Shown here piece by piece: positions 1-64,000 of a stretch of DNA of 64,000 nucleotides. Source of the stretch: Butyrivibrio sp. AC2005 (lineage in GTDB: Bacteria > Bacillota > Clostridia > Lachnospirales > Lachnospiraceae); NCBI RefSeq assembly GCF_000424145.1, contig NZ_AUJI01000011.1, positions 124,001 to 188,000 on the forward strand, read 5' to 3'. The notes beneath the pieces are model-generated. The model was not told where the DNA came from, ran no database searches, and saw only the letters and a program-made list of their open reading frames with translations. A program made the position numbers and the translations under genes. Positions within the stretch are counted from its first letter, which is position 1, and each line of letters starts with the position of its first letter.

Positions 1-150
1 ATGGGCTTCTGGAACAATCAGGGTAAGTATTTATTAGAGGATGGTCTTTTCAGAATTTATGCAGGCAGTGATTCTGCAACAGAGCTTAGCAAGGAGATAA
101 GAGTAGGGTTTGAAGGTGTCCCGGGAGAGCCGGATTATCCTGTAGAATAA
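1..150 (+). CDS. GH3 beta-glucosidase, C-terminal fragment (5' end outside window)
   Basis: Frame 1 is open from the window edge to the TAA at 148-150 and gives 49 residues. The peptide reads G-F-W-N-N-Q-G-K-Y then L-F-R-I-Y-A-G-S-D-S and ends in a short beta strand. That is the pattern of the fibronectin-III-like domain closing many GH3 beta-glucosidases, where the last strands carry a Y/G-x-S motif. The ATG at position 1 is probably an internal Met, because the domain should start well upstream. The next gene starts 11 bp later with AGGAG between them, so the two are very likely cotranscribed. The substrate cannot be told from this fragment. Confidence 0.6.
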   Translation: MGFWNNQGKYLLEDGLFRIYAGSDSATELSKEIRVGFEGVPGEPDYPVE

Positions 151-161
151 AGGAGTATAAA

Positions 162-2798
162 ATGAACAATTACATATTCCCATTCCTATGGATGCGCGGC
201 GAAGATGAAGCCACCATCCGTAAGGAGATGGAGAAAATAGATGAATGCGGAATAAAAGCAGTTTGCGTTGAAGCAAGGCCACACAAGGATTTCTGTGGCC
301 CCGGCTGGTGGCATGACATGGACATTGTCATCGACGAAGCTAAAAAGCGCGACATGAAAATATGGATACTGGATGACAAACATTTTCCCACAGGCTATGC
401 AAATGGTCTGATCGAAGAGAAATATCCTGAGAGAAAAAAACAGTATCTTGCCTGCACGGCATGCGATGTGTTTGGTTCAGCAAGAACACATACATTAAAT
501 ATCCGTCGTATGATGAAGCCTACAATAGGTTTTTGGCAGATAGGACAACCTGCAAATGATGAGGAGAGGGCGAAAAACAAAGTCCTCTCTATTGTTGCTG
601 TTCCTTTCGCGGAGGGCAACCGTTTTCATGAAAAAGAGCTGAACCTTATGGGATACTATCATGGACAAGATGAGATTACCTTCACTCTCCCCCAGGGACA
701 GTGGAGAATTCATGTGCTCTACACGACTTACACTGATGGTGGAAACGAGAGCTATATTAACATGATCGACAGTGTTTCTGCTCATACACAGATTGAAGGT
801 GTATATGAGGAACATTATAAGCACTATGGTGATCTTTTCGGAACAGTTATAGCAGGCTTTTTCTCCGATGAACCACAGCTGGGAAATACATCAGAGCAGG
901 GATATGATACTAAGCTTGGAAAGCCCGGAATGCAGCTTCCCTGGAGCAACGAGCTTTCAGAGATGCTTAAGGAGCGCTGCGGTGAGGATTATCAGAAGCT
1001 GCTTGTATTTCTTTTTGCAGAAGGTGAGGAGAAAAAGGATGAGCCCCAGATTCGCTATGATTACATGGACTGCGTATCAAGGCTTTATCAGAAGAACTTT
1101 TCAGAACCAATCGGCAGATGGTGTCATGAGCATGGCGTGGAATATATAGGACATGTTGTGGAGGACAACGGTGTTCACTCAAGGCTTGGACTTGGTGACG
1201 CTCATTGGTTCCGCGCAATCAGCGGTCAGGACATGGCAGGTATCGATGTTATCGGAGGACAGGTAGTATATGGAGCACCGGTTCAGGAGAGAAAGGGTAT
1301 GGGACCCCTTGTTCTCGACGGAGAGTTTTATCATTATGCTCTTGGAAAAATGGGAGCTTCTGCAGGCCACCTTGATCCCGGGAAGAAGGGACGCACTATG
1401 TGCGAACTGTTTGGAGCCTATGGCTGGAATTTTGGCGTACGTGATCAGAAAAGACTTCTCGACCATCTGCTTGTGAGAGGTATAAATCACCTTGTTCCTC
1501 ATGCTTTTTCAATGGCGCAGTATCCGGATTTTGATTGTCCTCCGCATTTTTATGCAGGAGGAAATAATCCTGAATTCCCATATTTTGCAGAGCTTATGAA
1601 GTATGCAAACAGGATGTGCGATATTTTAAACGGCGGTGTTCACAAGGCAAGAGTAGCTGTTTTATATGATGGCGAGGGTGACTGGACTTCTGATGCCATG
1701 CCTATGCAGAAGGTATGCCGTGCGCTCACAGAGGCACAGATTGAGTTTGACATTGTCTGCCTTGATATGCTCAGAGACCTCAAAGCGTACAATGGTTATA
1801 CAGACGGCAACAAGATAAATATTAACGGAGAGACTTTTGAGGTGCTGCTGGTGCCTTATGCTGAGTATCTCCCTGAGAGACTCTATGCTTTTAAGAAGGA
1901 GAATCCAACCTTCCCGGTTTACTTTGTGGGTGGATATCCGAAGGCACTTCTTATGGATGAGGTGAGAAAAATACCTGACAGAGCTGAGTGGAAAAAGCTT
2001 TTCAGTATGGTCAGCCTTGATGAGGTTACCGGGGAGCTTGAGTGCAACGACTGGAGTAAGCCATTCCTTGATGAGGAATTCCCGGAGCTTACCTTGTATC
2101 ATTATGAAAAGGATGGAAAAGAGATTATCATGCTTATGAACGAGTCTGCTGAGGACGATTTTAATGGCGTGATAAATATTCCCTTTGAAGGTAGTGCAGT
2201 TTATGTGGACAGTTTTCGTCAAAAGAAGTGGGCCCTTAATCGTAAGGCAGATGGCAGAGTAAGGATTGAGATACCTGCCGGAGAGAGTTGTCTTATTATG
2301 GAGGAAGAGAATGCAGGCCTGAAACCATACTGTTCACTTGCAGGAAGACTCAGGGCTGCTGATAAGATAGAAGATATCTCTCATGAATGGAAAGTAGCTG
2401 CCGTAAAAGCAAAGGATTATCCTGCCTTTTCACAGGAAGAGACTATGCGTGACCTTGAACCCTACAGCAATGAGCATCCTGATTTTGCAGGAGTTCTTCG
2501 CTATAGAAAGACAATTACACTTGATGACAATGTAAAGGAAGCTTACCTTGAGATGGAGCAGGTTTATGATGTTGTGAAGGTAATTGTAAATGATCAGCCC
2601 TCGGAAATCAGGCTGACTCCACCTTACACTGTTAGTGTAGGTGAGCTTCTGAGGAAGGGAGAAAATGAGATTATCTGCGAGGTTGCAACAACACCCGCAC
2701 GAGATCAGAGAAATTATCCTTCTGCTCCCTTTGACTTTAATCATGAAGTTACAGATCCAACCGGAATCTGTGGAAAGGTGAAGCTATACCTCAAATAA
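162..2798 (+). CDS. GH106-like glycoside hydrolase (putative alpha-L-rhamnosidase-type)
   Basis: This 878-residue protein has no signal peptide, so it should act on imported oligosaccharides in the cytoplasm. The N-terminal half looks like a TIM barrel: an early LWMRGEDEATIRKEM stretch, then ARPHKDFCGPGWW and LDDKHFPTGYANG, which resemble the first barrel strands of GH106-type enzymes. A middle glutamine-amidotransferase-like region (about residues 500-640) and a C-terminal jelly-roll (about 760-878, with VLRYRKTI and NEIICEV strands) complete the GH106-type layout. The family assignment is by resemblance only, and no catalytic residue was assigned. AGGAG precedes the ATG. It follows a GH3 fragment and precedes a sugar ABC transporter, which fits a rhamnoside or glycoside degradation role. 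Confidence 0.6.
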   Translation: MNNYIFPFLWMRGEDEATIRKEMEKIDECGIKAVCVEARPHKDFCGPGWWHDMDIVIDEAKKRDMKIWILDDKHFPTGYANGLIEEKYPERKKQYLACTACDVFGSARTHTLNIRRMMKPTIGFWQIGQPANDEERAKNKVLSIVAVPFAEGNRFHEKELNLMGYYHGQDEITFTLPQGQWRIHVLYTTYTDGGNESYINMIDSVSAHTQIEGVYEEHYKHYGDLFGTVIAGFFSDEPQLGNTSEQGYDTKLGKPGMQLPWSNELSEMLKERCGEDYQKLLVFLFAEGEEKKDEPQIRYDYMDCVSRLYQKNFSEPIGRWCHEHGVEYIGHVVEDNGVHSRLGLGDAHWFRAISGQDMAGIDVIGGQVVYGAPVQERKGMGPLVLDGEFYHYALGKMGASAGHLDPGKKGRTMCELFGAYGWNFGVRDQKRLLDHLLVRGINHLVPHAFSMAQYPDFDCPPHFYAGGNNPEFPYFAELMKYANRMCDILNGGVHKARVAVLYDGEGDWTSDAMPMQKVCRALTEAQIEFDIVCLDMLRDLKAYNGYTDGNKININGETFEVLLVPYAEYLPERLYAFKKENPTFPVYFVGGYPKALLMDEVRKIPDRAEWKKLFSMVSLDEVTGELECNDWSKPFLDEEFPELTLYHYEKDGKEIIMLMNESAEDDFNGVINIPFEGSAVYVDSFRQKKWALNRKADGRVRIEIPAGESCLIMEEENAGLKPYCSLAGRLRAADKIEDISHEWKVAAVKAKDYPAFSQEETMRDLEPYSNEHPDFAGVLRYRKTITLDDNVKEAYLEMEQVYDVVKVIVNDQPSEIRLTPPYTVSVGELLRKGENEIICEVATTPARDQRNYPSAPFDFNHEVTDPTGICGKVKLYLK

Positions 2799-2800
2799 AA

Positions 2801-2843
2801 AAGCATGCAACAGACATTTGACTTCTGTTGCATGCTTTTTTAT
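2801..2843 (+). terminator. Intrinsic terminator after the GH106-like gene
   Basis: A perfect 14-bp stem (AAGCATGCAACAGA at 2801-2814 pairing with 2824-2837) with a 9-nt loop is followed by a T tract. It begins 3 bp after the stop codon and separates the glycosidase unit from the ABC transporter operon. Confidence 0.9.
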
Positions 2844-2943
2844 TTGCCTTACCACTTTGCAATAAAAAGACAGCTATATTGAATAGATGGATAAGAAAGA
2901 CACCTCCCCGGGCGATATTATAAGTACATCAAATGAAACACGT

Positions 2944-2962
2944 ACAGGTGCAATGCACTTGT
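2944..2962. promoter_or_regulatory. 19-bp palindromic operator upstream of the CUT2 sugar transporter
   Basis: ACAGGTGCAATGCACTTGT is an inverted repeat of 9-bp arms around a central A with one mismatch. A TATAAT hexamer lies at 2969-2974, 7 bp downstream. No TTGACA-like -35 is visible at the expected place; the palindrome itself occupies it. This suggests a site for an activator or repressor controlling the transporter operon. The binding protein is not identified. Confidence 0.55.
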
Positions 2963-3002
2963 AACGAATATAATGTTTTATCATTTTTGGGAGGATATCA
3001 AA

Positions 3003-4175
3003 ATGAAAAAGAAATTATTAGCAGGACTTCTTGCAAGCGTAATGACAATATCTCTTGCAGCATGCGGCAACGGCGCAGCTGGAAGCACATCAGATGAGGC
3101 AACATCAACTGACGAAACAGCTACTGAAGAAGCATCTACTGATGAAGCAAAGGCAGAGGAGGCTTCAGATGAGACAACAGCTGAAGCATCAGCTGATGCA
3201 ACACACATCTATGTACTTACAGCACCTGAGGATCACGGCTGGACAGGTTCCGTTGCAACATTTGCTAAGGAAAAGGTTGCTGAGGTAAACGGAGAGGGCA
3301 AGTACACAGCAGAGGTTATCACCTGCGAAGATGCAGCATACCAGATCACACAGATTGAGGACATCATTGCTAAGGGTGAAAAGAACATCTCAGTAGTTGT
3401 TCAGCCTATCGATGACACAGTTCAGTCAGCAATTCAGGAGCTTGTTGATGCAGGAATTCCCTATGTAGCATTTGACAGAATTATTGAAGGAGTAGCTTCA
3501 AGTGCAGTATCCAACGTTAAGGGCGACAACGAAGGTATCGGTGCAGGATCTGCAGCTTACTTTGTATCTCTTGGAATGCAGCCCGGTGAAAAGGTTTATG
3601 TATATGAGGGTGACACATCATCAGTTACAACTCTTCGTGATCAGGGCTTTACAGAATATCTTCTCGGTGAGATCGAATTTGACGGAGAAAAGATTGCAGA
3701 TGACGCTAAGTGGACACAGGAGCAGATCGATGAGAACATCACATATTCAGGTGCTATGAACTGGAGCCGCTCCGATACTAAGGCAGCTTTTGAAACACTT
3801 ATGGGTGACTCTTCAAACACAGATATCAAGTGGTTTTATGCTGAGGACGATGAACTTGCAATGGGTATCCTTGAGGCACTTAAGGGTGGCGGAATTGATG
3901 ATTCTGCTAAGGAAGCTTTCCTTGGAAACAAGCCTGTAATCACAGGTTGTGGCGGACTTGATGAGCTTTATGGTGTACTTCGCGGTGAGGATTATACAGA
4001 CATCACTTCACAGCTTGGCGGCATCATGTCAGTTACTTACAGCCCCAGCATGATCCAGACAGCTATTCAGGATATGGTTGACTACCTTGATGGCAAAGAA
4101 GTAACACAGGATCACGTTATCGAATGCCAGAATGTAACTTCTGACAACGTAGCAGATTTCGTAGGATTTAATTAA
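3003..4175 (+). CDS. CUT2 ABC transporter sugar-binding lipoprotein
   Basis: The start is the ATG at 3003, 7-10 bp after GGGAGG. An upstream in-frame ATG at 2973 lacks a ribosome site and overlaps the -10. The 390-residue product begins MKKKLLAGLLASVMTISLAAC, a lipoprotein signal with Cys as the lipidated residue, followed by a low-complexity acidic Ala/Thr/Glu linker of about 45 residues that tethers it to the membrane. The rest is a periplasmic-binding-protein type I fold (VVVQPIDDTVQSAIQELVDAGIPYVAFD; later GVLRGEDYTDITSQ), as in RbsB, XylF or RhaS binding proteins. It should deliver a monosaccharide to the two following genes. The exact sugar is unknown; rhamnose or another released monosaccharide is plausible from context. 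Confidence 0.88.
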   Translation: MKKKLLAGLLASVMTISLAACGNGAAGSTSDEATSTDETATEEASTDEAKAEEASDETTAEASADATHIYVLTAPEDHGWTGSVATFAKEKVAEVNGEGKYTAEVITCEDAAYQITQIEDIIAKGEKNISVVVQPIDDTVQSAIQELVDAGIPYVAFDRIIEGVASSAVSNVKGDNEGIGAGSAAYFVSLGMQPGEKVYVYEGDTSSVTTLRDQGFTEYLLGEIEFDGEKIADDAKWTQEQIDENITYSGAMNWSRSDTKAAFETLMGDSSNTDIKWFYAEDDELAMGILEALKGGGIDDSAKEAFLGNKPVITGCGGLDELYGVLRGEDYTDITSQLGGIMSVTYSPSMIQTAIQDMVDYLDGKEVTQDHVIECQNVTSDNVADFVGFN

Positions 4176-4200
4176 ATTAAATGTAAGATAGGAAAAAACT

Positions 4201-5718
4201 ATGGCACTTCTGGAAATGAAAGGTATACGTAAGTCCTTCAGTGGTGTGCAGGTACTAAAGGGCGTGGATCTTACAGTAGAGAAGGGTGAGATTCATGCCC
4301 TTCTTGGTGAGAACGGAGCAGGTAAATCTACCCTGATGAATGTCCTCACCGGAACCATTCCATGCGATGGCGGCAGCATCACTTTTGACGGACAAAGCCT
4401 TAAGAACATCACCGTGAAAAAAAGTGAACAACTGGGAATAGCATTTGTTCACCAGGAACTGAATCTCTTTAACGACCTTAGAGTTTTTGAAAATATTTTC
4501 ATAAACAGAGAGATCACCGGAGCATTTGGAAAACTGAATAAGAAAGAAATGATCAGGGAATCTGAGGAACTTTTTACCAGACTCGGAATTAAGATAGATC
4601 CTAAAGCTCTTGTATCAGATTTAAGGACAGGAGATAAGCAGCTGCTTGAAATCAGTAAGGCCTTGCTTACAGGAGCAAAGCTTCTGATACTGGATGAACC
4701 TACAACCTCCCTTAATAATGATGAGGTTGAGCATCTTTTTAGTATGGTGAAGGATCTTAAGGAAAAGGGTATATCCTTTATTTTCATTTCACATAAGATG
4801 CCTGAAATATTCGATTACTGTGATTCCTACACTGTTTTCAGAAATGGAGAACTGGTAGGTAAAGGTAAGATAGCTGACACGACACCTGCGGATGTGACAA
4901 AGCTCATGGTAGGTCATGCAGAGGAAGCCGGAAGCTATGCAAAGAGAAAGACCGGAGAGACGGTCTTAAAGCTTAAAGATCTGTCAGGTAAGGGATTTAA
5001 GAACATTTCTTTTGAAGTGAAAAGGGGAGAGATAATAGGTCTTACAGGCCTCCAGGGATGCGGAAGCAGTGAGCTTTTGCAGTGCCTTTTTGGGATATCA
5101 ACGCCTATAGAGGGAACTTTGGAGATAAATGGAAAGCCTGTAGCAGGACACAGCGTACACAAGGCTATGAAAGCGGGAGTCGGACTTTTACCTGCTAACA
5201 GAAAGGAAAATTCCGTAATTCCCGATATGAGCCTTGTGGAAAATATGTACCTTGCAGAGCAGACGCTTTCAGCAGGAAGATTTCATATCAATAAGAAAGC
5301 TGAGATGGAAAAATACGACCGCTATAAAAAGCAGCTTAATATCAAAGCTGAGTCCGGGAATTCACCTATAGTGTCCCTGAGCGGCGGTAATCAGCAGAAA
5401 GTATTTATTGCAAGATGGCTAAACACGGATGCGGAAATCCTTCTTTTTGACAATCCGACACAGGGAATTGATGTGGGAGCCAAGGAAGAGATTTATAAAT
5501 TGATTCTTGCCCTTGCTAATGAGGGAAAGACAATCCTTGTAAATACACTTGAAATTCCGGAGTTGCAAAAGGTTGCGGACAAATGTCTGGTATTTTATGA
5601 CGGCAGGATTGCAGGAGTTCTGGATCATGATGAGATTGAAGAACACACAGTAATGATGATGTCCACTGGAATTAGTGAAACCGGATATAAGAAAAATGAG
5701 AACGAGGTAATAGCGTAA
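4201..5718 (+). CDS. CUT2 sugar ABC transporter ATPase (RbsA/MglA type)
   Basis: This 505-residue protein has two fused nucleotide-binding domains. The N-terminal domain has a canonical Walker A (GENGAGKS, residues 36-43) and LLILDEPT Walker B, with a degenerate signature (SDLRTGDKQ). The C-terminal domain has a degenerate Walker A (GLQGCGSSE, no Lys) but an intact signature LSGGNQQK and ILLFDNPTQGIDVGAKEEI. This asymmetry is the hallmark of CUT2 monosaccharide importers, where one composite site hydrolyses ATP. It lies 25 bp after the binding protein, with AGGA upstream of the ATG, and its stop overlaps the permease start by 1 bp (TAATG), indicating translational coupling. Confidence 0.93.
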   Translation: MALLEMKGIRKSFSGVQVLKGVDLTVEKGEIHALLGENGAGKSTLMNVLTGTIPCDGGSITFDGQSLKNITVKKSEQLGIAFVHQELNLFNDLRVFENIFINREITGAFGKLNKKEMIRESEELFTRLGIKIDPKALVSDLRTGDKQLLEISKALLTGAKLLILDEPTTSLNNDEVEHLFSMVKDLKEKGISFIFISHKMPEIFDYCDSYTVFRNGELVGKGKIADTTPADVTKLMVGHAEEAGSYAKRKTGETVLKLKDLSGKGFKNISFEVKRGEIIGLTGLQGCGSSELLQCLFGISTPIEGTLEINGKPVAGHSVHKAMKAGVGLLPANRKENSVIPDMSLVENMYLAEQTLSAGRFHINKKAEMEKYDRYKKQLNIKAESGNSPIVSLSGGNQQKVFIARWLNTDAEILLFDNPTQGIDVGAKEEIYKLILALANEGKTILVNTLEIPELQKVADKCLVFYDGRIAGVLDHDEIEEHTVMMMSTGISETGYKKNENEVIA

Positions 5719-6758
5719 TGAACAACAAGTCTAAAACAAATGTGATAGGAAAAATCTGGCATGGCTACAGTTTCATATTTGTATTTTTCATAATTTTTCT
5801 GGTATATGCTTTGACCAGCAGCGGCTTCACCTGGAGTGCAACAATGAACATTTTCAGACATTCCGCAGTAATAGGAATTGTGGCACTGGGAATGGGACTC
5901 GTCTGCCTGACCGGGGAGATAGATCTGTCAGCGGGTTCGACTCTTGCTTTTGTCAGTGGGTTTTCAGTTGTTATTTTTAACATGACCGGTGGCAGCATTA
6001 TTGCAACACTGATATTTGCACTTGCTATGGGAGGACTTCTTGGACTTGTAAATGGCTTCTTTGTCGGAGTTGTAAAAATGCCATCTTTCATCGTGACTCT
6101 TGCAACAATGCTTATCTACAGATCCTTTGCTCAGTATTTCTGCCAGCATATTTCAAAGAACTTAATAGGTGGCGGAAGTTCAGTATACAAAATGATATCA
6201 AAGCTTTCAGGATATGACTCCATGTATGGCTTTGGTAATGGCAAGCTTGCAACACTTCCCATTGTAGGAATTGTGCTTATAGTTTTCACAGCACTTTTTG
6301 TTTATATATCAAATGATACAAAGTTTGGTAAAAAAATATATGCTGTGGGATCAAGTGAAAAGGGTGCCTTTATGAGCGGTATCAACGTAAGACTTATGAA
6401 GATGATATCCTTTGTGATCATGGGTGTTATGATCGGCGCGGCAGCTTTTCTCTGGATATGCATGAATGGATCCTCAGATCCTGCAACAACAGGTAACAGC
6501 TATGAGATGTATGCTATAGCAGCTGTAGTACTTGGCGGAATTGCAATGTCAGGTGGTAAGGGCAAAATGATAGGTGTTCTTTTCGGATCACTATCCTACA
6601 CAGTAATTGATAAGATAATCATTGCTCTTAAGATGGATTCACTTATAAACAACGCAATAAAAGGAATAATCCTTATCCTTGTAATTCTCATTCAGGTCGC
6701 AGGTCCTCAGATTAAAGAGAAATTTAAAGCTGTTGGAAACGCAGAAAAAGCAGCCTGA
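5718..6758 (+). CDS. CUT2 sugar ABC transporter permease (RbsC type)
   Basis: A 346-residue integral membrane protein with 8-10 hydrophobic segments. It carries motifs of the BPD_transp_2 family: GMGLVCLTGEIDLSAGSTLAF near residue 60, the cytoplasmic VGVVKMPSFIVTLATML loop, and AAVVLGGIAMSGGKGKMIGVLFG near the C-terminus, which contacts the ATPase. The start ATG shares its A with the ATPase stop codon. Homodimers of this protein would form the channel for the monosaccharide captured by the lipoprotein at 3003. Nothing truncated or odd was seen. Confidence 0.92.
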   Translation: MNNKSKTNVIGKIWHGYSFIFVFFIIFLVYALTSSGFTWSATMNIFRHSAVIGIVALGMGLVCLTGEIDLSAGSTLAFVSGFSVVIFNMTGGSIIATLIFALAMGGLLGLVNGFFVGVVKMPSFIVTLATMLIYRSFAQYFCQHISKNLIGGGSSVYKMISKLSGYDSMYGFGNGKLATLPIVGIVLIVFTALFVYISNDTKFGKKIYAVGSSEKGAFMSGINVRLMKMISFVIMGVMIGAAAFLWICMNGSSDPATTGNSYEMYAIAAVVLGGIAMSGGKGKMIGVLFGSLSYTVIDKIIIALKMDSLINNAIKGIILILVILIQVAGPQIKEKFKAVGNAEKAA

Positions 6759-6784
6759 TAGAAAAATATAATAATTTGGTAATA

Positions 6785-6815
6785 AAAAAGGGAGTGCATT
6801 ACGCATTCCCTTTTT
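6785..6815 (+). terminator. Intrinsic terminator after the CUT2 operon
   Basis: The hairpin AAAAAGGGAGTGC / GCATTCCCTTTTT with a 5-nt loop begins about 26 bp after the permease stop. Its A and T flanks make it usable in both directions. However, the LysR gene on the other strand ends at 6862, so it may also stop leftward transcription. Confidence 0.85.
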
Positions 6816-6861
6816 GAGTGCTACCGAAAAACTCACTGAGCTTTGTATACAACAGATCAAT

Positions 6862-7686
6862 TTATGAAAAGATTGTACTGCGATGATATGAAAGTACAAT
6901 CGGAAGTGAACAGTTAAGATCCATTGTATGAATTCCGGGGTGGTGGACTCCCTGATACCAGCTATCAAGGACTGCCACCCCGAGTCCGTTTTCTACTGAT
7001 GCGAATACCGTGTTGATATTAGGAACGGCAGTAAATTTCGGAACAAAATTATATGGTCTGAAAAGTATTTCTATGTCCTGACAAAGTTCACCGATTCTTG
7101 GATCATCAATCATGAAAAAGGTGTAGTCACATAGATCCGCAGGAGAATTTATTTTTTCAAAACCGGGCAGATATTCTGAATAGACAACGATTCTGTCTAT
7201 GCTTGTAAACTTCCGCTTTGTAAATTCAGAGACACCGGCCACATAGTCACCGGTTGTGATGATAGCATCCAGTCTTTTTTCTTCAACGGAAGTTGATAAT
7301 TCCTTAAAACCCAGACATTCGAATGAAATCTTAAAATCAGGATTTTCTTCTTTGCAGGCTTTAACGACATCGGGCATGAAGTAAGATACATTCCAGCCAA
7401 TGTTGTACCCCAGCCGAAGAATGCTGTTATTATTGGCAAGCATTTTGCGAACATTTGTAAGCTCTGCATTGAAGCGCTGGAACATGTTGAAGTATATGGT
7501 TCCGGCCTCGGACAACGATATATTTCTGCTGTTTTCACGTATGAAAAGCGTTGTTCCAAGCTCCTCTTCGAGCGCAGAAATATAACGGCTGACCGCAGGC
7601 TGTGGAAGATACAGATTCTGCGCAGCTTTCGTAAAGCTAAGATATTTACCTGTTTCTAAAAAGCATTCGATTTGTTTTTCATTCAT
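6862..7686 (-). CDS. LysR-family transcriptional regulator
   Basis: A 274-residue protein with the typical N-terminal winged HTH (MNEKQIECFLETGKYLSFTKAAQNLYLPQPAVSRYISALEEE split over residues 1-45) and an effector-binding domain of two alpha/beta subdomains. The length is slightly short for the family (usually about 290-310). It lies downstream of, and in the same direction as, the LVIVD-repeat gene, separated by a tandem array and hairpin cap. Its likely targets are the divergent promoters at 9358-9813, where a TTGA-N9-TCAA box sits just upstream of a -10 element. The effector is unknown; if the island degrades flavonoids, an aromatic compound would be the obvious guess. Confidence 0.88.
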   Translation of the reverse strand: MNEKQIECFLETGKYLSFTKAAQNLYLPQPAVSRYISALEEELGTTLFIRENSRNISLSEAGTIYFNMFQRFNAELTNVRKMLANNNSILRLGYNIGWNVSYFMPDVVKACKEENPDFKISFECLGFKELSTSVEEKRLDAIITTGDYVAGVSEFTKRKFTSIDRIVVYSEYLPGFEKINSPADLCDYTFFMIDDPRIGELCQDIEILFRPYNFVPKFTAVPNINTVFASVENGLGVAVLDSWYQGVHHPGIHTMDLNCSLPIVLSYHRSTIFS

Positions 7687-7725
7687 ATTTGCATTGTATC
7701 AAAAAATACTACCTGTTTTGACGAA

Positions 7726-7920
7726 CTTTCTGTGAACAAAAGAATTACTTATTGTAAGTCGCTTCCTGTAAACAAAAGAATTACTTATTGTAAGTCGCTT
7801 CCTGTAAACAAAAGAATTACTTATGGTAAGTCGCTTCCTGTAAACAAAAGAATTACTTATGGTAAGTCGCTTCCTGTAAACAAAAGAATTACTTATGGTA
7901 AGTCACTTCCTGTAAACAAA
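7726..7920. repeat. Tandem array A: 36-bp unit, 5 full copies plus 15 bp
   Basis: Units start at 7726, 7762, 7798, 7834, 7870 and 7906 (partial). The consensus begins CTTCCTGTAAACAAAAGAAT and continues TACTTATKGTAAGTCG. Copies differ by only a few substitutions (T/G at one site, TTTCTGTG in the first). There are no spacers, so this is not a CRISPR. The array abuts the shared hairpin cap at 7921 and lies between the LVIVD gene and the LysR gene, in the LysR 5' region. Because 36 is a multiple of 3, an artefactual open frame with 12-residue repeats runs through it. Confidence 0.95.
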
Positions 7921-7968
7921 AGCCTTCCCCCTATGGGGGAAGGTGTCAGCGCAGCTGACGGATGAGGG
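7921..7968 (+). repeat. Dispersed double-hairpin cap, copy A (short form)
   Basis: The first hairpin is CCTTCCCCC-TAT-GGGGGAAGG. The second is GTCAGC-GCA-GCTGAC, followed by GGATGAGGG. The same module recurs at 15200-15248, 17799-17849 and 49308-49407. Read on the minus strand the first hairpin is followed by CTTTTGTTT, so this copy can act as the intrinsic terminator of the minus-strand LVIVD gene, whose stop codon is 7 bp away. Confidence 0.9.
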
Positions 7969-7974
7969 TTACTT

Positions 7975-9357
7975 TCAGATAAGACTCTTTAAAATATAAA
8001 CACCATCATGCATAGCATTAAGATAAATATATCCTCTGTCATCAACAACAACATCCTCAGCGGTTCCGAGAGGCTTATTGGGCATCTTTACATCGAAGCA
8101 GAGCTTCTCAGGGTTCGGAGGAATGAAGTATGCAATCTCCTTCGGTACATAAGGATCTGAAATATCATAAACGCGAAGTCCTGCATGGAAGTAGCAGTCA
8201 TACGCACGATCCTTGTTGTTCTCAAGCCAGGGCTTTCCTGTCATGGGCTCATGCAGATTGTGAGGACCAAAGGAAGTCGGGAAGTCATCACCAAGCTGGT
8301 TGAAGTTCTTGTAAGGGAAGTCCTCGGGGACTTCAGGGTAGGGCAGGATGGAAATCAGTACCGGATCCTCTTTGTTGCTGATATCAAACATTTCGATACC
8401 GCAGAAGGAGTGTACTCCGAACTGTTCGTACTGAGCCTTTCCATAGGTCCACTGACGCTCGCCCTCCTGCATTCCGATAGCATAATTTGTTCCAAGTACA
8501 GGCATGAAGGTGTGGCAGAGTGCGCCGCCAAACTTTGTTGCAAAGGGTGGTGTCATCTTGCATTCACCGATAACCTGAGGCCATTCGGGATTTGAGATAT
8601 CAAGAATCTTAAAGCCACCTCCTGCGCAGCTAAGATATGCAGTCTTTTCATCATCTCCGACATAAGGGAAATGAACAAAACCGGGATATGTGTTATATCC
8701 CTGCCAGCCGTTCCATTCCTTTTTTCTTGTCTTTTCTGTCTGATTCCCGAAAAACTGTCCGGGATTCCACCAGCGACCAACCTCACGGGGATTGGTGGGA
8801 TCAGAGATATCTACTATTCTGTAAATGAAATCCTTGAAACCAACTGCTGTTGCGGAGAGATGCATATATTTTCCGCCATTATAGGTAAAGCGGTGTACAC
8901 CTGAACCGGGAGTTCCATCAGGCTCACCTGTTGACCAGAAGGAGAGCTTCTTGGGATGCTCAGGATCTTCTTTTAATGAAAAAATGTGAACTCCACCGGG
9001 AGCGGGAGTAAAGTTTTCAGGTGCAGGACCGTGCAGGAATTCAAGGCAGTTTCCGTTTGAAACAATCATAAGATCATCTGCAATCTGAACCTTAGGTGTT
9101 GACATATAAGGATATTTCTCGGGATCCATAACAGGCATGTACTGCACATGTCTGGGATTGGCAGGATCTGTCACATCGAGAATCTCAACACCGTTTCCGT
9201 AGAAACAGCCTCCGTATAAATAGTATTTTCCGTCCTTGGTCTTATATAACTGTGACTGGAAAAGGTAGTGATTGTCACAATCATGGTGCGCAAGCACCTC
9301 CATATTCTTAATATATCCCTCATTTCCGGGACTTTTTGCGTAGAATTTTTCGCTCAT
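7975..9357 (-). CDS. LVIVD-repeat beta-propeller protein of unknown function
   Basis: The start chosen is the ATG at 9355-9357, preceded by GGAGG; a longer upstream frame has no ribosome site. The 460-residue product contains at least five LVIVD-type repeats (VEILDVTDPANPRHV, YRIVDISDPTNPREV, FKILDISNPEWPQVI, IEMFDISNKEDPVLI, LRVYDISDPYVPKEI), which build a beta-propeller. There is no signal peptide, so it is probably cytoplasmic. It is divergent from the chalcone-isomerase-like gene across a 456-bp regulatory gap and collinear with the LysR gene, which ties it to the same pathway. A catalytic role, for example as a lyase or hydrolase of the pathway, is possible but no active site can be named. 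Confidence 0.75.
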   Translation of the reverse strand: MSEKFYAKSPGNEGYIKNMEVLAHHDCDNHYLFQSQLYKTKDGKYYLYGGCFYGNGVEILDVTDPANPRHVQYMPVMDPEKYPYMSTPKVQIADDLMIVSNGNCLEFLHGPAPENFTPAPGGVHIFSLKEDPEHPKKLSFWSTGEPDGTPGSGVHRFTYNGGKYMHLSATAVGFKDFIYRIVDISDPTNPREVGRWWNPGQFFGNQTEKTRKKEWNGWQGYNTYPGFVHFPYVGDDEKTAYLSCAGGGFKILDISNPEWPQVIGECKMTPPFATKFGGALCHTFMPVLGTNYAIGMQEGERQWTYGKAQYEQFGVHSFCGIEMFDISNKEDPVLISILPYPEVPEDFPYKNFNQLGDDFPTSFGPHNLHEPMTGKPWLENNKDRAYDCYFHAGLRVYDISDPYVPKEIAYFIPPNPEKLCFDVKMPNKPLGTAEDVVVDDRGYIYLNAMHDGVYILKSLI

Positions 9358-9813
9358 TAAAACCTCCGTATAACTGAGCCTAAGGGCTACTGTTTGTGGT
9401 AGATGTCTTAGGTCTTTACATAATATTAGACAACTTAATTTAGGGATTTCTGCCAATGTTTTAAACTCTTTTTCTATACTTCGATAATAATCCCCGCGTC
9501 GAAAATTAGTCCAATACCTATGTTGTGAGTTATCTATATCAAATTTGTTATTAAAAACTAAAAATATTGATATTTTTTTTCAAAACACATTTGTGCCTAT
9601 AATTGCGTTGGCAAATATGAACAAAACACATCAGGGTTTCAAACGGTTTATGGCAAATCTATACAACTTACAGGAGTTAGGGTTCCTGTATAAATGAAAA
9701 ATCTGCCAATTACTATTTTCTACCTTTAATGAGTAAACGTATTTAATGGTTTGCTTTAAACCGTAACAACACCCGCATTCAGGTTTTGTTAAGTGTATTA
9801 GGAGGTTATTCAA
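9358..9813. promoter_or_regulatory. 456-bp divergent control region of the catabolic island
   Basis: No coding sequence was found. The rightward promoter has TATAAT at 9598-9603, and the LysR-type box TTGATATTTTTTTTCAA at 9567-9583 ends 14 bp before it. The roughly 200-nt leader that would follow holds a direct repeat TGGCAAAT (9609-9616 and 9651-9658, 42 bp apart), AAACGGTTT at about 9641-9649, an inverted repeat TACAGGA/TCCTGTA (9669-9690) and GGTTT-GCTTT-AAACC near 9750-9765. GGAGG at 9801-9805 serves the next gene. The leader structure is not one of the riboswitch classes I recognise. Confidence 0.55.
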
Positions 9814-10665
9814 ATGGCTTATGAATTTAATCTTATGAGAAGTCTCATATATGTAGGACTTGCTAAGGAAGAGTACAGAGCTAAACTTGAGCACTGGCTT
9901 TACAATCATCATGTTCCGGAAAGTATCAGCAAGTTTTCCCCATATGTAACTAAATATGCATTTTATCAGGCATATCCGACTCCACCTGAGGGTGACAGAT
10001 TCGGTGCAAGAAAAATGCAGCTTACCGAGCACTACTGGCTTGTAAATGAGCATCTTCCTGAGATGGCAAACAACATTTTCCAGGAGTTTATGCCCATGGA
10101 TGTACTCAGATGGCAGGGATGCATTCCTGATGTAGACAGCGCAACGGTACATGACAATGCAGAGTCGGGAGATGCAGGAAGAGCAGTAGGCGGAGGAGAT
10201 TTTCCTCCATTCATCTTTGCTTTTGTTCCGATCAACTGGGAGGAAGACTTTAAGGGGAAAGAGAGAACACCTGTAAACGGACCTAATTTCCGCTGGCAGT
10301 TCCTTATCCAGTATCCGGAAGGATGCTCTAAGGACGAGGGTGAGAGATGGTTCCATGAGGAAGTGGTTCCTTTCCTTACAGGAAGCGTAAGAGTAAACAG
10401 ACTTGTGAGCAGCAAGGTAAAGGTTAACTACGGCGCACCTTCAGCTCAGTTTGACAGACTGGTTGAGGTATGGTTCGACGGTCCGGAAGAGTGGTATGAC
10501 CTTTGCGTCAACCTCGCTAAGGACAAGCTTAAGAAGCCTGAATGGGCACAGCAGGATACCTTCCCGTTCCTTAAGCCCCAGCACAATATAGCATCAATGT
10601 TCCTTGGAGACAGATGCACTTCCGATAACCTGACCCAGTACCGCGGATTTATAACAATGAGATAA
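9814..10665 (+). CDS. Bacterial chalcone isomerase-like protein (EthD/dimeric alpha-beta barrel fold)
   Basis: This 283-residue protein is recalled as closely matching the flavonoid-pathway chalcone isomerase of Eubacterium ramulus along its whole length. Shared blocks include MRSLIYV (residues 8-14), PYVTKYAFY (43-51), GDRFG (60-64), MQLTEH.WLV (68-77), FPFLKP and YRG.ITMR at the end. That enzyme interconverts chalcones and flavanones. Its recalled catalytic pair is His33 and Asp79; here His33 is present and position 79 is Glu. The start ATG has a strong GGAGG. It is the first gene of the cluster and divergent from the LVIVD gene. Plausible alternatives are a related isomerase (for example for flavanonols) or another EthD-fold enzyme. 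The fold and homology are likely; the substrate is inferred. Confidence 0.72.
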   Translation: MAYEFNLMRSLIYVGLAKEEYRAKLEHWLYNHHVPESISKFSPYVTKYAFYQAYPTPPEGDRFGARKMQLTEHYWLVNEHLPEMANNIFQEFMPMDVLRWQGCIPDVDSATVHDNAESGDAGRAVGGGDFPPFIFAFVPINWEEDFKGKERTPVNGPNFRWQFLIQYPEGCSKDEGERWFHEEVVPFLTGSVRVNRLVSSKVKVNYGAPSAQFDRLVEVWFDGPEEWYDLCVNLAKDKLKKPEWAQQDTFPFLKPQHNIASMFLGDRCTSDNLTQYRGFITMR

Positions 10666-10668
10666 AAA

Positions 10669-11370
10669 ATGAAATTCATAGATAACGCCATAAAGGCAGG
10701 AAAAACAAACTTCATACTAATCGGCGAAGCCGGCTGTGGCAAGAGTGAGATAGCTTTAAACCTTGCCAAATATCTATCTGAAAACTGCGATAAAAAGGTT
10801 CATCTTTTCGATATGGACATGACAAAGCCACTTTTCAGATCAAGAGATGTTCTTAAGGAAGAGGCTCTATCCGACATAACTTTTCATTATGAGGAGCAGT
10901 TCTATGATGCGCCTACAGTAGTAGGAGGTGTAAGAGAATACCTTGCAAATGACGAGGAAATCGTGGTTATGGATGTCGGTGGAGACGATATCGGAGCAAG
11001 GTCAATCGGTGGCTTCATGATGGGAGCTGACAAGGAAAAGCTATGCGTCATGTATGTACTTAACTACTACAGACCATTTTGTCAGGACCTGAATCACATC
11101 GACAGATTCCTGAGTGAGATACTTGCAGTTTCAAGACTCTCTCTGAAAAATGTGCATTTCATAGATAATCCGAACATTGGAATCAGCACATCAGCGATGG
11201 AAACAGTCGACGGCTCAGCCATGATGAAAAGTCTGGTCGGTGAATACAAGGAAATTGAAATGACCTGCGCTGGCGAGGATCTGATAAATGAAGTACAGGG
11301 AAAAATAGATACAGATCTCATGCCACTGCATTTTTATCTGACATATGAGTGGCTTAGAGAGTGTTGCTAA
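10669..11370 (+). CDS. P-loop ATPase (MinD/SIMIBI-like), function unknown
   Basis: 233 residues. Walker A is GEAGCGKS (residues 19-26), the Walker B-like strand is EEIVVMDVGGDDIGA, and DMDMTKPLFRSRD after the second strand is typical of SIMIBI ATPases that act on partner proteins. It starts 3 bp after the chalcone-isomerase-like stop codon without a clear ribosome site, so it is probably translationally coupled. The position directly before the 2-oxoacid oxidoreductase subunits suggests a maturation, activation or metal/cofactor-insertion role for one of its neighbours. That is inference only; no named family was recognised. Confidence 0.7.
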   Translation: MKFIDNAIKAGKTNFILIGEAGCGKSEIALNLAKYLSENCDKKVHLFDMDMTKPLFRSRDVLKEEALSDITFHYEEQFYDAPTVVGGVREYLANDEEIVVMDVGGDDIGARSIGGFMMGADKEKLCVMYVLNYYRPFCQDLNHIDRFLSEILAVSRLSLKNVHFIDNPNIGISTSAMETVDGSAMMKSLVGEYKEIEMTCAGEDLINEVQGKIDTDLMPLHFYLTYEWLRECC

Positions 11371-11406
11371 AAAATAAGTAGAGCAAGGATGCTAATTTTT
11401 TAATGT

Positions 11407-11423
11407 CTTCCCCTTTGGGGCGC
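11407..11423 (+). repeat. Degenerate remnant of the dispersed hairpin cap
   Basis: CTTCCCCTTTGGGGCGC matches the first hairpin and the following GCGC of the long cap form seen at 49308 and, inverted, at 15017. The rest of the module is missing. It lies in the 86-bp gap before the ferredoxin gene. Confidence 0.5.
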
Positions 11424-11456
11424 AGTTAGTAATCTTTTCTACATAGGAGGTTTCAA

Positions 11457-11675
11457 ATGGCAAAATTTAAAGTAAGTGTAGTTGCCGAACGCTGTAAGAG
11501 CTGCGGTTACTGCATAAAGTACTGCCCTAAAAACGTTCTTGAAATTGGCACCGAAGTAAACGCCAAGGGCTATGAGTACGTTGTGGCAGCAAGAACTGAA
11601 GACTGCGTAGGGTGTCTGTCCTGCGGTCGTGTTTGTCCTGACGGGGCAATTGAAATCTACAAGGAGGGAGAATAA
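11457..11675 (+). CDS. 2-oxoacid:ferredoxin oxidoreductase delta subunit (2x[4Fe-4S] ferredoxin)
   Basis: This 72-residue protein has two classic cluster motifs: CKSCGYCIKYCP near the N-terminus and CVGCLSCGRVCP near the C-terminus, each CxxCxxCxxxCP. It passes electrons from the TPP-bound intermediate to an external ferredoxin. Start ATG with AGGAGG 6-7 bp upstream. It begins the four-subunit set (delta-alpha-beta-gamma), the gene order seen for 2-ketoisovalerate- and 2-ketoglutarate-type enzymes. The alpha subunit starts 2 bp after its stop. Confidence 0.92.
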   Translation: MAKFKVSVVAERCKSCGYCIKYCPKNVLEIGTEVNAKGYEYVVAARTEDCVGCLSCGRVCPDGAIEIYKEGE

Positions 11676-11677
11676 TC

Positions 11678-12766
11678 ATGGCAAGAACTTTTATGAAGGG
11701 CTCAGAAGCAGTTGCTGAAGCAGCTGTAAGAGCAGGCTGCAGATTTTTTGCAGGATATCCTATCACACCTCAGAACGAAGTGCCTGAGTATTTCTCAAGA
11801 AGACTTCCTGAAGTAGGTGGAACATTTATACAGGGTGAATCCGAAGTAGCATCAATCAACATGGTATATGGTGCAGCTTCAGCAGGTGTCAGAGCTATGA
11901 CATCATCATCATCACCAGGAATTGCTCTTAAGAGTGAGGGAATATCATACTGCGCAGCAGCGCGAATCCCCATGGTGTATGCAAACTTCGCAAGAGGAGG
12001 CCCGGGTGTTGGTTCTATCCAGCCTGCACAGATGGACTATTTTGAGGCTACAAAGGCAGCAGGAAACGGTGGTTTCCAGATGATCGTACTTGCACCTTCC
12101 ACAGTACAGGAAGCAGTGGATCTTACAGTAAAAGCCTTCGAGCTTGCTGACAGAGACAGAAATCCCGTACACATTCTTGCAGACGGTGTCATTGCAACAA
12201 TGATGGAGCCTGTAGAGCTTCCTGAAATGATGCCGGAGGAAAAGGTAAAAGAGATTAAAGATAGCAAGAGAAAGTGGGCCTGCGTTGGTCACCCTCTTGA
12301 TTATAAGAATCGTGCATGGATTGAGCCCGGCCACTGGCTTACCTCAAGACAACAGGAATGCAACGAGGAAGCAGCAGCACTCTACGAAACATGGAAAAAG
12401 AATGACGTGATGGTAGAGGAATACAAGGTAGAGGATGCTGAGATTATTCTGACAGCCTATGGAATCTCAGGAAGAATTGCAAAGTCTTCTGTTGATATTT
12501 TAAGAAGCAAGGGAATAAAGGTTGGTCTTATCAGACCTATTACACTTAATCCCTTCCCTACAGAGAGCTTTGAAAAGCTCGATTACAGCAAGGTTAAGGC
12601 AATCCTCGATGTCGAGATGTCAATCCCTGCACAGTATGCTACAGATGTTGAAGCAGTAGTAAGAAAGCGCTGCCCTGTTGAAAAGTGCCTGTGCTCAGGT
12701 GGAAATGTAATGTCAAGGGAAGCTGTTCTTGAGGCTGTAATGAAGATAGCAGGACAGGAGGCTTAA
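11678..12766 (+). CDS. 2-oxoacid:ferredoxin oxidoreductase alpha subunit (VorB/KorA type)
   Basis: 362 residues. The N-terminal pyrimidine-binding domain carries GYPITPQNEVPEYF (about 28-41), FIQGESEVASINMV with the TPP-activating Glu, and TSSSSPGIALKSEG. The C-terminal domain has the alternating beta-alpha pattern of transketolase-like domain II. Together with the beta, gamma and delta subunits it oxidatively decarboxylates a 2-oxoacid with CoA to acyl-CoA, CO2 and reduced ferredoxin. The neighbouring ptb-buk pair points to a short or branched acyl product such as isobutyryl or butyryl. Substrate preference cannot be read from sequence. GGGAG precedes the ATG; the spacing to the next gene is 1 bp. 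Confidence 0.92.
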   Translation: MARTFMKGSEAVAEAAVRAGCRFFAGYPITPQNEVPEYFSRRLPEVGGTFIQGESEVASINMVYGAASAGVRAMTSSSSPGIALKSEGISYCAAARIPMVYANFARGGPGVGSIQPAQMDYFEATKAAGNGGFQMIVLAPSTVQEAVDLTVKAFELADRDRNPVHILADGVIATMMEPVELPEMMPEEKVKEIKDSKRKWACVGHPLDYKNRAWIEPGHWLTSRQQECNEEAAALYETWKKNDVMVEEYKVEDAEIILTAYGISGRIAKSSVDILRSKGIKVGLIRPITLNPFPTESFEKLDYSKVKAILDVEMSIPAQYATDVEAVVRKRCPVEKCLCSGGNVMSREAVLEAVMKIAGQEA

Positions 12767-12767
12767 A

Positions 12768-13511
12768 ATGGCAGAACTTTTATATAGCAGAACAAAAACA
12801 ATTCAGGAAGATAAGGTATCAGGTTTTTGTCCCGGATGCATGCATTCCACAGTAATGAAGCTCATCGGTGAAGTAATAGATGAGATGGGGATTGTAGACA
12901 AAACAGCAGCAGTTCTCGGTATCGGTTGCTGCGGACTACAGATGGACTACATGGCCTATGACAATACAACAGCTCCTCATGGAAGAGCCTGCGCAGTAGC
13001 TACAGGTCTTAAGAGAGCTAATCCTGACACAATTTACTATACATATCAGGGTGACGGAGACCTTGCATCAATCGGACTTGCAGAGACAATGTCAGCTGCA
13101 AACAGAGGTGAGAATTTCACAGTTATTTTTGTAAATAACGGAATTTACGGTATGACCGGCGGACAGCTTGCTCCTACAACTCTTTTTGGAATGAAGGCAT
13201 CAACTGCACCTAAGGGACGTATAGCTGAGGAGCATGGTTATCCTATGCATGTCTGCGAGACACTTAACCAGCTCACAGCTCCTCAGTACCTTGTAAGAAC
13301 AAGCTGCAACAATCCGGGGAACGTTCTTAAGACAAAGCAGGCTATTAAGAAGGCTTTTGAATATCAGATTGCAGGAAAAGGCTTTTCACTTGTTGAGATA
13401 GTTACAAGCTGTCCTACTAACTGGGGACTTGATTCATTGAAGGCCCTTGATTTTCTTGAGGAAAACATGCTTAAAGAGTATCCGCTGGGCGTTATCAGGG
13501 ATAGAGGTTAA
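12768..13511 (+). CDS. 2-oxoacid:ferredoxin oxidoreductase beta subunit (TPP-binding)
   Basis: 247 residues with the thiamine-diphosphate motif GDGDLASIGLAE through VIFVNNGIYGMTGGQLAPTT (the GDG...N pattern), plus CPGCMHSTVMK near the N-terminus and GCCGLQMDYMA. The conserved Cys residues match the [4Fe-4S] ligands of the beta subunit. The start is 1 bp after the alpha-subunit stop and the gamma subunit follows after 11 bp, so all four subunits should be made from one message. Confidence 0.93.
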   Translation: MAELLYSRTKTIQEDKVSGFCPGCMHSTVMKLIGEVIDEMGIVDKTAAVLGIGCCGLQMDYMAYDNTTAPHGRACAVATGLKRANPDTIYYTYQGDGDLASIGLAETMSAANRGENFTVIFVNNGIYGMTGGQLAPTTLFGMKASTAPKGRIAEEHGYPMHVCETLNQLTAPQYLVRTSCNNPGNVLKTKQAIKKAFEYQIAGKGFSLVEIVTSCPTNWGLDSLKALDFLEENMLKEYPLGVIRDRG

Positions 13512-13522
13512 GGAGGAGAAAA

Positions 13523-14071
13523 ATGGAAACAAATTTATGTGTAGCCGGATTCGGCGGACAGGGTGTTATGACCCTTGGAAAATTTCTTGCTTCCGCAACC
13601 TGTGATTCAACAGATAAGAATGTTACGTTCTTCCCTTCCTATGGTGCGGAGCAGCGCGGTGGTACCGCTAACTGTTATGTCGTTATTTCCGATGAGATGA
13701 TCGGTGCTCCTCTTGGTGATGTTATGGATGATCTCATCGTAATGAACGGACCTTCACTCAATAAATTTATTGGGACTCTGAAAAGCGGTGGACGACTTTT
13801 CATAAACAGTTCCATCGTTAAGGACAAAATTGAAAGAGACGACGTGGAAATCGTTGAGGCACCTGTAACAGAGCTTGCTCTTGAGATGGGTAACGCAAAG
13901 GTTTTGAACGTTATCATGCTTGGTGTTTACGTAGGTTATACAGAGGTTGTTGCACCTGAAATAGTCTGGGGCACAGTAGAGCATAAGCTTTCATCCAAGC
14001 CGAAGCTCCTTCCGCTTAACAAGGCAGCTTTTGATAAGGGTCTTGAAATCGGTAGAGCAGCAAGAAAATAA
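13523..14071 (+). CDS. 2-oxoacid:ferredoxin oxidoreductase gamma subunit
   Basis: 182 residues. The N-terminal CVAGFGGQGVMTLGKFLA is the glycine-rich signature of the gamma domain (POR family), followed by PSYGAEQRGGTANCYVVIS and APVTELALEMGNAKVLNVIMLG. This domain helps bind CoA and completes the heterotetramer. GGAGGAG lies just before the ATG. It is the last subunit gene; phosphate butyryltransferase follows after 28 bp. Confidence 0.93.
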   Translation: METNLCVAGFGGQGVMTLGKFLASATCDSTDKNVTFFPSYGAEQRGGTANCYVVISDEMIGAPLGDVMDDLIVMNGPSLNKFIGTLKSGGRLFINSSIVKDKIERDDVEIVEAPVTELALEMGNAKVLNVIMLGVYVGYTEVVAPEIVWGTVEHKLSSKPKLLPLNKAAFDKGLEIGRAARK

Positions 14072-14099
14072 ACGGATTTTTTAAGAAAGAAGGAACATA

Positions 14100-15011
14100 A
14101 TGGTTTTTCATAATTTTGATGAACTCATTGCCAAGGTAAAGGGCGCGCCTGAAAAGAAGATAATGGCTGTGGCCTGCGCAAATGATGATCATACTCTTGA
14201 GGCTGTTGTTAATGCAAGACGAGAGGGAATCATCGAGCCTTTGCTGGTTGGCGATAAAAAGATAATTAAGGAAATTCTGGAAAAGCTTGGAGAGGATATC
14301 CCTGAGGAAAACATTTTTGATGTGCCTGCGGATGATCTTCAGAAAGCATGCGAGACAGCGGTTAAGCTTGTTCGCGAGGGCAGAGCTAATTTCCTTATGA
14401 AGGGTAAGGTAGATACAAAAATTATCTTAAAGGAAGTGGTTAATAAGGAATACGGACTAGGAACAGGTAAGCTTATGAGTCATTTTACAATGTTCCAGAT
14501 TCCTTCCTACCACAAGCTTATTCTTCCTGTTGATGGAGGAATGGTTACATATCCTGATCTTGAGCAGAAAAAGCAGATCATTGAGAACACGGTAGAAACA
14601 CTTAGAAGTATGGGGTACGACTGCCCTAAGGTTGGTGTTCTTGCCTGTGTTGAAAAGGTTAATCCTAAGATGCCTGAGTCTGTTGAGGCAGCTGAGCTTC
14701 AGAAGATGAATGAAAATGGGGAAATCAAGAACTGCATAGTGGAAGGACCTATTCAGTATGACTGCGTAATGAGAAAGGACCTTGCGGAGTTCAAGGGACT
14801 TGATTCTAAGATTGCAGGTGATCCTGATATTCTGGTTGCTCCAAACATCCATGCAGGAAACATCATGGGTAAGATGTATGCAATCAGCTGCGGTGGTAAA
14901 ATGGCAGGCTTCATAGTTGGTGCCAAGTGCCCTATTGTAATGGTTTCACGTGGCTCAACAGCAGAGGAGAAGTACCTTTCAATCGTAGTCTCTGCGGCTG
15001 CAGCAAATTAA
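14100..15011 (+). CDS. ptb: Phosphate butyryltransferase
   Basis: 303 residues of the phosphate acetyl/butaryl transferase family (KTAMEGK-like motif appears as RANFLMKGKVDTKIILKEVVNKEYGLGTGKLMSHF; C-terminal GAKCPIVMVSRGSTAEEKYLSI). It converts butyryl-CoA or a branched acyl-CoA plus phosphate to acyl phosphate. AAGGA precedes the ATG. It pairs with the butyrate kinase at 15263, but the two are separated by a 232-bp inverted-repeat element where most genomes have a short gap. In this cluster it would accept the acyl-CoA made by the upstream oxidoreductase. Confidence 0.92.
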   Translation: MVFHNFDELIAKVKGAPEKKIMAVACANDDHTLEAVVNARREGIIEPLLVGDKKIIKEILEKLGEDIPEENIFDVPADDLQKACETAVKLVREGRANFLMKGKVDTKIILKEVVNKEYGLGTGKLMSHFTMFQIPSYHKLILPVDGGMVTYPDLEQKKQIIENTVETLRSMGYDCPKVGVLACVEKVNPKMPESVEAAELQKMNENGEIKNCIVEGPIQYDCVMRKDLAEFKGLDSKIAGDPDILVAPNIHAGNIMGKMYAISCGGKMAGFIVGAKCPIVMVSRGSTAEEKYLSIVVSAAAAN

Positions 15012-15016
15012 GAAAT

Positions 15017-15248
15017 CCCCTCATCCGCCCTTCGGGCACCTGTCTTCGCTCCGCTTCGGTCCGCGCAAAGCCATCGTCCCCCGGACGATGTGCGCCCCCA
15101 AGGGGAAGGCAAAAAACATTTACATGTGCTGAAGGCAAAAAATATAGTCTTCCCCAAAGAGGTAGGCAAAAAACATTTACATGTGCTGAAGGCAAAAAAA
15201 ATAAAGCCTTCCCCTTGGGGGGAAGGTGCCCGAAGGGCGGATGAGGGG
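15017..15248. repeat. 232-bp MITE-like element with perfect 24-bp terminal inverted repeats (cap copy B)
   Basis: 15017-15040 is the exact reverse complement of 15225-15248 (the right end reads GGTGCCCGAAGGGCGGATGA and continues GGGG). The left part (15017 to about 15110) is an inverted long-form cap and the right part (15206-15248) is a direct short-form cap. Between them lies a 57-bp direct repeat (units at 15108 and 15165, the second partial) containing GGCAAAAAACATTTACATG. No open frame of its own is credible. It lies between ptb and buk, just before the buk ribosome site (AAAGGAG). Confidence 0.92.
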
Positions 15249-15262
15249 AAAAGGAGAACGAA

Positions 15263-16333
15263 ATGTCAAACGAAAAAATCCTGGTCATAAACCCGGGTTC
15301 TACATCAACAAAAATCGCCGTATATCAGGCTGAAAAACAGAAGTGGGTCGAAAGCATAAGCCATACACTTGATGGCCTTAAAGCCTACGCAACCATCTAC
15401 GATCAGCTTGAAATGAGAACAAGTATTGTACAAGCCTGTCTTATCAGCCATGGTGATGACCTTAAAAGCTTTGGCGCTATCGTTGGAAGAGGCGGAGCAC
15501 TTCCACCTGTAAAAACCGGTGCCTATGAAGTAAACGAGGCAATGATCGATACACTTAAGTTTCATCCCGTAGACCAACATGCCAGCAACCTCGGAGCAGG
15601 AATTGCATACAGACTTGCACAGCAGATTGGCGTTAAGGCCTACATCTACGATGCGATTACTGTTGATGAGATGACAGAGGTAAACAAAATCACAGGACTT
15701 AAGGGTGTGAGAGTTCCTGCAAAGGGACACAATCTCAACACCAGGGCAGCAGCACTTAAGCTCTGTGCAGATAAGGGAATTGACTACAACAAAGTAAACA
15801 TAATTGTTGCACATCTTGGTGGAGGAATTACTGTAAATCTTCATTCTAACGGTCAGATAATCGACTTTTTCAATGATGAGATCGGAACCTTTGCACCTGA
15901 GCGAGCAGGCGGCCTTCCGACTTATGCACTTGTGGATATGTGTTATAGCGGAAAGTATACCAAGGAAGAGATGATGAAGAACCTTCAGCGAAAGGGAGGC
16001 ATGATTTCCTATTTTGGAACAGCCGACATGCGCGAGGTTGAAAAAATGATAAATGAAGGTAACAGTGAGGCGGCACTTGTCTTCGAGGCTATGGCTCTTA
16101 ACACCGCTAAGACAATTGCCAGAATAGCACCTTCTGTAGATGGAAAAGTAGATTACATCGTACTTACAGGAGGCCTTGCCTATTCAGATACTTTTGTTAA
16201 TTCAATTAAAAAGCATGCAGGTTTCATCGGACCTATCGAGGTAATTCCCGGAGAGAATGAGATGAAGGCTCTCGCTGAAGGCGTGCTCAGAGTAATTCGC
16301 GGCGAAGAAACTGCGAGGATTTATGAACGATGA
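15263..16333 (+). CDS. buk: Butyrate kinase
   Basis: 356 residues of the acetokinase family. The N-terminus has ILVINPGSTSTKIAVYQ (phosphate-binding strand-turn), then AHLGGGITVNLHSNGQIIDFFND and VLTGGLAYSDTFV near the C-terminus, all characteristic of Buk. It transfers the phosphate of butyryl or isobutyryl phosphate to ADP, giving ATP. The ATG follows GGAGAACGAA. The last 4 bp overlap the start of the MFS gene (ATGA), so the transporter is translationally coupled to the kinase. Confidence 0.94.
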   Translation: MSNEKILVINPGSTSTKIAVYQAEKQKWVESISHTLDGLKAYATIYDQLEMRTSIVQACLISHGDDLKSFGAIVGRGGALPPVKTGAYEVNEAMIDTLKFHPVDQHASNLGAGIAYRLAQQIGVKAYIYDAITVDEMTEVNKITGLKGVRVPAKGHNLNTRAAALKLCADKGIDYNKVNIIVAHLGGGITVNLHSNGQIIDFFNDEIGTFAPERAGGLPTYALVDMCYSGKYTKEEMMKNLQRKGGMISYFGTADMREVEKMINEGNSEAALVFEAMALNTAKTIARIAPSVDGKVDYIVLTGGLAYSDTFVNSIKKHAGFIGPIEVIPGENEMKALAEGVLRVIRGEETARIYER

Positions 16334-17628
16334 AACAGAATAATAGATGGAAATATGCTGTAGCAGGAGTAATAATACTCCTCTTTGCAGGTCTCATTTA
16401 TGCATGGAGCGTACTCTCCAGCCCTATCGCAGCTGAGTTTTCAGATTGGAGTAAGGGATCCTTATCTCTGACCTTTACCATGGCCATGAGCTTTTTCTGT
16501 ATAGGAGGACTTATTGCAGGGCTTCTTGCAGGAAAAGTGAAAGAGCGCTACATATTCATCGCATCGGCAGTACTCTTTCTTGCTGGTTTTATTTTGGTCA
16601 GTCTGATGCAAAGTATAGGAAGTCTTTACCTTGGCTTTGGAGTTCTTGCAGGCCTTGGAGCAGGCTTTTCCTACAACACTGTAATGGGAAGTGTGACCAA
16701 GTGGTTCCCTGATAAGAAGGGACTTATTTCAGGAATCCTGCTTATGGGCTTTGGAATCGGAGCTTTCATAATCGGTAAGGTTTATACCGCATTTCTTACT
16801 ACAATCGGATGGCGTATGGAATTTAAGATAATGGGAATCATTGTCTGCGCAGTGATTGCCATTGGAGCTTTTATAATCAGAAAGCCTGCGACGGATGAGG
16901 TAGAAGAATTTACCCAAAACGCTATGGCTGATAAAGCAGATTCTTCAACAGGAAAAACTATAGCTGAGAAGAAGTCATCTATAGGAGGCAGGGCATCTGC
17001 AAATGAAATACTGAACAGACTTGTTTCAAATGATTTTACTACGATTCAGATGATATCAAAGCTTTCATTCTGGCTTTACTTTATCTGGGCAGTACTTATG
17101 AGCGCCGCTGCACTTGCGCTTATTGCCCAGGCAAGCGGAATTGTGGTAGAGAGTGCACCTGAACTCACCGCAGGAACCATAGCTACAATCGTTGGACTTA
17201 TTTCCGTTTTCAACGGAATCGGAAGAGTAATTTTCGGTGGCCTTTATGATAAGCTCGGTCAGAAAAAAACAATGCTTCTGAACAATGCTTTGTACCTGAT
17301 TTCTGTGCTGATCACTATGGCAGGTCTTAATACTAAGAGTCTTCCTATAGTTATTGCAGGATATATCTTTTTCGGACTTTCCTATGGTGGAGTTACACCC
17401 ACAAACTCTGCGTTTATCATGGATTTCTTCGGAGTAAAAAACTATCCGGTGAATTTTTCCATAATAAATTTAAATCTGCTCCTGGCTTCTTTTGGAGGCA
17501 CACTTGCAGGTGCTATCTATGACAAACAGGGAAGCTATATGAGCATATTTGTGATAATGCTTGTGGCTATAGCAGTTTCAACATTATGCACACTACTTAT
17601 AAAAAAGCCTTCCGTTCAGCGAAGCTAA
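16330..17628 (+). CDS. MFS transporter, OFA (oxalate/formate antiporter-like) family
   Basis: A 432-residue, 12-TM carrier. Matches to OFA carriers include the first helix (VIILLFAGLIYAWSVLSSPI), GLGAGFSYNTVMGSVTKWFPDKKGLISGILLMGFGIG around TM4, and FFGLSYGGVTPTNSAFIMDFFG near TM10. This family moves carboxylates and related organic anions, so it could import the pathway substrate or export an acid product. The C-terminal codons (KKPSVQRS and stop) coincide with the first unit of a 32-bp tandem array, so the native tail may have been replaced. It overlaps the buk stop by 4 bp. Confidence 0.88.
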   Translation: MKQNNRWKYAVAGVIILLFAGLIYAWSVLSSPIAAEFSDWSKGSLSLTFTMAMSFFCIGGLIAGLLAGKVKERYIFIASAVLFLAGFILVSLMQSIGSLYLGFGVLAGLGAGFSYNTVMGSVTKWFPDKKGLISGILLMGFGIGAFIIGKVYTAFLTTIGWRMEFKIMGIIVCAVIAIGAFIIRKPATDEVEEFTQNAMADKADSSTGKTIAEKKSSIGGRASANEILNRLVSNDFTTIQMISKLSFWLYFIWAVLMSAAALALIAQASGIVVESAPELTAGTIATIVGLISVFNGIGRVIFGGLYDKLGQKKTMLLNNALYLISVLITMAGLNTKSLPIVIAGYIFFGLSYGGVTPTNSAFIMDFFGVKNYPVNFSIINLNLLLASFGGTLAGAIYDKQGSYMSIFVIMLVAIAVSTLCTLLIKKPSVQRS

Positions 17629-17798
17629 ACAGGATAAAGCCATCCGCTTAGCGAAGCTAAACAGGATAAAGCCATCCGCTTAGCGAAGCAAAACAGGATA
17701 AAGCCATCCGCTTAGCGAAGCTAAACAGGATAAAGCCATCCGCTTAGCGAAACAAAAGAAAATAAAGCCATCCGCTTAGCGAAGCAAAAGAAAATAAA
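17618..17798. repeat. Tandem array C: 32-bp unit, about 5.7 copies
   Basis: Units start at 17618, 17650, 17682, 17714, 17746 and 17778 with consensus AGCGAAGCTAAACAGGATAA then AGCCATCCGCTT. The fifth and sixth units read AAAGAAAATAA in place of AACAGGATAA. The first unit contains the stop codon of the MFS gene (CGA AGC TAA). The last unit runs into the cap at 17799, where AAAGCCATCC changes to AAAGCCTTCC. There are no spacers, so it is not a CRISPR. Confidence 0.95.
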
Positions 17799-17849
17799 GC
17801 CTTCCCCCTTTATAAGGGGGAAGGTGTCAGCGAAGCTGACGGATGAGGG
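17799..17849 (+). repeat. Dispersed double-hairpin cap, copy C (short form)
   Basis: Hairpin 1 is CCTTCCCCCTT-TAT-AAGGGGGAAGG and hairpin 2 is GTCAGC-GAA-GCTGAC, followed by GGATGAGGG. The terminal GAGGG lies 11-15 bp before the ATG at 17861 and no better Shine-Dalgarno is present, so the repeat may supply the ribosome site of the next gene. Confidence 0.9.
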
Positions 17850-17860
17850 TTAATAACATC

Positions 17861-18286
17861 ATGACAAAAGAACAATTCTTCAAATGGAACATCATAACTA
17901 ACATATGTATGGCGCTCTCCATTAACACAGCAGCAACAATCCTGGCCGGCGGAGATGCACTTCAGAGCTGGGTAAGAGGGTGTTGCTGCGCATTCACTAT
18001 CAATACAGTGGCTGCAATTATTATTCCCGTAGGGACTATCGGAAAATGGTTTGCAGAAAAAATATGCAAACAAAAGCCCGGAGCATTTATGGAGATGCTG
18101 GCAAGGAATTTCATAATCAATGCAATTTATGTAACTATTGTCAGCTTCTGCATGGCGATCATCGGTGTGGGGTTAGGTGAAAATCTGATTACTGCCTGGT
18201 GGTCCACCTATCCGATTTTACATGTTGTCGGACTCATCACAAGCCTTGTGATTGAGGTGCCTGTTGCGAAGATAGTTTACAGGTAG
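17861..18286 (+). CDS. Small membrane protein (DUF2798-like), first of two
   Basis: The ATG at 17861 is preferred over an in-frame ATG at 17843 that lies inside the repeat cap. The 141-residue product has four hydrophobic helices with the pattern FFKWNIITNICMALSINTAATILAGG and later NFIINAIYVTIVSFCMAIIGVG and a final HVVGLITSLVIEVPVAKI. It resembles DUF2798-type proteins and is similar in pattern to the protein at 19381. The two flank the FMN reductase gene, suggesting a shared membrane function such as transport or tethering. Function unknown. Confidence 0.65.
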   Translation: MTKEQFFKWNIITNICMALSINTAATILAGGDALQSWVRGCCCAFTINTVAAIIIPVGTIGKWFAEKICKQKPGAFMEMLARNFIINAIYVTIVSFCMAIIGVGLGENLITAWWSTYPILHVVGLITSLVIEVPVAKIVYR

Positions 18287-18303
18287 GCGTGTAACAACCA
18301 GAT

Positions 18304-18338
18304 AAAAATGCTGACTAACAAGACAGGCATTTTAATAA
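18304..18338 (+). terminator. Weak hairpin between the membrane protein and FMN reductase genes
   Basis: AAAATGC (18305-18311) pairs with GCATTTT (18327-18333), followed by an A/T-rich stretch. The short 7-bp stem and long loop make it a weak terminator or partial attenuator at best. Confidence 0.35.
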
Positions 18339-18366
18339 AACTTTAATGGAACATAGGAGGTTTCAC

Positions 18367-19308
18367 ATGAAAATTTTAGGACTGTCCTGCGGGACAAGAA
18401 ACGGTAACAATGATACAATGTGCCGCGTTGCTCTCGAGGAAGCTCAGAAACTTGGGGCAGAGATTGAATTCATCCACGTATTTGACTGGGACATCAAATA
18501 CTGCTCTGGATGCGTTGCATGCTCAAGAGGCCTTGTAATGGGCAAGGGTATGATCTGCACTCAGAAGGATGACTATGCAGCACTTTTTGATAAGATGGCT
18601 GAGGCTGATGGTGTACTCATCGTTGATCCTATCTATGAGTCTGGCGGATCAGGACTCTTCCATGTACTTTGTGACAGAATGGGTCCCGGACACGACATGG
18701 GTATGCTCATGATGGCTGATGGACAGCTCAAGGAGCAGGGTAAGGAAGGCCTTGATCCCAAGTATCTTAAGAAGAAGGCTATCTCATTTGTTGGAATCGG
18801 TGGTTCTGACTGGGCTTGCCGTGTAGAGACAGACCACGCAATGCTTGCAATGAGTCCTGCCTGGAAGGTTATCGACAATGATTATTTCTCATGGTCCAAG
18901 GACGTTATCATGCAGGATGACAAGGTTGAGCGCATGAAGGAAATCGCCCGTAACCTTGTTGAAGCAGCTGCTGATATTGAGAATGCAGAGTGGAAGGGTA
19001 AGGAAGGTGCATGCCCTCACTGCCATGGTAATAACTTCTACATTTTCCCCGGAACAACAAAGTGCGTATGTGAGCTTTGCGGACTTGAGGGTACACTCGA
19101 AGTAGTTGACGGTGCTTTCAAATTCAAATTTGCTCCTGAGGATGAGCACAAGGCTCATGATACACTTTCAGGAAAGAAGCTTCACGGCGACGATATTTTC
19201 CAAAATGAGGGAAGACTTATGAACCTCTTCAAGGATCCTGAGTTCAAGGCAAGAAAAGAGCACTACACATCAGTAATCGCTCCTACACCTTCACCCTCTG
19301 TAGGTTGA
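18367..19308 (+). CDS. Flavodoxin-fold NAD(P)H-dependent FMN reductase with Cys-rich motifs; candidate flavone-type ene-reductase
   Basis: The start is the ATG at 18367, 6 bp after AGGAGG. In the 313-residue product, residues 1-16 (MKILGLSCGTRNGNND) form the FMN phosphate loop. C46-x2-C49-x2-C52-x11-C64 resembles the cluster motif of iron-sulfur flavoproteins. VLIVDPIYESGGSGLFHVLCDRM is the isoalloxazine-side segment. A C-terminal zinc-ribbon-like region has CPHC (216-219) and CELC (235-238). As recalled, the gut flavone reductase that reduces the C2-C3 bond of flavones is also a flavodoxin-fold FMN protein, and a chalcone-isomerase-like gene lies in the same cluster. That makes this a candidate for the same step, but the family also contains many generic reductases. 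The last residues (APTPSPSVG) are low complexity. Confidence 0.7.
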   Translation: MKILGLSCGTRNGNNDTMCRVALEEAQKLGAEIEFIHVFDWDIKYCSGCVACSRGLVMGKGMICTQKDDYAALFDKMAEADGVLIVDPIYESGGSGLFHVLCDRMGPGHDMGMLMMADGQLKEQGKEGLDPKYLKKKAISFVGIGGSDWACRVETDHAMLAMSPAWKVIDNDYFSWSKDVIMQDDKVERMKEIARNLVEAAADIENAEWKGKEGACPHCHGNNFYIFPGTTKCVCELCGLEGTLEVVDGAFKFKFAPEDEHKAHDTLSGKKLHGDDIFQNEGRLMNLFKDPEFKARKEHYTSVIAPTPSPSVG

Positions 19309-19380
19309 TGAATAACTATAGGCTGAAACAAATAATAACTGTACTGTTTATAAGACAGTATAATGTTGGGAGGAAAATAG

Positions 19381-19854
19381 ATGGGTAAGCCAAGTTTAAA
19401 ATTCTTTATTGTATTTAATTTAGTCATGAATATTCCTATGGCTCTTGGAATGTCAATTGGTGGAATGATTTTTTCAGGAAATGCAGATAAGCTGATGTCA
19501 CCGGCATTACTGCTTAACACTTGCATAGGCTTTGCAGTAGCTGTTGTCATCAACATGTTTGTACCGATTCCGCTTATTGCTATGGGGTTCCCTAAGCTCT
19601 TTAAGGTTGATCCCGAAAGCGTTCCCGGGAGATTCCTTGGAAATGTACCGGTTGTATTTATATTTGTAATTATAATCGGACTTATCATGAACTTTGTGAA
19701 TGTGCAGATCTTCGCAGGAGCAGCATTCCCTGCATTCCTGTTTGCTTTCATTGGAACATTTATTCCTATGTACATTCTGTGCTATGTTATCGCTATGATC
19801 TTCATTCCGATAGCCCAGGGCACAGCTGCAAAGGTTGACAGCCAGGTGGCATAA
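19381..19854 (+). CDS. Small membrane protein (DUF2798-like), second of two
   Basis: 157 residues, four predicted helices, beginning FFIVFNLVMNIPMALGMSIGGMIFSG. This parallels the protein at 17861, with the same placement of Asn, Met and Ala in helix 1. The ATG follows GGGAGG. It is the last gene of the cluster and is followed by a terminator. No catalytic motif is visible. The pair-plus-reductase arrangement suggests the membrane proteins work with the flavoprotein or move its substrate. Function unknown. Confidence 0.7.
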   Translation: MGKPSLKFFIVFNLVMNIPMALGMSIGGMIFSGNADKLMSPALLLNTCIGFAVAVVINMFVPIPLIAMGFPKLFKVDPESVPGRFLGNVPVVFIFVIIIGLIMNFVNVQIFAGAAFPAFLFAFIGTFIPMYILCYVIAMIFIPIAQGTAAKVDSQVA

Positions 19855-19911
19855 TGGTATGCGCTACCTGTAACAATAATATATTGCTACGAAATACTTT
19901 TCCTATTTGAA

Positions 19912-19957
19912 AAAATGAAACTCAGTCATGGATTATTTCATGGCTGAGCTTTTTTAT
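19912..19957 (+). terminator. Intrinsic terminator closing the 9.8-19.9 kb cluster
   Basis: CTCAGTCATG (19921-19930) pairs with CATGGCTGAG (19939-19948), followed by TTTTTT. It lies about 65 bp after the last membrane-protein gene. Confidence 0.85.
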
Positions 19958-19991
19958 ATTAAGACTAAATGATTTTTGGGTAAAGTTATAA

Positions 19992-20770
19992 CAACAACTA
20001 CCCTGTAAGCAGAAGGAATTGTTGCAATCATGGTATAGTCGTGCAACAAAATACCCTGGGAAGACTATATTTGTTGTAAATCAGGGTAGGCCTGTACAAC
20101 AAGAACCCTGAAAAGAACAAGATTTGTTGCAATCAGGGTATTACCATGCAACAAAATACCCTGGGAAGACTATATTTGTTGTAAATCAGGGTAGGCCTGT
20201 ACAACAAGAACCCTGAAAAGAACAAGATTTGTTGCAATCAGGGTATTACCATGCAACAAAATACCCTGGGAAGACTATATTTGTTGTAAATCAGGGTAGG
20301 CTTATAAAACAAGTACCCTGAAAAGGAAAAGAATTGTTGTAATCAGGGTATAGCCATGCAACAAAGAACCCTGAGAAGTTAAGAATTGTTGTAAATCAGG
20401 GTAGGCTTATAAAACAAGTACCCTGAAAAGGAAAAGAATTGTTGTAATCAGGGTATAGCCATGCAACAAAGTACCCTGGAGAGACTATATTTGCTGTAAA
20501 TCAGGGTAGGCCTGTACAACAAGTACCCTGAAAAGGAAAAGAATTGTTGTAATCAGGGTATAACCATGCAACAAAGTACCCTGGAGAGACTATATTTGCT
20601 GTAAATCAGGGTAGGCCTGTACAACAAGTACCCTGAAAAGAATAAGATTTGTTGTAAATCAGGGTATACTAATGCAACAAAATACCCTGAGAAGATGATA
20701 TTTGTTGTAAATCAGGGTAGGCCTGTACATCAAGTATCATGAAAAGATTAATATTTGTTGCAAGACATTT
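19992..20770. repeat. Array of 15 hairpin-forming monomers of 52-53 bp, arranged as alternating A/B dimers
   Basis: Each monomer begins CAACAA..TACCCTG and ends TTGTTGTAATCAGGGTA, so both CAACAA/TTGTTG and ACCCTG/CAGGGT can pair within the unit. Two monomer classes alternate: one ends GGCCTGTA, the other ends ATTACCATG or ATAGCCATG. They form dimers of about 105 bp. The first monomer starts at 19992, the second at 20044 and the last, decayed one at 20728. This array fills most of the 1,022-bp gap between the catabolic cluster and the gene at 20877; no coding sequence was found in it. There are no unique spacers, so it is not a CRISPR. Confidence 0.93.
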
Positions 20771-20876
20771 TTAATTATACTTAAGGTTCTCCATATATCA
20801 TGATTTCATAAGCATCTTCCACAAGAATATGCTCAGCATAAATAATTAGAACAACATCCCGGGAGAATAAGAAATC

Positions 20877-22367
20877 ATGAATCGAAAAAAATGGGTACTC
20901 ATCTATGTAACTGGTCTTGCGGCATTTACGATATATATCACACTTGATACCTTTGTAATTTCAAGTGCGTACACAAAGAATGCAACTGAGATCAATACCG
21001 CGGTATTCGATAATGTAAAAAAGAAGTCCTTACAGAATGACATAAATCAAGACTCATCAAATGATACTTCTTCAAATAAAAAAGCAACAAATGTAGGTGA
21101 TGATAAGACGTCTTCCACAACAGAATCAAATACCGGCACTGACTCAACAAACGAAAGAGAATCAAGCATCGTAACAGAAGATAAGTCAGCAACAAAAGAT
21201 GATTCCACAACAAAAGAGGATTCCACAACAAAAGAGGATTCCACAAGAAAAGCAGACTCCACAACAGAGTCAGATACTAAACAGAAAGAAAATTTCCTAT
21301 TTCACGGATCAGGGGAGCATTCACGGCCGGGGAAAGGGAAACATCGTCCAGGAGAGCATGACAATACACAGAAAACAGAAGCTTCTGAAGCGGCTGACAC
21401 TTCAGAACAAAGTAGCAAGGATGATAACAATACTTCAGAACAAAGTAGCAAGGATGATAACAATACTTCAGAGCAAAGTAGCAAGGATGATAACAATACT
21501 TCAGAGCAAAGCAGCAAGGATGATGACAATACTTCAGAGCAAAGTGGCAAGGAAGATAACAATACTACAGATCAGAGCAATAAAGAAAATGGCAGCACTT
21601 CTGATAAAAGTAATGCTTTAACACAAGGCACCATCACAGAGACTTCCGAGGAACAAACCTACAGTGACGACAACATACAGATATCTCTGAAGACCTACGA
21701 CTATAATGACACAAAAGTTTATGTTGCAGATATTCAGCTGTCCTCTGCGGAATATCTAAAAACAGCCTTTGCGAATGATACCTATGGAAAGAATATAACC
21801 GCAAACACCTCTGAAATTGCAGAAGAGCATGATGCGATTCTGGCGATAAACGGTGATTATTACGGAGTACAGGAATCAGGCTACGTAATCAGGAACGGAG
21901 TTGTGTACAGAGATATAGCGGATGGTGATGAAATCTTGTGCATATATGCAGATGGAACCTTTAAGACAGTCAATTCCACTGAAATTTCTGCAGATGATCT
22001 TGTGGAGCAGGGAGTATGGCAGGCATTCTCCTTCGGGCCATCGCTTATCGAGAATGGAAGTATTGCTGTTTCAACCAGGGATGAAGTAGGAAGAGCAATG
22101 GCAAGTAATCCAAGGACGGCCATAGGGCAGATATCAGACCTTCATTATGTCTTTGTGGTATCAGACGGAAGGACGGATGAAAGTGAGGGATTATCCCTCT
22201 ATGAGCTTGCAAGCTTTATGGATACCCTGGGAGTAGAGACCGCCTACAACCTTGACGGTGGTGGATCATCCTCCATGGTATTTCAGGGAACTGTTATAAA
22301 TAAGCCTACTTCTTCAGGCAATTCAATAAAAGAGAGAGGAGTGAGTGACATTGTATACATTGGATAA
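20877..22367 (+). CDS. Membrane-anchored phosphodiester glycosidase-domain (NAGPA) exoprotein with repeat linker
   Basis: A 496-residue protein. An N-terminal hydrophobic segment (WVLIYVTGLAAFTIYITL) serves as signal or anchor. Residues about 40-255 form a hydrophilic low-complexity linker with KEDSTT and TSEQSSKDDNN repeats. The C-terminal 230 residues are a phosphodiester glycosidase (NAGPA, pfam09992-type) domain with AINGDYYG, FGPSLIENG, NPRTAIGQ and YNLDGGGSSSMVF. Such domains remove or process phosphodiester-linked sugars at the cell surface, for example on exopolysaccharides. The ATG follows CGGGAG. The next gene overlaps by 23 bp. Confidence 0.85.
   Translation: MNRKKWVLIYVTGLAAFTIYITLDTFVISSAYTKNATEINTAVFDNVKKKSLQNDINQDSSNDTSSNKKATNVGDDKTSSTTESNTGTDSTNERESSIVTEDKSATKDDSTTKEDSTTKEDSTRKADSTTESDTKQKENFLFHGSGEHSRPGKGKHRPGEHDNTQKTEASEAADTSEQSSKDDNNTSEQSSKDDNNTSEQSSKDDNNTSEQSSKDDDNTSEQSGKEDNNTTDQSNKENGSTSDKSNALTQGTITETSEEQTYSDDNIQISLKTYDYNDTKVYVADIQLSSAEYLKTAFANDTYGKNITANTSEIAEEHDAILAINGDYYGVQESGYVIRNGVVYRDIADGDEILCIYADGTFKTVNSTEISADDLVEQGVWQAFSFGPSLIENGSIAVSTRDEVGRAMASNPRTAIGQISDLHYVFVVSDGRTDESEGLSLYELASFMDTLGVETAYNLDGGGSSSMVFQGTVINKPTSSGNSIKERGVSDIVYIG
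21399..21596 (+). repeat. In-frame 33-bp coding repeat, 6 units
   Basis: Units of 33 bp start at 21399, 21432, 21465, 21498, 21531 and 21564 and encode 11-residue TSEQSSKDDNN variants. The first five are nearly identical and the last is divergent. A shorter 18-bp repeat (KEDSTT) precedes it at about 21201-21255. The copy number is a likely source of length variation in the surface linker. Confidence 0.9.
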
Positions 22368-22785
22368 TACGGCTATAGAGCCTGTGAATTCTGAAGTTAT
22401 CAGGATTTCAGATATAAAGATAATAATCATCTATACGTTTGTGACAATTTTTACAGCGCTCTTTGGAGCCATATATGAACTGTTCAGCCACGAAGTATAT
22501 TCTTATTATATGATATACGCCTTTGCAATTCCGCTTATTATGGGACTTACACCTTTTCTGATATGCAGATTTATTATGAAAAAAGAGCTGCCGATTGTTT
22601 CAAGCTATTGCTGGAACTGCAGCATTGCAACCCTGACAATAGGAAGTATGTTTAAGGGAGTCCTCGATATATATGGAACCACTAACAGACTAATATACGT
22701 TTACCCTGCTGCATCGATAATACTGATGATCATAGGATTAGTGGGTCTTATTAAGAATAAAGTACAGGCAGAAAAACAAAAGTAA
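22345..22785 (+). CDS. Hypothetical four-helix membrane protein
   Basis: The start is GTG at 22345, 3 bp after AGAGGAG, inside the last codons of the preceding gene (23-bp overlap in another frame). The 146-residue protein has four hydrophobic helices (IIIIYTFVTIFTALFGAIY; YAFAIPLIMGLTPFLICRF; a central CSIATLTIGSMF; IILMIIGLVGLI). It was not recognised as a named family. The overlap indicates translational coupling to the NAGPA-domain exoprotein, so it may help its export or the same surface process. Confidence 0.6.
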   Translation: MTLYTLDNTAIEPVNSEVIRISDIKIIIIYTFVTIFTALFGAIYELFSHEVYSYYMIYAFAIPLIMGLTPFLICRFIMKKELPIVSSYCWNCSIATLTIGSMFKGVLDIYGTTNRLIYVYPAASIILMIIGLVGLIKNKVQAEKQK

Positions 22786-22845
22786 TGGACAATCCCGGAT
22801 GAAAATTCGGCCTATTGGATCCATAGCTAAACTGAATCTAATACA

Positions 22846-22908
22846 TTAAAAAATGTCGGATTGTCAATAATAAAAACTGTTCAGTAATTATTTCCTAAAT
22901 AATAGAAT
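22846..22908 (+). promoter_or_regulatory. Regulon motif site 1 and promoter of the GH3-pgmB unit
   Basis: TTAAAAAATGTCGGATT has its TGTCGGA core at 22854 and the -10 hexamer TAGAAT at 22903, 49 bp later. A possible second half-site TGTTCAG lies at 22878, 24 bp from the core. The -35 region is poor (TTCAGT), as expected for activator-dependent transcription. Nearly identical to site 2 over 60 bp. Confidence 0.75.
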
Positions 22909-22982
22909 CATAATCATGAAATTGTTTAAGCGAGGCAAAATGCATAAGCATAGCAATAATGCCGAAAGATAGGAGCATGATT

Positions 22983-24671
22983 ATGATCAATTACAAAGAC
23001 AAACCCTTTAACTTAAGCGATGAGAAAATCAAATGGGTTGAGAATACATATGAAAAAATGACGCTTGATGAAAAAATCGGACAGCTTTTCTGTCCGGTTA
23101 TTTTCAGCAAGGATGAGAACGAATTAAAGGAGACCCTCGATAAATATAAGATAGGTGGACTACTTTACAGAGAAGGACCGGGCGAGGAAATATGGAAGGC
23201 TCAGAGCTTTTTACAAAAGGAGAGCAAGATACCACTCCTTATTGCTGCAAACCTCGAGTATGGCGGAAATGGTTCGGCAGTTGAAGGAACCTACTATGGC
23301 AGAGAGATGCTTGTTGGTGCTACAGGAAATGCCAGACGCGGTTATGAGCTGGGGAAGGTTAGCTGCTCAGAAGGCGCAGCTGTAGGAGATAACTGGTCCT
23401 TTGCACCTGTAGTTGATCTCGACAGAAACTACCATAATCCAATTATAAATGTCAGGGCATTTTCAGATGATGTGCAGACAGTCATCGATATGGGAAGAGG
23501 TTATCTTAAGGCAGCAGCCGAAGAGGGCGTTGCTACAGCAGTAAAGCACTTCCCGGGTGACGGAATAGACGAGAGAGACCAGCACCTTCTTACAAGTGTC
23601 AATTCACTCTCTGTTGAAGAGTGGGACGAAACCTACGGAAAAATCTACGAGGCAATGATCGATGCCGGAACACTTAGCGTGATGGCGGGACATATCGCAA
23701 TGCCTGCCTATGAGGAACTCTTTGATGGAAAAGCACCTGAAAAGATTATTCCTGCTACGCTGTCTAAAAATCTTCTCGGTAAACTTCTCAGGGAAAAGCT
23801 CGGGTTTAACGGTCTTATTGTGTCTGATGCCACGCCTATGGTGGGCTTTTGCAGTGCAATGGACAGAGAACATGCTGTTCCATTTTGCATAGAAAACGGC
23901 TGCGACATGTTCCTGTTTAACAGAAACATCGATGAAGATTACGAATACATGCACAAGGGCTATGAAAAGGGCATCCTGTCCGAAGAGAGATTAGAGGAGG
24001 CCGTTAAGCGAATTCTTGCGACCAAGGCAGCTCTTAATCTTCCTGAAAAGAAGGCAAACGGTACTCTGGTTCCTGCTAAGGAAGGGCTTAACATTCTCTC
24101 ATCAGAGGAGCATGTGACCTGGGCAAAGGAGTGTGCTGATGAAGGAATTACCCTTGTAAAGGATACACAGAAGCTCCTTCCCATAAAGCCTGAAAATCAT
24201 AAAAGAGTTCTTCTTGAAATGATGGGAGGTTTTGAGTCTGACGAGCGCGTAACAAAATTTGTAATGGATAGACTTAAGGCTGAAGGTTTTGATGTGACAC
24301 TGTATGAAAAAGAAGGCTTTGAAGTAATGACCGACTCCGTGTCAAAGCTAAAATCCAGATACGATCTAATCATCTATGTTGGGAATGTGGAAACTGCATC
24401 CAACAAAACCACAGCAAGAATGAACTGGCACACAATGTTCGGACTTGGAAATAACATGCCCTGGATGGTACATGAGCTCCCGGTTATGTTTATAAGCTTC
24501 GGTAATCCGTATCATCTTCTCGATGCACCGATGATAAAGACCTTTATCAACTGTTACTGTAATTCTGAATTCGTTATGGATGCAGCAATTGACAAGATTT
24601 TAGGCAGAAGTGAATTTAAGGGGAAATCACCTGTTGATCCTTTCTGCGGAAAAATGGATTTGAGATTTTAA
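22983..24671 (+). CDS. GH3 glycoside hydrolase (beta-glucosidase / N-acetylglucosaminidase type)
   Basis: The ATG at 22983 is chosen because GGAG ends 7 bp before it; two other in-frame ATGs (22959, 22977) are upstream of or too close to that site. The 562-residue protein has a GH3 N-terminal barrel with KHFPGDGIDERDQH (K188, H189) and the nucleophile motif GLIVSDATP with Asp282. The His/Asp-containing loop resembles NagZ-type GH3 enzymes, so N-acetylglucosaminide activity is possible as well as glucosidase. The C-terminal domain (VTLVKDTQKLLPIK) is alpha/beta. There is no signal peptide, so it is cytoplasmic. It is driven by regulon site 1 and followed 19 bp later by pgmB. Confidence 0.88.
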   Translation: MINYKDKPFNLSDEKIKWVENTYEKMTLDEKIGQLFCPVIFSKDENELKETLDKYKIGGLLYREGPGEEIWKAQSFLQKESKIPLLIAANLEYGGNGSAVEGTYYGREMLVGATGNARRGYELGKVSCSEGAAVGDNWSFAPVVDLDRNYHNPIINVRAFSDDVQTVIDMGRGYLKAAAEEGVATAVKHFPGDGIDERDQHLLTSVNSLSVEEWDETYGKIYEAMIDAGTLSVMAGHIAMPAYEELFDGKAPEKIIPATLSKNLLGKLLREKLGFNGLIVSDATPMVGFCSAMDREHAVPFCIENGCDMFLFNRNIDEDYEYMHKGYEKGILSEERLEEAVKRILATKAALNLPEKKANGTLVPAKEGLNILSSEEHVTWAKECADEGITLVKDTQKLLPIKPENHKRVLLEMMGGFESDERVTKFVMDRLKAEGFDVTLYEKEGFEVMTDSVSKLKSRYDLIIYVGNVETASNKTTARMNWHTMFGLGNNMPWMVHELPVMFISFGNPYHLLDAPMIKTFINCYCNSEFVMDAAIDKILGRSEFKGKSPVDPFCGKMDLRF

Positions 24672-24690
24672 AGCGGGAGGATGACATATT

Positions 24691-25326
24691 ATGAAAGCTT
24701 TTATATTTGATCTTGACGGGGTTCTTGTTTTTACTGATAAATATCACTATCAGGGATGGAAAATGATAGCGAATAAGCTGGGAATAGACTTTGATGAAAA
24801 GAAGAATTCAAGACTTCGCGGTGTCAGCAGAATGGAATCTCTGGATATTATTCTGGAAGACAGTGTCAGAAAGTTTTCCGAAGAAGAAAAGGAAGATCTT
24901 GCTGCTGAGAAAAATGAATATTACAGGGAACTTCTGGGAACAATGACACCGGAAGACGTATCACCTGAAGTAAGGAATACACTTGCGGAACTTAGAAACA
25001 GAGGGCACAAGCTTGCGATAGGTTCTTCAAGTAAAAATACAAAGTACATCCTGGAAAGGGTGGGACTTACAGATTATTTTGACGCTATATCTGACGGAAC
25101 AAATATTACAAAATCCAAGCCTGATCCGGAGGTGTTCTCAAAGGCAGCAGAATTTTTAAGTGAAAATCCCGATAACTGCGTAGTTGTTGAGGATGCTGTT
25201 GCCGGAGTTATCGCAGGTAAAAGAGCCGGCATGAGAGTTGCGGGAATAGGCGACGCAGCATCATACGAAAAGACAGACTACAAAATAAGCGGATTTGGTG
25301 AACTTCTTAATATTTCTGCAAAGTGA
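24691..25326 (+). CDS. pgmB: HAD-family beta-phosphoglucomutase
   Basis: 211 residues. The N-terminal DLDGVLVFTD holds the nucleophile Asp of the HAD fold (DxDG). The cap domain carries KLGIDFDEKKNSRLRGVSRMESLDIIL, GSSSKNTKYILERVGL holds the motif II Ser, and KSKPDPEVFSKAAEFL plus VVEDAVAGVIAGKRAGM form motifs III and IV. It converts beta-glucose-1-phosphate to glucose-6-phosphate, so the unit may process phosphorolysis products of beta-glucosides. No phosphorylase is present in the window. GGGAGG precedes the ATG and a terminator follows. Confidence 0.85.
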   Translation: MKAFIFDLDGVLVFTDKYHYQGWKMIANKLGIDFDEKKNSRLRGVSRMESLDIILEDSVRKFSEEEKEDLAAEKNEYYRELLGTMTPEDVSPEVRNTLAELRNRGHKLAIGSSSKNTKYILERVGLTDYFDAISDGTNITKSKPDPEVFSKAAEFLSENPDNCVVVEDAVAGVIAGKRAGMRVAGIGDAASYEKTDYKISGFGELLNISAK

Positions 25327-25396
25327 TGGCCCTTTTGCAGGCTGTCTAAACAAGGGGGTCTGATTCATCAAGCATACTCAGATATGCAGTTGGAGG

Positions 25397-25429
25397 AAGG
25401 ATGTGGTCAGACTGGCTACATCCTTTTTG
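25397..25429 (+). terminator. Intrinsic terminator after pgmB
   Basis: AAGGATGTGG (25397-25406) pairs with CTACATCCTT (25416-25425), one G-U pair, then a T tract. It ends 5 bp before regulon site 2. Confidence 0.8.
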
Positions 25430-25433
25430 ATAT

Positions 25434-25495
25434 TAAAAAATGTCGGATTATCAAAAATAAAAACTGTTCAGTAATTATTCCCCAAATAATAGAAT
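25434..25495 (+). promoter_or_regulatory. Regulon motif site 2 and promoter of the GH43-like/two-component unit
   Basis: TTAAAAAATGTCGGATT has its core at 25441; the -10 TAGAAT is at 25490, 49 bp later. It is identical to site 1 at nearly every position, including AAACTGTTCAGTAATTATT. Because the histidine kinase and AraC-type regulator lie in this unit, the site implies autoregulation. Confidence 0.78.
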
Positions 25496-25580
25496 CTATA
25501 AAAAGAGAGCAGGATACCGCTTCTAATCGCTGCAAATATCAAGTCTTCCTCTTGAGGGGATAATTACTAAGGAGAATAAC

Positions 25581-27425
25581 GTGAAAAAAATACTTTGCAA
25601 TCCCATAAACATAGATTACCATTACCAATTCATAAAGGACGGAATGTCTGGCGAGCAGCACATTTCCAGAGAAGCAGCTGATCCCACATTTTTATTTTAT
25701 AAGGGGAAATACTATATTTTTGCATCCATGAATATGTCAGTGTGGGTATCTGATGATCTCATCAATTGGAAGAGCGTGCGTCTTCCCGACAACCTTCCGC
25801 TTCTTGACTATGCTCCGGATGTAAGAGTCATCGGAGACTATGTATATTTTAGTGCATCAAAAAGGGGAGAAATCTGCAACTTCTATCGCACCAGAGATAT
25901 TGAGAACGGACCATATGAGGAGATAGAAGGAACTTTTGACTTCTGGGATCCCAATCTTTTTCAGGATGATGATGGAAGAGTTTATTTCTATTGGGGATGC
26001 TCTAATATGACACCAATCTGGGGAGTGGAGCTTGACCCTGAGACCATGAAGCCTCTTTCAGAGAGAATTGAGCTTGTTCATGGACGCCCAAAGGAACTTG
26101 GCTATGAGAGATGCGGTGAGAATCATTCAAAGAGACTTATAGAAGGTGAGGAGCTGGACAGAGTATTTGAGGGGTTTAAAAAGAATATGGGAGAAGAGGC
26201 ATTTAGTAAGGCCTCTGATACAGACAAGGCTTTCTTTAGGAGTATGCTCAGCAACAATCCTTTCATTGAAGGTGCATACATGAATAAGCATGATGGAAAA
26301 TATTATCTTCAGTATGCAGCGACAGGTGCTGAATATAATGTTTACAACGATGGGGTATATGTATCCGATTCACCCCTTGGACCTTTTGAGCTTGCAAAGA
26401 ACAATCCCTATTCCTATCAGCCCGGAGGCTTTATGCCTGGGGCAGGACATGGCTCAACTATGGAGGATAAAAACGGTAATTTCTGGCATACATCAACCAT
26501 GAGAATAAGCCTTAATGATCCCATGGAGCGAAGAGTCGGTATATGGCCTGCAGGCTTTGATAATGATGGTGAGCTGTTCTGTAATACTGGTTACGGAGAC
26601 TGGCCAAGGAGCATAAATGACGGGAAAACGGATCCATGGGCTGAGCCTGAATGGTTCCTTCTTAGCAGGAATGCAAAGATGAGTGCATCATCTGTAAGTA
26701 AAGAGGATACGGTTTCACCTGTAGGTGATAACAATCCTGAGAGAGCCTGTGAAGAGGATATCAGAACCTGGTGGAGAGCAGCTAGTAACAAGCCTGGTGA
26801 ATGGCTTCTCATGGATATGCGCGAAGTTAAGGACGTCAGATTTATTCAGATCAATTTCGCGGATGACAGTATTGAAGCTCTTCCGCCCGGAGAGATACCT
26901 GAAAACGGATTCGGCGCAAGACTCATTGATGAGAGAAAATATGTGACAAGATATGTGCTGGAAGGATCATCTGATGGCGAAAACTATGAGATTCTGAGCG
27001 ATAAATCCAAGGCTGATACCAATCTTCCTCATGATACTTTGCTTATAGAAAATGGAAAAAGGTTACGTTTTATAAAGCTCACAATTCTGGAGCTTCCAAT
27101 GAATCAAAAGGCAGCAGTATCAGGTATTCGCGTATTTGGAAAAGGTAACGGAAGGGCTCCCGGAGAGGTTACATTTACTGCTACTATTGAGAGCGAATTG
27201 GATATGAGTATAACAATGTCTTCCGAGGGCGCGGATGGTTATAACATTAAGTGGGGACATGCAGAGAATAAGCTCTATCACAGTTGCATGTACTACCCGG
27301 AGAAAGGCTCATCTAAGGGTACGAGATCTATCGGTGCACTTATAAAAGGTCAGGAGGTATACCTTCAGGTCGATGCCTTTAATGAAAACGGAATTACTCA
27401 TGGTGATGTACAAAAGCTGAGATAA
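25581..27425 (+). CDS. GH43-like five-bladed beta-propeller glycosidase with C-terminal F5/8C-type and beta domains
   Basis: 614 residues, no signal peptide, so cytoplasmic. The N-terminal propeller has the GH43 catalytic triad pattern: ADPTFLFYKGKYYIF (base Asp near residue 35), FDFWDPNLFQDDDGRVY (pKa-modulating Asp) and NNPFIEGAYMNKHDGKYYL (general acid Glu). GHGSTMEDKNGNFWH matches the last blade. A discoidin-like domain (about 370-530, with WWRAASNKPGEWLLMDM and LEGSSDGENY) and an FnIII-like tail follow. It likely releases arabinose, xylose or a related sugar. GGAG lies 8 bp before the ATG. The histidine kinase gene follows after 30 bp. Confidence 0.83.
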   Translation: MKKILCNPINIDYHYQFIKDGMSGEQHISREAADPTFLFYKGKYYIFASMNMSVWVSDDLINWKSVRLPDNLPLLDYAPDVRVIGDYVYFSASKRGEICNFYRTRDIENGPYEEIEGTFDFWDPNLFQDDDGRVYFYWGCSNMTPIWGVELDPETMKPLSERIELVHGRPKELGYERCGENHSKRLIEGEELDRVFEGFKKNMGEEAFSKASDTDKAFFRSMLSNNPFIEGAYMNKHDGKYYLQYAATGAEYNVYNDGVYVSDSPLGPFELAKNNPYSYQPGGFMPGAGHGSTMEDKNGNFWHTSTMRISLNDPMERRVGIWPAGFDNDGELFCNTGYGDWPRSINDGKTDPWAEPEWFLLSRNAKMSASSVSKEDTVSPVGDNNPERACEEDIRTWWRAASNKPGEWLLMDMREVKDVRFIQINFADDSIEALPPGEIPENGFGARLIDERKYVTRYVLEGSSDGENYEILSDKSKADTNLPHDTLLIENGKRLRFIKLTILELPMNQKAAVSGIRVFGKGNGRAPGEVTFTATIESELDMSITMSSEGADGYNIKWGHAENKLYHSCMYYPEKGSSKGTRSIGALIKGQEVYLQVDAFNENGITHGDVQKLR

Positions 27426-27455
27426 GAGATATTCGGCTGATTAATATGTTTAAAT

Positions 27456-29234
27456 ATGAATAAATTCAGGGAATCTATAGCATTTAGAATTATAGCAGTG
27501 GTAATACTTCTCGTATTACCACTCAACATATTGACTGTGGTATTTTTGCACAGAGTAATTGCGGACAGCGATGAGCGGATGAATATGGAAAGCCGTTCCT
27601 CGCTGTCTGTGTCGTCTTCATACTTAAAGGGACAGCTTAAGTCTGTGACAAGAAGACTCTTATATGAAAACGTTATAAATAACAATTTTTCAGAGCTTGC
27701 AGACAAAGATGGAAAGGTACCTTTAAACACTAAGGGAGAAATTGTACAGACTATAGGTAAGCTGTTTGATCAGATATTGGATGAATATGAGGTGATTGAT
27801 CTTGTATATTGCCGTTTCCCTGACAGCGACATATTTATAACAAAGGGCTCTCCCGGGGCTTCCAGAGAGGAATACAAAAAAGCAATTGAAGATACCACAA
27901 CTGATGTAAGCAGTAAATACGGAACAGTCTGGAAGATAATTGAGATGGAAAATACGCCATATCTCATAAGCCTGACAAGATGGAAGGACAGGGAGTTTGG
28001 CTGCATGCTCAATCTGAGAAAGACAGGAGACCACATAGTGAATTATGGTGGAGCCGAGGATAAGTATTTCTTTTTCACTGATTCCGAAATGAATATGACC
28101 CCGGTATCAAATATAGAGGCGCTCAATTCAATTTTCATATCTGTTGATGAAAAGGATGGTCATGATGAGCTGACACGTGATGGCAGTATAAATGGTGAGA
28201 AATACAGATTTTATGGAGAAAATCTTGAAGGATACGGGATAATGATGATACAGGCTGTTCCAAGGAGCGGAATTATAGCCGGATTATCAAAGGAATCCAT
28301 TATACTGATTTTTATTGCAATAGTATTAACTGCAATGGCTATTCCGATTATGCTTTTGATGCTAAGACGCCTTTTGTTTGTACCTGTTTCGAAAATAAAT
28401 CTTGGCATGAGGCGCATTGAAAATGGCGAAATAGATTATCGTCTTGATGAAAAAATGGGAAGTGCAGAGTTATCCGGCATCAGTCACAGCTTTAATGAAA
28501 TGATGGATGAGCTGGAAAATCTTAAAATCGATGTGTACGAGAAGGAGCTTGAAAGAAAGGACATTACCACAAGGTATCTTGCAAAACAGATACAACCACA
28601 TTTTATACTTAATGCTCTCAACATACTCTATAGCTATGAGCCTGAAGAGTATGAGCTTTCAAGAAAAATGATCTTAAGTATTTCGAAGTATTTCAGATAT
28701 GTTGTATATGTAAAAAACAGATTTGTCACACTCTCTCAGGAGATGGATTTTGTAAAGAATTATCTGGATATACAACATATAAGATATCCTGATCAGTTTT
28801 TCTCGATTGTCGAATATGAGGAAGAACTTGCGGATTATCTCATGCCTCCTCTTATAGTGCAATCGCTTACAGAGAATGCCATTAAACATTCATTGAAAAT
28901 CGGCAACCGCATAAATATTTTTGTTATAACTGACCATATTACTGATTGTGGAACGGATAAGATAAGGATCAGGATCTATGACACTGGAGAAGGAATCACG
29001 GATGAAATACTTGAGGAAATCCGAATATTCCAAAGAACCGGGGAACCTCAGGAGCATCTGGGAGTAGGTATACAGAATACTATCGAAAGGCTGAAGGTTT
29101 TGTACTCTGATATGACAACTATAAAATTCGAAAGAGATAATGCCTCAGGCGGAACTAATATAGATATTCTCTTGCCAATGATAAAAGAAAATAGCGGATC
29201 AGGAGACTATGCACATGAAACTGCTTCTTGTTGA
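27456..29234 (+). CDS. YesM-type sensor histidine kinase
   Basis: 592 residues. There is one N-terminal TM helix (IIAVVILLVLPLNILTVVFL), an extracellular sensor region to about residue 275, a second TM helix, a HAMP-like linker (RLLFVPVSKINLGMRRIENGEIDYRL), then the His_kinase domain with the phospho-acceptor motif QPHFILNALNIL (His382) and the HATPase domain (TENAIKHSLKIGN; DTGEGI). This is the class that partners AraC-type response regulators to control glycan-use genes. It probably senses extracellular oligosaccharide or a binding protein. The stop overlaps the response regulator start by 20 bp. Confidence 0.92.
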   Translation: MNKFRESIAFRIIAVVILLVLPLNILTVVFLHRVIADSDERMNMESRSSLSVSSSYLKGQLKSVTRRLLYENVINNNFSELADKDGKVPLNTKGEIVQTIGKLFDQILDEYEVIDLVYCRFPDSDIFITKGSPGASREEYKKAIEDTTTDVSSKYGTVWKIIEMENTPYLISLTRWKDREFGCMLNLRKTGDHIVNYGGAEDKYFFFTDSEMNMTPVSNIEALNSIFISVDEKDGHDELTRDGSINGEKYRFYGENLEGYGIMMIQAVPRSGIIAGLSKESIILIFIAIVLTAMAIPIMLLMLRRLLFVPVSKINLGMRRIENGEIDYRLDEKMGSAELSGISHSFNEMMDELENLKIDVYEKELERKDITTRYLAKQIQPHFILNALNILYSYEPEEYELSRKMILSISKYFRYVVYVKNRFVTLSQEMDFVKNYLDIQHIRYPDQFFSIVEYEEELADYLMPPLIVQSLTENAIKHSLKIGNRINIFVITDHITDCGTDKIRIRIYDTGEGITDEILEEIRIFQRTGEPQEHLGVGIQNTIERLKVLYSDMTTIKFERDNASGGTNIDILLPMIKENSGSGDYAHETASC

Positions 29235-29985
29235 CGATGAGATAGTTGCTCTTAATGCACTAAAGCGAAGAGTAGACTGGATAAAATATGGTTTTTCCGA
29301 TGTATATACTGCAATGGATGCAGATAATGCAAGAAAAATGCTTGATGAGAATACAATAGACCTTGTTTTATGCGATATCGAGATGCCTGGGGACAGTGGG
29401 CTCATACTGTCAGCAGAGATTAGAGATAACTATGAAAACACAGAGGTTATAATGGTAACCTGTCACTCGGATTTTGATTCAATGAAAAGCTCGATGCAGA
29501 ATAGGGTAAGAGACTATCTTCTTAAACCAATAGATTATGATGAACTTGATTTGATGTTGAAAAAGTACATTGAAGATAAGGAAAAGAGAGAAACTAAGGA
29601 TAAAATCGATAGAATTGTCAGGATAGCGGAAGAAAAAGACACTGATGAAATAACAGACAAGGATCCCATTGAGAAGGCAGAAGAATATATTGAGAAGCAT
29701 TTGTCAGAAAAGATATACGTTGAGAATTTGGCTAAGATTGCATATATGAATGAACAGTATTTTATGCGTGTTTTTAAAAAGCGGACACAGAAGAGTGTTA
29801 CTGAGTATATTACTGATAAGAGAATGCAGCTTGCAGCGCAGCTTTTAAGGGACACCGATAAATCCATAAGCTTTATTGCGGATGCTGTAGGGATCACGGA
29901 TGATGCGTATTTTTCAAGAAGCTTTAAGAAACATTCGGGGATTTCTCCAACAGAGTATAGGAACAGATTTTCCGGAAAGTCATAA
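29215..29985 (+). CDS. AraC-type response regulator (YesN family)
   Basis: The start is the ATG at 29215 (GGAG 9 bp upstream); an ATG 6 bp earlier is possible. In the 256-residue product the receiver domain has MKLLLVDDE with Asp7/Asp8 and phospho-acceptor Asp54 (LCDIEMPG), plus the Lys of DYLLKPIDYDEL. The C-terminal two HTH motifs (KIAYMNEQYFMRVFKKRTQKS; IADAVGITDDAYFSRSFKKHSG) are AraC-type. The receiver is short and the linker is a coiled region rich in Lys and Glu. It is the best candidate to bind the TGTCGGA sites in front of five nearby units, including its own. Confidence 0.92.
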   Translation: MKLLLVDDEIVALNALKRRVDWIKYGFSDVYTAMDADNARKMLDENTIDLVLCDIEMPGDSGLILSAEIRDNYENTEVIMVTCHSDFDSMKSSMQNRVRDYLLKPIDYDELDLMLKKYIEDKEKRETKDKIDRIVRIAEEKDTDEITDKDPIEKAEEYIEKHLSEKIYVENLAKIAYMNEQYFMRVFKKRTQKSVTEYITDKRMQLAAQLLRDTDKSISFIADAVGITDDAYFSRSFKKHSGISPTEYRNRFSGKS

Positions 29986-30017
29986 TTGTACAAATTATAG
30001 GCTATAATAATACAAAT

Positions 30018-30067
30018 CGGAAAACGGTCTTATTGCTATCATTTTTTATAGCAAAAGACCGTTTTTA
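30018..30067 (+). terminator. Long terminator or attenuator between the regulator and the ABC binding protein
   Basis: AAAACGGTCTTATTGCTAT (30021-30039) pairs almost perfectly with 30048-30066, giving a stem near 18 bp with one bulge or mismatch, then a T-rich stretch. It lies between the response regulator and the binding-protein gene, so it can lower readthrough or divide the units. GGGAGG follows at 30075. Confidence 0.75.
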
Positions 30068-30090
30068 GATTATTGGGAGGATAAAACAAA

Positions 30091-31671
30091 ATGAAAAACA
30101 AATTATTGAGTGTCTTACTTGCATGTTCACTGACAGTAACTATGATTGCAGGTTGTGGAAGTACAGGAACAGAATCAAAAGATAGTAATGAAACTTCTAC
30201 AGATAGCACTTCTGCTGAAGGCGCTGACGAGGATGTTGCTGAGGTTGCACCTGCAGAAATAGATATGGATGAAGAACCATATGAGGTAGCTATTCAGCTT
30301 GTTACACTTCCGGGTACCGATTATTCAGCATATGAAGCTGAGATGGAAGAGAAAATAAATGAGATTACAGTTCCTGCTATAAACGCAAAGCTGGATATCC
30401 AGTTTGTATGGATTAACGAGATTGCCAATAAAACAAGTCTTGCTGTTGCAGGAAATGAGAAACTTGATCTGGTTCATGTTGCTACAGTAAGTCCGCTTTC
30501 ATCAATGGTCGGTGCTGACATGCTTTATGACATGAATGAGGATGATCTTCTTAAGACTCATGGACAGACTTTGGTTTCTCTTTTTAGCGACATTCTTGAA
30601 GCAGGTGAGGTTGACGGACAACAGCTTGCGGTTCCTGCAAAGCTCTATAATGCTGTTGCAAAGGGACTTGATTTTAACAAGACGGCAGCAGAGAACGAAG
30701 GTGTTGATATTCCTGCAACCGGAAATCTTGAAGATCTTGATAGAGCTCTCACAGATCTCAAAAACTCCGGTAGTGACATAATCGGATGGTATGCAGGAGA
30801 GGGAACTAATAACTATTTATACTGGTTAGAAGGATATGAAAGCTTCGGTACAAATGCATCCTATGGTGCGGTGCTTGATTCAGACAAGGATACAACGGTA
30901 GTGAATCTCTATGATACAGAAGATTTCCTTGACTATGCCCTTCTTACTTACAAGTGGAGACAGGAGGGAATCATTCGGAAGGATTCTACTGATAATACAA
31001 GCGCTCAGGATTACTTTAATGCACAGCAGATATTTTGCTACCCCGGAGATATTACTCCTCAGCTTAATGCAAACTACTCTGCAACAGCAAAGAATAATGG
31101 ATTTGAACTTGGAACAATGCAGATGGTAGAACCCAAGATTACAAATGCTTCTGTGACAGAGTATATGTGGGGAATTGCTGTCAATTCAGAGCGACCTGAC
31201 AAGGCAATGGATATGCTTAACTTTATTTATGAGAATGCTGATGTTGCCAATATTCTGATGTATGGTCTTGAGGGAACAAACTATGAGTTTGTTGAAGGTT
31301 CAGATAAGGTAATCGAAACTAACGGTTCATATATTGCATCTTTTGTACAGATCGGAAATCCCGAGAATATGCTTATTCAGTCACCTGCAGGAGAAGACTA
31401 TTACGAACAGTGGGAGGCGTTTTCTGCCAAGGCAACAACATCACCTATTGTAGGTTATATGTTCAGTGATGCGGATTACCAGACTGAATCAGCAGCTATT
31501 ACCAATGTTATAAATCAGTACATGCCTACACTTATGAATGGCTCATGTGAGAGTGAGGATGCCACAAAGGCATATGTTGAGGAATTTGTTTCAGCTCTTG
31601 AAGCAGCAGGAATGAATGATGTAATAGCAGGAAACCAGGAACAGCTTGATGCATATCTTGCCAGGCAATAA
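30091..31671 (+). CDS. CUT1 ABC transporter extracellular solute-binding lipoprotein
   Basis: 526 residues. The lipoprotein signal MKNKLLSVLLACSLTVTMIA precedes the lipobox Cys (GCGST), with a Ser/Thr/Glu-rich linker behind it. The body is a family 1 solute-binding domain of the LplA type (large oligosaccharides), with INEIANKTSLAVAGNEKLDLVHVA and EYMWGIAVNSERPDKAMDMLNFIYEN. GGGAGG precedes the ATG. It is followed by two permease genes and no ATPase, so a shared MsmX/MsiK-type ATPase elsewhere in the genome would power it. The likely cargo is an oligosaccharide or glycoside degraded by the neighbouring GH enzymes. Confidence 0.9.
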   Translation: MKNKLLSVLLACSLTVTMIAGCGSTGTESKDSNETSTDSTSAEGADEDVAEVAPAEIDMDEEPYEVAIQLVTLPGTDYSAYEAEMEEKINEITVPAINAKLDIQFVWINEIANKTSLAVAGNEKLDLVHVATVSPLSSMVGADMLYDMNEDDLLKTHGQTLVSLFSDILEAGEVDGQQLAVPAKLYNAVAKGLDFNKTAAENEGVDIPATGNLEDLDRALTDLKNSGSDIIGWYAGEGTNNYLYWLEGYESFGTNASYGAVLDSDKDTTVVNLYDTEDFLDYALLTYKWRQEGIIRKDSTDNTSAQDYFNAQQIFCYPGDITPQLNANYSATAKNNGFELGTMQMVEPKITNASVTEYMWGIAVNSERPDKAMDMLNFIYENADVANILMYGLEGTNYEFVEGSDKVIETNGSYIASFVQIGNPENMLIQSPAGEDYYEQWEAFSAKATTSPIVGYMFSDADYQTESAAITNVINQYMPTLMNGSCESEDATKAYVEEFVSALEAAGMNDVIAGNQEQLDAYLARQ

Positions 31672-31692
31672 TACAGTTTGGGAGCATTAAAA

Positions 31693-32622
31693 ATGGGAAC
31701 AAAAAAGCAAAAGATAAACTGGAAGCATTGGATGCCTTTCTATCTGATGTTTCTTCCCGGGGCTGCGTACTTACTGATAAATAATTATATTCCGCTGTAC
31801 GGGCTTCAGCTCGCTTTCAAGTCCTTCAGCTATAAAAAAGGTATTGGCGGCAGTAAGTGGATAGGATTTAAAAACTTTAAGTTTTTGTTTTCTACAAGTG
31901 ATGCATTTATCATGATTCGAAATACTCTGCTTTATAATATCCTGTGGATTTTTATTGGCATGATTTTCGGAATCACAGTGGCGATTCTGTTTAATGAAGT
32001 AAAAAATGCAGTTGCTAAAAAGATATATCAGACAGCAATTCTTCTGCCTTATCTTATGTCCATGGTAGTTGTGGCTTATCTTGTATATGCATATCTTGCA
32101 GGAGATACAGGACTTGTAAACAACGCTATTGTAAAGGGAATTTTCGGAAAAAGCGATGGTGTACAGTGGTATGGGGATCAAAAATACTGGCCCTTTATTC
32201 TGACCTTTGTACAGCAGTGGAAGCAGATTGGCTTTGGTATGCTTCTATACCTTGCCAGCCTTTTGGGAATAGATAATTCATACTATGAAGCTGCGATGCT
32301 TGACGGAGCAACAAAATGGCAACAGATAAAGCTTATAACACTGCCATTATTAAAGCCGACAATAATTATGCTGGTGATTCTGAACCTTGGACAGATTTTC
32401 AGATCTGACTTTGGTCTGTTCTATCAGGTTCCGATGAACCAGGGAGCTCTGTTTGGCACTACACAGACTATAGACACGTATGTATACAGAGCACTTCTTG
32501 AAAATAATAATGTTGGAATGTCGGCAGCAGCAAGCTTTCTGCAGTCAATAGTAGGATTTATTTTTATAATCACAGCCAATGCTATTGTAAGAAGACTTGA
32601 TGAAAACAGTTCACTTTTCTAA
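31693..32622 (+). CDS. CUT1 ABC transporter permease, LplB type
   Basis: The start is the ATG at 31693, 8 bp after GGGAG; a TTG 15 bp earlier precedes that site. The 309-residue, six-helix membrane protein contains the ATPase-contact EAA loop YYEAAMLDGATKWQQIKLITLPLLKP and an N-terminal FYLMFLPGAAYLLINNYIPLYG helix with the LplB-like GLQLAFKSF segment. It forms a heterodimer with the next permease. The spacing is 21 bp to the binding-protein gene and 11 bp to the next gene. Confidence 0.92.
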   Translation: MGTKKQKINWKHWMPFYLMFLPGAAYLLINNYIPLYGLQLAFKSFSYKKGIGGSKWIGFKNFKFLFSTSDAFIMIRNTLLYNILWIFIGMIFGITVAILFNEVKNAVAKKIYQTAILLPYLMSMVVVAYLVYAYLAGDTGLVNNAIVKGIFGKSDGVQWYGDQKYWPFILTFVQQWKQIGFGMLLYLASLLGIDNSYYEAAMLDGATKWQQIKLITLPLLKPTIIMLVILNLGQIFRSDFGLFYQVPMNQGALFGTTQTIDTYVYRALLENNNVGMSAAASFLQSIVGFIFIITANAIVRRLDENSSLF

Positions 32623-32633
32623 GGGAGGAAGTT

Positions 32634-33518
32634 ATGGTATCAAAAGATCAAAAAAGGTGGAATATTGCAGCTAATATCGTCATGACTATCATGACAGCAC
32701 TGGCCATTCTTCCTTTCATACTGCTTATTATAGCTTCGTTTACTGAAGAGAATACGGCATTAAAATACGGATACAGTTATTTTCCGAAGGCTTTTTCACT
32801 TGATGCGTATGCGTATATATTACAAAATGCTTCGACCTTTGTAAGAGCTTACGGAATGACTATTGTTGTAACTGCGTTGGGAACGGCTGCTTCGATAGTA
32901 CTAACAGCACTTACAGCCTATGTGCTTTCAAAGAAGGGGCTGCCTGGTGGAAAAATACTCACATTGATTGTAGTATTTACCATGCTTTTTAATGGTGGAC
33001 TGGTAGCAACATATATCAGCTATGTTACGATATTTCATATCAAGAATACGCTATTTGCACTCGTATGTCCTTCTCTTTTAATGAATGCATTTAGCATTAT
33101 GCTGGTAAGAAATTACTTTGCAAACAGTATTCCTGAGGAAATATATGAGTCGGCCAGAATAGACGGGGCATCTGAGCTAACGATTTTTTTTAAGCTTGTG
33201 CTGCCTCTCTCTGTTCCGATTCTTGCAACCGTGGGACTTATGGCAGGCATTGCATATTGGAATGACTGGCAGAATGCGCTTTATTACGTCGATGATAAAA
33301 AACTCTATACAATTCAGGCAATCCTGAATTCAATAAATGATTCGATATCGGCACTTACTTCTCTTGGAGGCTCTGCGGGAGTAACTGTGGCAGATCTTCC
33401 TTCAACAACTATCAGAATGGCAGTTGCAGTTGTCGGAATACTACCGGTGCTTGTAGTATATCCCTTTTTCCAAAAATATTTTGCCGCCGGTTTGATGGCC
33501 GGTTCTGTAAAAGGATAA
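32634..33518 (+). CDS. CUT1 ABC transporter permease, YtcP/LplC type
   Basis: 294 residues with six helices and the EAA loop IYESARIDGASELTIFFKLVLPLSVP. GGGAGG sits just before the ATG. The C-terminus ends with PFFQKYFAAGLMAGSVKG, the usual last segment of this permease family. It is the last gene of the transporter; a terminator follows within 10 bp. Confidence 0.93.
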   Translation: MVSKDQKRWNIAANIVMTIMTALAILPFILLIIASFTEENTALKYGYSYFPKAFSLDAYAYILQNASTFVRAYGMTIVVTALGTAASIVLTALTAYVLSKKGLPGGKILTLIVVFTMLFNGGLVATYISYVTIFHIKNTLFALVCPSLLMNAFSIMLVRNYFANSIPEEIYESARIDGASELTIFFKLVLPLSVPILATVGLMAGIAYWNDWQNALYYVDDKKLYTIQAILNSINDSISALTSLGGSAGVTVADLPSTTIRMAVAVVGILPVLVVYPFFQKYFAAGLMAGSVKG

Positions 33519-33526
33519 GTCCTGTG

Positions 33527-33556
33527 AAAAGCCTCGCGTTTTGTGGGGCTTTTTTT
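33527..33556 (+). terminator. Intrinsic terminator after the CUT1 permeases
   Basis: AAAAGCCTCGC (33527-33537) pairs with GTGGGGCTTTT (33543-33553) using two G-U pairs, then TTT. It separates the transporter from the esterase-rhamnosidase unit, which has its own regulon site. Confidence 0.8.
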
Positions 33557-33573
33557 AAAATGGCAAATTGGTA

Positions 33574-33636
33574 TTAAAAAATGTCGGACTTAAAAAAAAT
33601 AAAGATGTGTATTATATGTGCTTCAAATAATAAAAT
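33574..33636 (+). promoter_or_regulatory. Regulon motif site 3 and promoter of the esterase-GH78 unit
   Basis: TTAAAAAATGTCGGACT has its core at 33582. The -10 is TAAAAT at 33631, exactly 49 bp later, within AAATAATAAAAT. A TGTGTAT half-site lies at 33606 (24 bp from the core). The -35 region is poor. Confidence 0.75.
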
Positions 33637-33670
33637 AGAAACATAATGGATAATATCAGAGAGGTGGAAA

Positions 33671-34702
33671 ATGAGATTTAGTCCTGAAAAAGAGAAAGAA
33701 ATAATTAAAATCTGGGGTGAAAAAATACCGGGAAATACCGGAGAGTCCAAGCATGACAGAATGAACTGGGATGATTCACTCTCTCCCGAGGATATGTTTG
33801 TTAAATATCCGGGAATATGGGATAAAACCACAGATAAAATTGGCGATATGCGTGGCAACGATACCATGGTATATCGTGAAGAAATAAAGGATGGTTATGC
33901 GAATGAAACATATGTTGATGAGCCTTTCATTGTTCCATATCTTGTACCCGGAAGTAAGAAATGCGTGATTTCCTGTCCGGGAGGTGCATATCTTACCAAG
34001 AGTATTGATAGCGAGGGAGCAGATATAGCCGAGTTTTTAAATGCAGCAGGAATAAGCTGTTTTGTTCTCTGGTACAGATCATATCCATACAAGGCTCCTT
34101 ACATGTTTCTTGATCTTCAGCGTGCAATCAGATATGTAAGATTCCATGCAGATGAATATGGGATTGATCCTGACAAGATAGCTACAGTAGGCTTTTCAGC
34201 AGGAGGAAATCTTGTTGGTGTTCAGGCAGTTATCACTCAGGATAATCCTGTGAATGTTGAAGGATATGTAAGTGATGAGATAGATAAAGTAGATGGAAAA
34301 CCAAATGCTGCAGGTCTTATCTATCCTGCTGTTACTGTTGCAGATGACAAGATTCAGGTTGTTATGGCGGATGTGGAAACCTACAATGATTCCGAAAAAC
34401 GAGCTGCCTTCGCTGCCAAATACGAATTAAAGGATCATGTTAATGAGGATGTATGCCCAATATTTATGTGTAACGCAGCTGATGATGATGTGATTGATGC
34501 ATACCATATGGTGGATTTTGCAAGGGCGCTCAGGGATAAGAAAATTCCTCACGAGCTTCATGTTTTCCCCTATGGAGGGCATGGCTTTGGTGGCTGTAAG
34601 CCGAATGATACAATATATTATCCCGGCTTTGTACCTCCGGATCTTACAGCCGTTTCACAGTGGAAAGATCTGTTTGTAACCTGGCTTAATAAAGTGCTGT
34701 GA
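33671..34702 (+). CDS. Alpha/beta-hydrolase carbohydrate esterase (BD-FAE/Aes-like)
   Basis: 343 residues, no signal peptide. The oxyanion segment CPGGAYLTKS and the nucleophile elbow GFSAGG (VGFSAGGNLVG) mark an alpha/beta hydrolase. HVFPYGGHGFGG at the C-terminus carries the catalytic His and a likely Asp precedes it in NAADDDVID. This family removes acetyl or feruloyl groups from plant oligosaccharides. AGAGGTGG precedes the ATG. It is probably cotranscribed with the rhamnosidase after an 83-bp gap, so it may deacetylate rhamnosylated substrates. Confidence 0.82.
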   Translation: MRFSPEKEKEIIKIWGEKIPGNTGESKHDRMNWDDSLSPEDMFVKYPGIWDKTTDKIGDMRGNDTMVYREEIKDGYANETYVDEPFIVPYLVPGSKKCVISCPGGAYLTKSIDSEGADIAEFLNAAGISCFVLWYRSYPYKAPYMFLDLQRAIRYVRFHADEYGIDPDKIATVGFSAGGNLVGVQAVITQDNPVNVEGYVSDEIDKVDGKPNAAGLIYPAVTVADDKIQVVMADVETYNDSEKRAAFAAKYELKDHVNEDVCPIFMCNAADDDVIDAYHMVDFARALRDKKIPHELHVFPYGGHGFGGCKPNDTIYYPGFVPPDLTAVSQWKDLFVTWLNKVL

Positions 34703-34785
34703 TTTGCGAGATATTTCTCCTTGCAGCAAGGTGACAGTGAAGCGGTCGTATTAGGAAGATGGCATAGAAATAGTAAGAGGTATTT

Positions 34786-37599
34786 ATGAAAATAACAAGA
34801 GCAAAACTTAACGGAATAATTAACCCAATCGGATATGATTTTAAAAATCTTATAGCATCCTGGAATGTGGAAGAGACAGATGCGAAGACATTAAAAAATG
34901 GCGTGCTGGAGGTGGCTGCAGACAGGGACTTTACTGAGATTCTCTACAGAAAAGAATCTGCTGACCTGGATCAGACAGGTGAAGTTATCAATGGTGATAA
35001 GGTAAATGTTGAGCTTAAGCCCCGCACCGTATATTTCTGGCGCGTAACGATTACAGGCGACAACGGAGATACTGCAGTCTCAGATGTGCAATACTTTGAG
35101 ACTGGAAAGATGGACGAAGCCTGGACAGGAAAATGGATTGCAGCAGAGGATGGTGCTAAATATCATCCGATTTTCAGAAAAGACATTGAGCTTAGGGAAA
35201 AGCCTGTGAAGGCCAGACTTTATGCGAGTTGCCTTGGTGTATTTGAGGCATATCTTGATGGTGAGAAAATCGGAGATGAGGTTCTGACTCCTTACATCAA
35301 TGATTATGAAACAGGAATGCAGATTATTGCATTTGATGTGACAGACAAAATAGGTGAAAAAAGTCAGCTCGATATCCAGGTCGCTAAGGGCTGGTATATG
35401 AGTAACTTCGGTCTTGAGGGCGGCCATAATTTCGGTGACAGAATGGAGGCCATTGCTGAGCTCCATGTGGACTTTGCTGATGGAAGCCATGAAGTAATCG
35501 GAACTGACAATACCTGGAAGGTACTGAAAAATGATGTTATCGAATCCGGAATTTATTACGGAGAAGATCTGGATAGAACAGCAGGAACACCTGAAATCGG
35601 TAATGCTGTCGAAGTAAAGGCAGAGAGAGCACTTCTTGACAGATACAGTATTCCGGTAATTGTAAAAGAGATACTTCCCGCAAAAGAAATAATCCATACT
35701 CCTGCAGGTGAAACTGTAGTTGATTTTGGACAGAATCATGCAGGCGTAATGGAGTTTGATGCTGATTTTCCTGCAGGTACAAAGATAATAATTTCCTGCG
35801 GAGAGATACTTCAGAAGGGCAATTTCTTCAACAAGAATTACCGCGAAGCAAGATCTCAGTTCACTTATATATCTGATGGAAGGAAAGAGACAGTACATCC
35901 CAGGTTCACTTTTTTCGGATACCGCTATCTGAAAATTGAAGGTTGGCCGGAGGAGACCGTACTTACAACTGACAAGATAAGATCCCGTGTACTGTATTCA
36001 GATATGGAACGCACAGGTTATATTGAGACCAGTAACGAAAAAATCAACAGGCTCTATGAGAACTGCATCTGGGGACAAAAATCCAACTTCCTTGACATGC
36101 CCACAGACTGTCCACAGAGAAATGAGAGACTTGGCTGGACAGGTGATGCGCAGGTATTTTCTCAGACAGCCAGCTACAACATGGATACCCGTGCCTTCTA
36201 CAGGAAGTTCCTTCGCGATCTTGCACTTGATGCAAAGCGTCACGAGGGAGGCGTTGCAAGCTTCCTGCCCAATACAGCCAATAACCTTGCGGGAGTTGGA
36301 AGCATCTGGGCAGATGTAAGCACAATAGTTCCCAATGTACTTTATAATACCTTCGGTTCTCTGGAGAATACCAAAGAACACTATGAAATGATGAAGGGCT
36401 GGGTAGAGTACATGCATCGAAATGATGCAGAGCATGGCGACAAGGGGTTCTTCATTTTGCCTTTCCAATTTGGCGACTGGCTTGGTCTTGATGGAATAAC
36501 TGAGCAGAGCTTCAAGGGAGGGACCAATGACGACTACCTTGCTGCAATCTATTACTATCGCTCAACAGTCATAACAGCACAGATGGCAGAGAGGCTTGGA
36601 CTCAAAGAGGATAAGAAAAAATATGATGCCCTTGCAGAAAAGGTAAAGAGCGCAATTCTTGATGAGTACTTCTCAAAGACAGGACGTCTTGCCTGTGATA
36701 CTCAGGCAGCATATATTGTTGCACTTGCCTTCGATGTATATGTGGACAGGGATAAGCTCATAGAGCAGTTCATTGACAGACTTAATAAGGACTGTTACCA
36801 GATAAAATGCGGTTTTGTGGGAGCACCTCTTCTTTGTACCACTCTTGCAAAAATCGGAAGAATGGATCTGGCATATCATTTCCTGTTTAATGAAGGGTTC
36901 CCAAGCTGGCTCTACTGCGTAAATCTTGGAGCTACCACAATCTGGGAGAGATGGAATTCGGTTATGCCTGATGGAACAATATGTGATGAGGGAATGAACT
37001 CCCTTAACCACTATTCCTACGGAACGGTCGTGCAGTTTATGTATGAGTACATAGGAGGACTTCGTCCCGCCACTGAAGGCTTTAAGAGTGCAATAATTGC
37101 ACCGCAGCCTTCCATGAAATTCAGACATTTTAATTCATCTATGGTAACTGCAGCAGGAAAATATGTATCCAATTGGAAAATCGGGGAGGACGGAATATTT
37201 ACATTAAATATTGAAGTGCCGTTTAACGGAAGTGCTAAAGTAACTCTTCCCAGATTTAGTAGAAGAAAGCTTGCAGTTACAGGTTTTGATGCAGAAACTA
37301 TTGATGAAAGTGGAGCAGTGGTACTTCCAGCAGGAAAGTATGAAATCAGCTACGTGCCTTCAAGAGATTATCGATGCGTGTACGGACCTGAAACCAGGCT
37401 CTCCGAGCTTGAGAAGGACGAAGAAGTGATGGCACTTCTTGAGAAGGAGCTTCCCCCTGCCTACGGAATAATCCGTAAGCATGATAAGGAAAACGGCAAT
37501 CATACCTTGGGCGAGCTGCCATTCCTGTTCTTTATGGGCTTTACACCTGAAAAGGTAGGCCCTGTTAATGAAAAGATATTCAATTTTAAGAGATGGTAA
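34786..37599 (+). CDS. Alpha-L-rhamnosidase, GH78
   Basis: 937 residues, no signal peptide, so intracellular. The order is the classic one: an FnIII-like N-terminal domain (about 1-110), two beta domains (Bac_rhamnosid_N and Bac_rhamnosid), an (alpha/alpha)6 barrel, and a C-terminal jelly-roll. The GH78 hallmark DMPTDCPQRNERLGWTGDAQ places the general-acid Glu at residue 447 (RNER). A later TTIWERWNSVMPDG carries a second conserved Glu. The enzyme frees terminal L-rhamnose from flavonoid glycosides, saponins or rhamnogalacturonan. Released rhamnose could feed rhaA-rhaD-rhaB 10 kb downstream. A fully extra tail after the jelly-roll (ELPPAYGIIRKHDKENG on) is seen, with no known role. Confidence 0.94.
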   Translation: MKITRAKLNGIINPIGYDFKNLIASWNVEETDAKTLKNGVLEVAADRDFTEILYRKESADLDQTGEVINGDKVNVELKPRTVYFWRVTITGDNGDTAVSDVQYFETGKMDEAWTGKWIAAEDGAKYHPIFRKDIELREKPVKARLYASCLGVFEAYLDGEKIGDEVLTPYINDYETGMQIIAFDVTDKIGEKSQLDIQVAKGWYMSNFGLEGGHNFGDRMEAIAELHVDFADGSHEVIGTDNTWKVLKNDVIESGIYYGEDLDRTAGTPEIGNAVEVKAERALLDRYSIPVIVKEILPAKEIIHTPAGETVVDFGQNHAGVMEFDADFPAGTKIIISCGEILQKGNFFNKNYREARSQFTYISDGRKETVHPRFTFFGYRYLKIEGWPEETVLTTDKIRSRVLYSDMERTGYIETSNEKINRLYENCIWGQKSNFLDMPTDCPQRNERLGWTGDAQVFSQTASYNMDTRAFYRKFLRDLALDAKRHEGGVASFLPNTANNLAGVGSIWADVSTIVPNVLYNTFGSLENTKEHYEMMKGWVEYMHRNDAEHGDKGFFILPFQFGDWLGLDGITEQSFKGGTNDDYLAAIYYYRSTVITAQMAERLGLKEDKKKYDALAEKVKSAILDEYFSKTGRLACDTQAAYIVALAFDVYVDRDKLIEQFIDRLNKDCYQIKCGFVGAPLLCTTLAKIGRMDLAYHFLFNEGFPSWLYCVNLGATTIWERWNSVMPDGTICDEGMNSLNHYSYGTVVQFMYEYIGGLRPATEGFKSAIIAPQPSMKFRHFNSSMVTAAGKYVSNWKIGEDGIFTLNIEVPFNGSAKVTLPRFSRRKLAVTGFDAETIDESGAVVLPAGKYEISYVPSRDYRCVYGPETRLSELEKDEEVMALLEKELPPAYGIIRKHDKENGNHTLGELPFLFFMGFTPEKVGPVNEKIFNFKRW

Positions 37600-37610
37600 A
37601 ACTATAGTAT

Positions 37611-37658
37611 AAAGTGCCTCGTCACCCTTAAAAGTATTCTGGTAACGAGGCACTTTTA
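37611..37658. terminator. Bidirectional terminator between GH78 and the convergent chemoreceptor gene
   Basis: AAAGTGCCTCGT (37611-37622) pairs with ACGAGGCACTTT (37645-37656) with further pairing of ACC and GGT inside. A tracts and T tracts flank both sides, so it can serve both converging genes. Confidence 0.85.
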
Positions 37659-37676
37659 TGTTAAATAGGATATAAA

Positions 37677-39710
37677 TTATACTTTGAATACATTTATAAG
37701 GTTTTCTATTTCTTCTGAAGAATCACTTACAGCGGTAGCACTGTGATCAACACCTTTAGAATTCTCTGCAACCATCTCAGCGCTGGATGTGAGGTGTGTT
37801 GCGGTAGCACTTACTTCCTGAGTACTTGCTGACTGTTCCTCTGAAATGGCTGCCATAGAGGTTGCAATTTCATCTACACTGCCGACTTTGGATATCATTT
37901 CTCCAACAATATCGCTGGTTTCGTCAAGACTCTTGAAGATTTCTTCAAAGGTAGCGCCTGCAGTATCAACAGCATCCATGTTAGAGCGAATCTCATCCAT
38001 GTTGGATTGAGATTTGCGTGAAAGCTCCTCAATCTGAATAGTGATATCCTTTATGATGGAAGATATCTGTTGGGTTGAATCAGCAGAGTTCTGCGCAAGC
38101 TGTCCAATTTCCTGTGCAACAACGGCAAAACCTTTTCCGGCTTCACCTGCTCTTGCAGCTTCAATGGATGCATTAAGTGACAGGAGATTAGTCTGGCTGG
38201 AGATGGAATTGATCATATCTACGATTGAGTTAATCTTCTGGGCGGACTCTCCAACTACCGAAACAACCTCGTTCATATCTGACATTGATTGTGATATTCC
38301 TGTCATACCATTCTGGACAATTTCCATGTCTCGCTGTCCGTCTTTTGCCTTAGTAACAAGAGAATCCATGACATCTCTTGTCCGCTGGCTCTTGTCTGTG
38401 AGGTCTGATACCTCCTGGGCAAGGGTTGTTGCCTGATTGGCAAGTTCTGTCACAGCGTCTGCCATATCATCCATAGCACCCTGTATCTGTTGCATGGCCT
38501 TTGACTGTTCATCGGCCTGGTAATTCAGGTCGCTTGATGCACTCTTTGAATTATTTGCTTCTCCTGAGAGTTTTTCAGTTACATCTTTCATCTTTATCAG
38601 GGTATCACGCATCTGAGCAACATAATCAGCCATATTGTTGTTCATAAGGCCTATTTCATTTTCGCCTCCGCGTGTGCCTTTAGCTATCTCTACAGTGAAG
38701 TCACCCTGGGATATACGTGTGATATTATCTGTAAGTCTGCTGACAGGTTTTGCAATCATTGCGTTAAGTACGAAGAGCATAACAACGCTGCCGGAAAGTA
38801 TTATTATTACCCCAATTACAGCAATGATGATAATAAATTTGTTTAATTCAGCCAGTACATCGCTCTCTTTTACGAAGGATGCCAGGTACCAGTTTGTACC
38901 GCTTACCGCATCAATAGAAACGTAGTAATCAGCACCATCAGTTCCGTGAAGAACGAATACATCACTTCTTCCGCCGGAGGTTGTTATCTTGGAAATCTCC
39001 TGAATAAAGTTATCATTAGGATATTCTGAAACATCCTTACCTATCTGATCTGTTGCGGGTGATGCAACTATTATGGTTCCATCAAACATCATTGTTGAAC
39101 CTGTTCCAAGTGGCTTATAGGCACTGGCAGTTTTGGAAATTCCGGATAATACGATATCTGTGGAGAGGACACCGGATCTTCCGTCAGTCAGTGTCACACC
39201 GCGAGACCCACAGACAACCATTTGCCCTGTTGTCAGATCTACCGAAGGATCTCCGAGTACTATGCTGGACTTTCCCTGTCCGTTCTGGTACCAGGCTCTG
39301 GTTGTCGGATCATAGCCTTCGTCAGGAACCCAACCGCCGCCATCATAGAAGTAATCTTTACCAAAGGCAAGGTATACATCGCTGACTACTCCGGGATAGG
39401 CTTTCATTCCGGGTTCCAAGGATTTTAAGATTGCAGCATCATCTGCGTAGTCTGAAACCTGAAGTGTATCGGCATACGCATTGTAATAGGAAACAATACC
39501 CTCCATCATTCCGGAGATGTCGGACGCATTTTTTCTTGCTTCCTGCTGTAGTCCGTTCTTCGCGCTATCAATAATGATATTTCTTGCATTAAAAGCCAGA
39601 AAAATAGTAACAAATGCAATTGCAGATATTACCATAGGCAGCAGGATTGCAAGTAGTTGCCCGGTAATATGCTTGCTCATTACTTTAGTGCCGTTTTCGT
39701 TATTCGCCAT
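37677..39710 (-). CDS. Methyl-accepting chemotaxis protein with dCache sensor
   Basis: The ATG at 39708-39710 is chosen because GGAGG lies 9 bp upstream; a longer frame has no such site. The 677-residue product has an N-terminal TM, a periplasmic/extracellular dCache domain (about 60-300, with YYNAYADTLQV and WVPDEGYDPTTRAWY), a second TM, a HAMP domain (ISQGDFTVEIAKG), and the signalling helix hairpin with INSISSQTNLLSLNASIEAARAGEAGKGFAVVAQEI. It is transcribed opposite to the GH2 gene and next to the glycan regulon, so it may steer the cell to the same plant sugars. Its ligand is unknown. Confidence 0.93.
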   Translation of the reverse strand: MANNENGTKVMSKHITGQLLAILLPMVISAIAFVTIFLAFNARNIIIDSAKNGLQQEARKNASDISGMMEGIVSYYNAYADTLQVSDYADDAAILKSLEPGMKAYPGVVSDVYLAFGKDYFYDGGGWVPDEGYDPTTRAWYQNGQGKSSIVLGDPSVDLTTGQMVVCGSRGVTLTDGRSGVLSTDIVLSGISKTASAYKPLGTGSTMMFDGTIIVASPATDQIGKDVSEYPNDNFIQEISKITTSGGRSDVFVLHGTDGADYYVSIDAVSGTNWYLASFVKESDVLAELNKFIIIIAVIGVIIILSGSVVMLFVLNAMIAKPVSRLTDNITRISQGDFTVEIAKGTRGGENEIGLMNNNMADYVAQMRDTLIKMKDVTEKLSGEANNSKSASSDLNYQADEQSKAMQQIQGAMDDMADAVTELANQATTLAQEVSDLTDKSQRTRDVMDSLVTKAKDGQRDMEIVQNGMTGISQSMSDMNEVVSVVGESAQKINSIVDMINSISSQTNLLSLNASIEAARAGEAGKGFAVVAQEIGQLAQNSADSTQQISSIIKDITIQIEELSRKSQSNMDEIRSNMDAVDTAGATFEEIFKSLDETSDIVGEMISKVGSVDEIATSMAAISEEQSASTQEVSATATHLTSSAEMVAENSKGVDHSATAVSDSSEEIENLINVFKV

Positions 39711-39810
39711 AGTATAATCCTCCATTGCAGATTGTAGTAACATGATTATATTTTAAGCGATATAGCGTAATGGAGGATAAATCGTGTATTAATTATTTAT
39801 TATTTTTATA

Positions 39811-39873
39811 TTAATAAATGTCGGATTCTCCGCAAATTAAGAAGTGTTCCATCTAAACCTCAAATTATAGAAT
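39811..39873 (+). promoter_or_regulatory. Regulon motif site 4 and promoter of the GH2 gene
   Basis: TTAATAAATGTCGGATT has its core at 39819; the -10 TAGAAT is at 39868, 49 bp later. A TGTTCCA half-site is at 39845 (26 bp from the core). The site lies in the divergent gap with the chemoreceptor gene, which could share its control. Confidence 0.75.
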
Positions 39874-39927
39874 TGCTTATGAACAGACTAATTTGTGCAT
39901 AACGCAGTATTTAAGAGGTGGAACATA

Positions 39928-42387
39928 ATGAAAAAAACAAAATGGAACGATAACTGGCTTTTCTGGAACAGCAAGAATGCCTTTGCTCTAGTGTGGAGCA
40001 TTCCTGAAAATGCGAGAAAAATTACACTTCCCCATGATGCGATGATAGAGACAGAGACCCATGCTGATTCGCTTAATGGTGGCAATACAGGATTCTATGA
40101 TGGTGGTTCCTATACTTATGTGAAGTTTTTTGAATCAAAAAAGGGTGACAGAAGCAGGAATATAATGCTCTTATTTGAGGGTGCTTACATGAATACCTTT
40201 GTCTATGTTAATGGTCAGCTTGCTGCTAACAGACCTTATGGATATTCAGAGTTCACAGTTCCGATTTCTCAGTTTTTAAAGGAAGAGGGCGAGAATGAAA
40301 TTCGCGTTCAGGTGAGAAACAATGCATGTCAGAACAGCCGCTGGTACACAGGCTCCGGAATCTACAGAGACGTATACCTTCTTGAAGCGGATAATACCTA
40401 TATAAAGGAAAACAGCTTCCTGATAACTACTGAAGAATGTAATGAAGAAGAGGCAACAGTACATCTTAAGGCATCTGTAAGGAATGCGGATATAGCGCCA
40501 AAAGACCTTGTTATCAGCTTTGGAATTTTGGACAGGAATGGAGAGCTTATTGCTTCCGATCAAAAGGTAATCAGCGCTAAGGCTAATTCTGAGATGACTG
40601 TTTTTTCAAGATTATATGTAGACAAGCCATCACTTTGGTCTGATGAAAATCCCGCACTTTATAAGGCTGAAGTTACGGTGTTCGAAGCAAAGGAAGAGAA
40701 TGACGGGCAGACAGGCTGCGGAGAACCTCTGGATGATGAAGCGGAGATCTTCGGTATCAGAAAGCTGAGACTTGATGCAAAGCATGGCCTTAGAGTGAAC
40801 GGAAAAAGTGTTAAGCTTCGTGGAGCCTGCATTCACCACGACAGTGGAATCTTAGGGGCAAAGACTTTTTATGAAGCTGAATACAGAAGAGTTGCTATAT
40901 TAAAAAAAGCCGGCTTTAATGCCATAAGAATGTCTCATCACCCTGCGGCACCTGCACTTGTAAAGGCCTGTGATGAACTCGGAATGTATATCATGGATGA
41001 AGCCTTTGATATGTGGACCAGGGCAAAATCAGACTATGACTATAATCTGTATTTCATGGACTGGTGGGAGCGTGATGTGGAAGCGATGGTCATGAAGGAC
41101 TACAACCATCCTTCCGTTATTCTGTATTCAATCGGTAATGAAATTCCTGAGATCGGAACAGATGAAGGCGCAAGGCTTGCTGCAGAAATCAGCGGACTTT
41201 GCCACAAGCTGGATCCTAACAGATATACCCTTGCTTCAATAAACGGAGTGTTTGCGGCAGGAGATGCTGTGCCTAAGATTACTGCAGATGTTGCTGCATC
41301 TGTAGAAGATGGTGATGATTCCATAAACGTAAATGATTTCATGACTATCATGGATAAGTACATGGATAAAATTGTCGTACATCCTGAGATCACAAAGCGT
41401 CTGGACAAGGCCTGTGCAGCAACTGACATAGCAGGTTATAACTACATGACAGCACGTTACAGCCTTGATGCCAAAAAGGCTCCTAACCGTGTTATTGTCG
41501 GTAGTGAAACCTATCCTCCTGAGATTGCTGTAAACTGGAGAGAGGTTACAAAATACCCTCAGGTTATCGGAGATTTCACCTGGACAGGTTGGGACTACCT
41601 GGGAGAAGCAGGCGTAGGAATTCCTGCATATAAATTCGGTGAGGGCGGCTTTGGCGCACAGTTCCCTGCTAAGCTTGCTTATACAGGAGATATTGATATC
41701 ACAGGCTTTAGAAGACCTTTATCATATTACAGGGAGATTGTTTTCGGACTAAGAAAAGCTCCTTATATAGCAGTTCAGGATCCCGCACACTATGGCGAGA
41801 ATCTGATAAAGACACCCTGGGTAATGAGTGATACTGTTTCAGGATGGACCTTTAGCGGATATGAAAATAAGCCGGTTGTGGTTGAGGTTTATTCTTCAGG
41901 GGATGAGGTGGAATTATTACTTGATGAAAAATCCATAGGAAAGAAAAAGGTTGTGGAAGAGGATAACTGCAGAACTCTTTTTGAAACAACTTATCAGCCG
42001 GGAACCTTAAAAGCTGTGGCATACAAAGATGGCGAGAACATAGGAGAATATGAGCTAACTACTGCAGTGGGAGATATGAAGCTTTTTGCTGAGGTAGATG
42101 GAAATATATTGGAAGATAGTGAGATAGTATACGTGAATCTTTCTCTTCAGGACTCTGATGGAGATGTTTTCATAAACTCTGATCAGAGTATTACGCTTGA
42201 GCTTGAAGGTGACGCTGAGCTTTTAGGCTTTGGATCAGGTAATCCCAAAGAGCAGGAGCCTTATAGTAGCAATACTTCAAATACCTGGAATGGACGTGCC
42301 CTGGCTATTGTCCGTAAGATACCGGGAAAAAAAGTCGTTCTCAAGGCAGCTATAGATTCAGGTATTAAAACTGAAATAATACTGTGA
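39928..42387 (+). CDS. GH2 glycoside hydrolase
   Basis: The ATG at 39928 follows AGAGGTGG. The 819-residue protein has no signal peptide. An N-terminal sugar-binding jelly-roll (AYMNTFVYVNGQLAANRPYGYSEF; RVQVRNNACQNSRWYTGSGIYRDVYL), an immunoglobulin-like domain, a TIM barrel (RGACIHHDSGILG; NAIRMSHHP; IMDEAFDMW), and two C-terminal domains are in GH2 order. The acid/base Glu405 is in SIGNEIPEIG and the nucleophile Glu527 in VIVGSETYPPE. Activity could be beta-galactosidase, beta-glucuronidase or related; the sequence does not decide. It is under regulon site 4, followed by a terminator and the GPH symporter gene. Confidence 0.92.
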   Translation: MKKTKWNDNWLFWNSKNAFALVWSIPENARKITLPHDAMIETETHADSLNGGNTGFYDGGSYTYVKFFESKKGDRSRNIMLLFEGAYMNTFVYVNGQLAANRPYGYSEFTVPISQFLKEEGENEIRVQVRNNACQNSRWYTGSGIYRDVYLLEADNTYIKENSFLITTEECNEEEATVHLKASVRNADIAPKDLVISFGILDRNGELIASDQKVISAKANSEMTVFSRLYVDKPSLWSDENPALYKAEVTVFEAKEENDGQTGCGEPLDDEAEIFGIRKLRLDAKHGLRVNGKSVKLRGACIHHDSGILGAKTFYEAEYRRVAILKKAGFNAIRMSHHPAAPALVKACDELGMYIMDEAFDMWTRAKSDYDYNLYFMDWWERDVEAMVMKDYNHPSVILYSIGNEIPEIGTDEGARLAAEISGLCHKLDPNRYTLASINGVFAAGDAVPKITADVAASVEDGDDSINVNDFMTIMDKYMDKIVVHPEITKRLDKACAATDIAGYNYMTARYSLDAKKAPNRVIVGSETYPPEIAVNWREVTKYPQVIGDFTWTGWDYLGEAGVGIPAYKFGEGGFGAQFPAKLAYTGDIDITGFRRPLSYYREIVFGLRKAPYIAVQDPAHYGENLIKTPWVMSDTVSGWTFSGYENKPVVVEVYSSGDEVELLLDEKSIGKKKVVEEDNCRTLFETTYQPGTLKAVAYKDGENIGEYELTTAVGDMKLFAEVDGNILEDSEIVYVNLSLQDSDGDVFINSDQSITLELEGDAELLGFGSGNPKEQEPYSSNTSNTWNGRALAIVRKIPGKKVVLKAAIDSGIKTEIIL

Positions 42388-42432
42388 TAGAAAATTAAAT
42401 AATTCGAGATATCATGTAATATAATGTAGTTT

Positions 42433-42490
42433 CCCCGATAACTGTCCGGAATCTAAAATATTAGGCCGGATTATTATCGGGGATTTTTAT
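42433..42490 (+). terminator. Intrinsic terminator after GH2
   Basis: CCCCGATAA (42433-42441) pairs with TTATCGGGG (42474-42482), and CCGG pairs inside the hairpin (TCCGGA / GCCGGA). A T-rich tail follows. It ends before regulon site 5. Confidence 0.8.
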
Positions 42491-42506
42491 TTATATTTAT
42501 GCATCT

Positions 42507-42571
42507 TAAAAAATGTCGGATATAGATAAACATATTACATGGAGCAGGAAGTATTACCTTGCTATTATAAT
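42507..42571 (+). promoter_or_regulatory. Regulon motif site 5 and promoter of the GPH symporter
   Basis: TTAAAAAATGTCGGATA has its core at 42514. TATTAT is at 42563, exactly 49 bp later, with TATAAT overlapping at 42566. This promoter lies inside a longer upstream reading frame and therefore supports the shorter start at 42630. Confidence 0.72.
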
Positions 42572-42629
42572 CTCACAAAGCAAAAAACATTGTTTACCAC
42601 ATTTAAAAAACATGAAAAGGAGAAGGACA

Positions 42630-44042
42630 ATGGGGAACAATAGTAATTCTACAAATAAAGCAGAAGTCGGTGGTGCCTTTAGATGGTTCCATGCTACTTC
42701 CGTAAACGGCGGCGCGATGATGGTAGCTGCAGTACTGGCAAGTTATCTGTCTGTTTATATGACGGATACATTAGGGATTCCGGCAGCTATATGCTCAGTA
42801 ATAATGTTTATAGCAACTCTCTGGGATGCGATAAACGATCCGATGATGGGTGTGATCGCTGACAGTACACATACAAAGATGGGACGTTACAGGCCTTACT
42901 TCCTGTTTGCACCGGTTCTGCTTACATTCTTTGCAACTATGGTCTGGGTAGACTGGGGCTTTACAAATACTACGGCTAAGGCTGCATACATTCTTATTAT
43001 GTACATCGGTTACGGAATGACAGTTACTATGTACACAATGCCTCAGATGGCAATTCTTCCTGCAGCGGTTAAGAATGACGGTGAGAGAAACAAGATTATA
43101 ACAATGGGAGCAGGATGCTGTGCAGCAGCATTTACAGTAGGTAACACCTTTACTCCGAACATCACAGGTTTCTTTAACAGCCTTGGATTTACAAATGGAT
43201 ATGTTCCTTACATGATCATTTGCGGTATTCTTTCATTCGTTTCTTTCTGGGGACTTTTTAAGGCTTCAAAGGGACAGGAGAGATATCTTGCTACACCTGA
43301 AAAGAATCCTCTTAAGGGAATCGGAATGGTTTTAAAGCACAAGGAAGTATATCCTAACATCATTGCCTGGGTAATGGCTTCAATGGGATATGGACTTATG
43401 TTTTCATCATCAGTTTACTACATGATGTATTACTACCAGAGACCTGACCTTATAGGTGCATACATGGGTGTTATTTCAATCGGCGCACTTATTTCAATGG
43501 TAGTTGCAATGCCTATCGTTCTTAAGGTATTTAAGACCGGACAGAGAGCACTTTGCTTCTCTCAGGTGACAACAATAGCTTTATATGTAGTTCTTTTCTT
43601 CTTTGGAAAGACAAACTTTATCTTCCTCTGCGTGCTCACTTTCATCGCATCTGTAACAGGAGCTATGCAGAACGCACTGGTTAATATTCTTGTAAATGAT
43701 ACTATTGATTTCATCATGTACAAGGAAGGAAAAACCGCAAACGGACTTGTTTCATCAATCAAGGGATTTGCACAGAAGTGCGGTAATACAGCTACAAGCT
43801 CAGGCATACTTGCAATCCTTGCAGTATCAGGATATGTGGCAGGTGCCATTGGACAACAGCCCGAATCAGCTATGTTTGCTCTTAACTTCATCAAGTTCGG
43901 AGCACCCAGCATTACAGGAATCATTGTTATTCTCTGTGTAGTATTTGGACCCATCAAGCACTACAAGAAAGAGATAGAAGAGATGAAGTCCAAAATGCAT
44001 GCTGAGGACAGTGAGAATAGTCTGAAGCAGAAGGCTGTTTGA
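42630..44042 (+). CDS. GPH-family sugar:cation symporter (MFS)
   Basis: The ATG at 42630 follows AGGAGAAGG and lies downstream of the mapped promoter. The 470-residue carrier has 12 predicted helices. GPH-family marks include WDAINDPMMGVIADSTHTKMGRYRPYFLFAP after TM2, YTMPQMAILPAAVKNDGERNKI and TIDFIMYKEGKTANGLVSSIKGFAQKCGNTA. These carriers bring in glycosides or oligosaccharides with Na+ or H+. It shares the regulon motif with GH2 and GH78, so its cargo is probably their substrate. A terminator follows immediately. Confidence 0.9.
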   Translation: MGNNSNSTNKAEVGGAFRWFHATSVNGGAMMVAAVLASYLSVYMTDTLGIPAAICSVIMFIATLWDAINDPMMGVIADSTHTKMGRYRPYFLFAPVLLTFFATMVWVDWGFTNTTAKAAYILIMYIGYGMTVTMYTMPQMAILPAAVKNDGERNKIITMGAGCCAAAFTVGNTFTPNITGFFNSLGFTNGYVPYMIICGILSFVSFWGLFKASKGQERYLATPEKNPLKGIGMVLKHKEVYPNIIAWVMASMGYGLMFSSSVYYMMYYYQRPDLIGAYMGVISIGALISMVVAMPIVLKVFKTGQRALCFSQVTTIALYVVLFFFGKTNFIFLCVLTFIASVTGAMQNALVNILVNDTIDFIMYKEGKTANGLVSSIKGFAQKCGNTATSSGILAILAVSGYVAGAIGQQPESAMFALNFIKFGAPSITGIIVILCVVFGPIKHYKKEIEEMKSKMHAEDSENSLKQKAV

Positions 44043-44045
44043 TAA

Positions 44046-44088
44046 GAAAAAAGGGAACTGAGTCCGTATATGGTCTCAGTTCCTTTTT
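44046..44088 (+). terminator. Intrinsic terminator after the GPH symporter
   Basis: AAAAAAGGGAACTGAG pairs with CTCAGTTCCTTTTT around a short loop, with one bulged G in the 5' arm. It can also serve the convergent AraC gene ending at 44112. Confidence 0.85.
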
Positions 44089-44111
44089 CGGTGTGTGAAG
44101 TATGATTTACA

Positions 44112-45233
44112 TTACTCATGCGAGAATGGAATGAAAGGGCTGTCCTTTTTATTGGACTTTCTGAAATCGGCCGGTGAGCAGCCATAGGTTTTTCTGAATA
44201 CCCTGGAAAAATGATCGGCGCTGTTATATCCTATTTCTTCAGCTATTTCATTTACCTTCTGGTCGGTATTTATAAGCAGATTTACTGCATCTCGCATGCG
44301 GAGATTCTTAATAAGATCCGTGAAGTTTTTCCCTGTATTCTGTTTTATGAGTGTGCAAAGATGCGGCTCCGAATAGTGAAAAAACTCGGCAAGCGAAGAC
44401 AATGACAGTGTCTGATAGTTGTGCTGAATATATTGCAGTACAAGTGAAAAATCAGAATCAATATCATAGTTGTAAAAGGATATTGTCTTGCTGTAGTTTC
44501 GGAGAAGATTAGCAAAAAATAAATTGATTATGTTAATACAGCAGTTGTTACTATACCCGTCAGGAGCCTCTGATTCGATCAGAAGCTTTCGAAGGAAAAT
44601 TCTGCATTCCATATTGTTTTCAGTAAAGAGCATAAGGTAATTGGGCCTATCCTCATTTCTAAGGATGTGCCTGAAAAATCCTGACAAAAGATCCTGATGA
44701 AGCATAAGTGAAGTGAAGGTACTTTCGAAGGTACTTTTCCTGATGCAAACGGTATAAACTATGCTGGTTTCATCATCTATGATGTAGTCATGATTGGAAC
44801 CCGGGGCAACAATACATACTTCACCCTCGTGCATCTTATGGGCAGTTCCCTCAAAATACAGAGTGCCCTCACCCTTTACCACAAAATCCAGCTCAAAATA
44901 ATTATGCCTGTGAGCATAATTTCTGGTAAATCGCGGATGACGAATAGTGTAGACATCATAAAACTGAGGAATGATTTTTTCCTCACCTACATAGGAATTT
45001 ATTTCATGCTCTACATCATAATGAAGAGGTATCTTATCCACAAGCTTATCAAATTCATCATCACTTACTGACAGGGCATCTGCAGGAAGCCTGAAAAAAG
45101 ATGGCGATGTACTAAGAAGCCCCTTTTCATTCATACGCTGCATCATTTCAGTAAACTGAAGCTTCATACCTGTGCGCTTGTAATATGAATTCATTTCATT
45201 TTGGAATTTTCCATAAGTCGTATATTTTTTCAT
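44112..45233 (-). CDS. AraC-family regulator with cupin-type sensor domain (divergent to mgsA)
   Basis: The start is the ATG at 45231-45233; a longer upstream frame would run into the mgsA promoter. The 373-residue product has an N-terminal arm, a cupin (FELDFVVKGEGTLYFEGTAHKMHEGEVCIVAPGSNHD), and two C-terminal HTH motifs (SLAEFFHYSEPHLCTLIKQNTGKNF; EIAEEIGYNSADHFSRVFRKTYGCSPADF). It lacks a clear ribosome site. It is divergent from the methylglyoxal synthase gene across 109 bp that hold two TTTTGAAAA repeats 21 bp apart, so it probably controls that gene and itself. The inducer is unknown. Confidence 0.9.
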   Translation of the reverse strand: MKKYTTYGKFQNEMNSYYKRTGMKLQFTEMMQRMNEKGLLSTSPSFFRLPADALSVSDDEFDKLVDKIPLHYDVEHEINSYVGEEKIIPQFYDVYTIRHPRFTRNYAHRHNYFELDFVVKGEGTLYFEGTAHKMHEGEVCIVAPGSNHDYIIDDETSIVYTVCIRKSTFESTFTSLMLHQDLLSGFFRHILRNEDRPNYLMLFTENNMECRIFLRKLLIESEAPDGYSNNCCINIINLFFANLLRNYSKTISFYNYDIDSDFSLVLQYIQHNYQTLSLSSLAEFFHYSEPHLCTLIKQNTGKNFTDLIKNLRMRDAVNLLINTDQKVNEIAEEIGYNSADHFSRVFRKTYGCSPADFRKSNKKDSPFIPFSHE

Positions 45234-45259
45234 GGCTATATCATAACATACTAAAATTC

Positions 45260-45303
45260 TTTTGAAAAAATAACGTGATATTTTGAAAACAAAGTAATAT
45301 AAT
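45260..45303 (+). promoter_or_regulatory. Direct-repeat AraC-type operator and promoter of mgsA
   Basis: TTTTGAAAA occurs at 45260-45268 and 45281-45289, 21 bp apart (two helical turns), followed by TATAAT at 45298-45303. The second copy covers the -35 position. A third TTTTGAAAA lies at 45317-45325 in the leader. Confidence 0.6.
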
Positions 45304-45342
45304 GCTTGATAAGATTTTTTGAAAAAGGAGGAGACAGAAAAA

Positions 45343-45813
45343 ATGTCAGAAACAATTACACTTACCATAAAGAAACAAAAGAACATAGCACTCATAGCTC
45401 ATGATGGCAAAAAGGCAGAGCTTATCGAGTGGTGCAAAAATAATGCAGATATTCTTTCAAAGCACTTTTTATGCGGAACAGGTACAACTGCCCGTATGAT
45501 AACTGATGCAACAAATCTTCCTGTACGCGGTTATAATTCAGGCCCCCTTGGCGGTGACCAGCAGATCGGCGCTAAGATAGTAGAGGGGAAAATTGACTTT
45601 GTTATTTTCTTTTCAGACCCGCTTACAGCAGCACCGCATGATCCTGATGTAAAGGCACTTATGAGAATTGCGCAGGTGTACGATATTCCTTTTGCCAATA
45701 ACAAAGCCACAGCTGATTTCCTTATTCATTCATCATACATGGATGAGGAATATGACCACGACATTATCAACTTCAAGCAGAACATTGAGCACAGAGCAGA
45801 GACACTTTTGTAA
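45343..45813 (+). CDS. mgsA: Methylglyoxal synthase
   Basis: The ATG at 45343 is preceded by AAGGAGGAG. The 156-residue product has IALIAHDGKKAELIEW near the N-terminus, GTGTTARMI, then GPLGGDQQIG with a catalytic Asp and SDPLTAAPHDPDVKALMRIAQVYDIPFANNKATADFLI, the core of MgsA. It converts dihydroxyacetone phosphate to methylglyoxal and phosphate when sugar phosphates accumulate. Its position next to the rhamnose genes is meaningful, because rhamnulose-1-phosphate aldolase yields DHAP plus lactaldehyde. It is divergent from and likely controlled by the AraC protein at 44112. Confidence 0.92.
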   Translation: MSETITLTIKKQKNIALIAHDGKKAELIEWCKNNADILSKHFLCGTGTTARMITDATNLPVRGYNSGPLGGDQQIGAKIVEGKIDFVIFFSDPLTAAPHDPDVKALMRIAQVYDIPFANNKATADFLIHSSYMDEEYDHDIINFKQNIEHRAETLL

Positions 45814-45817
45814 ATTG

Positions 45818-45857
45818 AAAATGCAATATGATATTAGCTACAGGCAGATGCATTTTG
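45818..45857. terminator. Weak hairpin between mgsA and the convergent RhaS-like gene
   Basis: AAAATGCA (45818-45825) pairs with TGCATTTT (45849-45856) around a 23-nt loop. The flanks are A/T-rich. It may act in both directions but is weak. Confidence 0.4.
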
Positions 45858-45867
45858 GGATATTTAA

Positions 45868-46854
45868 TCACTGTATAAAACTGTGATTAGCCAGTCGGTA
45901 GTCTCTGGGACTGCAGCCATATATTCTGCGGAACAGACGATGGAAAAAACTGGTGTTGTCATAGCCTACAGAGATAGCGATATCGGCAATAGGTGCATTT
46001 GAACGAACAAGAAGAGAGCAGGCCCTTTCAAGACGCTTCTCCTGAAGGAGATCCTTGAAGGTGTGGCCTGTTTCTTTTTTTATTATGCGACTTATTGTGT
46101 ATACATCTGCTTTTTCTGCTGCTGCAAAATCCTTGAGCGATGCGGTCTTGTAGGATGTATCAATATAGGATAGGAGCTTAAGCGTTATCTCCTGTTCATA
46201 GGAATTGGAGTCAATATGAATAAGCTCAGAATGATTTGTGAGATTAAGGAAAAGAAGTCCCACAGTGGCCTGGTTTATGGTTCTGCTGTTTTTGTCGGAG
46301 TTCAGCATATTCCATATCAGGTTTTCCATTAAGTTCTGAATGGGAAGAACATCTGAAACATTAAAATACATGTAGTTGCTGGTCAAATCCTTTCTGGTGA
46401 GGCAGCTTATTATGAAGTCTCTAAGGGCGCTTGGCTGAGCTCCCATCATAGGAAGCACCACATCAAAAAATTCCGGAAGTATCATGAAATTAACTGCAAT
46501 ATCATTCTCACCTGCCGGATATATTTCCTGAGTGGCATGCTGATTCAGAAAAAGAAGATCGCCTTCTTCCAGAATAATTTCCTGACCATCCACGATATGT
46601 CTTGTAGTACCATTGCACATATAAATGAACTCAACATAGTTGTGAGTATGCTTCGGAAAGTGAATAAAGCGCACATGCGGACGCATATCAATAAGGCGTC
46701 CGTTTTTTAGTACCCTCGCAGAATCAATCTCATCTGATTTTTTGGACGCTTGAGGACTATAGTACAAGTCACGGTTTATATATTCTTTTCCATCCAGTAT
46801 GGACTGTTCCTCATCTGTGATAATGCTGAGCTTTTGCAGTAATTCTCTGTTCAT
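45868..46854 (-). CDS. AraC-family regulator, RhaS/RhaR-like
   Basis: 328 residues. The cupin domain (HTHNYVEFIYMCNGTTRHIVDGQEIILEEGDLLFLNQHATQEI) senses the ligand; two C-terminal HTH motifs (DFAAAEKADVYTISRIIKKETGHTFKD; DIAISVGYDNTSFFHRLFRRIYGCSPRDYR) bind DNA. GGAGG (complement of 46862-46866) precedes the ATG. It is divergent from rhaA across 224 bp that contain AGGACCT repeats, so it is most likely the activator of the rhamnose genes, with rhamnose or a derivative as inducer. Confidence 0.88.
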   Translation of the reverse strand: MNRELLQKLSIITDEEQSILDGKEYINRDLYYSPQASKKSDEIDSARVLKNGRLIDMRPHVRFIHFPKHTHNYVEFIYMCNGTTRHIVDGQEIILEEGDLLFLNQHATQEIYPAGENDIAVNFMILPEFFDVVLPMMGAQPSALRDFIISCLTRKDLTSNYMYFNVSDVLPIQNLMENLIWNMLNSDKNSRTINQATVGLLFLNLTNHSELIHIDSNSYEQEITLKLLSYIDTSYKTASLKDFAAAEKADVYTISRIIKKETGHTFKDLLQEKRLERACSLLVRSNAPIADIAISVGYDNTSFFHRLFRRIYGCSPRDYRLANHSFIQ

Positions 46855-46915
46855 TTAGGACCTCCGTGAAGGATTATGTCTTTAAATTAACATGTGTGTT
46901 TATTATTTGCAATAA

Positions 46916-46975
46916 AGGACCTATTTTTCTTCAGTGTAGGACCTTAAATATTTCGTTTGGGAGTTTTAATATAAT
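46916..46975 (+). promoter_or_regulatory. AGGACCT direct-repeat operator and rhaA promoter
   Basis: AGGACCT occurs at 46916-46922 and 46938-46944, 22 bp apart, followed by TATAAT at 46970-46975; no good -35 is visible. A third copy at 46857-46863 overlaps the ribosome site of the divergent regulator, which could give negative autoregulation. Confidence 0.6.
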
Positions 46976-47078
46976 TTCAAGATGTTTAAGACGAGAGTTT
47001 TTCACGATTGATTTATCTTGGCCAATATTTTCCGGATTATAAACGGATAGCAAAAAAAGAAAGGGAAGGTTACAAAAA

Positions 47079-48329
47079 ATGACAGTTAAGGAAAGATATG
47101 AAGCAGCAAAAGAGCGTTATGCAAAGCTTGGAGTTGATACAGATAAGGCTATCAGCGAACTTGAAAAAATCAGTCTCTCTATGCACTGCTGGCAGGGAGA
47201 TGATGTAGTAGGTTTTGATCAGAAGGGACCTCTTAGCGGAGGAATCCAGACAACAGGAAATTATCCCTACAAGGCTACAACACCTGAGCAGCTCATGCAG
47301 GATATAGATGAGGTATTCACACTTGTACCCGGAAAACATAAGCTCAATCTTCATGCCTGCTATGCAGTATTTGAAGGTGATGAATGGGTAGACAGAGATA
47401 AATTAGAGCCTAAGCACTTCAAGGCCTGGGTAGATTTTGCAAAGAAACATGGCATCGGTCTTGATTTTAACCCCACAATGTTTTCACATCCCATGGCAGA
47501 GAATGCAACACTTTCATCAGAGGATGAGACAGTTAGAAAATTCTGGGTTGATCACTGCATCGCATGCCTTAAGATTTCTGAGTATTTTGCAACAGAGACA
47601 GGCGTACCCTGCATGATGAATATCTGGATTCCGGACGGTTTCAAGGATGTGATTCCGGATCGAATCTCTCCCAGAAAGAGACTTAAGGATTCACTTGATC
47701 AGATCCTTGCAACTCCTTATGACAAGAGCAAGGTATATGTAGCAGTTGAGTCCAAGGTATTTGGAATCGGCATGGAATCAGTAACAGTAGGTTCACAGGA
47801 GTTCTATTTAAGCTATGCAGCTAAGAACGGAATCATGTGCCTCATCGATTCAGGCCATTTCCATCCTACAGAGAATGTTGCAGATAAGCTTTCATCAATG
47901 CTTCTTTTCAATGAAAAGATGGCACTTCATGTTACAAGACCTGTACGTTGGGATTCTGACCATGTAGTTATCTACAATGATGATGCAAAAGAAATCGCAC
48001 AGGAAATCGTAAAGAACGGTCCTGAAAGATTCTTCATCGGAATGGATTATTTCGATGCAAGTATTAACCGTGTTTCCGCATGGACAAACGGAATGAGAAA
48101 CTTCTTAAAGGCCCTTCTTAACGCAGAGCTTCAGCCCAATGAAAAGCTGTGTGCACTTCAGAACGAGCGCAACTTTACAGAGCTCATGTCTCTCCAGGAG
48201 CGCATCAAGATGATGCCTGTCGGAGATGTTTGGGACTACTACTGTGAGAAGATGAACGTTCCCACAGAGGACGAGTGGTTTGACGTTTGCAAGAAATATG
48301 AGGATGAGGTTCTCACAAAAAGAGCGTAA
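47079..48329 (+). CDS. rhaA: L-rhamnose isomerase
   Basis: 416 residues. It shows the RhaA signatures MHCWQGDDVVGFD, GIQTTGNYPYKATTPEQLMQDID, LHACYA, ESKVFGIGMESVTVGSQEFY and CLIDSGHFHPTENVADKLSSMLLFNEKMALHVTRPVRWDSDHVV, with the His, Asp and Glu residues that bind two metals. It converts L-rhamnose to L-rhamnulose. AAGGGAAGG lies 9 bp before the ATG. Full length for the family. It is first in the rhaA-rhaD-rhaB order and is separated from rhaD by only 16 bp. Confidence 0.96.
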   Translation: MTVKERYEAAKERYAKLGVDTDKAISELEKISLSMHCWQGDDVVGFDQKGPLSGGIQTTGNYPYKATTPEQLMQDIDEVFTLVPGKHKLNLHACYAVFEGDEWVDRDKLEPKHFKAWVDFAKKHGIGLDFNPTMFSHPMAENATLSSEDETVRKFWVDHCIACLKISEYFATETGVPCMMNIWIPDGFKDVIPDRISPRKRLKDSLDQILATPYDKSKVYVAVESKVFGIGMESVTVGSQEFYLSYAAKNGIMCLIDSGHFHPTENVADKLSSMLLFNEKMALHVTRPVRWDSDHVVIYNDDAKEIAQEIVKNGPERFFIGMDYFDASINRVSAWTNGMRNFLKALLNAELQPNEKLCALQNERNFTELMSLQERIKMMPVGDVWDYYCEKMNVPTEDEWFDVCKKYEDEVLTKRA

Positions 48330-48345
48330 AGAAAGGATATATATC

Positions 48346-49194
48346 ATGAAAGTTTTAGATTCAGAATTTGCAAAAGGTTTTTGCCGCATGTGCGTAGACG
48401 GCTTCTACCAGGGCTGGCACGAGAGAAACGGCGGTAACTTAAGCTACAGAATAAAAGAGGAAGAAATTGCTTCCGTAAAGGAAGAGCTTACAGAAGATGG
48501 CGAGTGGAAGGAAATCGGAACAGCCGTACCTGATCTTGCAGGTGAATACTTCATGGTTACAGGTTCAGGCAAATATTTCAGAAATGTTGAAATCGATCCT
48601 GCAGCCAACATCTGCATTATCAAGGTAGATGAAAAGGGCGAAAAGTATCAGATCCAGTGGGGCCTTGTAAATGGAGGAAGACCTACATCAGAGCTTCCTT
48701 CACACCTCATGAATCTTGAGGTGTGCAAGAAGAGAAACGCTGATATCAGAGTGGTATACCACTGCCATCCTGCTAACACCATTGCACTTACCTTTGTACT
48801 TCCTCTTGACGGTGAAGTTTTCACAAGAGAAATATGGGAGATGGCTACAGAGTGTCCTGTTGTATTCCCTGAGGGAATCGGCGTAGTACCGTGGATGGTT
48901 CCCGGCGGACGTGAAATTGCAGTTGCTACTTCCGAAATCATGAAAAAGCAGGATGTTGCTATCTGGGCACATCACGGCATGTTTGCCTGCGGCACGGATT
49001 TTGATATCACCTTCGGCCTTATGCACACAGTTGAGAAGGCAGCAGAGGTTCTTGTAAAGGTTATGTCTATGACAGACAGAAAGCGTCAGACCATACAGCC
49101 CGACGAATTCAGAGCTCTTAACGAGCCCTTCGGAATCAAGGTAGGAGAAGCTTTCCTCTACGAGAAAAAGAGTGACATAATCGGAGAACGATAA
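48346..49194 (+). CDS. rhaD: Rhamnulose-1-phosphate aldolase
   Basis: The ATG at 48346 follows AAAGGA; a longer frame overlapping rhaA has no ribosome site. The 282-residue class II aldolase has VYHCHPANTIALTF with zinc-binding His residues, GGRPTSELPSHLMN, and WAHHGMFACG with a further His. It splits L-rhamnulose-1-phosphate to DHAP and L-lactaldehyde. The kinase that makes its substrate is the next gene, but a 26-bp array and hairpin cap lie between them. Confidence 0.95.
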   Translation: MKVLDSEFAKGFCRMCVDGFYQGWHERNGGNLSYRIKEEEIASVKEELTEDGEWKEIGTAVPDLAGEYFMVTGSGKYFRNVEIDPAANICIIKVDEKGEKYQIQWGLVNGGRPTSELPSHLMNLEVCKKRNADIRVVYHCHPANTIALTFVLPLDGEVFTREIWEMATECPVVFPEGIGVVPWMVPGGREIAVATSEIMKKQDVAIWAHHGMFACGTDFDITFGLMHTVEKAAEVLVKVMSMTDRKRQTIQPDEFRALNEPFGIKVGEAFLYEKKSDIIGER

Positions 49195-49202
49195 AAGTTC
49201 TT

Positions 49203-49307
49203 GCTATAGAAAAAGATGATACCTCAATAGCTATAGAAAAGATGATACCTCAATAGCTATAGAAAAGATGATACCTCAATAGCTATAGAAAAGATGATAT
49301 TTTAATA
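49203..49307. repeat. Tandem array D: 26-bp unit, 4 copies
   Basis: Units begin at 49203 (27 bp, one extra A), 49230, 49256 and 49282 with consensus GCTATAGAAAAGATGATACC then TCAATA. The last unit reads GATATTTTAATA and runs into the cap at 49308. The array begins 8 bp after the rhaD stop codon. Confidence 0.95.
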
Positions 49308-49407
49308 GCCTTCCACCTTTGGGGGGCGCTCAACGTCCGGGGGACGTTGGTTTAGCGCGGACCGAAGCGGAGCGAAGACAGGTGTCAGCGAAGCTGACGG
49401 ATGAGGG
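49308..49407 (+). repeat. Dispersed hairpin cap, copy D (long form)
   Basis: The first hairpin starts GCCTTCCACCTTTGGGGGGC. A roughly 50-bp GC-rich insert follows with CAACGTCC-GGGG-GACGTTG and CCGAAGCGGAGCGAAGACA. The module closes with GTCAGC-GAA-GCTGAC and GGATGAGGG. The inverted left half of the element at 15017 carries a homologous insert, so long and short cap forms exist. Confidence 0.9.
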
Positions 49408-49423
49408 TTATTAGGAGCACATA

Positions 49424-50848
49424 ATGAATTACTACTTAGCAGTTGATATAGGAGCATCTTCCGGCCGACATATCCTTTCATGGCTGGAAGATGACAAAAT
49501 AAAATACGAAGAAATCCACAGATTCTACAACGGCATGGATGAAGAAAACGGCCACAAGGTCTGGGACACAAAAAGACTATTCGAAGAAATTCTTATCGGT
49601 ATGAAAAAATGCCATGAAATGGGCAAGGATCCTGTTTCAATGGGCATCGATACCTGGGGCGTTGACTATGTACTTCTTGATAAAAATAATGAGATAGTCG
49701 GCAGCACCTATGCCTATAGAGATGACAGAACTGAAGGCATGGACAGCGAAGTCTACAAGATAATTTCTGAAAATGACCTCTATGCACGCACCGGAATTCA
49801 GAAAGCAATTTTCAATACGATTTACCAGCTTATGGCATGCAAAGTTCAGGAGCCTGAAAATCTGGAAAAGGCAGAATCACTTTTGATGATACCGGATTAT
49901 CTGCATTTTCTTTTGACAGGTATAAAGAAGCAGGAATACACCAACGCCACAACAACACAGCTTGTTAATCCGAAGACCAACGAGTGGGACATTGAACTCA
50001 TAGAAAAGCTGGGACTTCCTGCAAAGCTTTTTGGAGAGCTTTCAATGCCCGGAACAGAAGTGGGTATGCTTTCAAAGGAAGTACAGGACAAGGTTGGTTT
50101 TAACTGTAAAGTTATCCTTCCTGCAACTCACGACACAGGCTCTGCGGTAATGAGCGTTCCAAGCACAGCTGAGGATGTGCTTTATATATCCTCAGGAACC
50201 TGGTCATTATTTGGATGTGAATTATCAAAAGCTAACACTTCAGAGATAGCACGTAAGGCGAACTTCACCAACGAAGGCGGCTATGATCATAGATACAGAT
50301 TCCTGAAGAACATCATGGGCTTGTGGATGATACAGTCTGTTAAGAAGGAATTTGAAGCCGGATATGATTATGCCGGAAAGAAGGAAAATGAAGATTATTC
50401 CTTTGCAAATCTCTGTGCAAGAGCAGAAAACGAGACAATTGACTCCATAGTGGATGCAAATTCAGCTGTCTTTCTTGCCCCTGCGTCCATGATTGCAGCG
50501 ATCCAGGACGAGTGTAAAAAGACCGGGCAGCAGATACCTGCAACACCCTGGGAGATCGCCAGGATAATCTACAGATCTCTTGCAGCCTGCTATAAACAGG
50601 CAGCAGAAGAACTGGAAGAAATAACAGGCAAACATTTTGAGTCTATTAATATAGTAGGTGGAGGCTCAAACGCTGACTACCTTAACAAGCTTGCTGCCAG
50701 GGAAACAGGCAAAACAATTTATGCCGGTCCTTCCGAAGCAACAGCCATTGGCAATATAGGAGCTCAGATGCTTGCAGATGGTATATTTACTGACCTGATG
50801 GAATTCAGAAAATGCGTATTTTCTTCTTTTGAAGTAAAGGAATACTAA
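49424..50848 (+). CDS. rhaB: Rhamnulokinase
   Basis: 474 residues of the FGGY kinase family. The N-terminal AVDIGASSGRHILSWLED is the phosphate-1 motif, SMGIDTWGVDYVLLD carries the catalytic Asp region, ATHDTGSAVMSVPS and YISSGTWSLFGCE are the second phosphate motif, and INIVGGGSNADYLNKLAA is the adenosine motif. It phosphorylates L-rhamnulose at O1. TAGGAG lies 8 bp before the ATG. It is cotranscribed with rhaA-rhaD unless the array and cap between rhaD and rhaB reduce readthrough. A terminator follows. Confidence 0.95.
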   Translation: MNYYLAVDIGASSGRHILSWLEDDKIKYEEIHRFYNGMDEENGHKVWDTKRLFEEILIGMKKCHEMGKDPVSMGIDTWGVDYVLLDKNNEIVGSTYAYRDDRTEGMDSEVYKIISENDLYARTGIQKAIFNTIYQLMACKVQEPENLEKAESLLMIPDYLHFLLTGIKKQEYTNATTTQLVNPKTNEWDIELIEKLGLPAKLFGELSMPGTEVGMLSKEVQDKVGFNCKVILPATHDTGSAVMSVPSTAEDVLYISSGTWSLFGCELSKANTSEIARKANFTNEGGYDHRYRFLKNIMGLWMIQSVKKEFEAGYDYAGKKENEDYSFANLCARAENETIDSIVDANSAVFLAPASMIAAIQDECKKTGQQIPATPWEIARIIYRSLAACYKQAAEELEEITGKHFESINIVGGGSNADYLNKLAARETGKTIYAGPSEATAIGNIGAQMLADGIFTDLMEFRKCVFSSFEVKEY

Positions 50849-50882
50849 CGAAAAGCATAAAAAAGAATGTATATTACAATAT

Positions 50883-50922
50883 AGAACCGGACACAAATAT
50901 TGTTACGCCGGTTCTTTTTTTT
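50883..50922 (+). terminator. Intrinsic terminator after rhaB
   Basis: AGAACCGG (50883-50890) pairs with CCGGTTCT (50908-50915) with a 17-nt loop, followed by a run of T. Confidence 0.85.
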
Positions 50923-51006
50923 ATAAAGAGTTTATTAGGTACATGACAAAAATTATATTAAAATATAATAGTAGATTTATGTTTTCTTATAAATACGCTG
51001 GTGATC

Positions 51007-54000
51007 ATGAAAAAACGTAAACTCTTTTTGGTATTTATATGCTTAATTATGACCGTGTGTTTCATGCGGCCTTTTTTTGCTGTTGCAAAGACCCATAATG
51101 CTAAAAAAGTCAGGGTGGGATGGTACGAATCAGCATATTGCTATACCGATAAATTTGGAAGGAAAATGGGTATGGCATACGAGTATCAGAGGAAAATTGC
51201 TGTTTATGCAGGCTGGGATTGCGAGTATGTTGAAGGCACCTGGACCGATCTTTTGGACAAACTACAAAGAGGTGAAATAGATATTCTCAGCGACGTTTCC
51301 TACACAGATGAGCGAGCAGTAACTATTCTTTATCCGACGCTTCCAATGGGGGAGGAGTCCTACTACATTTATATCAAAGCTGACAATAACGAGATGACGA
51401 TGGAGGATCTGAATACATTTAACGGGAAAAGGTTTGGAGTTTTCAGGGGAAGTATCCAGGAAGAGCTTGTAAAAAAATGGGCTAAAGATAACAGAATATA
51501 TCCGGAAATTGTTGAGATTGAAGCTGTATCTCCGGAAGATTTAGTACATCTACTTGATGTAGGCGAGATTGATGCCTTTGTTGCTACGGATACCTATGGA
51601 GGATTTGGGAATTGTTCTCCTGTCTGTAAGATAGGCGCTTCAGAGTACTATTTTGCTATTAGTAAAAATAGACCGGACTTGCTGTCAGATATTAATCTTG
51701 CTATGAGCAGAATCCAATATGAGGATCCCTATTATAATCAAAAACTATACGAAAAATATATTCTTTCCGTTAATTCCAGTGCATTTCTGACTAGAGAGGA
51801 AAGGGCATGGATAAAGGATCACGGACCTATCAGAGTGGGCTACAGGGATAATTATCTTCCTTTCTGTGATACGGATGAGGAGACTGGAGAACTGACAGGA
51901 GCACTAAAGGATTATCTTGATAATGCATCAGGCAGTCTTTTAAATGACAATTTAGACTTTGAAACTGTACCTTTTCCTTCCGTGGAAGATGCCATGGTTG
52001 CAATGCAAGATGGAGAGGTTGACTGCGTATTTCCTGTAAACTTAAGCTTTGATGAAAGTGAAAAAATAGATGCAATTTTGACAGACTCTCTTGTGGAGTC
52101 AGAAGTCTATACAGTTGTAAAGAACAATGCTTCAAATGATGTATATAATAATTCAGATTTAAAGGTTGCACTAGTTAAAGGAAATACAAGCTTTGAAACC
52201 TTTATTATGGACTATTATCCCGACTGTCAGGTGATTTTCTTTGATAATATCGAAGCATGCTTTGAAGCGGTTTCAGAAGGGACAGTGGACTGCATGTTTG
52301 TCAGCAGCTATCGTATATATCAGACGGATAAGATTCGCAATAGATATAAGCTGGCTTTGATTGCTACGGGAAAATACATCGAATCAGCGTTTGTTGTTCC
52401 TGAAAGTGAGATTCAATTATATTCAATTTTGAATAAAACCGTTAGTCTTGTTGGCGATGAGGCTGTACATTCTGCACTTTCAAAATACACGTATACGGAG
52501 GATAGAATAACCTTTCGCGAGTATGTGCGGGATAATCTCATTGCTGTTATTGTGGTTGTTTCAGCGACAGTAATTGTCATACTGCTTCTTGTAATCCGTC
52601 AGCAAAAGGCAGATAAAAAGGCGGCTGAAAAGCAAAGACTTATTACAGCAACTGAGTTTGATCATATCACAGGGCTGTATAATCGCGGGTTCTTCTACGA
52701 GTACGCTGCACAGATGTTTAAAGAACATCCTGAATATAAATATGATGCGGTGGTTTTAAACCTGGATCAGTTTCATACTGTTAATGCCTTATATGGCTGG
52801 GAATTCGGAGATATTGTTCTCAATGCGATAGGTGATGAAATCAAGATGTATCTGGATGAAACAGATGGTATCGCATGCAGATCTCAGGCAGACAGATTCA
52901 ATATATTCTGTAAGAGTACGGAGGATTATCAGCCACTTTTCGACCGCATTCAGAACAGGCTGGACAAGGTCTCGGGTAATGTAAGTGTGAGACTCAGAAT
53001 GGGTGTAATGCATTATCAGAAGGGAGTATCACCTATCCAGCTTTTTGATCATGCCCGTACAGCCTGCAATATGCTCCGCGGTGGAAACCACCAGCGAATA
53101 ATGGTATTTAATGACGACCTTAGAGAAAAGGAGCTCCGCGGACAGAGACTTCTGAGCGACTTAAAAAGAGCTATTGAAGAGCATGAGTTTCTTGTTTATT
53201 ATCAGCCTAAATTCGATATTATCAGCAATCCGCCAAAGCTTTGCTGTGCTGAAGCACTTGTACGCTGGAAGCATTCCGAGCTTGGAATGATATCTCCCGT
53301 TGAGTTTATCCCGCTTTTTGAGGAAAATTGCAAAATCGGAGAAGTGGACAGATATGTGTGGAGAGAGGTTGCAAGGCAGATAGCCTATTGGCGCGATAAG
53401 TACGGAGTTGTAATACCTGTATCCGTTAACCTGTCAAGACTCGATGTCTTTGACCCGGATCTGGAGCAGGTACTTCATGATCTGATAGAGGAAAACGGGC
53501 TAAGACGAAGTGACCTTGACCTTGAGGTTACAGAATCTGCATATACGGACAATTCAGACAAGGTAATTGAAATCGTGAGCCGCCTTAGGGAAAAGGGGCA
53601 TCATATAGAAATGGATGACTTTGGTACAGGTTATTCATCTCTTAGTATGCTCTCATCCATGCCTGTTGATATATTGAAGCTTGACAAGGCTTTCATCAAG
53701 AATATGGAGCATGACAAAAAGGATGTGCGCATGGTTGAGCTTATCCTTGATATAGCAAAGGGACTTATGGTTCCTGTGGTTGCAGAAGGAGTTGAGACAA
53801 GAGAACAGCTTGATTTTCTGAGGGCAAGAGGCTGCGAGATGGTGCAGGGATTCTACTTCTCGCCTCCTGTTCCGGCTTCTGAATTTGAGGAAAAATTCGT
53901 GACAAAGGAGATGCTTGGTGATACTGATGAGAATAAGCAGCTCGCCAGAATCTGGTATACAAATGAAGAGGGCTATATAGAAGAGGCAGAAACTGACAGA

Positions 54001-54960
54001 CAGCACCAAATGTCCGGAGAGTTTGCAAGACTTCTTGCTGAGAATGCTGAGCTTAGGAAGGAGGCTGACGCCAATCGTAAGATTGCTGAATTACAGCAGT
54101 CTGTTTCGGCTCTGCTTAAGCATATGCCTGCAATGACTTTTTCAAAGGATGTGAATACAAGAATCTATCTTGCCTGCAATCAGGCCTTTGCTGATTATGC
54201 GCATAAAGAAACACCTGAGGGAGTTGTAGGACTGACAGATTTTGAGATTTTTGATGAAGAGACAGCGCAGCATTTCATAGAGGATGACAAAAAGGCACTC
54301 TCTATGGATAAACCGCATATTTTCTTCGAGGATGTACCTGATGCTGTAGGTAATCCGCGAAGATTCCAGACAACGAAGCTTAAATTTGTCGATGCAACAG
54401 GAAGAGAGTGTCTTCTTGGTCTTTGTCAGGATGTTACTGATGCAATGCTCATTAAACAGGAATATGATGAGAAACTTGCTCATGTGACTATCCAGGCTCA
54501 TATTGATGCACTCACAGGTATTAAGAATAAAAATGCCTATCAGGAAGAGGAGAAGAGATTAAACCGCATGATCACGGAACTGCATCACCCTGAGTTTGCT
54601 GTGACCATATTGGATATTAATGATTTAAAGAAGGTAAATGATACCAAAGGACATAAGGCCGGAGATGAATATATTTGCAGAGCCAGCAGGATTATTTGCA
54701 GTATTTTTAAACACAGTCCTGTTTTTCGAATTGGCGGTGATGAGTTTGTAGTAATCTCACAAGGAGAGGACTATGAGAATATAGATAATCTTATAGGAGA
54801 AATTGAGACTCATAATGAAACTGCTGTTAAGGAAAATGTTCTTGTAATTGCCTGTGGCATGGAAAGATACAACAATGAAGATTCAGTGGCTGAAGTATTT
54901 GAGGTCGCTGATAAGAAAATGTATAAAAATAAAAAGAGCTTAAAGAAAATGACCGGGTAA
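51007..54960 (+). CDS. Dual SBP-sensor, degenerate GGDEF - EAL - PAS - GGDEF cyclic-di-GMP protein
   Basis: The ATG at 51007 or the GTG at 51001 starts it; no strong ribosome site is visible. The 1,317-residue product has a signal segment (LFLVFICLIMTVCFMRPFFA), two tandem SBP_bac_3 sensor domains (about 30-260 and 270-500), a TM helix (LIAVIVVVSATVIVILLLVI), a GGDEF domain whose signature is replaced by SQADRF (626-631), an EAL domain with EALVRW (749-751 on) and DDFGTGYSSLSML, a PAS-like domain, and a C-terminal GGDEF with intact GGDEF (1243-1247). It could both make and destroy c-di-GMP in response to an extracellular amino acid or small solute. Confidence 0.88.
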   Translation: MKKRKLFLVFICLIMTVCFMRPFFAVAKTHNAKKVRVGWYESAYCYTDKFGRKMGMAYEYQRKIAVYAGWDCEYVEGTWTDLLDKLQRGEIDILSDVSYTDERAVTILYPTLPMGEESYYIYIKADNNEMTMEDLNTFNGKRFGVFRGSIQEELVKKWAKDNRIYPEIVEIEAVSPEDLVHLLDVGEIDAFVATDTYGGFGNCSPVCKIGASEYYFAISKNRPDLLSDINLAMSRIQYEDPYYNQKLYEKYILSVNSSAFLTREERAWIKDHGPIRVGYRDNYLPFCDTDEETGELTGALKDYLDNASGSLLNDNLDFETVPFPSVEDAMVAMQDGEVDCVFPVNLSFDESEKIDAILTDSLVESEVYTVVKNNASNDVYNNSDLKVALVKGNTSFETFIMDYYPDCQVIFFDNIEACFEAVSEGTVDCMFVSSYRIYQTDKIRNRYKLALIATGKYIESAFVVPESEIQLYSILNKTVSLVGDEAVHSALSKYTYTEDRITFREYVRDNLIAVIVVVSATVIVILLLVIRQQKADKKAAEKQRLITATEFDHITGLYNRGFFYEYAAQMFKEHPEYKYDAVVLNLDQFHTVNALYGWEFGDIVLNAIGDEIKMYLDETDGIACRSQADRFNIFCKSTEDYQPLFDRIQNRLDKVSGNVSVRLRMGVMHYQKGVSPIQLFDHARTACNMLRGGNHQRIMVFNDDLREKELRGQRLLSDLKRAIEEHEFLVYYQPKFDIISNPPKLCCAEALVRWKHSELGMISPVEFIPLFEENCKIGEVDRYVWREVARQIAYWRDKYGVVIPVSVNLSRLDVFDPDLEQVLHDLIEENGLRRSDLDLEVTESAYTDNSDKVIEIVSRLREKGHHIEMDDFGTGYSSLSMLSSMPVDILKLDKAFIKNMEHDKKDVRMVELILDIAKGLMVPVVAEGVETREQLDFLRARGCEMVQGFYFSPPVPASEFEEKFVTKEMLGDTDENKQLARIWYTNEEGYIEEAETDRQHQMSGEFARLLAENAELRKEADANRKIAELQQSVSALLKHMPAMTFSKDVNTRIYLACNQAFADYAHKETPEGVVGLTDFEIFDEETAQHFIEDDKKALSMDKPHIFFEDVPDAVGNPRRFQTTKLKFVDATGRECLLGLCQDVTDAMLIKQEYDEKLAHVTIQAHIDALTGIKNKNAYQEEEKRLNRMITELHHPEFAVTILDINDLKKVNDTKGHKAGDEYICRASRIICSIFKHSPVFRIGGDEFVVISQGEDYENIDNLIGEIETHNETAVKENVLVIACGMERYNNEDSVAEVFEVADKKMYKNKKSLKKMTG

Positions 54961-55063
54961 AAATAAATTTATTGGTTTTTAATTAAAATTATTCCCGAAA
55001 TATTGTATGATTAAACAGTAATGGTATGTCAAAATGACAAGATTTGCTTAGTAGGATATTGCT

Positions 55064-57190
55064 ATGCAATTACACATAAATTATGAGGGGAAAAAGAGAA
55101 TAAAGCTGGCCGCTCTTGTAGTGTCAGCGATCATAATAAATGTACTTTTGTACTTTGTTATGAGTAATCTTGGTGCACCACTTTATCTGGACACCATTGG
55201 AACAATATTGGTAACAATAGTAGCAGGTCCCTATTTTGGGATTATGTCTGCCGTTTGCACCAATACTCTTTGCATGCTCTTTAACAGAGATGCCATTTAC
55301 TTTTCAGCGGTAAATGCGCTTATTGCTGTTCATACGTTCTCCTTTGTGAGAAAACGTCCCATAAATAAAGTAAATGCAATAGTTAAACTGGTTTTGCTTC
55401 TGGCAGTTGTAACCGGTTCATTAAGTACGCTCATTCAGTGGCTTCTGGGTGATGTACAGAGTACAGTATCCGGAAAACATGCTATGGGCTTTTCTGAAGC
55501 AACGGGATTTCCTTTTCTTCTTGCTGCACTTCTGCTTAACATCACAATTAACATAATCGATAAGGGAATAACAACTGTTGTTGCGATTGTTTTAATTCAG
55601 CTTACACCGGAAACGATAGTTCAGAGCTTTAAGACCAGTACGATTAAGCAGACCTGGGAATCACTTCTTAAATATCAGAATAACGGGAAAAATAAAAAAG
55701 GCATCAAACGATCTGTAAGAACACGTGAGACCTTCTCACTCCTTGTGACATCATTTGCCATTGTGATTGCAATGTCCTGGATAGGCCTCAGTCTTTATTA
55801 CAACAGTTCAAAAGAATCAAGTATTGAGCATGGCTATACGGCGGCTAAATTTGCTGCAGAAATAATAGATCCCACTAAGGTGGATGAATATATTGAGAAT
55901 GGTGAGAACGCACCGGGATATAAAGAAACAGAGGAAATGCTTGCAAGAATACGTGATAATACGCCTGATGTTGACTATTTATACGTAACTAAAGTCCAGG
56001 AAGACGGTTACTATATGGTGTTTAATCCTTACAAGGAGGATGAACCTCGTATTGAACCCGGTGTTTTAATGCCATATACAGATTTTTTTATTCCTTATTT
56101 GCCTGCACTTTTATCAGGGGAGGGGATAGACACTATAGAATATCCCGAGGATGGCGGTAAAACTCTGAGTGTTGTTTATCCTGTTAAGGACGAAGAGGGA
56201 AATACAGTTTGTTATACAAACAGTGACATTTCACTGGATTATATGACTGATTACATGACTGATTTTATTATCAGAGTGCTGCTTATTCTTGCAGGACTTT
56301 TCATACTTCTTATTGGGTATGAAATGTGGATGACAAGTATTTATTCTACTTTTCCGATAACAAGCATGACTGAGTGCGTGGACCGGTTTGCTGAAAGTGG
56401 TGATGACCAGCAGACTCTGGATGAAAATGTTAAGGAGATTCGCTCTCTTGGTATTAAAACAGGTGACGAAATTGAGAAATTGTACCATACCCTGTGTGAT
56501 ATGACCCTGAATCAGGCAGAGCAGATGAGAAATATCAGGCGGTTGTCCGAATCAACCATGAAGATGCAGGACGGTCTTATTCTGACCATGGCAGATATGG
56601 TCGAGAGCCGCGACTCGGATACCGGTGCGCATGTTCAGAAGACAGCGGCTTATGTAAAGATAATAGTGGAAGGGCTTAAGAAAAAGGGATATTACGCTGA
56701 AAAGATAACACCTAAATTCATCTCGGATGTTGTGAGATCAGCCCCGCTTCATGATGTGGGAAAAATAAATATATCCGATAAGATACTTAACAAACCCGGA
56801 AAGCTTACGGATGAAGAGTTTGAGATTATGAAAACTCATACTACAGCCGGAAAAGAGATAATAGAGAAGGCTATAAGCACCGTAAAAGGAGGAAGCTACC
56901 TTAAGGAAGCAAGGAATATGGCCGCTTATCACCACGAAAGGTGGGACGGAAAGGGGTATCCTGACGGACTTCACGGAGAGGTTATTCCTTTATCCGCAAG
57001 AATAATGGCAGTTGCGGATGTATTTGATGCACTTACTTCCAAGCGAGTATACAAACCGGCATATCCGCTTGAAAAAGCACTGGATATATTAAGGGATGGT
57101 GCCGGTACACAGTTTGATCCCAAATGTGTTGAAGTATTTTTGGAATCCATGCCTGAAATACTGGTTATTCTGAATAAATATAACCAGTGA
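55064..57190 (+). CDS. Membrane HD-GYP phosphodiesterase with Cache-like sensor
   Basis: 708 residues. A 5-6 helix N-terminal membrane region (to about 190) resembles ECF/substrate-binding membrane sensors. Another TM and an extracytoplasmic sensor (about 240-400, with VDYLYVTKVQEDGYYMVFNPYKED) are followed by a TM and an HD-GYP domain. The latter has all hallmarks: LHDVGKINISDKIL, MKTHTTAGKEI and YHHERWDGKGYPDGLHGE. It should cleave c-di-GMP. No ribosome site is evident near the ATG (AGTAGGATATTGCT upstream). It starts 103 bp after the previous gene. Confidence 0.88.
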   Translation: MQLHINYEGKKRIKLAALVVSAIIINVLLYFVMSNLGAPLYLDTIGTILVTIVAGPYFGIMSAVCTNTLCMLFNRDAIYFSAVNALIAVHTFSFVRKRPINKVNAIVKLVLLLAVVTGSLSTLIQWLLGDVQSTVSGKHAMGFSEATGFPFLLAALLLNITINIIDKGITTVVAIVLIQLTPETIVQSFKTSTIKQTWESLLKYQNNGKNKKGIKRSVRTRETFSLLVTSFAIVIAMSWIGLSLYYNSSKESSIEHGYTAAKFAAEIIDPTKVDEYIENGENAPGYKETEEMLARIRDNTPDVDYLYVTKVQEDGYYMVFNPYKEDEPRIEPGVLMPYTDFFIPYLPALLSGEGIDTIEYPEDGGKTLSVVYPVKDEEGNTVCYTNSDISLDYMTDYMTDFIIRVLLILAGLFILLIGYEMWMTSIYSTFPITSMTECVDRFAESGDDQQTLDENVKEIRSLGIKTGDEIEKLYHTLCDMTLNQAEQMRNIRRLSESTMKMQDGLILTMADMVESRDSDTGAHVQKTAAYVKIIVEGLKKKGYYAEKITPKFISDVVRSAPLHDVGKINISDKILNKPGKLTDEEFEIMKTHTTAGKEIIEKAISTVKGGSYLKEARNMAAYHHERWDGKGYPDGLHGEVIPLSARIMAVADVFDALTSKRVYKPAYPLEKALDILRDGAGTQFDPKCVEVFLESMPEILVILNKYNQ

Positions 57191-57205
57191 CAACGGAGGC
57201 TATTT

Positions 57206-60200
57206 GTGGCAAATAAGTTTTTTAGGCTGAAAAAACTTAATATGCTAATGGCAGTTATTCCCATGACTCTGCTTTTGCTCTCAGGGCAGAAGGTACTGTC
57301 TGCTGAGGATGAGACAACAAAAGTGGGTGGGGGATATGCTATTTCCGGACAGACACCGCAGGTGGGATATACTGCGGAGCTTTATGATGCCTCAAACGGG
57401 CTTATAACCTCTGATGCCAATTGCATTTTATGTGCCAGCGATGGCTCAATGTGGATAGGCGGCTACAGCGGAATTCTCCGCTATGATGGCACGACCTTTG
57501 AAAAGCTTGATCCGTCCGATGGACTGACCAGCGGAAGAGGTCTGTTTGAAGACAGCAGAGGCAGAATCTTTGTAGCTACCAACGATAATGGTGTTGTTGT
57601 GATCGATGGAGAAGAGCGTACACATTACACCTATAAGGAAGGATTGCCGTCATCTTCAATCAGAGTATTTGCCGAGGATGCTGATGGAAATGTTTTCGTG
57701 GGTACTACATCGGGTGTGGCATACATAACTCCTGACGGAAAACTTAAAAATATAGATAATGAAAGAATTAATGATGAGCGAATACTAAGACTTGATGCGG
57801 ATACTTCCGGAAGAATCTATGGACAGACAAAAAACGGAATTATTTTTTCAATAGATAATTGTAAAATTTCTGAAGTTTATGCCTCAGAAGAGCTTGGAAT
57901 GGAGACTATAACGTCCATTCTTGCGGACCCTGAAGCTGAAGGCAAGGTATACATAATTACTCAGGGTAATGCCGTTTATTACGGGGATTTTGGCTCAAGA
58001 GCAATAAATATGATAAGAGCGACAATCTATGCGCTGGACAATCTTCATTGGATAAGCTATGACTGCGGTCGTGTGTGGATATCTTCTAAGGACGGCATTG
58101 GATATATGGAAGATAAGAAGCACTTCAAGCTTATCAGTGATCTTCCTGTCAATAATTCAATTGAAATGACAACTTCGGACTATCAGGGGAATTTGTGGGT
58201 TGCTTCCTCTTCACAGGGTGTGATGAAGGTTGTGGCAAATAATTTCTTTAATCTGTCTGAAGAAGCCGGGATACGTGAGACAGTCACCAACGCATGCTGC
58301 CTTTATAAGGAAAAACTGTATGTTGGAACAGATTATGGGCTTTCTGTAGTTGATGGGAACGACAGGCCTGTTACCAACACTCTGACCCAAATATTAAAGG
58401 ATATCAAGATAAGATGCATCATGAAGGACAGTAAAGGTAATCTATGGATATCCACTGATACTGAAGGCAGAGGTCTGATGCGGGTTAGTGATGACGGTGA
58501 GTTTTCACTTTTTACTATGGTTAACGGAATGCCCAGTAACGAGGTAAGAAGTACTTACGAAACTGCTGATGGAAGAATTATCGTATTAACAAACGGCGGA
58601 CTTGCCATAATCAAAAATAATGAAGTGGTAAAAACCATAAGCGCAGAGGATGGAATTAAAAACACAGTCTTTTTCTCGGCTGCTGAAGGCTTTGACGGAA
58701 AAATATATATCGGAACTGACGGGGATGGAATATACGTGCTGGATGGTGACAATATGTCCAGAATAGGCAGGGACGAAGGCCTTACCAGTGATGTTGTGAC
58801 CAGAATTAAAAAGGACGAAAAGAATGGCTTATTATGGATTATTACCTCCAATTCCATAGAGTATATGAAGGACGGAGTTATCACGAATGTGTCAACATTT
58901 CCGTACAACAATAACTATGAGATGTTCTTTGATAATGATGGGTTCGCCTGGGTTCTTGCAGCCTGCGGTATATATAAAATAAAAGCAGAGGATATCCTTT
59001 CTGATAATATAGAGGAATACAGGCTTTATACTGCTTCGAACGGGCTCCCTTTTCCTATAACTGCAAACTCCTTTAGTGCGCAGGACGAGGACGGGAAATT
59101 ATATATTTCCGGAAGAAATGGTGTTATACGGGCAAACACCGACCATTTCTTTGAGGGGAAAACAGAGATAAGAGTTGCAATTAAGAGTGTGACCTTGGGT
59201 GATACAGAGATTTTACCCAATGACAACGGAAAATATATTATTCCTCCATCAAATGAACGTATTATAATTCAGGCATCAGTAATGGACTACACCATGCTTA
59301 ATCCTACGGTCAAACTTCATCTGGATGGAAGTGAGGATCCGGGGATTACTGTGCCAAGGAGTGAGCTTACTACATTGGAATACACAGCGCTTCCCTATGG
59401 TGACTATAAGCTTCACTTACAGGTTATTGGGGATAATGAAGAAGATATAATCACGGAAACATCCTTTGATATTTCAAAAAGGCCACGACTTTCTGAGCTT
59501 TTTATCATTAGAATAATATTCTCGTTAATTATTGCTGTCACTGCCGCCTTTATTGTTTATAAAGTAATGAAGGCTACCATTATCAGCAGACAGTATAATG
59601 AGATAAGGCTGGCCAAGGAAGAGGCAGACAGGGCGAATACGGCAAAGACAAGGTTCCTTGCAAATATTTCGCACGAGATAAGAACGCCCATAAATACAAT
59701 CATGGGAATGAATGAGATGGTTATGAGGGAGGATGCTACAGGTGTTCCCAAGAACTATTTCATGTCAATGATGAACTATGCTTTCGATATAAAAAGTGCA
59801 TCGGAGTCTTTGCTTGGTCTTATCAATGACCTGCTGGATATCTCAAAGATTGAATCCGGCAAGATGCATCTTGTTGAGAAGGATTATGATGTACAGGAGA
59901 TGCTGCGTTCTGTTGTAAGCATGATCCGTGTCAGAAGTACCCAGAAGGAGCTTACTTTTGATGTTGTAGTTGATGAGATGATACCGAAGCGCCTTTACGG
60001 TGACAGCGGCAAGGTAAGACAGATTATAGTAAACCTTCTTACAAATGCGGTTAAATATACGGAGTATGGCGGCTTTATACTTAATGTTTCCATGGTGAAA
60101 AGAGAAAATGACATCTGCGATCTATGCTTCCTTGTTAAGGATACCGGAATAGGTATAAAGGAAGAGGATATGGAGAAGCTCTTTACAGCTTATGAGAGAC

Positions 60201-61429
60201 TAGATGAAGAGAAAAACAGCGGAATTCAGGGAACAGGACTTGGCCTTGATATTTCGAGAAGATTTGCGGAACTCATGGGTGGAAGTATTACCTGTAACAG
60301 TATTTATGGTGAAGGCTCTGAGTTTATATTAAATATCACGCAGAAAATCGTTGACCCTGAACCTATAGGTGTTTTCATAGAACATGACGACAGTCAGGTG
60401 AAGGGGCCTCACATTCCTAAGTTTGTTGCTCCTGATGCGGATGTCCTGGTAGTGGATGATAATCCAATGAACCTTAGTGTAATACAGGGACTTCTTAAGG
60501 CGACCAAGGTATTTGTTACAACTGCGGCAAGCGGACCGGAGTGTCTTGAGAAAATTCAGGACAGTAAATACAATGTAATTTTCCTGGATCATATGATGCC
60601 TGAAATGGACGGTATAGAGACTCTTCGTGAGCTTCGTAAAATTGATACCGATACACCGGTATATGCCCTTACTGCCAATACCTCGGAGAGTGAAGAGTAC
60701 TATAAGGAAATGGGATTTAACGGATATCTGGCAAAGCCCATCGACAGCGTGATTCTTGAAGAAACCATCATGAGGCATCTTCCTGAGGAAATGATGGAAA
60801 AGCCTAATGCGGAAGACTACATGGATGTTCTGACGGAAATACCCGAGGAGCTTAAGTGGATCTATGATATTACTGAGATCAATGTGGACGAAGGTATAAA
60901 GAACTCCGGAGGAATAGGAAGCTTTATCTTCTCGCTTCAGCTTTTCCTTGATACAATTGATGGGAATGCAATAGTAATACAGGACGCTTATAATGAAAAG
61001 AATATAAGACTCTATACCATAAAGGTTCATGCCCTGAAGAGCTCAGCGAGAATAATCGGTGCGCTGGAGCTTGGAAAAATGGCAGCGGCGCTTGAAGAAG
61101 CCGGTAATAGAGAAGATATAAAATTCATTAGTGAAAATACGGATAAATTCGTAAATGACTACCTTGCCTTTAAGGAGCTTCTCGGAAGAATCAGGATAGA
61201 GGAGCAGGGTAGTGATGATAAAGAAGAAATCTCACCTGAGGAGCTTGCAGATGCGTACAATGCGCTTTCTGAAGTTGTTCCTCAGTTTGATTACGATGCA
61301 GTTGAGATGATTTTAGGTCAGCTTAAGTCCTTTAAACTGCCCAAAGAGGATGCAGAGAAGGTGGCTGAGCTTGAGAAAATGCTGAGAGTTTTTGATTGGG
61401 ATGGCATGGAAGCGCTGATTTCAAAGTAA
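57206..61429 (+). CDS. Hybrid histidine kinase with Reg_prop propeller sensor (HTCS-like), REC and HPt domains
   Basis: The start is GTG at 57206 after GGAGG. The 1,407-residue product has a signal segment, about 14 two-component propeller repeats (NGLITSDAN, DGLTSGRGLFEDSRG, EGLPSSSIRVFAEDADG and more), a Y_Y_Y beta domain, one TM (LFIIRIIFSLIIAVTAAFIV), a dimerisation helix, HisKA with His823 (ISHEIRTPINTIMG), HATPase (DTGIGIKEEDMEKLF; GTGLGLDI), a receiver with Asp1128 (FLDHMMPEMDG), and an HPt domain with His1275 (VHALKSSARI). There is no AraC output domain. The phosphorelay output is likely the response regulator that follows after 17 bp. Confidence 0.9.
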   Translation: MANKFFRLKKLNMLMAVIPMTLLLLSGQKVLSAEDETTKVGGGYAISGQTPQVGYTAELYDASNGLITSDANCILCASDGSMWIGGYSGILRYDGTTFEKLDPSDGLTSGRGLFEDSRGRIFVATNDNGVVVIDGEERTHYTYKEGLPSSSIRVFAEDADGNVFVGTTSGVAYITPDGKLKNIDNERINDERILRLDADTSGRIYGQTKNGIIFSIDNCKISEVYASEELGMETITSILADPEAEGKVYIITQGNAVYYGDFGSRAINMIRATIYALDNLHWISYDCGRVWISSKDGIGYMEDKKHFKLISDLPVNNSIEMTTSDYQGNLWVASSSQGVMKVVANNFFNLSEEAGIRETVTNACCLYKEKLYVGTDYGLSVVDGNDRPVTNTLTQILKDIKIRCIMKDSKGNLWISTDTEGRGLMRVSDDGEFSLFTMVNGMPSNEVRSTYETADGRIIVLTNGGLAIIKNNEVVKTISAEDGIKNTVFFSAAEGFDGKIYIGTDGDGIYVLDGDNMSRIGRDEGLTSDVVTRIKKDEKNGLLWIITSNSIEYMKDGVITNVSTFPYNNNYEMFFDNDGFAWVLAACGIYKIKAEDILSDNIEEYRLYTASNGLPFPITANSFSAQDEDGKLYISGRNGVIRANTDHFFEGKTEIRVAIKSVTLGDTEILPNDNGKYIIPPSNERIIIQASVMDYTMLNPTVKLHLDGSEDPGITVPRSELTTLEYTALPYGDYKLHLQVIGDNEEDIITETSFDISKRPRLSELFIIRIIFSLIIAVTAAFIVYKVMKATIISRQYNEIRLAKEEADRANTAKTRFLANISHEIRTPINTIMGMNEMVMREDATGVPKNYFMSMMNYAFDIKSASESLLGLINDLLDISKIESGKMHLVEKDYDVQEMLRSVVSMIRVRSTQKELTFDVVVDEMIPKRLYGDSGKVRQIIVNLLTNAVKYTEYGGFILNVSMVKRENDICDLCFLVKDTGIGIKEEDMEKLFTAYERLDEEKNSGIQGTGLGLDISRRFAELMGGSITCNSIYGEGSEFILNITQKIVDPEPIGVFIEHDDSQVKGPHIPKFVAPDADVLVVDDNPMNLSVIQGLLKATKVFVTTAASGPECLEKIQDSKYNVIFLDHMMPEMDGIETLRELRKIDTDTPVYALTANTSESEEYYKEMGFNGYLAKPIDSVILEETIMRHLPEEMMEKPNAEDYMDVLTEIPEELKWIYDITEINVDEGIKNSGGIGSFIFSLQLFLDTIDGNAIVIQDAYNEKNIRLYTIKVHALKSSARIIGALELGKMAAALEEAGNREDIKFISENTDKFVNDYLAFKELLGRIRIEEQGSDDKEEISPEELADAYNALSEVVPQFDYDAVEMILGQLKSFKLPKEDAEKVAELEKMLRVFDWDGMEALISK

Positions 61430-61446
61430 ACGCGAAGGGAGTAGTT

Positions 61447-62205
61447 ATGGCGGGAAACAGCATGATTGTTATAGGGGAAAAGGAATCCTTTATTGTGAGG
61501 GTTCTTATGCAGAAAGCAGAGGCAGCGGGATGTCCCACTTCATTTGTGCGTTGGAATATCAATGACATAAATAAAGCGATTGAGAATGCCGCCCTTGTTA
61601 CGCTGTACATTGATAATAAGTTTATACCGGATGAGGAAATTATTCATTTTCTGGTGGATATCATGGAAGAGAAGGACATTCAGATGATACTCATCGGAGA
61701 ACAGCTGGACATTGATGGAATGAAAAAGGTTGTACCTGCTGAGCTTATATATGAGGCATTTCCAAGGCCGGTTGATAATACAGTCTACGTTACGGCAGTC
61801 ACGGAGTACCTCATGAAGATGTCCACGGGAGAGCTGAAGAAAAGCATTCTCGTTGTTGATGACGACCCACAATACCTTACACTTGTCCGCGAATGGCTCA
61901 AGGAAAAATACAAGGTTTCCATGGCAAATTCAGGACTGCAGGCTATTAAGTGGCTTGGAAAAAACAAGGTGGATCTCATTCTTCTTGACCACGAAATGCC
62001 TGTTACAACAGGCCCGCAGGTCCTTGAAATGTTAAGAAGTGATGAGGAGACAAAATCAATTCCCGTCATGTTCCTCACGGGAAAAGGCGACAAGGATAGT
62101 GTCATGGAGGTAGTTTCGCTACGACCTGAGGGTTACTTCCTCAAGAACATAGGAAGAGACGAACTGCTTGAGAAACTGCAGGAATTTTTCGTACTGCACA
62201 GATGA
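61447..62205 (+). CDS. Response regulator with N-terminal pseudo-receiver and C-terminal REC
   Basis: The ATG at 61447 follows AAGGGAG. The 252-residue product has an N-terminal alpha/beta domain (about 1-130: IVIGEKESFIVRVLMQKAE, YIDNKFIPDEEI, PRPVDNTVYVTAVTEYL) folded like a receiver but without the acidic pocket or phospho-acceptor Asp. The C-terminal half is a normal receiver with SILVVDDDPQ, Asp181 (LLDHEMP) and the conserved LTGKGDKD. No DNA-binding domain is present. Its position between a hybrid kinase and an HD-GYP gene suggests it links the phosphorelay to c-di-GMP or to other proteins. Confidence 0.8.
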   Translation: MAGNSMIVIGEKESFIVRVLMQKAEAAGCPTSFVRWNINDINKAIENAALVTLYIDNKFIPDEEIIHFLVDIMEEKDIQMILIGEQLDIDGMKKVVPAELIYEAFPRPVDNTVYVTAVTEYLMKMSTGELKKSILVVDDDPQYLTLVREWLKEKYKVSMANSGLQAIKWLGKNKVDLILLDHEMPVTTGPQVLEMLRSDEETKSIPVMFLTGKGDKDSVMEVVSLRPEGYFLKNIGRDELLEKLQEFFVLHR

Positions 62206-62212
62206 GGGGAAG

Positions 62213-64000
62213 ATGTACGAATTCATAAAAACCAACCAAATGGATATAATGCTGGCCCTTTGTACAGTTTGCTTTACAATGGCGCTCATGCTCGTTATCA
62301 CCAGGTTCCTTCCGGCAAGGAGAAAGTGGATCCTTATCGGAATGGAGCTTGTTGCGGCATTTCTTCTTTTCTTTGACAGAATGGCATACATATATGCAGG
62401 CGTTCCGGGAACGGTTGCATACGTAATGGTAAGACTGTCCAATTTCATGGTCTTTTTCCTTACTGCAGGAATAGTTTTCAATTTTAATCTATATATTATT
62501 GATCTTCTTAATGAAAATAAGAAAATATCATTTATACCTAAAAGACTGATCTTCACAGGGGTGGCATCGGTTATTGAAATGATGCTGGTTGTTATCTCCC
62601 AGTTTACAGGGATGTATTACAGCTTTGATGCCAATAATATTTATCACAGAGGTCCGGGATTCCTTATATGCTATCTGATTCCGGTAATCGGTCCGCTTAT
62701 TCAATTTACCGTATGTATGAAATACAGGAAAAGATTCAGCATATACATAAATATTGCACTTTCCCTTTATATCTTTGTTCCGATAATAATGGGAATAATT
62801 CAGATTTTTGCCTATGGAATATCTATTGTGAATATGGCCATGGTTATGGTGTCAGTTTCTCTTTATATTTTTACATACCTTGATATTAATGATGAAGTTG
62901 TAAGAACTCATAAAATTGAGATGGAAAACCTTAAGCAGGAGAGGAAGAGTTCCAGAAGATTGTTTGAACAGACTGCAGGTGCATTTATAAAGGCTGTTGA
63001 AAAGAAGGATGAGCTTACCCAGGATCATTCCTCAAGAACTGCGGAGCTTGCAAGGAGACTGGCAAAGGCAGCAGGCAAAAGTGAAGAAGAATGCGACGAA
63101 ATCTACTATGCAGCTCTTCTTCATGATATTGGTCTGATTAGTATGCCGGACAGCCTGCTGACTAAGGAGGATGACCTTACTCCGGAAGAAATGGACATGA
63201 TAAAGCACAAACCCATTCTCAGTGCGGAAATTCTCTCAAGCATCACGGAGTATCCTTATCTTAGTGTAGCCGCACGTTACTGCTATGAGAGATATGATGG
63301 CAGTGGCTATCCTGATGGACTAAAGGGTGAGGCTATACCCGAGGTATCACGAATAATATCGATAGCAGATGCCTATGTTTCCATGAATTCAAAGCGAAGC
63401 TACAGGGATGCTCTGCCATTGCCTCTTATCAGAGAGGAGTTTGTGACCTGTGGAGGAACCCAGTTTGATCCTAATTATACAGACATCCTTGTTCAGCTAA
63501 TTGATAATGATGTTAATGAAAAAGTGCTTACAGAAGAAGTGGAGCTGGAGACGGAGCTTCAATGCGGAAAATACAGAGATGCAGTATCTGCTGGTATTTT
63601 GATAGACAATGAAGTTACCAGAATTACCTTCATGTGTGTAAATTCTGCCTCTACAGAAGGTGAATTCAGTCAGCCCTCCATCATTCTTTTTGATTCCTTT
63701 GACAGGCATGTGTACAGCAATGCAAAGGCTATAGAAGCTTTTAAATATACAGAATATGGCGAATTGTGGTTTGATGGTCACAGTGTTACTACCAATGCCA
63801 GAAATATCAGGGTAAAGACAACAGATTCCGAAGATGTATCTGCAGAGCAAAAAAACGGTGACCTGAGTGATCAGTTTTACAGCATTACTACGCGTCGTTT
63901 TGAGGATCATTTAAAGCTGGTGCTGGAGAGTAAGTGGAGAATAGTTGAAGCAATAGTTGCACTTCCTGACAAAACAAAATCAGCTTATGTTGGAATTACA
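62213..64000 (+). CDS. Membrane HD-GYP domain protein with altered metal-site motif (3' end outside window)
   Basis: The frame is open from the ATG at 62213 (GGGGAAG 5 bp upstream) to the window edge, 596 codons. The N-terminal half has seven predicted helices (7TM-type, about residues 10-225). The HD-GYP domain follows: HSSRTAELARRLA, LHDIGLISMPDSLL (the usual HDIGK reads HDIGL), IKHKPILSAEIL, and RYCYERYDGSGYPDGLKGE, where the usual HHE reads CYE. The two histidines normally used for metal binding at that motif are therefore missing. An additional domain of about 160 residues follows and is cut by the window edge. It could be a c-di-GMP binder without phosphodiesterase activity. Confidence 0.82.
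   Translation, partial: MYEFIKTNQMDIMLALCTVCFTMALMLVITRFLPARRKWILIGMELVAAFLLFFDRMAYIYAGVPGTVAYVMVRLSNFMVFFLTAGIVFNFNLYIIDLLNENKKISFIPKRLIFTGVASVIEMMLVVISQFTGMYYSFDANNIYHRGPGFLICYLIPVIGPLIQFTVCMKYRKRFSIYINIALSLYIFVPIIMGIIQIFAYGISIVNMAMVMVSVSLYIFTYLDINDEVVRTHKIEMENLKQERKSSRRLFEQTAGAFIKAVEKKDELTQDHSSRTAELARRLAKAAGKSEEECDEIYYAALLHDIGLISMPDSLLTKEDDLTPEEMDMIKHKPILSAEILSSITEYPYLSVAARYCYERYDGSGYPDGLKGEAIPEVSRIISIADAYVSMNSKRSYRDALPLPLIREEFVTCGGTQFDPNYTDILVQLIDNDVNEKVLTEEVELETELQCGKYRDAVSAGILIDNEVTRITFMCVNSASTEGEFSQPSIILFDSFDRHVYSNAKAIEAFKYTEYGELWFDGHSVTTNARNIRVKTTDSEDVSAEQKNGDLSDQFYSITTRRFEDHLKLVLESKWRIVEAIVALPDKTKSAYVGIT

Follow-up and report, generated by a model that had tools for sequence, protein, structure and literature searches.

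The window analysed here, a stretch of 64,000 nucleotides from Butyrivibrio sp. AC2005, harbors a locus that combines glycosidases of families GH78, GH2, GH3 and GH43 with ABC and GPH transporters and an AraC-type regulator, denoted AraC1. Exact matches to TTAAWAAATGTCGGA occur at 22846, 25433, 33574, 39811 and 42506, all on the forward strand. Together with the genes, these five sites are arranged as follows.

22846-22908, forward strand: site 1, upstream of GH3 (22959) and HAD (24691); box 1 TTAAAAAATGTCGGA 22846-22860, box 2 columns 22877-22882, -10 TAGAAT 22903-22908
22959-24671, forward strand: GH3 family glycosidase, putative target of site 1
24691-25326, forward strand: HAD-family hydrolase in the GH3 unit (site 1)
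25433-25495, forward strand: site 2, upstream of the GH43, histidine kinase, response regulator and ABC importer genes; box 1 25433-25447, box 2 columns 25464-25469, -10 TAGAAT 25490-25495
25581-27425, forward strand: GH43 with an F5/8-type C domain, putative target of site 2
27456-29985, forward strand: histidine kinase (27456-29234) and AraC-type response regulator (29209-29985), probably in one transcript with GH43 from site 2
30091-33518, forward strand: ABC importer, a solute-binding protein with DUF3502 and two permeases
33574-33636, forward strand: site 3, upstream of esterase (33671) and GH78 (34786); box 1 33574-33588, box 2 columns 33605-33610, -10 TAAAAT 33631-33636
33671-34702 and 34786-37599, forward strand: alpha/beta-hydrolase esterase and GH78 alpha-L-rhamnosidase, putative targets of site 3
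39811-39873, forward strand: site 4, upstream of GH2 (likely ATG 39928); box 1 TTAATAAATGTCGGA 39811-39825, box 2 columns 39842-39847, -10 TAGAAT 39868-39873
39928-42387, forward strand: GH2, beta-galactosidase-like (below NCBIfam cut-offs), putative target of site 4
42506-42571, forward strand: site 5, upstream of the GPH-type symporter (likely ATG 42630); box 1 42506-42520, box 2 ACATGG 42537-42542, -10 TATTAT 42563-42568
42630-44042, forward strand: MFS_2 / GPH-type sugar:cation symporter, putative target of site 5
44112-45233, reverse strand: AraC1, 373 aa, with a cupin and an AraC-type DNA-binding domain; candidate activator of the five promoters
45868-46854: AraC2, a cupin-AraC gene divergent from a rhaA / class II aldolase / FGGY-kinase set (47079-50848)

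The ORF start listed for the symporter (42513) falls within box 1 of site 5 and is an artefact. For AraC1 the listed start is 45395; its orthologues begin at about the internal ATG at 45233.

At all five sites the start of TGTCGGA and the start of the -10 hexamer (TAGAAT, TAGAAT, TAAAAT, TAGAAT and TATTAT) are separated by 49 bp, which bears out the central claim of a preliminary description of this DNA. The positions given there stand for sites 1, 3 and 4, whereas those of sites 2 and 5 (25434 and 42507) have to be corrected to 25433 and 42506. The -35 boxes are indeed poor, as had been claimed: the hexamers at 17-bp spacing are TTCAGT, TTCAGT, TGTATT, TGTTCC and TGGAGC for sites 1 to 5. The weaker half-site had been described at a variable distance of 24-26 bp in four sites; its columns instead line up at +23 to +28 in all five, the ACATGG of site 5 having been overlooked. 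Box 2 thereby overlaps the positions that a -35 element would occupy with an assumed 17-bp spacer (+26 to +31). Site 5 has a second -10 candidate, a perfect TATAAT at +52 (42566-42571). Folding finds terminator-like hairpins with a T-run directly upstream of site 2 (-18.3 kcal/mol, z -5.4) and upstream of site 3 (-16.1 kcal/mol, z -4.9) and site 5 (-28.2 kcal/mol, z -5.3), and no outstanding hairpin upstream of sites 1 and 4. The terminator rules of the promoter scan missed these hairpins, and its list of TTGACA-type promoters contains none of the five, its entries overlapping sites 1 and 2 lying on the opposite strand; the latter failure is expected, since the -35 element is lacking. A match to the 15-mer with three mismatches at 45336 was rejected as a site, as it is the start of a methylglyoxal synthase gene.

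A chance origin of the shared spacing is rejected on the basis of shuffles and genome counts. Dinucleotide shuffles of the five downstream stretches (3000 runs, in which any distance common to all was sought) yielded a common distance in no run with all sites, in no run without site 1, and in 5 of 3000 once sites 1 and 5 were dropped. The window has 10 further occurrences of TGTCGGA, none with a hexamer matching at least 5/6 at +49. Among the 17 occurrences of AAATGTCGGA in the genome, both the TTAAWA prefix and a hexamer of at least 5/6 at +49 are confined to the five window sites, such that the genome-wide scan for core plus spaced -10 suggested earlier reveals no sixth. A profile search of the same genome likewise returns exactly the five sites at 35-40 bits, the next match listed having 15.6 bits. 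Sites 1 and 2 go back to duplication of a single segment, with 38 of 42 spacer bases identical between unrelated flanks, and are hence not independent of each other; with the additional TATAAT of site 5, the window alone provides about four independent cases. The spacers of sites 1-4 otherwise share 19-25 of 42 bases pairwise, a similarity by which these four sites may have common ancestry.

The element is also found in other genera of the family, where it precedes related GH78, GH2, GH3, GH43, esterase and symporter genes; orthologous GH3 genes in other genomes likewise have it upstream. A layout of 70 bp, consisting of an A-tract with TGTCGG, the weaker ACATGG box at +23 to +28 over the -35 position and the -10 at +49, aligns without gaps across 23 sites from 9 genomes. 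Since columns +30 to +48 are low in information, it is the distance that is conserved and not the sequence. Within the element, the best internal repeat has a shift of 21 bp (score 7.15), followed by 24 and 26 bp (6.1); the repeat is imperfect and the margin of the 21-bp shift is small. One genome (G234) has TGTCGG and CGTCGG 21 bp apart. A scan for WWAAATGTCGGR that ignores spacing, covering 345 kb around AraC1 orthologues, gives 11 sites, 10 of them readable, with a hexamer of at least 5/6 at +49 in 9 of the 10. This count leaves out L125:49, which is cut by the contig end, and keeps L120:13710, the copy in G148 that lies 30 bp before L120:13740 and has TATAAC at +49. Of two controls, 153 kb around AraC paralogues contain one WWAAATGTCGGR site and 224 kb around homologues of the response regulator none. 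The raw 15-mer on its own was rejected as evidence, as most of its occurrences elsewhere look like chance. It is present in 15 of 397 family genomes, and besides the genome studied here a -10-like hexamer at +49 is limited to G291, G231 and G322 (4 sites), that of G322 being TAAACT (4/6). The other 11 have none, G096 having TAAAAT at +50; G240, which has the 15-mer without a -10 at +49 and lies outside the profile search, harbors a 45% AraC1-like fragment on a 3.2-kb contig. The 15-mer is further present in 11 of 391 genomes of the class, two of which, the genome studied here and G027, belong to the family; a -10 at +49 is absent from the remaining 9.

The clear duplication of sites 1 and 2, and the closer similarity of the spacers of sites 1-4 to each other than to that of site 5, would also be compatible with a spacing that merely reflects recent copying of one promoter in this genome, free of functional constraint. 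We regard this as highly improbable, because the 49-bp spacing recurs in other genera with unrelated spacer sequences. When 47 sites, part of which had been selected using the -10, are grouped into 36 clusters at 75% identity, 34 clusters have TAnnnT at +49, compared to about 0.03 for any other offset. Part of the sites used to train the profile had initially been chosen for a -10 at +49, and profile hits chose the held-out regions; the only scan blind to the -10 is the box-only scan of 10 stretches from six held-out site-bearing genomes. It gives 21 sites, 3 of which are second copies 62 bp upstream of another site (hexamer TGATGG at +49) and are left out of the count; the remaining 18 have TAnnnT at +49 in 16 cases and CAGAAT in 2. 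A fixed distance and a box near -35 are likewise properties of sigma-specific promoters, and the element might be the core promoter of an alternative sigma factor. About 22 of the 45 bits of the profile, however, sit 39-57 bp upstream of the -10, and we know of no sigma factor that reads this far; moreover, the -10 is of the ordinary type and the element tracks an AraC gene, so that we attach next to no probability to this explanation.

AraC1 has Pfam matches above cut-off to HTH_18 and HTH_AraC (two helix-turn-helix motifs) and to AraC_binding (a cupin-like sensor/dimerisation domain), and its structural model matches the DNA-binding domains of YesN, AraT, MarA and AraC. Its recognition helices, HYSEPHLxTLI and GYNSADHFSRVFR, are alike across orthologues, with one to three changes in G110, G373, G379, G234 and G144. 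A profile search (E<=1e-3) finds sites in 10 of the 11 genomes with an AraC1 orthologue besides the one studied here, 8 of the 10 being part of the training set, versus 1 of 12 other genomes. The latter is G033, with a 24-bit match beside a 32% AraC paralogue; G144 has a 43% AraC1 orthologue and no site in this search (best match 15.4 bits). In a held-out test of 15 genomes from three genera, sites were found in G776, G781, G785, G788, G789 and G790. The same six, and no others, have an AraC1 orthologue (53-56%, in G790 a partial one); the other nine have neither. If genomes were independent, this split would have a probability of 1 in 5005 by a hand-calculated Fisher's test; as the held-out genomes are related, it represents fewer independent events than 15. 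The match in G033 beside a paralogue, together with a shifted element-like match in G367, indicates that the operator type is not private to AraC1. Against plasmids, AraC1 gave 889 records, all below 60%.

The preliminary description had assigned the sites to the response regulator, whose gene (29209) lies inside the cluster in a unit probably driven by site 2 and encodes an AraC-type DNA-binding domain. Four genomes (G291, G373, G110 and G322) have a 41-51% homologue of it as well as sites, and in G291, which also has AraC1, a weak match resembling the element, with 14.1 bits and its -10 at +50, lies ~7.5 kb from the 51% homologue. Across genomes, however, the presence of the response regulator does not track the element. 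Among the candidates scored, G231, G265, G379, G234 and G788 have sites and no homologue at E<=1e-20, whereas G784, G786 and G787 have a 35-39% homologue and no element. The 224 kb around its homologues in 8 genomes contain neither a WWAAATGTCGGR site nor a position-matrix match above 9 bits; a laxer scan found one TGTCGGA here, with TATTGT at +49, and one around the paralogues, with TATTTT, neither of them with an A-tract. Across 503 kb of AraC1 and held-out sequence, matches to the protein are nearly confined to its HTH part, the exceptions being one of 27% in G231 and one in G144 that covers the receiver alone. The contig in G231 has two further AraC-type genes (L078:2983-3729 and L078:11256-12095), the former 27% like the response regulator and with no receiver domain found. 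Queried against the named genomes, the response regulator gives 7 loci, all distant. Its two DNA-reading helices, like those of AraC2, are clearly unlike the ones conserved in AraC1, and we consider its binding to the five sites very unlikely. AraC2, a second cupin-AraC gene in the same island, adjoins the locus and might read the sites instead. Its orthologues (49-55%), however, are present in seven of the nine site-free held-out genomes (G777, G778, G780, G782, G783, G784 and G787), and in site-bearing genomes they are mostly on other contigs or far from the sites (on the same contig in G231), which leaves AraC2 a scarcely credible candidate. Of the 16 profile matches at E<=1 in the genome studied here, the 12 listed include none on the rhaA/aldolase/kinase set; given this and its divergent position, AraC2 more likely controls L-rhamnose catabolism. 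To judge by gene content, then, the element tracks the one-component AraC1 rather than the two-component response regulator, unlike what a YesM/YesN-type regulon would show.

Sites, spacing, conservation, co-occurrence of regulator and site, and predicted fold all point to AraC1 as a class II AraC/XylS activator of a rhamnoside-glycan regulon, a reading that we hold with high confidence. The 15-mer would be the upstream, stronger half-site of its operator. Two subunits are predicted to bind head-to-tail, in line with the 21-bp direct-repeat-like symmetry. With the -10 hexamer placed at -12 to -7, one would sit on TTAAAAAATGTCGGA (roughly -69 to -55) and the other on the weaker CRTGG-type box (roughly -38 to -33), which stands in for the missing -35 element. 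The downstream subunit would touch RNA polymerase, activating rather than repressing transcription and thereby fixing the 49-bp spacing. The cupin domain may sense a sugar, probably released from a rhamnose-bearing glycan, upon which AraC1 would switch on uptake by the symporter and, via site 2, probably by the ABC importer, as well as the GH78/GH2/GH3/GH43/esterase set. The earlier proposal of one activator touching polymerase is thus retained with respect to one regulon, one predicted DNA-binding protein and a fixed position relative to polymerase, but not with respect to the response regulator as that protein. The kinase-regulator operon is instead probably one of the targets of AraC1. It is conceivable, though we put it forward only tentatively, that a sensor cascade arose by duplication, in which the AraC1-dependent 60-bp promoter of the GH3 unit was copied before the GH43-kinase-regulator-ABC operon, placing a surface sensor and an importer under an intracellular sensor. 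Such a cascade would be a lineage-specific rewiring, given that the AraC1 and held-out stretches (503 kb) contain nothing that matches the window's histidine kinase, its solute-binding protein or its first permease at E<=1e-5.

The proposed architecture resembles that of class II AraC/XylS activators (AraC at araBAD, RhaS, XylS/Pm, MtlR) in its tandem-type operator with a stronger upstream half-site and a weaker downstream half-site at or over the -35, its 21-bp repeat shift, its weak -35, and a regulator with cupin and AraC-type DNA-binding domains. The element differs from theirs in sequence (AAAAAATGTCGG / CRTGG) and target genes, and both binding and the class II contact are here predictions. 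According to PMC4514859, MelR, RhaS and seemingly MtlR have the more strongly bound half-site upstream, and the MtlR site lies as far from the -35 as do those of XylS/Pm and MekR. AraC-family L-rhamnose regulators that control rhamnose catabolic genes are predicted in Bacillales, Bacteroides and Enterococcus (PMC3870299, in part). As far as motifs can be compared by description, these share direct repeats, a 21-bp periodicity and the link to rhamnose; in contrast, the sites described here belong to GH78, companion glycosidases, an esterase and a transporter, none of the nearby catabolic genes being listed with one. The gpPULs of PMC5320581 (in part) likewise bring together glycosidases, an ABC or GPH transporter and an AraC-type regulator; one row of the table has a histidine kinase, response regulator and chemotaxis transducer beside AraC, and no GH78 locus of this make-up is found among the rows compared. 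The AraC1 model matches the sensor domains of RhaR (5u93; cupin-type fold, Z 14.7, rmsd 2.5, 155 residues), AraC (2arc; Z 11.9, rmsd 2.9, 143 residues) and the lactose sensor BgaR (6nwo; Z 9.9, rmsd 3.3, 140 residues) at 12-14% sequence identity, a fold match that says nothing on the ligand. Ordered by Foldseek E-value, whole-length ToxT, Rns and CsvR come first, with TM-scores of 0.24-0.39 that reflect a different placement of the domains. The NCBIfam equivalogs AraC (73.7 of 208 bits), RhaS (69 of 288) and RhaR (50.3 of 363) stay below cut-off, and no cut-off is reached among the 25 of 31 matches listed.

None of the titles and abstracts listed by the literature searches, which cover few subscription journals, concerns this operator or regulon. 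To our knowledge, few operators of glycan regulators are defined in this family of gut/rumen-type Bacillota, the Lachnospiraceae. The analysis provides a candidate regulator-operator pair for the family, with sequence, spacing and target genes, and the 70-bp profile picks out the regulon in genomes on which it was not trained. The analysis also corrects an easy error, in that a two-component system within a cluster need not be the master of the cluster. Because the spacing is rigid, class II activation becomes directly testable in such bacteria.

The element consists of an A-tract followed by TGTCGG (box 1), a second box at +23 to +28 (box 2) and a -10 hexamer, with positions counted from TGTCGGA. 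The sequence TTAAWAAATGTCGGA is found with zero mismatches on the + strand at 22846, 25433, 33574, 39811 and 42506 (sites 1 to 5); the preliminary description of a five-site motif holds, with two of its coordinates off by one base. The constant spacing it reported was recovered by measurement: at all five sites, 49 bp separate the T of TGTCGGA from the start of the -10 hexamer. A distance common to all five sites was obtained in 0 of 3000 shuffle sets of the downstream stretches, in 0 of 3000 when site 1 was omitted, and in 5 of 3000 when sites 1 and 5 were omitted. The strain's own genome (5.1 Mb) contains 17 copies of AAATGTCGGA; only the five window sites have the A-rich prefix, and only these have a -10-like hexamer (at least 5 of 6 bases) at +49, so that the proposed genome scan for the core plus a 49-bp-spaced -10 returns just these five. 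The sites precede the following genes:

Site 1: GH3, HAD
Site 2: GH43, then histidine kinase (HK), response regulator (RR) and ABC genes, with short gaps
Site 3: esterase, GH78
Site 4: GH2
Site 5: symporter

A hairpin with a T-run was found immediately before sites 2, 3 and 5, and none directly before sites 1 and 4; at least three sites therefore open a new unit. Sites 1 and 2 are near-identical from position -10 to about position +55, counted from TGTCGGA, and share 38 of 42 spacer bases within unrelated flanks, and therefore represent one duplicated promoter. Between sites 3 and 4, and between either of them and site 1 or 2, 19 to 25 of 42 spacer bases agree; for site 5 the figure is just 13 to 15 with any other site. 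Site 5 also has a second, perfect TATAAT 3 bases beyond the -10 at +49. Because of the duplication, the spacer likeness and this alternative -10, the window evidence by itself could not exclude shared descent of the sites.

Among 397 genomes of the family, the 15-mer is present in 15, counting the own genome. The copies in G291, G231 and G322 have TAAAAT, TAAAAT, TACAAT and TAAACT at exactly +49, and the genes that follow match those of the window in kind (esterase, GH2, GH78, GH43, MFS_2 symporter). In the 11 other family genomes with the 15-mer, no copy has a hexamer of this kind at +49 (G096 has TAAAAT at +50). Among 391 genomes of the class the 15-mer occurs in 11, and the layout in none of the nine of those outside the family. 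In G291 and G231, the regulator next to the sites that is closely related to a window protein is of the one-component cupin-AraC type, 52-54% identical to the following gene product:

44112-45233 (-), cupin-AraC regulator AraC1, the proposed activator

The site contig of G231 holds two more AraC-type genes; one is 27% like RR, and a search for a receiver domain in it found none. Orthologues of AraC1 (41-57%) were found in eleven of the 397 genomes besides its own. In 345 kb around them, with sites sought without use of the spacing, WWAAATGTCGGR occurs at 11 sites, 10 of them readable. At +49, nine of the ten match the -10 hexamer in at least 5 of 6 bases; among these nine are one upstream tandem copy (G148, TATAAC) and one GATAAT (G373). 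The tenth (G322) has TAAACT. As controls, 224 kb around RR homologues of eight genomes contain no WWAAATGTCGGR site, and 153 kb around AraC paralogues contain one (G367); a laxer scan gave, per control set, a single TGTCGGA whose hexamer at +49 matches in 4 of 6 bases. At L149:18489 of G367, box 2 and the -10 are each one base off with the distance between them kept, and L153:7140 of G033, by an AraC paralogue, is a 31-bit site by position matrix; the same kind of element is thus seen near more distant AraC paralogues (32-35%). Tandem second sites lie 62 bp upstream of the proximal one in three related genomes (L211:9807/9869, L214:5997/6059, L218:9208/9146) and 30 bp upstream in G148 (L120:13710/13740).

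Twenty-three sites from nine genomes align gap-free over 70 bp. The resulting profile holds about 45 bits (box 1 21.6, second box region 10.7, -10 6.7), with little information from +30 to +48; the internal repeat scores best at a shift of 21 bp, closely followed by 24 and 26. Run on 24 genomes by sequence only (E<=1e-3), it returns the five window sites and no others in the strain's own genome, and sites in 10 of the 11 other genomes with an AraC1 orthologue, eight of these ten being in the training set (outside it are G373, G379 and four of the five G110 sites).

Profile sites per genome with an AraC1 orthologue (E<=1e-3)
G110 5, G231 5, G148 4, G322 3, G265 3, G192 2
G291 1, G373 1, G379 1, G234 1, G144 0

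Genomes lacking an AraC1 orthologue have profile sites in one of 12 cases (G033). At L220:18022 of G291, GGTCGG and TGTCGG stand in an element-like arrangement at a distance of exactly 21 bp, with a TAAAAT at +50; a putative esterase gene and a GH2 gene follow, and the region also holds HK, RR and ABC genes.

A held-out set comprised 15 new genomes, genus-mates of G148, G265 and G322 (11 from one genus and hence not independent), searched with the profile and then with AraC1. Sites were found in G776, G781, G785, G788, G789 and G790, and AraC1 orthologues of 53-56% in the identical six (partial in G790); the other nine have neither, with best AraC1 matches of at most 34%. A scan with the two boxes only, on ten stretches of the six genomes, gave 21 sites, of which three were set aside as duplicates lying 62 bp upstream of another site. 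TAnnnT stands at +49 in 16 of the 18 left and CAGAAT in two, for a TAnnnT background of about 0.04 per offset; several of the 18 are orthologous sites in near relatives. With six more sites (G110, G265, G373) and collapsing at 75% identity, the count is 12 of 14.

The preliminary description had proposed one activator at a fixed place and named RR, the AraC-type response regulator at 29209, as the protein that binds the five sites. Its observation is correct, and stronger than its author could know; the conserved spacing supports a single activator at a fixed place, but RR homologues do not follow the sites. Among the candidates scored, G231, G265, G379, G234 and G788 have sites without an RR homologue at E<=1e-20, whereas G784, G786 and G787 have RR homologues of 35-39% and no site, and the recognition helices of RR are unlike the pattern kept in AraC1 orthologues. 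In favor of RR is a weak 14.1-bit match with its -10 at +50 in a G291 region with a 51% RR homologue, in a genome that also has AraC1. The choice of RR was most likely wrong. A further candidate binder is the other cupin-AraC protein, AraC2, encoded in the L-rhamnose set (45868-50848):

45868-46854 (-), AraC2
47079, RhaA isomerase, divergent from AraC2
48280, class II aldolase, divergent from AraC2
49424, FGGY kinase, divergent from AraC2

Relatives of AraC2 (42-57%) occur in 23 of the 27 family genomes checked (two partial), and orthologues are present in seven of the nine held-out genomes without sites, which speaks against this binding. Given its divergent arrangement, AraC2 is more likely the L-rhamnose regulator, and the rha set under it is likely a separate rhamnose regulon.

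AraC1, the preferred candidate, has 373 aa if its start is at 45233, about where its orthologues begin. In a structure model (mean pLDDT 82.5), its cupin domain most resembles that of RhaR, with those of AraC and BgaR more distant, and its C-terminal domain resembles YesN, AraT, MarA and AraC. A methylglyoxal synthase gene (45343-45813, +, above the NCBIfam cut-off) is divergent from AraC1 and overlaps its over-long listed start. With the -10 taken as -12 to -7, box 1 would span roughly -69 to -55, and box 2, at roughly -38 to -33, would cover the -35 position; the -35 hexamers of the five sites are poor. Such an arrangement, with box 2 over the -35, is that of class II AraC-type activators. 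On this reading AraC1 would bind the element, contact polymerase and activate transcription in response to an inducer. According to PMC4514859, upstream half-sites are stronger than downstream ones for MelR and RhaS, and the same is suggested for MtlR; for AraC-type rhamnose regulators predicted elsewhere, PMC3870299 gives direct repeats of 21 bp. Among the papers listed in literature searches, none dealt with this operator or regulon.

The element precedes a GH3 gene 70-73% identical to that of the window in G322, G148, G265, G110 and G373, and one 50% identical in G231. Since a search of 503 kb of AraC1 and held-out stretches at E<=1e-5 gave no match to the window's HK, solute-binding protein or first permease, the two-component/ABC operon appears to have been added locally and put under AraC1 by the duplicated promoter. 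The stretch 51001-61429 (+) encodes large signalling proteins: an SBP_3-EAL-PAS-GGDEF protein (1319 aa), an HD-domain protein (708 aa) and a Reg_prop hybrid kinase (1407 aa) with a receiver and a weak Hpt match. The GH78 and the adjoining rha genes make a rhamnose-bearing plant glycan or glycoside the likely substrate. Within the glycan island, a chemoreceptor with dCache and MCP signalling domains (37677-39743, -) may sense the same sugar.
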